Source: Terramyces sp. JEL0728 (Eukaryota > Chytridiomycota > Chytridiomycetes > Rhizophydiales > Terramycetaceae). From it: a DNA stretch of 45,903 bases. Location of the stretch: NCBI GenBank assembly GCA_027603945.1, contig JADIIU010000104.1, positions 1 to 45,903 on the forward strand. Reading direction: 5' to 3'. Below are positions 1 through 45,903 of this stretch, piece after piece. The position numbers and the translations under genes were made by a program. The notes under the pieces are model-generated. The model had not been told where the DNA came from, did no database searches, and saw only the letters and a program-made list of their open reading frames with translations. The first letter of the stretch is position 1, and every line of letters starts with the position of its first letter.

Positions 1-273
1 AAGTTTCTTTTGATTGAAGTCCATGAAAAGTTTTTTTGAAACCTTTTTTAATCCCATAAATATCACGTGAATTATGTGGCAAATTACGTGAGAATTTGGA
101 GTTTAAATTAGCGATGGAGATCTCATATGTTAATTTTAATAGGATTTGCTTAGAGTTTTAAAAATCAGAGAAAGGAACAAACTAGGAATTATTAAGATAA
201 ATCCTAAAATGTTCCTTTTTCCAATTTTTAGAATAGTAGAGAGTTACTAAGGAATAAAGGATGTGAGACCCCC

Positions 274-363
274 GAATTTAGGGGAGATTCCTATGAGATA
301 ATGTGTGCTAATGCTTCCAAGTGAAATGCCGCGAAATTAGGGAGAGTTCTATGAGATTATGTG
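274..363. repeat. Imperfect direct repeat, about 31 nt
   Basis: Positions 274-305 and 333-363 are similar: both read roughly GAAWTTAGGG, then GAG, then CTATGAGATWATGTG. The copies differ by a few substitutions and one small length change. They lie in non-coding DNA about 530-620 nt upstream of the OPT start codon. Their role is unknown. Confidence 0.55.
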
Positions 364-621
364 GGCGGGGTTCTAAATGTAATACGAGTTTTCTGTTAGG
401 AAGTTACTAGTGATGACTCTGCAATAAGTGGGAAGTTACACCATCATAATTCATAGCAATTCAAATTGGATAGCATAGATGTTGTACTAATACCAAGTAT
501 GCAGGGGATTGCACAAACTTGAATCCGCAAAATACCATATGTTGAAACGAGTTTGCTTTCGTTAACCCTTGTTACGCAAAACACAATAAATGGCCCGTTC
601 AAAAGGTTCATTTGATAAAGA

Positions 622-664
622 GTAAGGTCCCACAACTTTTGTAAGGTCCCACAACTTTTGTAAG
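622..664. repeat. 19-nt tandem duplication
   Basis: The unit GTAAGGTCCCACAACTTTT is present twice without change (622-640, 641-659) and followed by a partial third copy, GTAAG. It lies in non-coding DNA upstream of the OPT gene. Confidence 0.85.
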
Positions 665-891
665 CGCATGGTCTTGCAGTTGGCATCAATTTCCAAGGAA
701 ATTTCACTTCTTTTGGTTTGTATGATAATAAACGGTGAAATAAATATGCTCAAACAATTTCCAGTCTAATCCGTCCGCTTAAACCCCACTCTGACTGTTC
801 TTTAATGTTTATCCTGAACAATTCCCAGTACCCATTCGTTTGTACAACAGGACCGCGATTAGTATAAAAGGCAAACGAGGTAACAGTCGGT

Positions 892-3275
892 ATGGAAGAA
901 ACGGAAATAGACAAACAGATTCAAGATGACATTACGGAATTATCCGAGAAAGACCCAGAAAAACAACTTGGGGATCTGGCACTGGATTTCACTGGCGGTT
1001 TAATTGCAACTGACGATGATGTGAACACACCAGCATTTACTATCCGCGCGGTATTAATCGCAACTGTTTTTTCAATTCCGCTGACATTTATTAATACTGT
1101 AGCGTCATTCAGAAACAACGCCTTTGGGATTCCTTCAACCATTGCAAATATCCTTGCGTATCCAATTGGTATCTTTTTTGCAGCCACCTTACCCAATGTA
1201 TCGCTTTTTGGTATGCAGTTGAACCCAGGTCCCTTTTCAGTCAAGGAGCACGTTTTGATCAATACTATTGTTTCTGCTTCTGCTGCTTCTCCATATGGTA
1301 TTGATAATGTAGTTGGACAGTACTTGTTTTTCAATGATCGTGATGTAAACTTTTGGAACTCGTTTGTGTTTGTTGCCTTGACTCAATTCTTGGGCTACGG
1401 CCTTGCTGGTCTTGGGCGAAGGTTCTTTGTTAAACCTACCGCAATGTTATGGCCAAGTGTTCTTGGACAGGTTGGATTTTTCAATTCTTTTCATGGTGCA
1501 AAGTCCCTGGATAGTCCGGACAGCAAGTATTATAATAGCATGTCTAGGTAGCTTTTTTTAATGTAGATATACTGCTTTCTGGCTTGCGTTTAGCTTCATG
1601 TTCATTTACCAGTGGATCCCATCGTACTTTGCTACCACGCTTACTTCAGTGTCACTCTTGTGCTTCTTGTCGAAAAACAGAGTTGTTCGGTTCTTGGGAT
1701 CTTCATATGTAGATACAGGTCCAGGTATCTTGTCTTTTTCATTTGATTGGACCTATATTGGCGGAGCGTATTCCCCAATGTATGTCAACTGGAACTCTAT
1801 GTTTGGAAATGTGCTGGGAATGTGGGTTATTGCCCCACTGGCATATTATATGGGTGCATTTGGTACTCCTACGTTGCAACCAGAAATGAATTACGGCGGT
1901 GGGTATATTAATTCTTTTACTGACTGGAAAAACTCGACTATTTCTTACGATCCGCTTCCGCCTTATTCTTCAAACAGTTTGTACGATGTTAACGGATATC
2001 AATTATCTTTAGATTCCGGCGGTGGTTGGCCATCATTGTTGGATGAAAATAACAATTTGAATCAAACCGCGTTTGATATTGCTGGAGACAAGATCTATTT
2101 ATCGACTGGATTCGCCTTTTCGTATCTTGCTAGTTTCTTGGAATTTGGCGCAATGTTTTCCCAAACCTTCTTGTTTTACGGCAAGGATATTTACCGTCAA
2201 ATGAAAGAAGCTGCCAATCAGACTGAAAATGATTTGGATTCAAAAGACCCGCATTACAAAATCATGAAGAACTACAAGGATGTAGGTGAACCTTACTACT
2301 TGGTTTACTTTGCCGTGTTGACTATTGCAACAATTCTCTTCCTTCAATGGTCAGTGTTTACTTTGCCTTGGTACGGATCTATTCTTGCTATTCTCATTTC
2401 TATTCTCGGTGCTATTCCTACTGGGGCTTTGGCAGGTATCACTGGCAATACCCCAGGTTTGAATATTATTTCCGAAATGATTGGCGGGTTCATGTTTACT
2501 GGCAAGCCGGTTTATGTAATGACATTCAAGTCACTTGGAACAAACGTGGTTGGTCAAACAATCACTTTACTTGGAGACTTGAAACTAGGACATTACATGT
2601 ATTTTTTGTTTAATTCAGGCATATTTCTCCTATTGCTATGATTGCGTCGCAGTTTATCGGCACTCTGTATGGTGCAATTATCAATACCAGCGCATCTTTC
2701 TATGCGATGAATAATATAGTAAATATTACAGATCCACAGACCCAGTATGGAGCTCAAGGGTACTTGGTATTTGCTTCTGCTGGTGGTATTTGGGGAGCGC
2801 TAGGTATATTTTGCTAATCCAAGGTCCAGCTCGAGCTTGGGGTGCTTCATCGCCGTACTTTGTACTAAACTATGGATACTTGATTGGATTCTTACTTCCA
2901 TTCATTCCATTCTTGATGAACAAGGTATACCCTGCCAAATTTTGGAATTATGTAAACTTTTACATTATTTGTGATGCAATGGGTCCTTATACTGGCACTA
3001 TCAACAGTGGCTACATCAACGTCATAATCGTATCCATTTTCGTGCAGTTTTATCTTTACCGATACAAAAGAGATTTTTGGGACAAGTATGTCTATTCAAT
3101 TCAAATCGCATTTGACACTGCAGCTCCGCTTGTGACTACCATTGGTGTATTACTCCAGACATATGTCATTACTGATTCTGGAAGCTCTCAGCAAGGGCTG
3201 TTTACTCCATCTACAGGAGTCTACGATTACTACTGCTATGGGCAAACGTGGGATGGAAGTGCATCCTCATTTTAG
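892..3275 (+). CDS. Oligopeptide transporter, OPT family
   Basis: Multi-pass membrane protein that should import small peptides (or glutathione-like substrates) with protons. Four exons are joined across introns 1548-1566 (19 nt), 2599-2618 (20 nt) and 2804-2823 (20 nt). Removing them gives one frame carrying OPT landmarks: FHGAKSLDSPD, the AFWLAFSFMFIYQWIPSY membrane segment, a long loop after YMNWNSMFGN-type sequence, GNTPGLNIISEMIGGFM, and DLKLGHYM in the second half. The predicted protein is about 775 residues, normal for the family. The start at 892 is the first ATG of the frame. The 3' end is less certain: the frame stops at 3275, but another plus-strand frame (about 3306-3378) encodes a plausible extra hydrophobic stretch and would need an untypical intron of about 47 nt. 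Confidence 0.88.
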
Positions 3276-3339
3276 AATAAATTTGTTTTTAAATTGGAAT
3301 TGCAGCTACTATTGGTTTGGGACTCTATTATAACACAAT

Positions 3340-4103
3340 TTATTTCTTGTACTGGACCACATCCAATTCTATCTCGTGAATGTTGCTGAATGAATCCAGC
3401 TTTATATAGACTACAAGATGGCTTCCCACTGCGCATTTGTCTATTGGAGAAACTTTAACTATCCCGTCTTTGAACGACAGCATCATATATACACATTCTA
3501 CATTAATATCATAGTACCTTGTCCCATACTAACACCCAGTATCAGGACTCTCATCGATAAAAAGTACTTTACTGGGTCCGGTAATCCAGAGTACATTTCT
3601 TTGGCTTCTTTTTCAATAGAAGAATACGGGATGCAAAAGTTTTCCATTCCGATATGATTCATTAGCAACAAGAGTGTCAGTATTACCATTGAAGTTTGCG
3701 GGACATATGAGGCAAGTATCAGAATCAGTCCAACTGTAACAAATCCAAGTATAAATGAATACTGCTGACAGAATAAGCAAAAGAGGTATAACAAGACAGT
3801 AACAAGTGACAAATTAGCTTTGCCGTTGCAAGTGTGAGTTGGATTTATCCTGTCCCAGTAAATCAAGCTGATTTCATCCTGATCATCCAACTCAAGGTAC
3901 AAAACTGAATGTTTGGACGATTTACGCTCAGTAAGAATAGATGAAATTCTGTTGTTGAATTTCTGGAATTCGTATTTCCACTTGAAGCCGTAGCGATCAA
4001 AGCAAAATGCAAAGTGTGGGGTGATTGTTTTGATTTGCAGGGTATTCTCTAGTACTTTTGTGTCGATATCTTGTCTAACTGTAGTTACAAGTGACTCTAG
4101 CAT
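3340..4103 (-). CDS. Predicted membrane protein, family not recognised
   Basis: Two exons are joined across a 20-nt intron at 3498-3517 (GTACTATGATATTAATGTAG in gene orientation), giving 247 residues. The N-terminal 110 residues are soluble and mixed-charge. Two adjacent hydrophobic segments follow (around LSLVTVLLYLFCLFCQQYSF and GFVTVGLILILASYV), then a soluble C-terminal domain of about 100 residues. I do not recognise the family. The topology (two close membrane spans between soluble domains) resembles PIG-H-like proteins, but the diagnostic motif is not visible. The 3' end converges on the OPT gene, with the stop codons about 65 nt apart, or overlapping if OPT extends. Confidence 0.6.
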
Positions 4104-5092
4104 TGTTGTTTGGGAAAAAGATTGGCCGCAGGTGGCTGACTGAGAAAGTAGGCCGATGCAATATTCAGAAGCCGACAGCTTAATGCCTGTGGATTTCTGA
4201 TCAGAGCAGTGCCTAATGGGTTGAACTCGAGGAGTGTCAGATTGTCAATTTGCGAGTTTGAATAGATTTTTCAAATTGGAAGGTGCATTTTTAAAAGTAA
4301 TGTTGATCTTATTAGGGTTTGATCTTTATCCAAGCTACAATGGAATGGGTGGCCTTGGATTGCGTGTGGTGAGAGCCTTATTGATAGATGTTGGATAATT
4401 AAGTAGCAAGTGCAAATATTATGAATGAAACCCCAAGAACTCTATCGGGTGCCGAATAAATGACAACAGCTGTTTTTGGATAAGCTCCCAGCAATCCAAC
4501 CAAAAATTGTTGATTGAAACCTTCAAAATGCTGATTAGAAACCTTGCAAGCTACCTCGTACTCTGCAGTTAACCACAGTTTGTCCGCAATAAAGCTTTCA
4601 GGGTATTCCTCATTTCCTTTCAATTAACCCTGTGACCATCCATATGTTGAAGGAAAGACGAATTAGGACAAGCCAACCACATCAAAATTTTCAAATTCAC
4701 GATTTACAATGAAAAATACGGATCAGAACCAACGAAAATAACTCTAGATTCACGCTTGTCCACTTCTTTCTTAATACACAACGCCTCGTCCATATCTTTT
4801 TTTCCTCATGCTGCTTGGTTTATGAAAATGGAAACGTGCACCCAAATTCGGGTTCGTTATTATCTCTGTCGCACAGATAAATTCGAATATTCAAAGACAG
4901 CAAACTTCAAGCTAGACAAAGGAATTCTATAGGCTGACTCTTCTTTTACTTTTTCTCACGTCGGTGCAGCGATTCAAGTACAAGGACATTTCCAAATTTT
5001 GAGAGAAATAAAGTGTTTCCTAATCGAGGATTACCCAGTCAAAGTTCCCGAACGCTGGCTCTATTTATACAAGAAAAATCAAAAAAAAAGAA
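4104..5092. other. Intergenic region with one doubtful small frame
   Basis: Nearly 1 kb without a recognisable gene. A minus-strand frame at 4399-4623 would encode 74 residues ending in a hydrophobic stretch (GVSFIIFALAT). It matches nothing I know and may be chance. The right part, roughly 4650-5092, must contain the promoter of the SLC35F-like gene. No RNA gene is evident. Confidence 0.4.
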
Positions 5093-6071
5093 ATGAATCC
5101 AAAGATCATAGACGGTATCAAAGCAGTTGTCTACGGCCAAGTCCTCTCAATCATCCTTTCATCTACGTTTATTTTCACTGAAATGGTAAACCAGGGTGAC
5201 ATTTATCCGTACATTTTCCCTAATGAATTAATGTATCACTTGCTGTTCCTCATCTGTTTGTTTAAAACCGGGTATATCCTCAATCTGTACAAGACTAAAG
5301 GAAATGCAAGAGTTTACCTTTGGGTTATTTCTATGGGTTGTGTTGATGTATTGGCAAACATGGCCATGCAAAAATCCTTCCAGTACACTTCTGCCATCTC
5401 TGCTGTGTTGATTTCATCCACCTCTGCTATTCTCGCTGTGCCTATGTCTTATTTTTTGTTGAAATCCAGATACAAACAGATGGCACGGATTGGGTGTAAT
5501 TGTGGTACTGATTGGCTTAATCTTTATTAATTGGTCAAAGTACAATCAGAATGCTGGTGAAAGTTATGACTTTGAAGTAACTGGATCCATCCTTGCTACC
5601 TTGGCTTCCCTTGGTTTCGCAGCTTCATCTGTTATTCAAGTTAAAGTCATTGAAGATATCGATGAAGGATATCCATGGGGTGCTCTTTCCGGGTTCGGTG
5701 TTGTTTCTTCATTTGTTGCATTAATCATTGCCAACCTCACTCCTTTGCACGCCGAAGATAGAGATTTGTTGATCCAATCCGACTCACCATACGCATACTA
5801 TATCATTGGATACATTGTCGCGTTAGCTCTGTTCTATGTCTTGTCACCATTGTACTTGCAAAAATGGTCTGCTGTCAATTTCCAAATGTCCATCTTGACC
5901 TCCGATGTTGGTATTTATATCTTCAATGTGTTCTACCTGCAAGCTAGTCTTACTGCTCTTTATACTACTGGTTTCTTTGTTGTGTTGATTGGTATGGCTG
6001 TTTTCAATATGGCACCTGTCCTTGCTGGAGAAACTGAAGATCATATTCCTGCTGTGTCTATGAAAGGCTAA
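5093..6071 (+). CDS. SLC35F-type (DMT/EamA) membrane transporter, apparent +1 frameshift
   Basis: Member of the solute carrier 35 F1/F2/F6 (DUF914) branch of the drug/metabolite transporter superfamily, with about ten membrane spans. Landmarks are the N-terminal GQVLSIILSSTF, MAMQKSFQYTSAISAVLISS, the SRYK turn, and a C-terminal LSPLYLQKWSAVNFQMSILTSD with a final QASLTALYTTGFFVVLIG span. The frame from 5093 runs to KSRYKQMARIG and then must move by one base to continue as VIVVLIGLIFINW. The change lies at the GGG run around 5492-5494. No GT...AG segment of suitable length is present, so this is a one-base insertion (assembly error, real mutation or programmed shift), not an intron. Without one G the protein has 325 residues, a normal length. 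An AATAAA hexamer overlaps the stop codon (6070-6075). Confidence 0.82.
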
Positions 6072-6297
6072 TAAACCAGACTTTTTCATTCTACTACTTT
6101 ATAATTATAGGTGATTATTTCAGGACTTTTGGAAGGCAAATTTACTTGACTACCAACTCGTTTTAATTACTAGACATAGATTACCCATTGAAATAACAAC
6201 AATCGGTAATGCGAAACCAATAATATAAATTAATCGAATGTCTATATATAGGTACAGAATTATTAAAGTGTATCACAAGCATTTTTAACTTGAAAAA

Positions 6298-7300
6298 ATG
6301 GCTGACAGAGATCTCGATGAAATTGAAGAAACAGAGCAAGACGTACTCTTGCCACCACCAGTAACAACCAAAGCATCAGTCTACCAAAAAGTAGAATCGC
6401 ACAAGAAATCACTATTCGCAGCACTACTTGTCCTCATTCTATATTTCACCTCTTACTATATTTTTATTCCTCGGCTAGTGCAAGAAAAGATTGACGGCCA
6501 AGGTTCAATTCTACAACACTTGCACATAAACTCATTCAGCGATATTGACTTGTCACTAAAAATTCCTGTTGATCAATCACCAATTTCAGCTCAAATAGAC
6601 TTGGGTAATTTAAACTTGTATTTGAATGAATCGCAGTTCGGGAACATCAAGTTTCCATTGATTTACAGTTTTGCTAACAGTCCTGTTGTTTGGATTAACA
6701 GTACTGTTGACCTTGATCCTAATTTGGCTGTTATTCAGTATTACTTGGGCAAGATCGTCAAGCATGGAGTGCAGGGAAAGATGGTTGTTAAAGCTACTCC
6801 GAGTGTGCATATTCCTATTCTATTTGGTACATGGAAAGCCAAATTGCATAAAGAATATCCAATGGTGCAGGATTTTGACCCAAAGCAATTCAATGCTAGT
6901 TACAGTGAAGTGGATATCAAGACTGTAAAAAAAAAGGGCTTTGATCAGTACTTTGTGTCTTTAAATGCAAATTTTATCAATCCATATCCTGTATACAGTA
7001 AACTAGACAATAAAGTATTTTTTGGTGTTTACTACCAAGGTAAATTAAATTAACATAGGCAACAAGATTTTAGATATTACAGTTGATTTACGATTGCGAG
7101 AACAGCAAAACAAGAAGCGAATCAGTATTGTTAGTGCTGCAGAGTATAGCTTTGAGTTGATGGAAATGGTTGGTAAAATTGCAGAGAATGATGATGTGTA
7201 TTTGACTGTAAAGGATTTCCAGATTGAAGGGATTGGTGAATATCAAGACATTATTGATGGTTTGTACTATGAATTCCTTGTCCCAAAGATTAAAGTTTGA
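6298..7300 (+). CDS. Single-TM protein with LEA2/DUF3712-like lumenal domain
   Basis: Two exons are joined across a 19-nt intron, 7040-7058 (GTAAATTAAATTAACATAG), giving 327 residues. A short acidic cytosolic tail (DLDEIEETEQD) precedes one membrane span (LFAALLVLILYFTSYYIFIP, about residues 40-58). A large beta-rich domain follows, with the pattern LYLNESQFGNIKFPL and LNANFINPYPVYSKLDNKVFF typical of fungal DUF3712/LEA-14-like vacuolar or ER membrane proteins. The assignment is by pattern only; the function of such proteins is poorly known, and lipid or vacuole-membrane roles have been suggested. AATAAA overlaps the TGA stop (7300-7305). A second protein of the same architecture is encoded at 11940-12779. 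Confidence 0.72.
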
Positions 7301-7322
7301 ATAAACCCCAGTAACTGATTGT

Positions 7323-7671
7323 TTATTTAAACACGTCTGAAATAGCTTCTTTGGTGAACAGCTGATCAACGGTTTGAATCAAGTCATTCCGCTCCTTGTT
7401 CAAATACTCGAAATATTCACCTACATGAAAACAAAGTACCAAGATGCGTGTCCATTTCGAGTACTTGCTTATACTCTTTAATCAGCATTTTCATTTCATT
7501 GACTTTTGCCTTGATTTTCTCAAACTTTGTTTCCAGATTCACTTGTTCATTTTTTGTGCTGTATACTGGGATAGAGTTCATCTTGGTAATCAGCGTATTG
7601 TACTTTGATTCTAGGTCAATGTTGAGTGTTTGGATGTTAAAGTCACTGTTTATTAGTGTTGCTTCGTTCAT
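7323..7671 (-). CDS. Small coiled-coil protein
   Basis: Two exons are joined across a 19-nt intron, 7421-7439 (GTACTTTGTTTTCATGTAG), giving 109 residues. Most of the chain is predicted helix with heptad spacing (IDLESKYNTLITKMNS, VNLETKFEKIKAKVNEMK, MLIKEYKQVLEM). The C-terminus (DLIQTVDQLFTKEAISDVF) has a weak resemblance to the end of VPS37-type Mod(r) domains (ESCRT-I), but the protein is shorter, so this is only a suggestion. An AATAAA hexamer spans the stop codon (minus strand, 7322-7327). The gene lies convergently with the DUF3712-like gene, with 22 nt between stop codons. Confidence 0.65.
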
Positions 7672-7815
7672 TAGAGTTTGGATTTTGGTTGGTATTTATA
7701 CGAAAGCAAGGTTGTTAAGGTTTGAATACTGTCTTTTAACCTTAATCGTAACTTTGCCCCTGTTTCAAGTATATCTACCTGCCAGAACAGGACATGAATC
7801 AATTGCAAGAATGAA

Positions 7816-8726
7816 TTACTTTTTTATTGTATAAAGTTCGGTAGTAACACTACTTATCCCTTTCGTTGGCAGATTATTAGTCTTGTCTCTAATATACTTG
7901 ATCATCTTGAACATGAGTGTAATGAAAAACAAGTGGGCCATCCCCAGTATCCTATTTCAAAAAATACTTACCCGCCAATGACAGATATCCCGGCTCCAAG
8001 CTGGCCGCCAATGTACCATGCAAGCAACCATAAAATCACGCCAGTCCAGTCAGACGTAAAGCTACACAGCACAAGTATGTTCATTTCTCTGACATGCTTT
8101 GAATCAATTTTATAATTCAAGTCCCCAATGATCAGCGCAATCTTGGTTTGTGCCATATTTTTAACAGTCATTGTGATATAGTAAGCGTGAAATGTCTCGT
8201 AAATCATGCATGAAGCTGTAAAGATCTCAAATCCATATGTGAACCATGTTTTGAAAATACTTGGCCAAGCGATTCCCAAGTAAACTACTCCAATATATAG
8301 CCCGCCCATAGTAACGAAATGATACACGATGAAGCAAATCTGTAGCATTCGTATCCTGTGCCGTGTTATATGCGTACTCTTTGCAATAAATAGCTTGAGT
8401 ATTTCCATCTGTCCGAGAACCGCCAGTAGCAAACATACCGACCCAACTATATTGTACAGCCAGTGGAAAACAGGCGTGCAGATGTTGGAATACCGAAGTA
8501 TCTGCGTAGTCTGCCATATTAGTGAGCATATCCACAATCCAAATACGAAATTATACACTTTGCCTTTCTGCAAGAATCCAGTTAATAACTTGCACATCAT
8601 TAGTAGCGATAGGATGAGATATATTAGTGCAAAGACACAACCAATTTTGCTGGTTGTTAGTGTCAGGTCTAGTCCTGGCTCTGGTCCTCCGCTCATTCCA
8701 TATCCTATATCAAATGCTGATGTCAT
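7816..8726 (-). CDS. Seven-transmembrane protein, unknown family
   Basis: Two exons are joined across a 20-nt intron, 7952-7971 (GTAAGTATTTTTTGAAATAG, the only intron in the window with a full GTAAGT donor). The product has 296 residues and seven hydrophobic segments: FALIYLILSLLMM, FVFGLWICSLIW, WLYNIVGSVCLLLAVLG, CFIVYHFVTMGGLYIGVVYLG, YGFEIFTASCMIYETF, CSFTSDWTGVILWLLAWYIG and GMAHLFFITLMF. The short N-terminus (about 25 residues) and spacing resemble a GPCR-type topology. I do not recognise a sequence family, so receptor function is only an inference. Confidence 0.72.
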
Positions 8727-8848
8727 TGTAAGAATTACAATATCATGCTTTGGAATAGACTATAATTAGAAATAATTGTCTCTGATGGACATTTGGAGTT
8801 CTTAAAGACCACAAAAGTAATGCCACAAGTTACAATGCGCTTTATTAA

Positions 8849-9408
8849 TTAAACCCGGTGTGAAACCAACAACAGCCTAGATAAATCCGGCACTTCCTCG
8901 GTATCCCTATCCAATATAAACCCCCTCGGTACTTTGACTCTGCTAGACCACAAGCACCCGCGATCCAGTGTATGTTTGATAAAATTAGACTTATTATCCG
9001 CCCCGTGCTCCCAAAGAATACTCTTGATCCTAGTGGTAACAAAATCATCTCGATCACATTCCTCGCATACATGTAAATTCACAAATTGAAAGTTTGTTGA
9101 AAAGATTGTGTCTGACGCACGTTTTGTCAGCATATCCAAAAACATGTTGCGTTGTTTTAGCCGGTGCTGTTTAATAAAAAACCCTTTCCAATTGATATCG
9201 ACACTGATGTTAATTTTGCCTACCTCATGTCTTGGATAAGCGGCAGGTAATCGTTCTCCAAACAGTGTTTTTTCCATAATTTCCTGTCGTTTGAAATTTC
9301 ATTAAATGTTTTTGACAGAGTGGATATCAACAGTAGTGTTTGTGCGTCTAGATAAGAAGCGATTTGTATCCACAGTTCTGTTGGGAGTTTCATTTCTAAA
9401 CTATTCAT
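8849..9408 (-). CDS. F-box protein
   Basis: Two exons are joined across a 20-nt intron, 9204-9223 (GTAGGCAAAATTAACATCAG). The 179-residue product starts with a clear F-box: KLPTELWIQIASYLDAQTLL followed by ISTLSKTFNEISNDRKLWKK. F-box proteins link substrates to SCF ubiquitin ligases through Skp1. The C-terminal part (about residues 60-179) has no recognised repeat. The start is set at the ATG just before the F-box; the frame stays open upstream to 9489 with another ATG, so a longer N-terminus is possible. A gene on the other strand starts about 140 nt away, so the two share a divergent promoter. Confidence 0.75.
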
Positions 9409-9544
9409 GGAGAAACCATTGTTTATCGCGCCATATAATGAGACCGACCAATAACGCGGATTTAGTTTATATTTGCGCAGCAGCCTCACATACTCGGTAA
9501 TCGAAGCGAAATACTTTATTTTAAAACTCTGCTCTTCCTTTAAA

Positions 9545-10024
9545 ATGGTTCTGGAAACTCTTTGTGAAAAACAGCGACCGTAATGCTATATTGACATTTC
9601 CTTATGGAGATAACACTGGCCATAGTCCTCACGCCAACTCTAGTCAGGTTCGACCGATGGGGACAACATTCCTGAAAGCAATTGCAATTTGCTTGTTGTC
9701 AGAACGATTCTCTTTGGCGGAAGCAATTGGAAAAGTGTCACTGCAAGAGTCCTCTCTAGTAAAGGAAACAAGGAAAAATATTTTGATACACCAGATAACC
9801 CAAAGAGACAATCTGCAGAAAAGGTGGAATCTCAAAAGAAAATACCATCGTTTGTGCCGGGTTATGCTAATGGACAGCCAATCTATACAAACATACGCAT
9901 AATTCCGCAAGAAGCCATTGCTAGGATTGAAGATGAAATTGCTCTTCAAGAAAGCAGGAATGTGCACCGCGTACTAGTAAAGTACCTTTATTTGAATAAA
10001 ACTGCAGATTTTTCGCTTGTATAG
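9545..10024 (+). CDS. Protein of unknown function, 5' exon structure unresolved
   Basis: A convincing coding frame ends at 10024 (open from about 9689). It contains KGNKEKYFDTPDNPKRQ, IPSFVPGYANGQPIYTN and a helical tail, IPQEAIARIEDEIALQES. The 5' part is unclear. An ATG at 9545 is in the same frame but meets stops after 12 codons. A second frame from an ATG at 9657 (MGTTFLKAIAICLLSERF) could join through a GT...AG segment of about 23 nt ending near 9776. None of the junctions has the usual TAAY branch motif. I do not recognise the family. Basic and hydroxylated residues before KGNKEKY could be a mitochondrial presequence (inference). Confidence 0.4.
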
Positions 10025-10113
10025 CCACCAAATCATTAATTCATCTCACATATCGCAGTATGACAAATATCAGAACATCAAGTATTTTCAAATAAACACC
10101 AGATGCATAAACA

Positions 10114-11281
10114 ATGTCACTCTCCATGTCTGAAAAAACAGAAGGAAAGGAAATATTCCAAGACGACGAGTTTTTATTCGGTGTAGAACCCTGGGATCCA
10201 AAACAGAATGAATTTATACTCAATAGTAACGAACCAGCCCACCAACACGCGGTTTTTCAAAAATCAGGAATATACAAGAGAAAATGGAAAGATGAAAAGA
10301 AATTGAAAAAGAAGGATTTGTTTGACCAATCTGTCTTGTGTAGAGTAGCTAGAAGGATGGATAAGGAATCGGAATGCGATACAGTTTATATGCACTCAAA
10401 GAAAATTATACAGGTAGAGTACGATATTGATCCGAATTTGTTTGATATCGAGCAAGACAAAGAGGAGGATGATTTGGATTTGGAATCCGTAAAGCCAATG
10501 GCGCTGCAACAATCAATTACGATGCGACACGCCGACATTGAGGAGTTTTACAGGCCATTGATAGAGAGAAAAAAAGTATCGTATCCAGATCAGTACCAAC
10601 CTGCGATCCCATTCCAGCCCAAAATAAAAGAACCAATAGTGCCAAACCCAAAGGATCAGGACTACCATCCAAATCTACTAAAAAGACTCAATAATACATC
10701 AAAAAATGTTGTATTTTGTTCACCAGTATCCACCGGTATAGCAGAATGGAGGAAACAACGAGTAATGGCAACCATTACGATGAAACAACTACAAAAGATA
10801 TTTCCATCTGCTTACTTTCTCAAACAGCAAAAAAAGAATGAAGAACAAAGCCCAATAGAAGAATTAAGAGCGAAAACACCGTATTTAAACAAGCACTGTC
10901 TTACCATTAACTTGGAGGACGGCGAACAGAAATTAACAGCGAAAGGATCTGGCCACTGCTTCCCGTTCGAATCAACAAGTGAAAAAATCGACGATTGCTA
11001 CATAGCCAAACACAGAGTACACTCGACTAACTCAGATTGTAAAAAAGACTAAATCTCTTCCGCAGCTAAAGTCACAGTCGTCGCTGGTAAACCATCCGTA
11101 TTATTTGAATCCAAATCAGTTGTGCATCAGGTTCAACAATCCTGAAAAAAAGGAACAAAAGTTGTCCAAGGTACTGCAAAAAAAGAGTAATTTGGCTGCT
11201 GCACAGAAAGGCGCATTACCCCCAATTACTCTGCTTTCATTATCGTCATCTATAAAAGCGCTCTCACTTCAATTCGAATAA
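10114..11281 (+). CDS. Charged, probably nuclear protein of unknown family
   Basis: Two exons are joined across a 19-nt intron, 11017-11035 (GTACACTCGACTAACTCAG); splicing is phase 0 and yields 382 residues. The protein is rich in charged residues (WKDEKKLKKKDLFDQ, DIEQDKEEDDLDLES) with conserved-looking aromatic blocks: FGVEPWDPKQNEFIL, VYMHSKKIIQVEYDIDPNLF, HADIEEFYRPLIERKKVSYP, and in exon 2 HPYYLNPNQLCIRFNNP. There is no signal peptide or membrane span. I considered a relation to TFIID/TAF-type scaffolds because of the RP motif after a histidine-rich block, but cannot support it. An AATAAA hexamer overlaps the stop codon (11277-11282). Confidence 0.68.
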
Positions 11282-11368
11282 ACCCTTTATGTACTGCATT
11301 CTTTCTTTGGGGATTGCCAAGTTGGAATCCAAACTATTAATGATTCTTTTTCCAATTATTTTTGCAAA

Positions 11369-11908
11369 ATGACAAACGAGATCAATAACTGTGAACCAGT
11401 CCAGGCAGATATACACTTGCACTTGAAAGAATGGAAACAGAATCCAGAATTCGCAAAATATAAAACTAGTCAGAAATCCTTCCTGCTCAAACCCAGTTTG
11501 AAAAAACCTGATTATTCAAAAATGACTGTTGAGCAAATAAAAGAAATAGTTACAAAAAAAGAGAAATTGCTGTTGTTAACGTTGCCGGACGGTGGTAAAA
11601 AAGTCAGAGATTCGATTGCAGAGCTGCAGAGGATAATTACAGACAAGCAAACAAAACCAGAACCAGAGGACGATGTAGATATACTAGTCAGAGGTATGGA
11701 GAGCATTAGGCTGAGGAAACCTAACCCACCACAGCACCATTTACCGGCTAATATGAAAAAGAAACCAATTGAAATGATTTCGTTAGTTGAAGCTAAAGAA
11801 CTATTGAATACAAAGATTATTGTAAAGGAAGAGCAACAAGTCGAATATGAAACTGATTACGAATCCGAATATGAATTTGGAGAAGAAACAGAAGAGCAGC
11901 AACCTTGA
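11369..11908 (+). CDS. GRINL1A/POLR2M-like small protein (tentative)
   Basis: Intronless frame of 179 residues. Residues about 50-90 read MTVEQIKEIVTKKEKLLLL, then LPDGGKKVRDSIAELQRI. This resembles the short helical block with an LPD-GKK core of metazoan GRINL1A (the Gdown1 subunit of RNA polymerase II). The rest is low complexity with an acidic C-terminal tail (EYETDYESEYEFGEE). The match is a remembered family pattern over about 40 residues, so homology is tentative. If right, it would act on RNA polymerase II. It ends 31 nt before the stop codon of the convergent LEA2-like gene. Confidence 0.55.
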   Translation: MTNEINNCEPVQADIHLHLKEWKQNPEFAKYKTSQKSFLLKPSLKKPDYSKMTVEQIKEIVTKKEKLLLLTLPDGGKKVRDSIAELQRIITDKQTKPEPEDDVDILVRGMESIRLRKPNPPQHHLPANMKKKPIEMISLVEAKELLNTKIIVKEEQQVEYETDYESEYEFGEETEEQQP

Positions 11909-11939
11909 CCAGATTGTAACTATAAATAAACATTTTATA

Positions 11940-12779
11940 TTAACATGAATGAATTTGTGCAATGCCATCGTCAACGACATAGTAATAACCGCAAATAGGA
12001 ATCTGGTATTGGATCGTATCAAATAGCGCCGAATACCAGATCCTTCCCTCAACAGTCAATAGGAAAGGCGTAGACATGTAAATGAGTTTGCCAAGTGTAT
12101 TTTGCGGTTTAATTGATATTGTCCCTGTTGCGTTTTTTGTAAAACTAGCTGCATCGAATATTGGCGACTGGTTGAAATATCGTACGTGCCCCAGCAATTC
12201 ATTAGACATCAGCGCTTTATAATGTTTCAAAGAAGCATAAACATTGATATCTGTAGATTCCAGGGATATAGGAATCAGGTTTGTGTTTACTGCATCAAAA
12301 TGTATCTGGAATTCGAAAATCTCTGGTGTTCGCTTTGTTACTTTTATAGATCCAGTATTGAAATTGGAAAGCGGTTGACAGCAGAACGCAAAGAAGGTGA
12401 CGACGAACATGAAGCAGCAGAGGATCATTGAACAGATAGTAATGCGAAAGCAAGACGATTTTTTTTGAATCACTAGGTATAAATTCTGCTGCTGAACCGG
12501 ATATTCACCGATTAGTCTAGTATTCTCGTTTGGGATATTTACAGTGACGCTAGAGCTGCTTGATTTCATTTCCTTTTTCTTTTTCCTGAGATACTTGTAG
12601 TCCTCTAGCAACAGACTGTTACTGCTGAAAATGTAGTCTTCTTCGTCGTCAGCATCATGATCAGTTGAACTCTGGAATCCTTGTGAGAATATCGACTGTC
12701 GGTTTGACATTTCTGTCTCTATTGTAATCCGGCTTTTCACTTGGTATTCATTGTCGGTCCTCTGCTCTCGTTTCTCCAT
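11940..12779 (-). CDS. Single-TM protein with C-terminal LEA2-like domain (Vac7/Tag1/TMEM106 type)
   Basis: Intronless frame of 279 residues. The N-terminal 110 residues are cytosolic, acidic and serine-rich with a basic patch (YLRKKKKEMKSSSSS). One membrane span follows (ICSMILCCFMFVVTFFAF), then a beta-rich domain, FEFQIHFDAVNTNLIPISLE, with STDINVYASLKHYK and several possible N-glycosylation sites (NQS, NAT). This matches the LEA2 layout known from Vac7, Tag1 and TMEM106 proteins of vacuoles and lysosomes. The precise orthologue is not assignable. A triple 17-nt repeat lies about 150 nt upstream of the start codon. Confidence 0.7.
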   Translation of the reverse strand: MEKREQRTDNEYQVKSRITIETEMSNRQSIFSQGFQSSTDHDADDEEDYIFSSNSLLLEDYKYLRKKKKEMKSSSSSVTVNIPNENTRLIGEYPVQQQNLYLVIQKKSSCFRITICSMILCCFMFVVTFFAFCCQPLSNFNTGSIKVTKRTPEIFEFQIHFDAVNTNLIPISLESTDINVYASLKHYKALMSNELLGHVRYFNQSPIFDAASFTKNATGTISIKPQNTLGKLIYMSTPFLLTVEGRIWYSALFDTIQYQIPICGYYYVVDDGIAQIHSC

Positions 12780-12926
12780 TTAAATAAACTGGCGAAAAAT
12801 AAAGTTGCTCCATATTTTTCCTTATTTCTGGGGATCTGATCGCATTGATCATGCAAAAGTGCCGCCAAAACTAGAGACAATTTAACTGAAACACCAGTGG
12901 CAATATTGAGATACAGTATTGGCTGA

Positions 12927-12977
12927 TTCTCTCGCATGTCCTGTTCTCTCGCATGTCCTGTTCTCTCGCATGTCCTG
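12927..12977. repeat. Three perfect 17-nt tandem repeats
   Basis: The unit TTCTCTCGCATGTCCTG occurs three times without a mismatch at 12927-12943, 12944-12960 and 12961-12977. It sits in the 323-nt region between the start of the LEA2-like gene (12779, leftward) and the 3' end of the RCHY1-like gene (13103), so it is in the upstream region of the former. Each copy contains GCATGTCC, which could be a protein-binding site. Confidence 0.9.
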
Positions 12978-13102
12978 TGTCAGTGCCAAAGTAAAAGTCA
13001 GCAAGGTCAAGTGGTTGACAATTGCAACAGATGTAATTTCTCAACAAGTCAATCCGCAACTTCAAAGCCAATTAATTATAACAATTTATTCAGATAAATA
13101 CA

Positions 13103-14307
13103 TTATTCAAATTCAGAAATGGTGTCTTCCGAGACCTGACTATCAATACCTTTTTTTTCAATTGTATTCAATACTTTAGTATTGTAGCCTTTGCAATTAT
13201 CACATTTGTGGTATAAAAAGTGATACTTGGCCAGTGATTTCAATTCGCAGTCGTTACAGTAAACTTCCGAGAACGTGTTTTGGTATTCCGGTGGCATTTT
13301 GTGTAATTCCAACATTGCATCTATGCGCTTAAAGTAATCAGTCATATTGGCTAGTGATTTGAAGCACGTTGGGCACTGGTAACTAGTTTGGATATATTCC
13401 TGATGACACTTGTAGTGGATACAATGGCCGCATGGCTATAATTAGCATTAAATTACCATAAAGATTACTGTAGTCGTGGAGGTAAACATATATTCCCCAC
13501 AAATCGGACAATCGGACTCTAAATTGCGCTCGATACACTTATGACGGCCTTTAAGAGATATTGCCATGCACACATTACACTTTTTGCAGTGGAAATAGTC
13601 CTGTCCTAGTCCTTTACCTATCCGGCAGATGCCGCAGTCGTAACAGTGGTATATATTCTTTTTCGGATCATCGTCCCACAACTTGCATTCCTTGCAGTAA
13701 TATTTAGATATTCTCTTTCCGCATTCTTCATTTATACAGTCCTGGCCGGCTGGCTGAATTTTATGGCAATACATGCACATCATTGTCGTAGTCAAATTTC
13801 TGCATTAATAAAATATTACCGGACAATATTATGATCAGAGACCTCGTCATGACAGAATCTACAAGCAAACCATCTACCACAGCAGTGGCCTTGTAATTTG
13901 CTCGCTCTTTGGTAATGTTTGCAGCCAAATACCCCCAGCTCCTTATTTTGATAACTAGGCTCAAGATCCTGCTGCGTTAGTGAATTGAAATCGCTTTGGT
14001 TCAATCTATTGATTGTGGTTTCTGGTTTTGGTTGTTTGGCCATCCATCCGCCTGCCATGAGGTTCTGCATTTGTTTGGCTTTTTCTGAGGGGGAGAGACT
14101 GGTATTCTTTTGAATTTCCATAATCTTTTTTCTTAATTCGGATTGATCATTCAGTGGAGGCAATGGCTTTGGTTCCTTTCTTGGAAAGCAGTCTTGGTCA
14201 CTATCAGAGTCTTCCAGAGAGTAGCGTTCAGAGAAAGATTGTCTAGTTGATTCTGTAGTAGAAGAGCTTGGGGAGACTGATAAATTATCTACAGTAGGGA
14301 ATTGCAT
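13103..14307 (-). CDS. RCHY1/Pirh2-like RING E3 ubiquitin ligase
   Basis: Three exons are joined across introns 13800-13819 (20 nt) and 13436-13456 (21 nt), giving 387 residues. Domains in order: a disordered N-terminus of about 120 residues; a CHY zinc finger (LGVFGCKHYQRASKLQ, HCCGRWFACRFCHDE); a CTCHY finger (CMYCHKIQPAGQDC, KYYCKECKLWDDD, YHCYDCGICRIG, YFHCKKCNVC); a RING-H2 (CPICGEYM, MPCGHCIHYKC, CPTC) interrupted by intron 2; and a C-terminal zinc ribbon (VYCNDCELKS, YHKCDNC). This is the complete Pirh2 order. The family ubiquitinates misfolded or regulatory proteins. A doubtful frame ends only 4 nt upstream of the start codon. Confidence 0.92.
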
Positions 14308-14311
14308 TAAA

Positions 14312-14787
14312 TTAGTAGAGGATTTGTGAAACCTTTTTTAAGTTTGGGAGGAGGCGTGAGGTTTTAAATTCACCCCGGAGAATTTCCTGGATGACGAAGG
14401 CAGTAAATGAGGTAGTGCAGAAGAGCGGCAGACAAAATCGATTGCGATAAACCCCGCTAGCAATGCATTTGGTTTTATTCTTGCCTTCAATCTTTTCGTA
14501 TTCGACAAGTTGGGCTAACAAATCCGCTTGAACAGAGATCACAAGGTCTACTTCTGGACATTGGCTGAGCAATATTGTGGTAGGTATACAATACACATGG
14601 GAACGAATAGTGGCATCTGCAGTGAAAATACTTTGTGATTACCGGATTGGCCATGGAATCGCTGCTGTGCCAAAGAAATATTTCCAGCAGGACCGTTATT
14701 CACGCCAATATCACAGTAATAAAGCTTATTAATGAAACCAATTGATGTGCATTTCCAAAACGAAATTCTGAAACCACATGTAACCAA
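14312..14787 (-). CDS. Putative small protein, structure uncertain
   Basis: Two long frames join across a possible 26-nt GT...AG intron at about 14616-14641, giving LAQQRFHGQSDATIRSHVY in the middle and ending with LRGEFKTSRLLPNLKKV. The intron is longer than the 18-22 nt rule, and no ATG opens the first frame; the upstream codon at 14787 is TTG. A further upstream intron that brings in a nearby ATG is possible. I do not recognise the family. The stop lies 4 nt before the RCHY1-like start codon, so this could also be a chance frame in the RCHY1 promoter. Confidence 0.3.
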
Positions 14788-15299
14788 ATGGGTTTTGTAA
14801 TATCAGAAGAGATTCTACTCTAAACCGAGCCAAGCGGTGAGAATTTACTGCGATTGAACGATTGCTCAACTCGCCACGATAACGCGTAACTTCTATATTA
14901 ATTTTCGGAGTACAATACCAGGTTAGTTGTTTTATACGGTAGGTGTGTAAACATTATTGTTTCCTGGCATGCATTGCAGTAGTGCCCTGTATCGATATCA
15001 TATTCCAACGAACCCTTTGAAATCATTCTGGATCAAACGCGTTGCGCTTGCCAATAATGATTGTGAGTGACTGCTGAAGCACATTGCCGAATGCTAGATC
15101 AATTTCCGCCTTGGACAGATATATTCAGTCATCGATAGTTCTCATGACTGCAAATTATTAAATTATTAGTGTGAGGAATACAAACAATTGCTCCCAAGAA
15201 TATCTGGTTTAAAAATTGCTGAATGCAATTGTTTCACATTAAGTTGGAGATTTTCAACATCTGTGGTCCAGATTTTTCCACTCAAAAAATTTCAGAAAA
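14788..15299. other. Intergenic region upstream of DRE2
   Basis: About 500 nt with no recognisable coding frame, tRNA or repeat. The right-hand part presumably contains the promoter of the DRE2 gene. Confidence 0.5.
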
Positions 15300-16270
15300 A
15301 TGTCCCAAACATTGCTAGTTGGAAACCCTTCAATTAACCAAACCGAATTGGAACAGACTCACAAGGAATTGGCAAATAAATCCGCAGTATCTTTTGAACA
15401 ACTTGATAGAATTACTAGCAGTAAATTAATAATTAACCTAGTTTCTCTCCCTGTTGGAAAATACAATGAGATTTTGTCAGGACAATTGAAACCAGTCGCT
15501 TACTATCACTCGCTACAAGCCCTATCACAGTTTGCCAAATCTTTGGCTCCATCAGGAAAACTAGTTCTCTCCGAACCATGTTTCATTAATACTGCTGATA
15601 TGGTGGAATTGCAAAACAAGAATACCTTGATTCCCATCCACACTGAACGATCATTGAATTCCGATTTGTTAATGAATGGATTCGTCAATATCAAAACAGA
15701 ATCTACCCCAGTCGACGCAGATACTTTGAAACAATATTTATCCATTTGGAATGCAGGCGATCTATTTGAATCCTTGAATGGCAAACTGGCACTTGTACAT
15801 GCAACAGCAGAAAAACCGGCTTATCAAGTAGGAGCTGGAGCAAAGTTATCTTTTGGAAAGAAAAAAGTCAAAGAAGAGCCAAAGAAAGCAGCAGTATGGA
15901 CTGTATCTGCAAACGATGAAGATGAGGAGTTAGAAGACGAAGACGAGCTGTTGGACGAAGAAGATTTGGTAGTCCCGCCTACTCAAGCACCAGGAGATTG
16001 CTCTACCAAAAAGAAAGCTTGCAAGGATTGCACTTGTGGACGAGCTGAAGAAGAGGAACAAGAAGCACTGCAGATGGCAGCCAAAATTACAGTAGTAAAG
16101 AAAAAGCCAGTTACTTCATCTTGCGGATCTGTAATCCATTATTAACTTAGTGTTACTTGGGTGATGCATTCAGATGTAGCACATGTCCATACCTTGGAAT
16201 GCCAGCATTTAAGCCTGGTGAGAAGGTTGTATTGGGCGGCAACATGCTTAAAGATGATATTGAATTGTAA
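15300..16270 (+). CDS. DRE2: Anamorsin/Dre2, cytosolic Fe-S cluster assembly factor
   Basis: CIAPIN1 family protein that, with the diflavin reductase Tah18, passes electrons to the early cytosolic iron-sulfur assembly machinery. Two exons are joined across a 20-nt intron, 16131-16150 (GTAATCCATTATTAACTTAG), giving 316 residues. The N-terminal methyltransferase-like domain spans about residues 1-165, followed by an acidic linker. Fe-S motif I is CKDCTC with an upstream cysteine. Motif II is the twin CX2C-X7-CX2C, here [15 protein letters not shown]. The protein ends with the family's [11 protein letters not shown] and DDIEL tail. The intron lies inside the first CX2C of motif II, so the unspliced RNA encodes a protein lacking motif II. 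AATAAA overlaps the stop (16269-16274). Confidence 0.96.
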
Positions 16271-16777
16271 TAAACTGGTAATATTTAAGTGATTTGGCCG
16301 TCAGTATCCAAGTTGATTAGAATTGTGCATGCCCTTCACTGGACCTGATAAGCTCGTCATTTGCGATTGGAGGATCCACTTTCATATGTCAAACGTCAGT
16401 GTAAAAAGTGACACCCTATCGCAGTCCATGATGCTCTCCAAGTCCCTCCAATCTCTGATGAAAAAATGACAAGCAGCTTGGCAACGAACTGACCCTGTGA
16501 ATTTCCCAGGGTTTTCTAAAAGGATCTAAAAGAAATAGAATACACGCGCAAGTCCCTGTCACACAAATCAATCGTCCCAAAACGATATTCTCCGAGATCG
16601 CTTTTACTGGTGGATCTTAGTGGAAGAGAATTACGCTTTGATGCAGATCTATATGGTAGTTGATTCACAACAGATCTGACACCACAGAAGAGTATTGAAA
16701 CAAGCAATGTACGATAAAAAATGTATAAATTTATTGGTTTGTGCAAAAAAACATGTTACAGTGTAATACATAAATAA
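16271..16777. other. Intergenic region
   Basis: About 500 nt without a recognised gene. A minus-strand frame at 16516-16746 could encode a 76-residue peptide with a hydrophobic N-terminus, but it overlaps the 3' flank of the neighbouring small gene and has no known relatives. It is not called. Confidence 0.4.
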
Positions 16778-17035
16778 TTAGCAAGCAAAGCTGGCTGGTT
16801 GGCGAGCGCAATTTTGTTGAACGCATCTAGGTCCAACAATTTCCCACAATTCTTGACAAGCTGAATCAAGGTTTTCGCCTTCATAGTCTTCATCGAACTG
16901 GAACAGGCCAATTGATTTTGGTTTGAGGATGGTTTTAGGAGAAACTTGGAGTTTTCTTGGTGCTGGTGATAGAATAAAGTCCATGTCGTTGATAAATAAT
17001 GCGTCTGTATTTACAGTTAGACTGGATGCGGACAT
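16778..17035 (-). CDS. Small hypothetical protein
   Basis: Intronless frame of 85 residues, soluble, starting MSASSLTVNTDALFINDMDF and containing a basic block (RKLQVSPKTILKPKS) followed by an acidic stretch (FQFDEDYEGENLDS) and four cysteines near the end. The combination of short linear motifs suggests a small regulatory or disordered protein. A TATA-like element is visible about 40 nt upstream on this strand. I do not recognise the family. Confidence 0.5.
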   Translation of the reverse strand: MSASSLTVNTDALFINDMDFILSPAPRKLQVSPKTILKPKSIGLFQFDEDYEGENLDSACQELWEIVGPRCVQQNCARQPASFAC

Positions 17036-17960
17036 GTATAAATAATGTGATTTGGAACTGGGGAAAGGTTCTGCTTTTATAATTTTTGCGGACGTTTTTT
17101 CTTTCCCACTCGCTGTGGCTTGGGCTCATTAACCGCTCAAAACAAAAAAGGCAAGGTTGTGCGACTATCGATAAGTTGGATTTTCAAGGGTCGTTGCCAG
17201 AGATTCCATCGATCGGCAAACACTATGTTTCATAATTAGCTGCAAGATACTTTCCAGATTAGTCGTGGACAGTTGATAAACTAATTTTATTTTCACGAGA
17301 GAAAGAAATCCCAGCGCACGGACTTGATATTCGAAAAATAACTCCAACCCACAAGCTTACCGTTTACTTTGCCACATCATAATCGCTTTGGGTTTGGGGA
17401 AAAGAAAACGAAACGGCGCAAGAAGCGAGCAGCAGTTTGCTATGCGTATTGTAGTGCAATTGGAATCGGAGGAATAAATGTTGCTGTGCCTTTATTGAGC
17501 CTTTGGCTATAAAATTGCTGTGTCTTTTGAAGCCCCTCCTGGTACCTGACTTTTCACAAGGACAGTCCCAGACGTCCGTGCTTCTACGGTCCATTAGAAT
17601 TTGATAAGGGGGGTACAATTGCTAAAGTTCCTTTGCGGGATTACAAGCAGCCAATCACAAGTTATCTCCAGTTACACAGTGAAGCTACATTGACATAAAT
17701 CAATCTCTGTATCACTGGATCTAACTTTCACCTCCTATCGAGGAACGGAGAAACTTTTTCGTCAACTATCAAGCTCGAATTTAAGGACAGAGATTCCAAT
17801 ATCGCTGCAATCCATATAGAATTTGCATTCAAGGATAAACGGAAATCCCTCATATTTTGAGAAGCAACTTGAACGTTTTGCTTACTCGGTGAAAATAGCC
17901 TGCCAATAGCAGTCGAGATCTTACCAAGTCTCTTAAACCCAACTTGAGCAAATAATTTAT
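17036..17960. other. Long non-coding stretch
   Basis: More than 900 nt without a convincing gene. Several minus-strand frames of 60-94 codons occur (17165-17347, 17364-17618, 17728-18012) but have no ATG context, family likeness or consistent joining. The stretch is unusually long for this packed window, so a non-coding RNA or a fast-evolving small gene is possible. No tRNA or snRNA signature was seen by eye. Confidence 0.4.
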
Positions 17961-19065
17961 TTAGAGAATAGAGGAGTGGTACCATCCAATGCCGTAGATT
18001 CCTTCTGTCCAAACCCAGCCATTCATATTTTCTTCCGTCTGGAGCTCCTTGTATTCAACCTTGATAATCCTATTGCAAAAAACTCGCCCATTCATCATCT
18101 TGATTGCAATCTTGGCACTATCCGTCTTTTCGTACTGTACAAAAGCATACTTTAATCCGTGAGATTCCACCATTTGCACATTTACTATTTTACCGAATCC
18201 TGAAAATTTTGATTGTAGAGTTTCTCGAGTCACTGAATCATCCAGCTTGCCTACAAATACGGCGAATTGGTCTCTTTTAGCTGCTGATTTTTCAAGATTA
18301 TTTGACCACTCTACTACCCAGTCGTACTTTACTTTACACACTTGAAGTGCAATCATCTACATCAGTAAGGAATACCGCGTCTTCTCGATAGCAGTACTTT
18401 ACAAATACACTCCCTCTACATTCCCCAGTTAAATAGTCCCGCAATACCTGCAAATCTAGAATAAGCCTAAATCACCTTCAATTTCGCCAAATTGCTCAAA
18501 CACCGAATGTATTTGCTGCTCACTCAAATCTTTAATCTTGGAAACATAAATGGTACGATTAACTTTTGCCTTTTCAATTCGAATCTTTCTCCCATGCAGA
18601 ATAGTTCCTGCAGCTTCTGCATAAGCCCTATCGGCGTCTTGGTGTGTTTTGAATTGGACAAACGAAAAAGGTCTTTGTTTCAAGTCTCGTAATACTTTGA
18701 CATTTAGCAGTTCTCCGTATTTCTTGAATACCAAAGATACACTGGAACATAGTTGTTCATCTGTCTTGTTTGTACTTAAGCTGAATGAGTGTGAGGTACC
18801 TTGCTACGAAAAGACATGCTGTCGGTGATCCTTTTTGGACATTTCCATGACTACCTGTAGGCGTGGATTCCAGAGAGTAATTTCCAATCGATTCATTAGA
18901 ATAATTTCCTATGTTTTCACTTGTGTTCAACCCCATCTGTTCAAAATCGTCAATCAAATCTTTGGCGATTCGAACTCGGCGAACTAACGGCGGATAATTC
19001 CTACGATCCGCCATTGATAGTCGAGGTCTGTTCAGCCGTGAACCCGTAGATTTCGATCGAAACAT
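17961..19065 (-). CDS. RNA-binding protein with three RRMs
   Basis: Four exons are joined across introns 18781-18799 (19 nt), 18456-18475 (20 nt, with a GTGATT donor) and 18357-18375 (19 nt), giving 348 residues. RRM1 begins ACLFVASLSTNKTDEQLC and has RNP1 RPFSFVQF. RRM2 begins RTIYVSKIKDLSEQQI with GSVFVKY. RRM3 begins FAVFVGKLDDSVTRETL with KYAFVQY. A basic N-terminus (RSKSTGSRLNRPRL) precedes them, and the protein ends shortly after RRM3. Three closely packed RRMs recall fungal meiosis or mRNA-regulating proteins of the Rim4/Cip type, but orthology is not established. RRM1 and RRM2 cross intron positions, so the protein is only visible after splicing. Confidence 0.85.
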
Positions 19066-19331
19066 TTGAAAAATCTTGCATTGGTTGAAAAATTAAGCTT
19101 TTTTGATCACGCTTATTTGGTGGGAACAAGTAATTCAACTGCGTTCCAATCAAAAAGTAACCACCGATAACTGCTCCATCTGTGAATCCACCCTAATATC
19201 ATATCTACTGACGCAATAACTGTTTGCAGCCCTAAAACCTCAAACATGTCACACTGGATTGTGGCTTAGACTAGTGACTCGTTATAATTTTTTTTTTCTG
19301 AAGAAACTCCACGACTTTAATTGTTGATAGA

Positions 19332-21314
19332 ATGGCTTCATATTACAACTTCAAGAAGGTCCAAGTAGTACCAAATGGAACGGAATTCATCGATATCGTC
19401 CTCTCTAAAATCAACAGAAAAACCCCCACAGTCATCCACCCCAACTACCAAATCACTCGTATCCGTTCATTCTATATGCGTAAAGTGAAATTCGCCCAAG
19501 ACTGCTTTGATGAAAAGCTAGGACAAATTTTAACTGATTTCCCAAAGCTTGATGTAATTACTGTTTTTATTTTAGGAAATTCATCCATTTTACTCTGACT
19601 TGATGAATGTTTTGTACGACAAGGATCACTACAAGTTGGCGTTGGCCCAAATCAATACCGCAAAGCACTTGATAGACAATGTAGCAAAGGACTATGCAAG
19701 ACTGCTTAAATTCGGTGACTCTTTATTCAGATGCAAGCAACTCAAGAAGGCCGCTTTGGGTAGAATGGCTACCATTATGAAGAGACAAAAAGACAGTTTG
19801 GCATATTTGGAGCAAGTAAGACAGCACTTGGCTCGTTTGCCCTCCATTGACCCAAACACTAGAACTTTGATTGTCTGCGGTTACCCAAATGTTGGAAAAT
19901 CGTCATTCATGAACAAAGTCACCAGAGCTGATGTTGAAGTGCAGCCTTATGCTTTCACCACCAAATCCCTATTCGTTGGACATATGGACTACAAATATTT
20001 GAGATGGCAAGTCATTGATACTCCTGGGATTTTAGACCATCCGCTTGAACAAAGAAATACAATCGAAATGCAATCTGTCACTGCTCTTGCTCATCTTAGA
20101 GCATGTGTCATGTTTTTCATTGACGTTTCAGAGCAATGTGGGTACAGTATCAAAGAGCAGGTTGGACTATACAACTCTATCAAGCCATTATTCGCCAACA
20201 AGCCTGTCATGGTTGTGGTAAACAAAATAGATATCAAGAAACCAGAAGATTTGGAGCCTGAACAGCAGGAATTGCTAAATGCTATCACCAACGATGAAGA
20301 AGTTACTCTTGCTCTTACCAGTTGCTACACTGAAGAAGGTGTAATGGATGTCAGAAACTTGGCATGTGATAAATTATTGGCCTCTAGAGTCGAACAGAAA
20401 CTCAAAGGCACTAAAATCCAATCAGTCATCAACAAGCTACACTTGGCTCAGCCGGTTGCTCGTGATGACAGAGAAAGACCTGCATTCATTCCTCCTGCAG
20501 CCCTCAACAAAATCAAATACGATCCTAAAGATCCAAACAGACCTAAACTTGCAAAAGACTTGGAAGAAGAAAATGGCGGTGCTGGTGTATATAACGTTGA
20601 CTTGAAACACAATTATATGCTTGCTAAAGACGAATGGAAATACGATGTTATCCCAGAAATCATGGACGGCAAGAACATTGCAGATTTCGTTGACCCTGAA
20701 ATTGAAGCAAAATTGGAAGCTTTAGAGTTGGAAGAAGAACGCTTGATTGCCGAAGGATTCTACAACGAAGACGACGAAATGGAAGATGAAGAGGTTGAAG
20801 CAATCAACGAAGCTGCTGCAAAACTTAAAGACAAAAAGAGCATCTTGGTGCAGCAACACCGTCTCAAGAAGGTCAAGAATGGAAAGGGACTAACATACAA
20901 GGACAAAGCTAGAGTAAATAATAGTTAATTATAGTCATCTAGATTGGACGAATTCGAGCAAGTGTTGGAATCCAAAGGAAAAGACGCTTCTTTGCACAGT
21001 CTCCGTGATAAATCTCAATCTCGTATCAACAAGAAGAGAACTAGATCTGAAGTGTCACAATCCAAAGATCGTTCCAAATCGCTTGCTGGTAGAGACGATG
21101 TCCCAAGAGATAGATCCGTTATGGGCTTGCGTAGTGTCAAGGTAATTACAAAGTAACATAGCAAAAAATTGAAGCTGACAAGCTTAAAAACAACTACCAG
21201 AAATTACCAAACCTTATGGCCAAGAGGGGTGAGTCTGATAGAGCTATACAGACTAAAATGCCAAAGCACTTGTTTGCCGGTAAGAGAAAGATGGGAAGTG
21301 CCAGTCACCGTTAA
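19332..21314 (+). CDS. NOG1: Nucleolar GTP-binding protein 1 (Nog1)
   Basis: GTPase of the Obg/Nog1 class needed for 60S ribosomal subunit maturation in the nucleolus. Four exons are joined across introns 19554-19575 (22 nt), 20914-20934 (21 nt) and 21142-21161 (20 nt), giving 639 residues, normal for the family. The first junction restores the conserved [18 protein letters not shown] block. G motifs are G1 [14 protein letters not shown]3 [11 protein letters not shown] and G4 VVNKID. The C-terminal part contains [19 protein letters not shown] and the terminal [12 protein letters not shown]. The start at 19332 ([14 protein letters not shown]) matches the family N-terminus. Confidence 0.98.
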
Positions 21315-21617
21315 TTTGATTAATAATACTTTGTTATTTAATCCTTTTCTTTGATATTGACTTTCTGATTTGATCTGGCTGTCAATTTGCTTCTATCGTC
21401 TTCAACTTGGCATTTGATACTGCATGTTCAGTTTGCTCAGTTGCAATCTACTCGCAGGACGTCAATTTTATAAAATGAAATCGCAAGTGAGGCAGCGTGG
21501 AGGGAATATGGCACTGAACTGTTCCAAGAAATGACAATTGCAAACTGTCCCTCATATTTAACGACATTTCATAGGTTCCAATAACATCCAAGACTATTGT
21601 AAATATAATATTTATTA
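21315..21617. other. Convergent 3' intergenic region
   Basis: About 300 nt between the 3' ends of NOG1 and RPB10. No gene, RNA or repeat is evident. Confidence 0.5.
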
Positions 21618-21824
21618 TTAATCCTTGAATTTAGGTCCAAAGTGCATCAACTTTTCAATCAAATCAACATGAGTCAACACCATTCGCCTGCAACAATATC
21701 TCTTCAATCCAAGTGTATCAAGTGCCTCCTTTGCAGGATAATCATCCTCTACTAGCTGTAAATATCCTTCCCATTTGTTTCCAATGACTTTTCCACAAGA
21801 AAAACAACGAACTGGGATAATCAT
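21618..21824 (-). CDS. RPB10: RNA polymerase I/II/III subunit Rpb10 (RPABC5)
   Basis: Small zinc-binding subunit shared by all three nuclear RNA polymerases. The frame has 68 residues and no intron. It shows the diagnostic start [18 protein letters not shown], the [11 protein letters not shown] block and LMHFGPK near the end. The atypical zinc motif CX2C...CC is intact. The canonical MIIPVRC start fixes the start codon, which lies only 14 nt from the start codon of the divergent SET-domain gene. Confidence 0.98.
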
Positions 21825-21838
21825 TTCGAGAAAAAAAA
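21825..21838. promoter_or_regulatory. 14-nt spacer between two divergent start codons
   Basis: Only 14 nt (TTCGAGAAAAAAAA) separate the ATG of RPB10 (leftward) and the ATG of the SET-domain gene (rightward). Both starts are supported by family N-termini. Core promoter elements of at least one gene must therefore lie inside the coding sequence of the other, or the two 5' UTRs must overlap. Confidence 0.75.
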
Positions 21839-23132
21839 ATGAATGCGAAAATTGAAAAACTTTATGCTTGGATGGAGGAAAATGGAATCAAGAGCAAAAT
21901 TCAGGTAAAGGAGTCGTACGGGCTAGGGTTGTTTACAAAAGCATCTAAAGGGCAAGTGGTGCTGTCTGTGCCTAAATCATTGGTGATCCATAGAACCAAC
22001 TCTCTTGACCATTTTGAAAAGAGTCCGATTGGATTCGAGCATCTGCCATTCATGAAAGCACCAAACGATGCAGGAACACAAAGAATCTGTATCCTAATGT
22101 ATCTCACCCATCTTATTTACAACCCCACACCATACTCTGATTTACTGCCAAAAGAAATCAAATCGCCCGTGGGATGGGATACTGAATCTGTAGAATACAA
22201 ACTGCTACATAGAACTGGGTTAGACTATGCCGTTCAATCAAAGCACATTGTGATAGAACATGAATACGACTTATTGGATTTGAAGATGGGACTGGAAGTC
22301 TATAAGCTTGTGGACCATCTGTACTGCTCAAGAGTAATGTCAATGGTAGAAACGGAACAAGAAAAGGAGAAAACAGCAGATTGGGTCGGGATTGTACCTA
22401 TTCTAGATTTCTGTAACCATTCTTTCACTCCAAACGCAAATTGGGAAATTAAAAATGACACAATTGATCTGATCCTGCTGGAAAATGTAGATGGGGAAAT
22501 ATTCATCAATTACGGACCAAAACCAAACAATGAGTTACTGTTCCTTCATGGTAAATAATTATAATCCAGGTTTTATTGAAGACGATAATGACATTAAACT
22601 CAGCACTTTTCCTCCCCTATTTGAAGACGAAGAAGAAAATGAAAAAGAAACTGTGTCTATTTTTAACAAGCAAAGAATTATCCTGTCTCATCAATGGGGA
22701 GGTAGAATAGAAATTGGCAGATGTGATCCGGAACTTGCTCAAGAAATAGACGAAAATGTCCCAATTGATATCAGAGTTCTGTTGAACGGAATCCTAGATG
22801 TAAAATCAATGCAGATACTCAACCTCTGTGTTTTGAGAAAGAGTGATGGATTCTATACACGCGAAGGCAAGTACTTTTACAAAGAAAAGGAAACAGATTT
22901 GTATATTGTACCATACACGCGCAGTAAAGTTATTCCTCGACTTATTGAAGTCTTGGCGTATCATTTAGAATCATTGGATGACGAGCTTGAAGATGGGATT
23001 GAACTAAGTCCGACCGCCAAGATAGTATTAGATTTCCGCCAGCAACTTTGTGAAATGCTGAAAATTAATTTTGTTATTCTTCATGATATTTTGGAGGAAA
23101 TTGAAGGATCTGATGTAGAGAATAAAGAGTGA
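21839..23132 (+). CDS. SET-domain protein lysine methyltransferase (Rkm/SETD6 type)
   Basis: Two exons are joined across a 19-nt intron, 22551-22569 (GTAAATAATTATAATCCAG), giving 424 residues. The N-terminus reads [17 protein letters not shown], then [20 protein letters not shown], the usual start of split-SET ribosomal or non-histone lysine methyltransferases. The SET core is [20 protein letters not shown] followed by [21 protein letters not shown], where the bar is the intron position. The C-terminal Rubisco-LSMT-like substrate-binding domain occupies about residues 260-424. The likely substrate is a ribosomal or translation protein, by analogy with fungal Rkm enzymes. Confidence 0.93.
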
Positions 23133-23168
23133 TTTCGGAATTACTGTTGGTTTTGTGCGGCAAACTGG

Positions 23169-24072
23169 ATGGAATTCTTCCTCCAAATGCTAAAATATTT
23201 TTTACCCAGACGACTTGCAAGATTAATGGCCACCAAGCGTAAAGCAGATCAAGATCCAATTTCAACTACATTTCCAACTACTTTCAATTTCGCACCAGAA
23301 CCAAACCTAAAACTTGTCTCTTGGAACATAGCCAGCCTAAACTCTTCAATAAAAAAAGGATTTTACCAGTACATAAAGGCAGAATCTCCCGATATCCTAT
23401 GTATCCAAGAAACAAAGTTAAACTCGGACTTCAAGTACGATTTGCCATCTTACAAGATATTCCAAACACATTCAACTGCAAAAAAAGGGTACAGTGGAGT
23501 TTGCATGATGAGCAAAACAGAACCTCAGTCTGTAAAGTACGGAATAGGAGATTTAGACGATGAAGGACGGTATATCACTCTTGAATATGAAAAGTTCTTT
23601 GTTGTTGGTGCATACATACCTAATGCTGGTCAAAAACTGGAACGGCTGGAAAGGAAAACAAAGCATTACCAGGTACTCAAACAGTACCTGTCTGATTTAC
23701 CAAAACCCGTGGTGTTTATGGGCGATCTGAATGTTGCACACAAGGAAGTTGATTTGACGCGACCAAAGAACAATCACAAAACTGCAGGGTTTACAAAGGA
23801 GGAGCGTGAGGAATTCCAAAAATTGCTGGATCTTGGGTTTGTTGACACGTACCGATTGAAGCGGCCGAATGAAACTGACAGGTAGGCTTTAGCTAACAAG
23901 ATATTCTTACTATTCGTATCGGTTTAGCTGTAGAAGCAAGAATATTGGTTGGAGGATTGACTACTTTTTAGTAAAGGGCCTAGAGGATCTTGTGATTGAT
24001 TCAGATATTAGATCAGAATGTTATGGTGCAAGCGATCACTGTCCGATAATATTGACACTCAAGAGGGACTAA
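23169..24072 (+). CDS. Class II AP endonuclease, exonuclease III/APE1 type
   Basis: Cleaves DNA at abasic sites in base excision repair. Two exons are joined across a 19-nt intron, 23882-23900 (GTAGGCTTTAGCTAACAAG), giving 294 residues from the first ATG. Catalytic motifs are LKLVSWNIASLNS, DILCIQETKL, GYSGVCMMSK, VFMGDLNVAHKEVDL, GWRIDYFL and ASDHCPI. Two in-frame starts are possible: 23169 gives a basic, amphipathic leader (MLKYFLPRRLARL) like a mitochondrial presequence; 23226 gives MATKRKADQDP, a nuclear-type start. Both may be used (inference). The upstream SET gene stops at 23132, so the leader start would leave only 36 nt between the genes. Confidence 0.94.
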
Positions 24073-24149
24073 TCCTATCCCCATAGTTATTTGAATATAA
24101 AAGAGATAAATTTGCAAGATGTCTTGTATTGCAACATGCATAAAATGAC

Positions 24150-25927
24150 TTAATTCTTCAAGTTGGATGGGTAATGGAATGCATCAATAGGAACAAAGTT
24201 TTCTTTGATGGTGCGAGGTGAGATCCATCTGAGCAGGTTCAAGCTTGACCCAGCTTTGTCGTTGGTACCGCTTCCTCTACCTCCACCAAATGGTTGCTGT
24301 CCTACAACTGCACCAGTACACTTGTCGTTGATGTAAAAGTTGCCAGCAGAGTTACGAAGCTGATTGGACATTTCAATTAATGCTTCCCTGTCTTGAGCAA
24401 AAATACCACAAGTCAATGCATATTCCGAAGTTTTATCTGCAAGTTTTAAAGTCTCAATGAACTCGTCGTTTGGATATGCGTAAACTGTTAAAACAGGTCC
24501 AAATAATTCGTTGACCATTGTTGGTGAATGAGGATCTTTTGTGAGGAGCGCAGTTGGTTCAATGTAGTAACCAACAGAGTCGTTACATTCACCGCCAACT
24601 AGAATAGATGTAGATTCATTTTCGCCAGATTTCACAGCATCCAAATAGCCCTTGATTTTAGCAAATGACTCCTTGTGAATAACAGCAGATGCGAAATTTG
24701 TAAAATCTTGTTAGAAACTATTACCATCAACTGATCCCATCTTAATCTTTGCCATTTGTGCTTTTAGCTCAGCAGTATATTCTCCTATTATTGACTCTGG
24801 AACATAGACTCTTGATGTTGCACTGCACTTTTGTCCGTTGTATTCAAAGGCGCCGCGAATGGTTTGCAAAACTGCGTGTTTGACATCGGCACTTTCGTGA
24901 ACAAAGTGCATGTTTTTCCCTACCATTAAAGTAATCTACCTCCAGTTTCACCAACAATACGAGGATATGATTTATAAATATTGATATTTTCACCAATCTT
25001 TTTCCACAGCATCTTGAATACTCCAGTTGACCCGGTAAAGTGGAAACCAGCGAAATCAGGGTGATTAAATGTTTCATTGGTGATGGTTTCAGGGTCGCCA
25101 GGAAGGAATTGGATGACACCGTCTGGCAATCCAGCTTCTTTGAAAATTTCAAGAATCAAAAAGTTGCTATAGATTGCAGAATTGGATGGTTTCCATAAAA
25201 CAACGTTGCCCATCAATGCTGGTGCAGCAACCAAGTTCCCGCCGATAGCAGTAAAGTTGAATGGGGAATAGGCAACAACAAACCCTTCCAAAGCTCTGTA
25301 CTCTACTCTATTCCACATCAATGGAGAGTTTTCAGTTGGCTGATCTCTATAAATATCTTGGGCGAATTTGCAATTGAATCTGAGAAAGTCTGCCAATTCT
25401 GCAGCTGCATCAATTTCAGCTTGCCATGCATTCTTTCCTTGTCCAAGCATGGTAGCAGCCATTACTTTGTAACGGTATTTGTGAGTTAACAGATCAGCTG
25501 CCTTTAAAAAGATTGCTGCACGATCGTTGAAAGGCATGGCCTCCCAAGCTGGTTTAGCTTCCATTGCTTTAGCAATCGCCTATATTAGCAATAATTACAT
25601 CCTTGACGTTTTGTGCGGATGCATTCTGGAAATTGCATAGCTTCAAGTGATGCTCGGTTGGTACTGGCTGTTGACTGACATTGCCAGTTTGGATCATCTC
25701 GCCGCTAATGACTAGAGGGATTTCGTATGGCCCTTCGTTAACGATATGAGCTTTCATTTGGTCAACAGCTTTTTGTAGTTCGGCTCTTTCGGTGGACCCA
25801 GGTGCATAATTTTTCTAGATGAGTGCGCAAGTACCATTGGTTCATTCTTGATTTGAGGCAGGTTGAATGTTCCTAGCTGTGGTGTGATTGAGATGTTTCT
25901 GGCCTTGGTTCTGATTGCTCGCAACAT
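24150..25927 (-). CDS. PUT2: Delta-1-pyrroline-5-carboxylate dehydrogenase, mitochondrial
   Basis: ALDH4A1 family enzyme that oxidises P5C to glutamate in proline catabolism. Five exons are joined across introns 25815-25834 (20 nt), 25580-25598 (19 nt), 24920-24939 (20 nt) and 24707-24724 (18 nt, GTAATAGTTTCTAACAAG, among the shortest in the window). The product has 566 residues, the usual length. The start at 25927 gives a presequence-like leader, MLRAIRTKARNISITP. Landmarks are NEPMKNYAPGSTERAEL (restored by intron 1), YSPFNFTAIGGNL, GFHFTGSTGVF, the VGETGGKN catalytic glutamate region (intron 3 lies here), GQKCSATSRVYVP with the catalytic cysteine, NELFGPVLTVY and QQPFGGGRGSGTN. An in-frame upstream ATG at 25984 exists but is less typical. 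Confidence 0.97.
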
Positions 25928-26019
25928 GAATGGTAAAAAAGTCACCCGACAGGTGCCAAAACAACCAACTGAAAACTGAAACACGCCTTGAATTTAGTGC
26001 AATGCGAATAAAAGTACAA

Positions 26020-27291
26020 TTAGAGTAAATTTATTAATAGTGAAATGGCAGCCAATTCAAAATATTTCAGTGCTGACGCAGAGTTGGTAGAATTTGTTCC
26101 AGAAGGTTTGTTATCCACAGATGAGGGGCCGTTGTTTGCAGGATAGACTGGTTTGGTAGTAGCTGGTTGCGCAAACCCGATCCGGTTGTTATCATAATCG
26201 TAGATGTTGTAGAAATTCCGTAAAAATAAAGCGCCAGCGATAACAAACTGCGAGCTGGAAATAGAGTCTGGCAACGACCCAAATATAGTTATACAAGTAT
26301 TTGTGTCGACCAAGACTAGTAAATTTGAAGCTGGCACTGAAAATGTGGTTGGCGTGTTTCCATTCATAAATGTAAATGAAGCATCAGGTAACTGGTTGCC
26401 AACATTACAGTCTACATAATAATTACCATCGCTGCCAATTTTAGCGTTGAACTGCGCATTCACTGCATCGGCCATATTCTTTGGAAGAGCAAACAATGTA
26501 GTACCGGTGTCGATAATGGCACTAATAGGATTAGAAAACAATTTTGTATTTCCAATTCCAATATTTTGTAGCTGGATTGTCCAGTGAGTTGACTGGGGTA
26601 TATTGCCAAACCAAGCCAGACTTCCTTGGATTCTAGTCGTATCTATTCCTCCAATAGATATTTCACCCGCATCGTCACCGACAGCGCTACTATCTTGATT
26701 ATACCAAAAGCCAACGATGCTCTTGGATTGTGGTGCAAGAGCAGTTAGCGTTTTGAATATATTTGTATCTCTGGTATTTGCTGTTGGGGGTCCTAGTCCA
26801 ATGATTCCGTCGGTGGAAGCGGTAGAAGTATCGATATAAATAGCTTCACAAATATTCTCGTTTTGCAATACCAGCGATCCAATGGTGAGTGTATCTTGAC
26901 TGACTGTACAATTAACCACAGTTCCATCGCCATAAGTCAAACCAATCATTGTATTGCTTGGACTTTTAAATGTTGAGCTTGCACCACTGTCGAAAGATCG
27001 CTGGTTGATACACTCTTTGGAGCTGCACTTTTTTGAACGAACCCAGAAAACGTCTGAACCAGTGTCGAACAGTACGGATAATGCTTGCGGTGGAGTTCCG
27101 ACTCCTACTGTACCTACAAGTGTTCCTGAAGACAGTGCTGAAGGGATGGAACCCATTGTAACATCGCTTTTCTGAGCATATTTGACCTGGACTTTTAATA
27201 TAGATCCTGGTGCTGGGGCGGTATCATGGCTTGGCAGATTGTGGAATAGTTTTGCAGATACAAGTTGCAGAAGAAGCGATGCCCTAAACAT
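26020..27291 (-). CDS. Secreted or GPI-anchored aspartyl protease (yapsin/pepsin A1)
   Basis: Intronless, 423 residues. A signal peptide (MFRASLLLQLVSA) is followed by a propeptide and a bilobal pepsin fold. The first active site is VLFDTGSDVFWV, the second AIIDTGTTLFALP. Other landmarks are YGDGTVVNCTV (flap region with Tyr), DGIIGLGPP, GEISIGGID, and IAGALFLRNFYNIYDYDNNRIGFAQ near the end. A disulfide loop follows the first active site (CSSKEC). The C-terminus is Ser/Thr/Asn-rich (PSGTNSTNSASA) and ends in a hydrophobic stretch (FELAAISLLINLL), as in GPI-anchored yapsins. The start is set at the signal peptide; an upstream in-frame ATG at 27387 would give a non-signal leader. Confidence 0.93.
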   Translation of the reverse strand: MFRASLLLQLVSAKLFHNLPSHDTAPAPGSILKVQVKYAQKSDVTMGSIPSALSSGTLVGTVGVGTPPQALSVLFDTGSDVFWVRSKKCSSKECINQRSFDSGASSTFKSPSNTMIGLTYGDGTVVNCTVSQDTLTIGSLVLQNENICEAIYIDTSTASTDGIIGLGPPTANTRDTNIFKTLTALAPQSKSIVGFWYNQDSSAVGDDAGEISIGGIDTTRIQGSLAWFGNIPQSTHWTIQLQNIGIGNTKLFSNPISAIIDTGTTLFALPKNMADAVNAQFNAKIGSDGNYYVDCNVGNQLPDASFTFMNGNTPTTFSVPASNLLVLVDTNTCITIFGSLPDSISSSQFVIAGALFLRNFYNIYDYDNNRIGFAQPATTKPVYPANNGPSSVDNKPSGTNSTNSASALKYFELAAISLLINLL

Positions 27292-27455
27292 GTAACAAAC
27301 CTTCCAAATTTTGTTTGATTTTTTTCTTGACAGGGGTTCACGTGATTCCGCAACAACTGGTGCTGAACTCCCCTGTAACAAGCGCAAAAAAGGTGGTTTC
27401 GTTTTGCGGCTGTCGCCTGCATGCGTTACATCATGAACGTAAGAGAAATAGAAAT

Positions 27456-28895
27456 TTATTCAGTAATTTGTTTGGTAATAGTGTGAACCATTTCTTCCTT
27501 CATAATCAAGTGATTTGTCTTGACAATCAAATCCAACAAGGTGTGGATAGTGCTGGACCATTCATTCAAAACAGTGTTGGCATCCTTCTTCTTTTCGAAT
27601 GATACAATTCCAGAAATTCTGTCAACACGGGCATAAATAGTCTTTTTTACTACCAAATCGGATAAAAAGTTTTCAGCATCCTATTGTCAGCAAAAGGTAC
27701 TTGTAACGGCAAGTCCAAGAGTATAGTAAGTTTCTTGAGGGTTATACGTTTGTAATATTTGGATATTATGCGAATATTCTGCCATTAGTTAGTCATTACA
27801 TGTTCAGTAACGCGTTTATGCAAATCTTGATATCTCTTCTTTCCTTCCTCGCTTGCTTGAGTGAAACCAGTGGTTGCCTTAAGAGTCGGTCCGTAAACCT
27901 CTTCAATCTTTGGCCATCTCATCAATTCATTTGTAATAAAGCATTTCAACAATTCTTTGTGAAGCACCAATTTGCTCAAGTTTGGATCTTGGTAGATTCT
28001 GTGGATCAAATCAGATTGTTCGTGATCGAAAGGAGATAGAATAATAAAGAATACGATATTGGCTAATGCCTACATTAGAAAAGAGTACTTCTTTCCGTTG
28101 CTTGTCATCTTCCTTTACAAGTGGAGTATCGTATAAGCTTCTATAGTTCTTGCAAGTTTTGAGATATTCGTTTCCATATAATGAATGGACAATCATCAAT
28201 TTGTAGAATCTGACTTTGAGATCGTGGTATTCTTTATCGTTAAAGAATTTGATTGAAATCTTTCTGCTAATAATTTGAGCGCGAGTATAATCCTTCTTTG
28301 CCAAACAAAGACGGAACTGTTCAAGGATAAAGTCGGTTTTTTCACGCTTTTCCATTGAACCATAAGTTTCCACCTGTAATTCTTGCAACAGATCGGCAGC
28401 TTCAACTATTTTCCCCTCTGCTTCCTTGAACTTTACCAGTGTTCTTGTCAATCGAGCACGTTCAACTTCAACAAAAATCTTGTTAAAAACAAACTACTTT
28501 TCCATCAGTGACGGTGCGAAGAGTGTCAATCAATTCCAATTTAATCTTCATGTCCTTGATTTCATCAACAAAAGTCATCACTTTTTGGATCATTGTGGTA
28601 ATAGCTTGTTTCAAGAGAGCTCTCTTTTTCGTCAATAAAACAATATTTTCATTCAATAATTTGTAATCTTTTGCTTGATATGTAAGTTCAACGATTGCAA
28701 GCAACACTTTGGTGTTGGATGCCAAATCAGCTGAAGTTCTGGTTTGTTTTTCAATTAGTGAGAGTTGTTCGATAGATTGACCCAAGTTTGTCTGTCATTA
28801 ATTAAGAATACTTTTGCAAGCGCTGTACTCTTGGCGATTACTTCGGCTGCTTCCACAGACCAATCCTTTTCCATTTTTTCTGTTGGTTGACTCAT
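27456..28895 (-). CDS. RPN5: 26S proteasome lid subunit Rpn5
   Basis: PCI-domain scaffold subunit of the proteasome regulatory particle lid. Six exons are joined across introns 28792-28811 (20 nt), 28479-28497 (19), 28070-28088 (19), 27779-27799 (21) and 27681-27700 (20); all five are phase 0. The product has 446 residues, almost exactly the yeast length. Helical repeats include LLAIVELTYQAKDYKLLNEN, GKIVEAADLLQELQVETYGS and YYKLM-type lid motifs. The PCI part reads ANIVFFIILSPFDHEQSDL, EHNIRIISKYYKRITLKKL, FLSDLVVKKTIYARVDRISG and IVSF. The start (MSQPTEKMEKDWSVEA) is the first ATG. AATAAA overlaps the stop codon (27455-27460, minus strand). Confidence 0.97.
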
Positions 28896-29307
28896 TTCAA
28901 GATTTAATTTTTTGAACAAGGGTTTTTCTCAAGAAAATCCTCTTACTATCGCACCAGCATAATAAATGGGACACGCAAGCCTCTCCATTTCAAACAGAGC
29001 CAAAAGGATGATATAGGCATCGCTTCCTTGGACAGAGTCAAAGCTCCATGTTCTAAGGAGGACAGCTCCCAGTCAAAGGTTATGGTTGCTGCAAAGGATA
29101 GTGCTACATCAAATTGGGAATAACGTTGGAATAGTTTGTCACCAAATAAGCGATGCGTGAGGTTATTGTTGAGTTGCATATCTTATTACTTGCACATATT
29201 CCATGATGTCTCTATCGCAGTTAGTGGCCGTTGACGAATGGTTCAATTATCTGTCGTTTGCAGTATCTCTTTTTGAGTTGGCTGTGTTCAACCTTTTCAA
29301 ATCTCAA
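28896..29307. other. Divergent intergenic region, RPN5 and ABP1
   Basis: About 410 nt between the start codons of RPN5 (leftward) and ABP1 (rightward). A minus-strand frame at 28946-29179 (77 codons) and an N-terminal extension of the ABP1 frame from 29203 have no family support. I read the stretch as a shared promoter with short 5' UTRs. Confidence 0.5.
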
Positions 29308-31019
29308 ATGTCAGTAAACTTTTCAACACACTCTGCTGAACTACAGCAAGCGTACAACAGCATCCTTGACCAATCAAGCCCTAATGATTGGGCAATGTTC
29401 AGCTACGGTCATGGTCAGGAGTTGAAAGTAACTGGAACAGGAGATGGGGGCTTGGAAGAACTTAAAGATGAATTTGAAGGCAGTAAGATACAGTATGCAT
29501 TTGCCAGAGTTGTAGAACAATTATCTGGACTACCAAAGTTTGTACTTATTTCTTGGTGTGGAGAAGGTGTGCCAGTTGCTCGCAAGGGTTTCTTCAACAT
29601 CCATGTGAACGACGTTGCTCAATATTTCAAAGGATTTCATGTTCATATAAACGCTCGCAGCGAAGATGATGTCGAGCCGGCATTTATTATGGGTAAAGTC
29701 AGGGATTCATCTGGTGCAAAGTACTCGATTCAAGGAAATGTCGCTAATCCATCTGTAAATAAGCCTCCACCTAAAACACCTGCCTTTGCACCTCCAAAGT
29801 CAAACAGCTATGCTCCAAACAGCTATACACCTAAACCTGCCCAACCAATCCAACCTGCCAAACCTGCTAAACCTGCGTATACACCGGCTCCAGCTCATGT
29901 ACCCGCATCAGTTCCATCAGCCAACAGTGACAAAGGACCAAAGGCACTTTATGAATCTGTAGGATCTGCGTACCAGCCAATCAAAACTAACCCAAAGCCA
30001 TTGTCAGCTAAATTCGGGAACACATTTGATCATCCAACGCCAGCGCAAAATACACCTGCTCCCCCAGTTACTTCTAGTATTGCAAGTAGAGCAGCCAATT
30101 TCAGCCAACCGCCGGTTACTTCGTCTTATCAACCAATTAAATTAGCCCCAAAGCCATTATACGACGAAGGTACCGCTAAAGTAGCATACAATGCACCTTC
30201 TCAACCTATTGAAGGAAGAACTTCTGTTCAAAGGCAACAGGAAGAAAAATTAGCTATACAACGCCAGCAAGAAGAACGGTTGGCTCAACAAAAACAGCAA
30301 GACGAGGAAGAAGCTCAGCGATTAAGAGCGCAAGAGAATCAAAAAAGAAGAGTAAATGAACAACATGAACAGCAAAGATTGCAAGAACAACAAAGACAAC
30401 AAGAACAAAGATTGCAAGAGCAGCAGAGATTGGATGAACAGAGACGTCAAGAAGAACAAAGATTGGCTCAGCAGGAGGAAGACCGTAAAGTCCAAGAAAG
30501 ACTGAATAACTTGCGGGTTGATGATGCGCCTGCTTCAGTACAAGCAATAGCATTGTATGATTATGCTCCAGGTAATTTCTATTGAATATAGATGAGTCGA
30601 ATGAAATCCCATTAACAGAAGGCGAAACTATTACAAACATTCTTGAAGTTGACGAAGGATGGTGGCAGGGAACTAACTCTCATGGACAGAGCGGATTATT
30701 CCCTGCCAATTATGTCGAAGTTACTCAGGCATCCAGTCATCCCGCTCCAGTGCATGCTCCAGTACACCACGAACCAGAGCCTGTCCCTGCACCAGCACCA
30801 GTAGTTCAACCTGCACCGCCAGCACAAAAGGATAGAGCTATTGCATTATATGATTACGATGCAGCCGAACCGAACGAGCTGACATTTTCAACTGATGATA
30901 CAATCACAAACATTGAGTTTGTATCTGATGATTGGTGGATGGGCACATGCAAAGGATCAACAGGTCTATGTAAATACAAACTAACCCTAGTCCCTGCAAA
31001 CTACGTTGAGCTCTTATAA
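29308..31019 (+). CDS. ABP1: Actin-binding protein Abp1 (drebrin-like)
   Basis: Cortical actin-patch protein linking F-actin to endocytic partners. Three exons are joined across introns 30572-30591 (20 nt) and 30970-30990 (21 nt), giving 556 residues. An ADF-homology domain spans about residues 5-135 ([45 protein letters not shown]). A Pro/Lys-rich linker and a Gln/Glu/Arg-rich coiled coil (about 340-415) follow, then two SH3 domains ([15 protein letters not shown] with WWQG, and [15 protein letters not shown] with WWMG). Intron 2 is a multiple of three with no in-frame stop, so its retention would only insert seven residues in the last SH3 before FPANYVE. The start at 29308 ([12 protein letters not shown]) matches the family; the frame is open upstream to 29203. 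Confidence 0.96.
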
Positions 31020-31020
31020 C

Positions 31021-31026
31021 TTTATT
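31021..31026 (-). terminator. Polyadenylation hexamer overlapping a stop codon
   Basis: TTTATT on the plus strand is AATAAA in the orientation of the 31022-31414 gene and overlaps its stop codon. The stop codon of convergent ABP1 ends at 31019, so both mRNA 3' ends must run into the other gene or stop within a few bases. Confidence 0.5.
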
Positions 31027-31414
31027 CAAATATAGTAAACATGAATTTCCTGCCAAACCCACTGTTTTTCAAATCTTCTTTTAACACAAAGTAATCTGGA
31101 GGTGTATTACCAAACATTTCCAAGGCACAGAAATCGAGTACTTGTAAACACTGGTCGATGAGTTCTGTGAATGCTAAATCAAAGTCTGGTGATCTGACCG
31201 CGTACATTTCGTATTCCTCCTTAAGCAGCATAAACAAGTACAGTTTCGCGTAAATGTACTTTGCCTTTTCTTTTCTTGTTTGCATGGATAGTTTTGTTGC
31301 AAGAGCGCTAATCTTGAATTGAAAGTTTATTCGCGGGGTGTAAGTCGGCTGTTGGGGGTGTATTTTTGCTAAATGGAGGTTGGTTGTGAGTTGGGCTAGT
31401 AATTTGGTTAGCAT
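31022..31414 (-). CDS. Small helical hypothetical protein
   Basis: Intronless frame of 130 residues, largely helical and soluble, with KEKAKYIYAKLYLFMLLKEE and LAFTELIDQCLQVLDFCALE as its main helices and a conserved-looking C-terminus (LKNSGFGRKFMFTIFE). I do not recognise the family. Gene status is supported by the good length for this window, an ATG start, and an AATAAA hexamer at the stop. The stop codon lies 2 nt from the end of the ABP1 coding sequence on the other strand. Confidence 0.6.
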   Translation of the reverse strand: MLTKLLAQLTTNLHLAKIHPQQPTYTPRINFQFKISALATKLSMQTRKEKAKYIYAKLYLFMLLKEEYEMYAVRSPDFDLAFTELIDQCLQVLDFCALEMFGNTPPDYFVLKEDLKNSGFGRKFMFTIFE

Positions 31415-31920
31415 GGATTTTTCTTTGTGCGAGTCACTTTATTTGGTAGGTGTCAATTTCAATTCCGGTTGGTACAGTAGTTACTCGGCTCACTGGCATT
31501 AACTTGGAACCGCTAGCTATCAGAGGGATGCAAACAGCCTCGACGATAACCAAGACATATTGACACTGCAAATATAGTAAATAAATGTTTATTCCCAATA
31601 ATATCATAGTCTAGCAGCTAAGTTTAGTCTCATCTACGCATTAGATTTTCTTACCAAGTCCTTTAATTAGAAACTTTTGTTAAAGGAAAGTCCTATTTCC
31701 CAAACGGAAAATAGAAATTACTATGGGTTACTTACGTATCATCGTCAACTATATTTAAGGCAAAATTGAAACTTCCTCTGCAACTCGTTTGCGCTATGAG
31801 TGTGCTTATCTCTGTTTTCGGTAGCACCACTGGTCTAATATTAACTGCAACGATTCTTGGCTTAAAACTCTTGATTCGTCTGAACCCACGCAGCATTTTA
31901 CAAAAAAATTTTCTTGATCA
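31415..31920. other. Intergenic region upstream of SmD3
   Basis: About 500 nt between the divergent starts of the 31022-31414 gene and SmD3. No coding frame, tRNA or repeat is evident; promoter regions for both genes are expected. Confidence 0.5.
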
Positions 31921-32324
31921 ATGAGAGGTATAGGTATCCCAATCAAGGTATATTTTACTAATTGCAGTTGCTTCATGAATCCCAAGGACACATAGTTACC
32001 ATTGAATTGAAGACTGGTGGAATATACAGGGGACGATTAGTTGATGTTGAAGATAACATGAACGTTCAGTTAAAAGATATTACTTTTACAAGCAGAGAAG
32101 GAAGGGTATCGCAGTTGGAGTTAGTTTATATTCGTGGATCGCAAGTTCGATATTTCATTGTCCCGGATATGTTGAAGAATGCGCCAATGTTCAAGAGTGT
32201 TGCCAGTGGTGCTAAAGGAAAAGGTATTGGTTTGGGCAGAGGGAAAGCTACCGTTGCTAGAGCGCAAGCTCAAAGAGGAAGAGGCGGACCTCCAAGATTG
32301 CCAGGATATTCAGGTAGAGGTTAA
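31921..32324 (+). CDS. SMD3: Small nuclear ribonucleoprotein SmD3
   Basis: Core Sm protein of U1, U2, U4 and U5 snRNPs. Two exons are joined across a 20-nt intron, 31948-31967 (GTATATTTTACTAATTGCAG); exon 1 encodes only nine residues (MRGIGIPIK). The 127-residue product shows Sm1 ([34 protein letters not shown]) and Sm2 ([20 protein letters not shown]). The C-terminal RG-rich tail ([18 protein letters not shown]) is the usual arginine-methylation region. AATAAA overlaps the stop codon (32323-32328). Confidence 0.97.
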
Positions 32325-32533
32325 TAAATCTTGTAAAAAGTTTGATCTGCTATTTGTTGCCATTTGAATTACACTCAGTTACTAGCCAGCTATTGATCTC
32401 CTGGCGCTAATCTTTAAACATTCTTGTCAATAATCCCTGAGGTTGGAACTGAGATAGCAGCTGCCTAACTACACTGCTAGGAGTACAATAAAGCCCAGTT
32501 AAAATCGTAAAATAAGTTTTATTCAATAAATAA

Positions 32534-32734
32534 TCATTCAAATTCAATATCTAAATCTTTCAAATCCCTGTTCATTTCTTCCAGCAATTCATCCAACCTA
32601 TTCATGGTATTTCTAACTGGGGTTTTCATTTGGGTATTAAATAGCAGTTTTCTAGTTGGAAATGGACTTTCTTTTATTCTTTTGTAGATTGGAGCGTGTG
32701 GGACAGTGATGATGGTCAGTCCTGGGTTGATCAT
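32534..32734 (-). CDS. Very small hypothetical protein
   Basis: Intronless frame of 66 residues: an N-terminal segment MINPGLTIITVPHAPIYKRI, a basic middle (PFPTRKLLFNTQMKTPVR) and a helical acidic end (RLDELLEEMNRDLKDLDIEF). An AATAAA hexamer (minus strand) lies shortly after the stop. The layout suggests a short disordered region plus helix, as in small complex subunits, but I recognise no family. Confidence 0.45.
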   Translation of the reverse strand: MINPGLTIITVPHAPIYKRIKESPFPTRKLLFNTQMKTPVRNTMNRLDELLEEMNRDLKDLDIEFE

Positions 32735-33056
32735 TTACTAGAATGAAAATTTCTTGGTTTTTATATCCTCAGGGTCTGTTTTGGTTTGTTTCATCGTGTT
32801 TCATGTCGTCAACAGATTCATGAATGCAGTGGGAGAGCAGACCAAGGAACAGCACGATACTTTCTGTCAATAAACGATCCGCATTCCAATTACAACCAAT
32901 TGGTTTGATTCACAATCGATCATGAAATTCTCTTTTAAAGTTTGATTGATCAGATTCGACGGCTGTTTGCGTCCAAATTGGCATGTCAACAACCACAGTT
33001 TTGGTAGCCATAAAAGGGAAAGCCGCTATTTTTACAAGTATATTATTATAATGAAT
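32735..33056. other. Intergenic region
   Basis: About 320 nt with no gene, RNA or repeat evident. Confidence 0.45.
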
Positions 33057-33533
33057 TCATGATATAATACATTCATTGTTATTTTTCCCTTTGGATTTCC
33101 CAGTAGATTTCCTTCCTTTTGGCTTGCCATTGCACTGATGGTCCGCTTCCAACCGGTGCTTTATACAAAAAGTCAATTCGCATCCATGGCATTTAATCGG
33201 CATCAGCTCTCGTTTCTGACAGTTTTTGAAATGACAAGCGTTCTCGTAAATCTTTTCTTTTTTCGTACATCCCTGGTTGATATGCAGATTGACTATTTCA
33301 TTTGGGTCTTTTCCTTTTGCAGGGAGGATTTGTGAACATACGGGGCATACTACAGTCCCTGCATCTGCTGGCATTTTAGGACAGAGATGTGCAGAGTCTG
33401 TGTTTGCGTTTGATGGTTTGGAATGATTCTTGCAATAGTTTTTTGAGCAGTACGGGCATTTGAATGGCAGATAGTCGTTTAGTTCCTTGCAGCCGTTTTG
33501 CTCGCATCCTGTCCCCAAATGTGGCATCTCCAT
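33057..33533 (-). CDS. AN1-type zinc finger protein (ZFAND2/AIRAP, Cuz1-like)
   Basis: Intronless, 158 residues. The start MEMPHLGTGCEQNGCKELND matches the family N-terminus. First AN1 finger: CKELNDYLPFKCPYCSKNYC, then KNHSKP and HLCP. Second: CHFKNCQKRELMPIKCHGC, then LTFCIKHRLEADHQC. Between them is a block with VVCPVCSQILP. The C-terminus is Lys/Gly-rich. The family binds p97/Cdc48 and the proteasome under arsenite or protein stress; UIM motifs known from some members are not visible. Confidence 0.9.
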   Translation of the reverse strand: MEMPHLGTGCEQNGCKELNDYLPFKCPYCSKNYCKNHSKPSNANTDSAHLCPKMPADAGTVVCPVCSQILPAKGKDPNEIVNLHINQGCTKKEKIYENACHFKNCQKRELMPIKCHGCELTFCIKHRLEADHQCNGKPKGRKSTGKSKGKNNNECIIS

Positions 33534-33883
33534 TTTGCTTGTTTTTGACAAACTTTTCGTCCTGTTTTGTGTTGCAACTCAAGAGAAAGAACATGCTGGA
33601 ACAATAAACATAATGCGGTATAGCTATATCTTTTTGGATATGGAACTACTAGGAGCATGGGGCGATCAGGATCCACATTCGCGAGTGCTGTCATGATATC
33701 AGAATGTGAAAAAGGTGTATCTCGGCAATTTCCGGATTTAATTACCAAGTAGAGTCGGGATAGTATAGAGTTTACCAGTGGATACACCCACACATAATAA
33801 AACAAGGTTGAATGATAAATTTATGGCTTTTTATTACATTATATTCATTTAGTCTTCGTCACTAGCTGAACCACTATCTAGCA
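33534..33883. other. Intergenic region
   Basis: About 350 nt between the AN1 gene start and the 3' end of the EAF-like gene (both leftward). A 108-codon minus-strand frame (33479-33805) overlaps the AN1 gene in another frame and lacks family support. An AATAAA is present near 33824 on the minus strand, suited to the EAF-like transcript. Confidence 0.45.
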
Positions 33884-34681
33884 TTAGTAATAGTTACCTT
33901 CAGGCTCTTCTCCAGCATCAAATAGGGATCTTGGACCAGAACCTATCTTTGGCGGTGAAATAATTTCATTTTCCTCATCGCTGCTGGTCATACCTTCTTC
34001 CAAGACAACGGATTCTTGTCTGCTCTCCATATCTTTTTCTTGATCCAGATCTTCTAGTATTTCGTCCAAACCAAAGTCATCTCCTCCGTCAGTTGGTGCT
34101 ACTTCTTGTATTGGCGGAGGCAAGTGTAATCCTGAGAGTAAATCAGACTTTTCTTTCTTTGATTCGCTCGCTGGAGACTTTTTCTTTTGAGTTCTAGATT
34201 TTGAATTATTAATCGCTGGTGAAACTGGTTTCGTTGGTAAAGCGATTTTCTTTGTTGGCGATGAAGGTTTTAGTGATGGTGATACATGTCTGTTCCTACT
34301 AGTTCTGGTGTTACTCTTTTGGAATTGAATACTACTGCCGACTTTTTCTATGGTGAAGCATTGTTCCTGTGGATTGAATATCAGAACACAATCATGGTCC
34401 TTCATTGTTGCTGGAGCTCCTTGCAGGATGTGCGACTCTGATTCAATTCCCTATATTAACACCTATTACAGAAGTGTTTTGTAGTTGTAGTGCCCAGTGC
34501 GATCCGTCTCCATGGTTTTTAACATTCATAAGTCTGGCTTGCTCTTCGGTATTCGCTGAAGACGGTATAAAGGAATCTACATTACACGAATAGTACAGCG
34601 AAAAAGATGAGCGGTATCTGTCCCATCGATGAAGGATTTTCCTATTTTTATTGGGTATGTTCCATTCTCCATTTGCGTCAT
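33884..34681 (-). CDS. ELL-associated factor (EAF) family protein
   Basis: Three exons are joined across introns 34577-34596 (20 nt, GTACTATTCGTGTAATGTAG) and 34451-34469 (19 nt, GTAATAGGTGTTAATATAG), giving 252 residues. The EAF domain is split over all three exons: YPIKIGKSFIDGTDTAHLFR, YSFIPSSANTEEQARLM, HILQGAPATMKDHDCVLIFN and EQCFTIEKVGSSIQF. The C-terminal half is Ser/Pro/Lys-rich, then acidic (DDFGLDEILEDLDQEK). EAF proteins bind ELL elongation factors and stimulate RNA polymerase II; S. pombe has such a complex. The start at 34681 (MTQMENGTYPIK) is the first ATG of the frame. Confidence 0.87.
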
Positions 34682-34925
34682 GCTTAATGAAAAAGCAAAA
34701 AATCGTTTGTCCACAAACCCATTCTATTGATCTGCAGTGCAAGAGAAATCTGCAATGAGCTCAAATACCGTTCTATTATTTGCGGTAATTGTCCATCAGA
34801 AATCTAGAGCTGAAATTGAAGCAAAGTCTTAAATAATCAGACATAAGGAGGGCTTGAGCTGGTGTTAGCTCCAGGCTACTTATTACTAGGTGCGGAATAT
34901 TCTCAGAATTTTGTTTCCTTGAAAA

Positions 34926-36102
34926 ATGTCACTAACTCCGCAATCAAAAAAACTAATATTCGACATAGCGCTATTAGCTTGCACTCAAGTATGCCTATAC
35001 TATGGAATTAAATACATTCTCAATACTATGGATCCACAAAGGAAAAAGAAGGACTTGGCCAAAATCAAGAGCTCAAAAATTATGAGTAAAATGGGAAAGG
35101 GTGATTTGGAATTGACTGAACACGAGGAAATGATTGCCAGTGAAATCATTTGGCCGGAAGACTTGACAGTGACATTCAATGATATCGGCGGTCTTGAACC
35201 AATCATTGATTCTCTTAGAGAAACAGTTATTTATCCATTGGTATATCCAGAATTATTCAAGCAAGTGTCTGGATTGCTAGGAGCCCCCAGAGGTGTATTA
35301 CTCTATGGCCCACCAGTAATTTAAATTAATTATAGGGATGGTAATCGAAAAATAATTTAGTGGAAAGACCATGACTGCTAAAGCATTAGCAAAAGAATCT
35401 GGAGCTACCTTTATCAATCTTCATGTTTCCACAATGTAATATCTGCTAATATCAGGACCGATAAATGGTTTGGAGAATCACAAAAGCTGGTGAATGCGTT
35501 ATTTTCATTGGCAAAAAAGCTTCAGCCAGCAATCATATTCATCGGTAATCAGAGTTAATATCAGATGAAATTGATTGTTTCTTGCGGGAGCGTAAATCTA
35601 ACGACCATGAAGCAACATCGATGATGAAGGCTGAATTCATGACTCTCTGGGATGGGTTAAACACTGGTGACGCAACTCAAATAATGATTCTTGGTGCTAC
35701 GAATAGACCAAACGACCTTGACAAAGCTATCCTAAGAAGAATGCCAAAGAGATTCTCTGTTCAGCTGCCAGACAAATCCCAAAGACAAAAAGTATTGGAA
35801 TTGGTATTGAAAAAAGTAGGTTTGGAACAGGGCTTTGATTTTGAATACCTTGCCAACATTACTGAAGGCTACTCTAATGCAGATTTGAAGGAATTGTGCA
35901 GAAACGCAGTGATGGTGCCAGTCAGAGAGTCTATCAAAAAACTGAATCAAAAAGATATTGGCAAAGTAGATATCAAGGTTACTCGCACTAATTATAGAGT
36001 TTGACGATTAGGTTGGTGCAGATGAGTGATTTTACAGGGTTTGTTGATCATCTATACAATACTGCAGATACTCTGTTCCCTATTCCTGCAGAATTGGACT
36101 AG
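34926..36102 (+). CDS. MSP1: Outer mitochondrial membrane AAA ATPase Msp1/ATAD1
   Basis: Extracts mislocalised tail-anchored proteins from the mitochondrial outer membrane. Six exons, one only 5 nt, are joined across introns 35316-35335, 35341-35360, 35436-35455, 35545-35564 and 35978-35997, all 20 nt. The product has 358 residues, close to yeast Msp1. An N-terminal membrane span lies at about residues 11-30 ([17 protein letters not shown]); [20 protein letters not shown] follows. Walker A is GPPGCGKT, assembled from three exons; the pore-loop region reads [15 protein letters not shown]; Walker B is IIFIDEIDCFL, split by intron 4; the sensor and arginine-finger region reads [20 protein letters not shown]. 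The last exon follows a non-standard GTTACT donor and restores the family-like end [12 protein letters not shown]. Confidence 0.96.
35336..35340 (+). other. MSP1: 5-nt microexon in MSP1
   Basis: GGATG lies between two 20-nt introns (35316-35335 and 35341-35360). Joined to CCA upstream and TGGAAAGACC downstream it gives PPGCGKT, the exact Walker A of Msp1/ATAD1. Skipping it, or splicing the whole 45-nt block as one intron, shifts the frame and destroys the P-loop. Confidence 0.9.
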
Positions 36103-36162
36103 CATGATGCTATTTTAAAAATATAATAATTGAAACAGTATATATTCGACAAGTATTAATCA

Positions 36163-39100
36163 TTAGCGGTATTGGTTGTAACCCTGATTAGATTGATTTG
36201 GATATGTGTTTTGGAAATTTTGATTAGGGAATATGGATGATTGCTGGTTGAAGCTACCAGACATCATCTGAGGGTTCATTTGATTGTTCATCTGAGGGTT
36301 CATTTGATTGTTCATCTGAGGGTTCATTTGATTGTTCATTGGCATTCCTCCCATCATTCCCTGGTTCATTCCCATTCCTTGATTCATCATTCCCTGGTTC
36401 ATTCCCTGGTTCATTCCCTGGTTCATTCCCATACTAGGATTCATCTGTGGCATCATCCCCATTCCTGTTGGTTGGGTCATCATTGGTCTATTCATCATAC
36501 CAGCTGGTTGGTTCATCATAGACATAGCCGTGCCTTGAGGAATTTGATTTTGGAAACCTGGTTGATGGAACGATGATCTACCAGTATTCGGGTTACTGAA
36601 ATTACTTCCTAATTGGCTTTGCGCAAAATTGCCACTCATTGCGCTATTTCCAGTGATATTTGGCGTCAGTACTCCTGCTAGTTAAAACGAAATACCTGAA
36701 GATGGCGAAGAAAAGATGGAAGGAGCATTTGGTGCAGCGTCTTTGAATGCGGAATAAGGATCGTTTGATTGTTGTAAATTTCCAAACGGTTGGTTTGGAG
36801 CTAAAGTTAACCATTTCTTACTTGCATTGTTCCAACTTGGTTTGACAACCCCAGTGGAAGAAACATTTGTAGCAATACCAGTAGGTTGAGATGTGAGCAT
36901 ATTGTTGAATGCATTTCCAGCAAGCGCTCCGGTTGTAACAAATCCTGGGGTTGGATTAGCATGTGGTGTAGGGATAAGAGGCGCTACTAAAGGACGAGGT
37001 GCAAATTGGGCTGGATTCATGGTTTGCATTGGCATTTGTTGAAGGGGTTGCATATGCATTTGCTGAGGAATATTTCCTTGCTGTGCAGCCATTAATTTCT
37101 GGTGTGCTTGTTGTTGAATAAGCATCGCTTGCTTGGCGGTTTCTTGCGCTTTCTGTAGAGCAAGTTCGCTTTGCTTTGCCAGTCTATTTTGTTCTTCTAA
37201 TGCCGCAGCTTGCTTTGCCTGTTCATTTGCTTTTTGAATGGCCAATCTGGCAGTCTCCAGTGTTTTTTGCGTTTCTTCCTGCTGCTGCTTTGCTTTCAAG
37301 AATGGATCGTTGGCGCTAGAAGTAACGGGTTGCGGAGCAGAATTTGCTGCGCCAGAAAATGCACCCCAAGGATCATTGTTGACGGCACTTTTGTTGGCAG
37401 AGAGTCCAAGAGATTGCGAGTTTGAAACTTGCTGCGTTGATGGTGGTTTGTTGAAACCAGTATCTGCATTGACAGCAGAACGATTGACGGTTGGCGACCT
37501 ATTTCCAGCTTTCAATAAGTTTCCAGCTTCAAACAAAGTCGCTGGATTAACTTTGTTGACATTCGAAGGTCTGCTTTGGCTTACATACTCCTGGTTTTGC
37601 AATTCTCTTGCTAGAGCTTCATCATCGGCAATCTGTCTTGCCGATTGCCCTCTTGCATTCAACATTTGCAAATTCCGAGCTTGTGCTTCAGCTTCATTTT
37701 GTACCGTTTTTGCTCTGACCTGTGCAGAAATTTGAGGTAAATTTGCAGCTTTTCTGATTCGGATAATATCACCCTCAGTTATACCCATAGCACGGAGAGC
37801 ATCTCGATCAATGTCCGACAAGATTGAAGAGTCCATTCTCTGGTCAACAAACTTTTGAGCGTAGTTAGAAGCATCGCTTGATGCAACCCCCGCTTTCACC
37901 AGCCATTCCTTCCAATCAAACCCGTTGAAAGTATGTGCAGAATTATCCACTGGAGAGAGCATGTTGGTGCTTGACCCTCTCTTTTGTTGTGGTGGTAGTG
38001 GGACATTCAGCTTGGTTCCAAAATCGTACTTGTTATTTCCTGGAATAGATCTCAAGTAATCCAGAGAAGCATCATCAAGTTTATCAAATGGAACACCAAT
38101 GATAACCCCGTTTTCCTTATGTAGTTGAACTTTGTTGTCCGAAATTCCATGATAGGCAGCCTTGACACTGAATTTCCCACTTTTATCGGTCCAATCTCGT
38201 AATTTCGTTGAATCTGGCAAATCTTTCTTCTCTGGAGCGCTCTCTGTTTTTGGTCTAGAGGTTGGAGCGGTTGGTCTAGATTCAGGCACATCTGGTCTCT
38301 TTGGAATCAGAGGAATATTAGCTGTGGGTCTAGTAGGAATAGCTGCAGCTTCAACCTTTGGTCTTGTTGGCAAAGATGGAACTTCGACCGGTCTCGTTGG
38401 CAACGCTGGTGTATCCATTTTCGGTCTGGTAGGGATTTGTGGAATGGCAGCTTTGCGCTCTTCCTCCTTTCTTCTTTCCTCTTTCCTCACTTCTTCCTGT
38501 TTACGTTTCTCTTTGGCAATCCGTTGTTCCTCTAGTTGACGTTCTTCTTCTCGACGCAAGTCTTCTTGTCTCTTTCGTTCCATCTCTTGCCTTTCTTTTT
38601 CCTTTGTATCTTCCTGTGGTTTGCGAGTAACTCCAGGGGTTTGCAGCTAAATTAGCTATCATTTACTTCAACATAGGTTTTTGGAACAAGACCCTCACCA
38701 TGTTTTTTCAAGTGTTTCACTAACCACCAATCTGGATCTGAGTTATCCAACACGATAAGCATATCGTTTTCAACAATAGCAAGTTCGCCGCTTTCAACAG
38801 GCTCGTAATCATAGAGCGCAATAGCCACTTTGGCAATTGAGCTTGGTTGATTGGCAGCCGCTGGAACAGGAGTAGGGGTTGGAGTGGGCAAGGATGGCAT
38901 TGGAGTAGCAGGAGTAGGCTGTTTATCTGGTGTCGACATTGCCAATTCAATCTGTGAGACAATCAGCAGTACTTCGGATTTGTGCTGGGCTTCATATTCC
39001 TTTGTATCATTATCGGTTTGAATGGTCAATTTGGTCTTTTTTTCCGAGTATTTCTTTACACTTTTGATTGGTATAGAATATATAATCTCCTTAGTCTAAC

Positions 39101-39794
39101 GTTTAACATTTCTGTACATCGTATAAAAAGTAAATCTTCTTTTCTTTCGCGGATACTCCGAGCAGCCCTTTAACGCTGTTCTTTTTCTTCTTTTTGTCAA
39201 TATCAACAAATGCATAGTATGGAATATCGTCTGGTCCATAAATAATTCCACTTGGCTGGTCTTTGGTTTCCATTTTTTTAAATCCTAATCCACCCAGCGC
39301 ATTAAGCAATTGATTCTTTTGCGCTGCTGCATCGCTTGGTTCCACTACTGGCGCAGGAATTGGCGCAGGGGCACTTTCATTTTGCTTGGTTAGTATTTTC
39401 ATACCTCTTCCACATACGTAGCAGGCACAAGACCGACATCATGGTCATGCTTTCCAAACCACCAATCTGCATCAACTTTTTCGTAGATTCTTATTAAGTC
39501 TCCTTCGTGAATTGTAATCTCTTCATCATTTTGAGCATCATAGTCAAATATCGCATTCACTATACAAATTGGTGTCGCCTATAGTCAAATGCATAGTACT
39601 TCTTCCACATAGGTTAAAGGAACCAGGCCACTACGGCCCTCCTGGAATGTATCAAGGGGACGCTCATAAGCTGTCCACCAGTCCTGGTCAGTGTCATCGG
39701 TGATCAGTAATATTCCTCCTTCTTTAACTGTTAATTCTTCATCTGTTTGCGCTTCGTAGTCATACAGCACTCTGGCTACTATTTTGCATTTCAT
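36163..39794 (-). CDS. SLA1: Endocytic adaptor Sla1
   Basis: Fungal endocytosis scaffold that binds Las17, Pan1/End3, ubiquitin and NPFxD cargo. Six exons are joined across introns 39579-39599 (21 nt), 39385-39404 (20), 39096-39117 (22), 38647-38666 (20) and 36678-36695 (18), giving 1176 residues. Order: SH3-1 (ARVLYDYEAQTDEELTV), SH3-2 (AIFDYDAQNDEEITIHEG), a PH-like part, SH3-3 (ALYDYEPVESGELAIVEND), a charged coiled coil, PTRP repeats, SHD1 (KLRDWTDKSGKFSVKAAYHG), SHD2/SAM (FDWKEWLVKAGVASSDASNY), a Gln/Ala-rich coil, and a C-terminal Met/Asn/Gln/Gly repeat region. Intron 2 contains a canonical TACTAAC branch site. Intron 5 has a tandem acceptor (TAGCAG). Confidence 0.95.
36265..36336. repeat. 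Three identical 24-nt repeats in SLA1 C-terminus
   Basis: A 24-nt unit (36265-36288, 36289-36312, 36313-36336) is perfectly repeated and encodes an eight-residue Asn/Gln/Met/Pro unit (minus strand). Less regular NQGM repeats follow to about 36432. The Sla1 C-terminus is repetitive in other fungi too. Confidence 0.85.
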
Positions 39795-40055
39795 TTCAGA
39801 TTTATAGGCGTGGGAAAAATCACAGCCAACACAACAAAGAGCTTTTAAAATCAAAATATTCTTTCAACAAGTATGAATTCAGCTTAATCAACCGCTGCTG
39901 AACCTGTATTTCAATCTCCAACAGGCAACTTTAAAATTTCGTTATGCAATTTTCGATAAAATCGGATATTGCGATTTGTGTGATTGGAGGCGGACTACTG
40001 AATTTCGGTCTGTTGATTTGAATTAAAACAAAGTTGTGAAAATGCTAATTACGAT

Positions 40056-41290
40056 ATGGAAGTAGATCGCGAGCCTTGGGGTTATGGCCCGCTAAGCTCC
40101 TTGTCAATGAATCCGCCATATATGTACAGCCCAAATCACAGGTGAGATCTTACTCTGTAAATCAGCAGCTTCCTGGAGATCATCATTAAAATCAATGTGT
40201 CTGGGACTAAGCACTTTTGGATCATCGCAGGGATATATTTATGCAGCCAATATTGCTAAAGAAAGGTCAACTGTCCTTGCGGCTGGTTCCAACGTGTTCA
40301 AGATTAAAATAAGGATGAGAAAACAAGATGATCGGATCCAGATAAATTCGATTGGAAATCGAAATGTAATTCTAGCGGAGATAATGTATCGTTTCCGCTG
40401 ATATTAAGCAATGTTGATATTGATATTATCTAGGTGCCAAAATGTACCAGACGCGTAGAGGACTTAGTTATGGTGGACAAGCCACTTATTTATTGAGGTT
40501 GCAATACCTTATTTTTATCTTGCAGCACCTATCATATCATGGATCTTTCTCTGGTTTACGATCTAGCAAAAACCGTTACTGATAATAGATTTGATCTGGT
40601 TCTTCATAAACCCGAACACTTTGTGAACGCAGAAACAGATTTGTGGGTGGGAAACATCTGGGCCGATCTGACAAAAATAGAGCCAAGCTCTACAAAGGAT
40701 AAAGTGGGCGGCATGCGTCGTATGTGTGGATCTATCCCATTGTTCAACAACAGCCTCGAACACTTGTTATACCTAATATTCAATAGATATGACCGACACG
40801 AGTTTCAACAAGGCATGTTCCTTATTCGGGCGGAATTCGGGCAAGACTGGTTCACTCCTATTATGCAGCATCCTCATTGTATTCTCAGGCAGCCTGTCAA
40901 ACAAGTAGCGCTAAGAAGAAACAGTACTGCGGGCACGGATTACAAGAGCATTACTCCAAATGTGCACCAATCATTCGTACTGTTTTATTTAGGTCCCAAT
41001 GTTCCGCAGTTTTGTGCAACATTTTATCCGATTGGATTGATCCCTGGAATAAATAGCTGGTAACTAAAATTGACGATAGGTCTGCTGTAGTTTCTGTGGA
41101 CGAAGACAACCGTAATGAGCCAGCACCAGTAATGCTTTCAAGTTCAAATGACATGCAGTCGCCAAACAGCAGTATGGATGTCCCATTTGATCAGTCCAAC
41201 TTTATTCAAGGGTTTCCACTTTTAGGAAAGAAAGTCGAGCCATCATTCGGAGAGGTAGATTCTAGCTTTGCTTGGAACAACTTCAATTGA
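40056..41290 (+). CDS. Multi-exon gene of unknown function, 5' exons unresolved
   Basis: The last two exons are clear: a frame from about 40526 to 41059 (HIMDLSLVYDLAKTVTDNRF, VGNIWADLTKIEPSSTKD, RYDRHEFQQGMFLIRAEFG, VLFYLGPNVPQFCATFYPIG) joined across a 20-nt intron, 41060-41079 (GTAACTAAAATTGACGATAG), to an acidic Ser-rich tail ending SSFAWNNFN. Upstream, an ATG at 40056 (MEVDREPWGYGPLSSLSMNP) and a frame at about 40195-40401 (IAKERSTVLAAGSNVFKIKI) look coding. The junctions need GT...AG segments of 21-37 nt or a tiny exon near 40404-40407; several solutions keep an open frame and I cannot choose. No family recognised; no membrane span or signal peptide. Confidence 0.55.
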
Positions 41291-41329
41291 TTTTTATTGT
41301 TATTATTCTGTTAATAAACTAGCTGTTTA

Positions 41330-43047
41330 TCACTTTTTTTCTATTTCGTGAAATGATTGTCTCGAGTATAATTTAAAAGTGCGGTCATACAAACTGGTGG
41401 CAATGTACTCGCAATCTGGACTAATATCTGCACTCATTACCTTTCCTTCCGAGCCAAAAAGCGATTTCATTGGCTTGTAATCACCGTCAGTCCATAATCT
41501 GCATGTTCCGTCATAGGAACTGCTTACCAAGAAACTGCCGTTTAACAAGTTTCTTCTCTGAACGATTGAATCATCAATGTCATGGTGTTGATCAATTTCC
41601 ATACCAGAAATAGACCAGTTTTCATATTTTTTTGATTCAAAAGAATCCGAAGCCGACCAATACTTTACTTGTGTGACGACATTCTTGTGAGCGGGTATAG
41701 TGTAAATGCAGGCGGCTTGTCGAACATCCCAGACTTTGATTGAATTGCTATAGTTAATCCAGCATTACTCCATCCCTCCCGTTGCTAACTGGTATCCGTT
41801 TGGCGACCAATTTAATGAAAGTATAGGTTTAATATGCGACTTTAAAACCATTATAGATCTACCTGTACGAAGATCCCAAACTCTACCAATAGCGTCATAG
41901 CCGCTAAATTAATATGATATTACGCTGTAGCTACTAGCGCGCCATCATTCTGGAATCCGATTGCAAATACTTCCCGAGAGTGACCTTCTTGCAATAAAAG
42001 AGTTTTCCTGGTTTCCACGTCCCACAGTCTCCACGTTGTATCGAAACTACAGTTAGTACAGAGTTACCATGCCGTTCCAACATAGTTTCCAGAAGGATGG
42101 AATGCCACACGCGCAACTCTCATATCATGGCCATCTAGTTTGCCGATTGGCTCATCTTTGTCCAGCGACCACAGATGAACTCCTCCATCAGATCCTCCAG
42201 ACACAAGATTAACAGACCCCGGCGATTGGGAAATTGTGGAGTTTGGATGGAAATCAAGGCCACTGACTCTATCTCTGTGTCCTTTAAGTAAATACACTTC
42301 TTCTGACCCTGGAACCGACCATAATTTAATATTTCCCGCCCAAGATGTAGTTGCGAGCAACTTTGAATTTGGTGAAAATTGGCAAAACCCAATGGGCCTT
42401 TCATCTCCAACTTGTAAATTTTTCGTCTGAAAATCTTGCAGTCCAGTGTAAAAATCATGCCTCAGCTGTTTCCGCTCGACAAACGGAATTTCCAATTCGT
42501 TTTTGTGTTGTTGGATTCGCTCTTTTGCATTTCCAATTGAAAAATCCAAGATTTCTAATCTTGCTTGGCGTAACTCTTCGACTCCATAGGTAAAATATTC
42601 CTCTGTTTGTCCTTCATCTTCATCAGATGAATCATCAAATTCCACAGATTCTCCTCTTAGTATTCTCTCTGCAAGTAAATTCTTTAATCTTTCCCTTCGT
42701 TCCTTTGACTATCATTAATATCAATTACCCCTTCACCAAATAATGTCATTGGCTCTTCCAATTCTCTCAGCCTGTTTCTCACTTTATTGTCGTTTGTCGG
42801 CACATCCACAGTACGAGCGACATCCTGCATTAATCAATGGTTACTTTGCGTTCAAACTGCTGCAATATCGCTTGGTCAACTACTTTTGCTGGCTGTGACA
42901 AATCCACCAATTCTTCCAGACTGATCCCTTCGTTGTTTGAATCCTTTCATTAGCAAAATTTACATTTTGTTTGTCTAATAATTTTGCACTGGCTCCTTCG
43001 TTCCTAGCTGTATTTTCAAGAGAGCCAAAGTGAATACGATCTCCCAT
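41330..43047 (-). CDS. PRP4: U4/U6 snRNP protein Prp4 (WD40)
   Basis: Splicing factor of the U4/U6-U5 tri-snRNP. Seven exons are joined across introns 42944-42963 (20 nt), 42825-42844 (20), 42709-42728 (20), 42047-42067 (21), 41904-41923 (20) and 41748-41768 (21), giving 531 residues. The N-terminal SFM domain reads [37 protein letters not shown]. The WD repeats include [95 protein letters not shown] and [20 protein letters not shown], several formed only after splicing. Intron 4 has a TACTAAC branch site. The start codon lies 23 nt after the stop codon of the nucleoporin gene on the same strand. Confidence 0.97.
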
Positions 43048-43070
43048 TGATCTTGAATTTTTTACTTTTT

Positions 43071-44456
43071 TTATTTCAAAGAAGCCTCCATATATGCCCG
43101 CTCAATCTGCGATAGCGTTGTATCATCCTCTTTGCAAACACTGGTTACTTCCGTCAGCCCTTTTCCCATTCCCTCCAAAGCAGCATACAATGGTTTGATG
43201 GATTGTGGGTCAATAGAAACAGATACAGGTTCAATGTCCTTAAACTGCTGAACTTGAGCCCAGATTTCGTTAATTCTACCTCTGAATACACTAGGCTTTG
43301 CTAGATCTCTGTCCATGCTCAACAATCTGGTAATTAACGCTTCTTCTTCTGGCCTTAGAATATAGCCCTTGTTTCTCAACAATTGAACCGATTTGAGCAA
43401 CTGGAATACTTTATGAACTAATTGGCGGTGCTTGCGCTTGTATTCTTCAATTTTAATTACTGTAGATATAGTGCGATTTTGGTCTAATTTGACGAGCTTT
43501 TCTTGTATTTCTGCGAGTTTCTCTTTGTGAGTCGCTAGTTGTTCATTTTGTATCTCGCTCCTCTTTTTAAGCCCGTCGAATCCAACTGCCAACACTGGCA
43601 CCATACTGGTATTAACAAATATTACCAAGAAGGATCTGGATTCTGTTGCTGTGCTTGTTCATACAGCGATCGATCTTCATTTGGACCAGGTTGATATAGC
43701 CCAACCTCACTTTGATGAACCATATTGTAGAAATAGTGCTGCATTAAAAAAAGGTACTTTGAAAACACAAGCAGGACTTGACGGGTCAAACGCACTTGCA
43801 GCTGCCTTTACTTGATCCAATGCTTGGGCTTGTTGATCTACATCAATTCATAATCTACTGCTGTTCTGAAAGTTCATTTGATTCTGGAATTGATTTTGTT
43901 GTGTTTGGCCAAAAGTGTTTGCTCCAAATGCATTTGGCTGTTGCGTTTGCTGACCTCCAAAGATATTTGATTGCCCGAATCCTGTGTTTGTATTGGCTTG
44001 TCCAAAAGTGTTTGTTTGAGTGTTTCCAAACAGCGACAAGGTTGGTTTAGGTTGATTTACTCCAGTGTTTAAAGTTAAAGTTGGTTTGTTTTGACCAAAG
44101 GCATTTGTATTGTTCTGTCCAAATCCTGTATTTGACTGCTGGCCAAAGGTATTTGCAGCCGGTTGTCCAAAGGTATTTGCAGCAGGCTGTCCAAAGGTAT
44201 TGGTCGTAGGCTGTCCAAAAGTATTGGTCGTAGGCTGTCCAAAAGTATTGGTCGTAGGCTGTCCAAAAGTATTAGCTGCTGGTTTTCCAAAAGTGTTAAT
44301 GGCTGCAGGTTGACCAAACCCTCCTGTCTGGTTGTTTGCTCCAAATGCGCTGGCGGTATTTGTGTTTGGCTGTCCAAATAGTGAAGTTGATTGTGTATTG
44401 CCTCCAAAGGTATTTGTCTGTCCAAAAGTATTTGCTGGTTTGGGTTGGCCAAACAT
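43071..44456 (-). CDS. NUP57: FG nucleoporin Nup57/Nup54
   Basis: Central-channel nucleoporin that pairs with Nsp1 and Nup49. Four exons are joined across introns 43838-43858 (21 nt), 43739-43757 (19) and 43606-43625 (20), giving 441 residues. The N-terminal 200 residues are FG repeats (FGQPTTNT, FGQPAANT units). The conserved part reads QALDQVKAAASAFDPSSPAC, VFKHYFYNMV, NPDPSCMVPVLAVGFDGLKK (the PDP-C-MVP motif of Nup54, restored by intron 3), then coiled coils to the end. AATAAA spans the stop codon (43070-43075, minus strand). Confidence 0.94.
44143..44310. repeat. 24-nt repeats encoding FG-repeat units
   Basis: Seven units with a 24-nt period start at 44143, 44167, 44191, 44215, 44239, 44263 and 44287. 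Units at 44215 and 44239 are identical, and others differ by a few bases. They encode eight-residue FGQP-type repeats of the nucleoporin on the minus strand, so the array looks recently expanded. Confidence 0.85.
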
Positions 44457-44773
44457 TTTAGATCACAAAAAAATAAATCGCGTTGAATAGCTTTGGGGTT
44501 TAGATAGAATTTGCCAGTATGCAACAATACTTTTAGACACAGTTTATTGCTACAATCAATTTGTTTAGCTAGCAACACATATCTCTTTTGTTGGACCACA
44601 TTTTTTGAAGCATAATCACCACCTACAACAGTCCTTGATTGGCATTGCAGGATCAGTGAAAGATTCAATTATTTCGTGCAATTGTGCTTTCAACTAGACT
44701 TGACAGAAATCTACGAACACAATGTAATTGAGCTGTAAAATATCCTTTAAACAAATAAAATTTATTAAAACAG
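44457..44773. other. Intergenic region upstream of NUP57
   Basis: About 320 nt between the DUF3455 gene stop and the NUP57 start. An AATAAA lies at about 44758-44763 (minus strand) just after the DUF3455 stop. No other feature is evident; the NUP57 promoter is expected here. Confidence 0.45.
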
Positions 44774-45595
44774 CTAATATCCATAGTAGCTGGATGGTCT
44801 TGAAGTGGAAGGACCAGAAAAGAACCAATACTCTGCAGAATATCTAACACGTACAAATTGGCCATCTCTACAAGAAGAGTTTGGTGGATTACCGCCTTTA
44901 GTATGGACTCTTAACAAAGTTGTAGCTTTAGAAAGCAACCCGTCGTTTGATCCAGAAGTACGCGACAATACAACCCAAGGAATAGAGTTTGGATCAACAG
45001 TGATTTTTACAATTGGTTTGCCAGTGAATACACTGAAATCATCCAAGTACATCCAAGTTGGTTGACCTCCATTTGAATCTGGTTGAGGCAGGAAAAAGTA
45101 GCTGATGTCTACGTGTTCAAGATTACGAGGGTCTTTGTATTGGTTTGCATCGACTGATTCCAAAGTCCATTTTCCGGCTGAGCATTTGTAGTTTTGAGTT
45201 CCTACTCCGAATGTTTTTGAAATGAGTTTGCTGCCTGATGGAGCACGGATTTGCTGTGGAAACCCTTTATACCAGTCATCACTTGAACCTTGATTGCTGT
45301 TCCAGTCATTTCCATTCCAAGAGGTCATTCCGTTACCACTAGAGCCTTGGTTATTCCACGAATCCTGGCCGTTGGATTGGCCATTCCAAGAACCGCTACT
45401 GCCATATTGCCCATTCGATTGGCCGTTGCCATATTGCCCGTTTGATTGCCCATTCATAGAACCTTTATCCCAAGATTGGCCAGATCCATAAGAATCGTAA
45501 GAGTATCTTGAATTTTGAGGATTGCGGCTATTGTGCCTTTTAGCAAGTGGTTCAGCAGCGATGAGAGATACTAATAGAGTAAGGGTGAGTTGCAT
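44774..45595 (-). CDS. Secreted DUF3455 protein with Gly/Asn/Gln/Ser repeats
   Basis: Intronless, 273 residues. A signal peptide (MQLTLTLLVSLIAAEPLAKR, with a KR dibasic site) is followed by a low-complexity region (residues about 30-110) built on NGQSNGQYG and SWN-type repeats. The DUF3455 domain follows: TFGVGTQNYKCSAGKWTLE, PTWMYLDDFSVFTGKPIVKI, IPWVVLSRTSGSNDGLLSKA, LLRVHTKGGNPPNSSCRDG, then VRYSAEYWFFSGPS. DUF3455 proteins are secreted or cell-surface proteins of fungi and other microbes with no assigned reaction. Confidence 0.88.
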   Translation of the reverse strand: MQLTLTLLVSLIAAEPLAKRHNSRNPQNSRYSYDSYGSGQSWDKGSMNGQSNGQYGNGQSNGQYGSSGSWNGQSNGQDSWNNQGSSGNGMTSWNGNDWNSNQGSSDDWYKGFPQQIRAPSGSKLISKTFGVGTQNYKCSAGKWTLESVDANQYKDPRNLEHVDISYFFLPQPDSNGGQPTWMYLDDFSVFTGKPIVKITVDPNSIPWVVLSRTSGSNDGLLSKATTLLRVHTKGGNPPNSSCRDGQFVRVRYSAEYWFFSGPSTSRPSSYYGY

Positions 45596-45782
45596 TTTTT
45601 ATAATGTATTTTTGTTTTTCCTATTTATACAGCTATTCGGGCAGTGCACTGCACGGCCTTTCAAAGAATTAACTTTGCCTTCCATTTTAAACTATGACGT
45701 AATTGTGCTTTACAGCAATTTGGTGGTAATGATGTCACTTTAGGACGACAGAAGAATTGATTATCCTAATGAACAGAGTGAA

Positions 45783-45902
45783 TTAGCGGCCACCTAAAAT
45801 CTTTGGCGAAATATGATCCATTGCAGATAATTCTGCTGCTAACTCTACTCCTGTAGTACTGCAAGTTGCTGCAACGCTTTCTGAACAGCTACTTGTCAAC
45901 AA
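45783..45902 (-). CDS. 3' end of a gene cut by the window edge
   Basis: An open frame enters from the right edge and ends at a TAA at 45783-45785, encoding VELAAELSAMDHISPKILGG near its end. It is too short for a family call. The reading is open from the edge and the composition is protein-like, but it could be chance. Confidence 0.35.
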   Translation of the reverse strand: MLTSSCSESVAATCSTTGVELAAELSAMDHISPKILGGR

Positions 45903-45903
45903 C

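Follow-up and report, generated by a model that had tools for sequence, protein, structure and literature searches.

The short GT...AG segments that interrupt the genes of the chytrid fungus Terramyces sp. JEL0728 (Chytridiomycota; assembly of 15.0 Mb) are, judging from their sequence, almost certainly ordinary U2-type spliceosomal introns that have been reduced to a minimal and almost constant length in a chytrid nuclear genome. The host is thus a fungus, as an earlier note on this DNA had it. The window, a stretch of 45,903 nucleotides from contig JADIIU010000104.1, was modelled together with 20 other stretches of the same assembly, using a gene finder without a built-in intron length. Our window models of at least ~100 residues (shorter ones were omitted before counting) contained 53 introns in 20 genes, a count in which stop-free introns with a length divisible by three are under-represented by the gene finder. 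A 45-nt intron in a weak gene model (33026-33070) was set aside; models 9657-10024, with a 23-nt intron, and 5093-6071, with a 22-nt intron lacking the motif (5458-5479), had been left out beforehand. The final set comprises 52 introns, all 18-22 nt long and spread over 19 genes: two of 18 nt, 12 of 19 nt, 27 of 20 nt, nine of 21 nt and two of 22 nt. The size range given in the earlier note is therefore upheld; its tally, which together with two explicit positions formed the basis for comparison, changes from 54 (2, 13, 29, 8 and 2) to the 52 recovered, and its 23 affected genes become 19 in our models. The density is ~1.1 introns per kb of coding sequence, and by extrapolation the genome would hold thousands of tiny introns.

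In the window and the 20 other stretches, the gene finder returned a sharp GT...AG length peak near 20 nt. In 246 kb scanned with a flat 10-120 nt prior, 100 GT...AG introns of 15-24 nt were obtained, versus 14-31 for ten other dinucleotide pairs. When lengths of 10-400 nt were allowed under a stiffer penalty, 78 introns of 18-22 nt were found for GT...AG, compared to 10 for GA-AG, 2 for GT-AC, 6 for TT-AG and 4 for CT-AC, and none of five longer bins of this run showed a GT...AG excess over these four pairs. As CT...AC is the reverse-complement pair of GT...AG, the peak is strand-specific, and the decoy counts place the GT...AG ends on the coding strand, as is characteristic of U2-type introns. 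Beyond the window, the length distribution, which the earlier note would have plotted genome-wide, was sampled in the 20 stretches, using signals learned from the window alone and giving all lengths of 13-150 nt equal prior weight. Of the 180 introns obtained, 132 are 18-22 nt long, the remaining 48 being scattered over 15-150 nt. Both in this run and in the decoy runs, models were counted only if they had at least 450 coding bases and a score above 30. Across the window and this sample, intron length is near-uniform and mostly below ~25 nt.

The introns share a GTAAWT donor, a YTRAY branch site near nucleotides 14-15 and a YAG acceptor. In the sampled loci, TRAY is present in 108 of the 132 introns of 18-22 nt, with its A at nucleotide 14 in 62 and at nucleotide 15 in 36 of them; in the other 24 it was absent within the zone searched. 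The putative branch site lies close to the 3' end, mostly with 5-6 nt between the A and the end of the intron. A G at position +5 occurs in only 24 of the 132. This A is the predicted branch point, and the segments would be removed from the RNA.

In total, 27 of the 52 junctions are covered by an alignment with either a PDB homologue or a paralog, in which gaps were judged by eye. 22 of the 27 are gap-free, while five show a gap of 1-5 residues within ~5 residues of the junction; the remaining 25 introns were placed by frame and motif only. The strongest evidence comes from the OPT transporter and MSP1, both on the plus strand. All three segments predicted in the OPT transporter are absent from four of the four paralogs fetched: a 19-nt intron at 1548..1566, where the gap can slide by 3 bases in a TAG repeat, and two 20-nt introns at 2599..2618 and 2804..2823, the latter with a gap sliding by 2 bases in an AG repeat. 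The Walker A motif of MSP1 is recovered only on removal of two 20-nt introns (35316..35335 and 35341..35360) that flank a 5-nt micro-exon (35336..35340), which completes the motif; five GT...AG removals keep the frame open here, and one alone restores GPPGCGKT. Both junctions are gap-free, as are those of the 20-nt introns at 35436..35455 and 35545..35564, and a further 20-nt intron at 35978..35997, beyond the aligned part, was assigned by frame and motif.

Three further aligned genes are encoded on the minus strand. In the P5C dehydrogenase, the 20-nt intron at 25815..25834 is gap-free to PDB 3v9j, the introns at 25580..25598 (19 nt) and 24920..24939 (20 nt) are likewise gap-free, and the 18-nt intron at 24707..24724 has a one-residue gap two residues off. 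RPN5 has a 20-nt intron at 28792..28811, with a one-residue gap two residues off, and four gap-free ones at 28479..28497 (19 nt), 28070..28088 (19 nt), 27779..27799 (21 nt) and 27681..27700 (20 nt); at 28479..28497, 9 residues are inserted in a Globomyces protein (P0249). In NUP54, the 19-nt intron at 43739..43757 is gap-free, the 20-nt intron at 43606..43625 coincides with a one-residue gap versus NUP57, and the 21-nt intron at 43838..43858, outside the alignment, follows from frame and motif.

For NOG1 and PRP4, the deposited proteins, which are predictions too, are identical to our spliced models. As they omit these introns, the segments are not unknown to the databases. NOG1, on the plus strand, is gap-free to PDB homologues at its 22-nt intron (19554..19575) and also gap-free at its 20-nt intron (21142..21161). 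At the 21-nt intron (20914..20934), the best PDB homologue shows a two-residue gap 3-4 residues off, and three proteins of jgi or ena source run into a valine codon at this point. PRP4, on the minus strand, is gap-free at 42825..42844 and 42709..42728 (both 20 nt), 42047..42067 (21 nt), 41904..41923 (20 nt) and 41748..41768 (21 nt), and has a five-residue gap versus human PRP4 at 42944..42963 (20 nt). At 42047..42067, a Boothiomyces protein (P0122) is longer by 7 residues.

The other genes were assigned from frame and motif unless stated otherwise. On the plus strand, these are the unnamed genes 6298-7300 (7040..7058, 19 nt), 10126-11281 (11017..11035, 19 nt) and 40539-41290 (41060..41079, 20 nt), a gene which we take to be DRE2-like (15421..15441, 21 nt; 16131..16150, 20 nt), a presumed SET-domain protein gene (22551..22569, 19 nt), the presumably SmD3-like gene 31921-32324 (31948..31967, 20 nt) and what is probably an ABP1-like SH3 protein (30572..30591, 20 nt; 30970..30990, 21 nt). 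The last of these introns was placed by motif, and its removal yields [11 protein letters not shown], similar to [10 protein letters not shown] elsewhere in the protein. On the minus strand, single introns are located in the unnamed gene 3340-4103 (3498..3517, 20 nt) and the small gene 7323-7671 (7421..7439, 19 nt), and three each in the RRM protein gene 17961-18936 (18781..18799, 19 nt; 18456..18475, 20 nt; 18357..18375, 19 nt) and the unnamed gene 33849-34672 (34577..34596, 20 nt; 34451..34469, 19 nt; 33878..33897, 20 nt). A minus-strand gene assumed to be SLA1-like has introns at 39579..39599 (21 nt), 39385..39404 (20 nt), 39096..39117 (22 nt) and 38647..38666 (20 nt), and two more in a low-complexity region: 36801..36821 (21 nt), with a length divisible by three and placed by motif only, and 36678..36695 (18 nt), placed by frame and motif alone. 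Both 18-nt introns named earlier, 24707-24724 and 36678-36695, are thus in our set. The earlier statement that the junctions restore conserved proteins agrees with the 22 gap-free alignments and the returned Walker A of MSP1, and its assignment of the segments as spliceosomal introns is supported by the strand-specific GT...AG ends, the donor, branch and acceptor signals, the paralog absence, the restored proteins and several spliceosome genes.

Frames broken by assembly or base-calling errors or by gene decay, with GT...AG segments picked as a repair, would not yield a length peak near 20 nt that is specific to GT...AG on one strand and comes with a branch motif; paralogs without the same segments and the restoration of essential conserved proteins also argue against such errors. 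Gene 5093-6071, in which the frame break has no intron motif, and two near-identical loci that differ by single bases would be compatible with this explanation, but the length and motif tests argue against it for the introns taken together, and it appears highly improbable. A uniform short length occurs too in systems of DNA elimination, such as the internal eliminated sequences of ciliates, or of ribosome skipping. That the segments are removed from the DNA in a similar way, or skipped by the ribosome, is nevertheless barely conceivable in view of the GT...AG polarity, the donor and branch motif and the splicing genes in the same genome; we know of no chytrid that eliminates DNA.

True introns might also be mostly longer, with the tiny ones a minority. 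The deposited RPN5 model points in this direction, as it lacks a 26-residue exon flanked by two tiny introns, along with 10 residues next to a third. The missing residues are, however, found in the proteins of Boothiomyces JEL0866, Globomyces pollinis-pini and Batrachochytrium, the comparison with the first two being drawn from deposited proteins alone, and the deposited RPN5 looks mis-spliced. Moreover, GT...AG showed no excess over the decoys in any of the longer bins, and the motif, itself trained on short introns, is missing from longer candidates. We give this possibility very little credence.

In agreement with spliceosomal introns of minimal size, components of the splicing machinery were detected. 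The genome contains a canonical U2 RNA (140 bits), in which the stretch that pairs with the branch site is unchanged, and the Slu7, Prp18 and SF1 families were found, each above its cut-off. A loss of Slu7 and Prp18 had been predicted because the branch is so close to the 3' end, and is refuted by the presence of both families. A U2AF-large-like gene fell short of the cut-off of 310 with 252 bits, and its family also gave weak matches in 2 of 14 control genomes. Splicing genes inside the window are PRP4 and the SmD3-like gene. Rfam, pattern and cmscan searches identified no U6 RNA, on which a spliceosome depends, and the genome searches gave no match for U1 RNA, the U1-70K N-terminus or RED; as no control genome gave a match in these searches either, the misses prove little. 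Two sub-threshold Rfam matches to U6 correspond to two near-identical loci and were judged not to be U6, and cmscan of the nine loci retrieved with U6 patterns (6 and 3 places) identified no U6. A tblastn search of 21 RRM loci, with a human U1-70K fragment as query, matched 14 of them, the best matches being other RRM proteins with ~25-33% identity; the other seven were without a match. The U1-70K C-terminal signature was not found in 338 kb of genome sequence.

We suggest that each intron would act as one compact module, in which the GTAAWT donor is followed by about six free bases and then by YTRAY. The branch A would be the 14th or 15th base, with 5-6 bases behind it ending in YAG, leading to a predicted lariat loop of 14-15 nt and a tail of 5-6 nt. 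A largely normal spliceosome would presumably recognise these sites across the intron. As U1 and U2 could hardly fit together on 20 nt, it was also considered that U1 might be absent or of minor importance, with the donor chosen by U6, U5 and the fixed spacing from the branch site. Pointers to this are the rarity of G at +5, the lack of a match for U1 RNA and the U1-70K N-terminus, the RRM loci, in which no U1-70K was recognised, and the mikrocytids, from which only U2, U4 and U6 RNAs are reported (PMC10245619). The absence of U1 is poorly supported, since the same kind of search missed U6. In addition, U1 is present, along with U2, U5 and U6, in the tiny-intron nucleomorph of Bigelowiella natans (PMC6461891), and all snRNAs and many spliceosome proteins are reported for Stentor (PMC9505925). 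A loss of U1 therefore seems unlikely.

The introns described here can be compared with known tiny-intron systems, as far as excerpts of the published accounts describe them. The introns of chlorarachniophyte nucleomorphs have a similar size range, with 18-21 nt in B. natans, 18-23 nt over four species and hundreds per genome (PMC6461891). The nucleomorph is a relic endosymbiont nucleus; its coding sequence contains ~3 introns per kb, and its introns have, in these excerpts, no clear donor or branch motif, whereas Terramyces has plain motifs in a fungal nucleus and ~1.1 introns per kb. Stentor coeruleus shares near-uniform GU...AG introns, a near-fixed branch A and a tail of ~5 nt; its introns measure 15-16 nt with a loop of 10-11 nt and, in the part cited, no strong branch consensus (PMC9505925), in contrast to 18-22 nt, a predicted loop of 14-15 nt and a clear YTRAY in Terramyces. 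The mikrocytids, parasites with a reduced spliceosome of 17-19 proteins, have introns of 16-17 nt (Mikrocytos mackini, with 224, and P. canceri) that are likewise uniform in length and conserved in sequence (PMC10245619); Terramyces differs in keeping the Slu7, Prp18 and SF1 families and, by extrapolation, in having thousands of introns. Paramecium and Nyctotherus also have ultra-short introns genome-wide, but these are ciliates and the introns are about 25 bp long (PMC5014332). The sizes in Stentor and Mikrocytos contradict the earlier view that 18 nt is near the physical limit, and its list of nucleomorphs and some ciliates as the main hosts holds with the mikrocytids added.

Published cases of uniform tiny introns come from relic nuclei, parasites and ciliates (PMC6461891, PMC10245619, PMC9505925, PMC5014332). 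Among the literature matches listed, which lie mostly outside subscription journals, there was neither an intron size for Terramyces nor a fungus with ~20-nt introns. The fungal case is thus apparently unreported, and of a kind already known from nucleomorphs, Stentor and mikrocytids. Gene callers seem to mis-splice such genes, as in the RPN5 entries of three species, and the protein sets of the clade therefore need care. In the chytrid Terramyces, tiny introns seem to be the norm; their branch site can be read from the sequence, and at least some of the usual splicing components are present. JEL numbers are, we assume, culture-collection numbers. If the strain can be grown, the minimal intron size for a spliceosome, and whether it needs a changed machine, would be directly testable in a fungus.

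Terramyces sp. JEL0728, a chytrid of the order Rhizophydiales, is presumably a free-living soil fungus, and its assembly comprises 15.0 Mb in 231 contigs, of which the window represents one complete contig (C104, 45,903 bp). The assembly holds near-identical gene copies (locus pairs L001/L002, L058/L060 and L054/L055), located on separate contigs or twice on one, which suggests unmerged haplotypes or recent duplications. Intron lengths were determined in 246 kb, the window plus twenty 10-kb stretches taken from elsewhere among the contigs, with a purpose-written gene finder that was given only codon use, start, stop and GT...AG and charged the same cost for all intron lengths. In this run, 93 of 187 introns were 19-22 nt long, with stop-free introns of a length divisible by three being undercounted by the program. 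At 15-24 nt, GT...AG yielded 100 introns in the 246 kb, compared to 14-31 for ten other dinucleotide pairs. In a second run, with a stiffer penalty and lengths of up to 400 nt permitted, 78 GT...AG introns were found at 18-22 nt, versus 10 for GA...AG, 2 for GT...AC, 6 for TT...AG and 4 for CT...AC, and no longer length bin showed an excess of GT...AG over these four decoy pairs. The uniform, tiny GT...AG introns described in the earlier note are thus borne out by a length peak that arises without length preference and lies far above the decoy pairs.

The peak is also found outside the window. When the 20 other stretches were modelled with codon use and splice signals learned solely from the window, again without length preference, 132 of 180 introns were 18-22 nt long and the remaining 48 were spread over 15-150 nt. 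This third run produced 67 gene models with 122 kb of coding sequence; 56 contain at least one intron of whatever length, and the density of tiny introns is ~1.1 per kb of coding sequence. Extrapolated from 1.3% of the assembly, the genome would contain roughly 10,000 of them.

The 132 introns of 18-22 nt from these stretches have an A+T content of 70%. Past the GT, the donor has A at +3 (126/132), frequently A at +4 (77/132), T (60/132) or G (24/132) at +5, and T at +6 (84/132). A TRAY motif follows in 108 of the 132, its A being nt 14 in 62 and nt 15 in 36 introns, with five (55 introns) or six (45 introns) bases behind this A. The predicted lariat loop would measure 14-15 nt, in contrast to the 10-11 nt given for Stentor (PMC9505925).

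In the window, our gene models contain 52 tiny introns in 19 genes (18 nt: 2; 19 nt: 12; 20 nt: 27; 21 nt: 9; 22 nt: 2), a near match to the 54 in 23 genes counted previously. One gene at 5093-6071, which we take to resemble a nucleotide-sugar transporter, has a frame break near 5480 with no intron motif there; this may be a sequencing error, a decayed copy or a real shift. For 27 junctions, printed alignments to PDB homologues and paralogs permitted inspection by eye: 22 were gap-free, and 5 had a gap of 1-5 residues nearby. The other 25 of the 52 introns are based on frame and motif. In MSP1, five different GT...AG removals keep the frame open, and only one of the five restores the Walker A motif GPPGCGKT, namely two 20-nt introns flanking a 5-nt micro-exon (35336-35340) that supplies part of the motif. 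The OPT transporter gene (892-3275) has close paralogs, and all three predicted segments are absent from the four that were fetched (L047-L050). The corresponding alignment gaps are 19, 20 and 20 nt, of which the first can slide by 3 bases and the third by 2 bases in short repeats. L050 seems to carry an intron of its own.

Removing three introns from NOG1 and six from PRP4 yields proteins identical to the deposited ones; the NOG1 model is 100% identical over its length to an entry deposited as Terramyces sp. JEL0728. As deposited proteins are predictions too, this is agreement rather than proof. The PRP4 entry of Boothiomyces sp. JEL0866 has seven extra residues at the position of the 21-nt intron in Terramyces PRP4 (aa 307). 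Manual back-translation of these residues is compatible with 21 nt of unspliced GT...AG sequence that includes a TTAAY motif. Likewise, nine extra residues in the deposited RPN5 of Globomyces sp. JEL0801, at the Terramyces RPN5 intron (aa 127), would be explained by 27 nt of GT...AG sequence left unspliced. At the second junction of Terramyces NOG1, three NOG1 proteins with jgi or ena as their source appear to read on into a valine codon, and they terminate within 0-10 residues. Our RPN5 model (27456-28895) has 446 aa and a 96% match to Boothiomyces JEL0866 over its length. The deposited Terramyces protein is 403 aa long; missing from it are an exon of 26 residues that is flanked by tiny introns on both sides, and ten residues next to another tiny intron. 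The same 26 residues are absent from B. macroporosus, and a similar stretch is absent from Globomyces sp. JEL0801. Part of the PCI region is missing in all three deposited proteins (P0243, P0242 and P0249), apparently due to the gene caller fusing two tiny introns.

Regarding the splicing machinery, the U2 RNA is canonical (140 bits), and the Slu7, Prp18 and SF1 families were found above their cut-offs. A U2AF-large-like gene scored 252 bits, short of the cut-off for its family (310), and the match is interrupted by four stops. PRP4 and an SmD3-like gene, both located in the window, are each interrupted by tiny introns themselves. No accepted match in the assembly was obtained for U1 RNA, the U1-70K N-terminus or RED, nor for U6 snRNA by Rfam model or two patterns. 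As the spliceosome requires U6 snRNA, a gene for it has to be present, and the failed searches therefore carry little weight. The U6 gene is split by an intron in some fungi, and that of Terramyces may be intron-split or lie in an assembly gap.

Judged from the sequence, the best reading is ordinary U2-type splicing of minimal introns, which would probably be recognized across the intron. The kind of intron is already known, as comparable ones are described for nucleomorphs (PMC6461891), heterotrich ciliates (PMC9505925) and mikrocytids (PMC10245619). As far as open-access literature listings show, a fungal host is new for such introns. The OPT transporter gene with its four paralogs offers a place to study their gain or loss.
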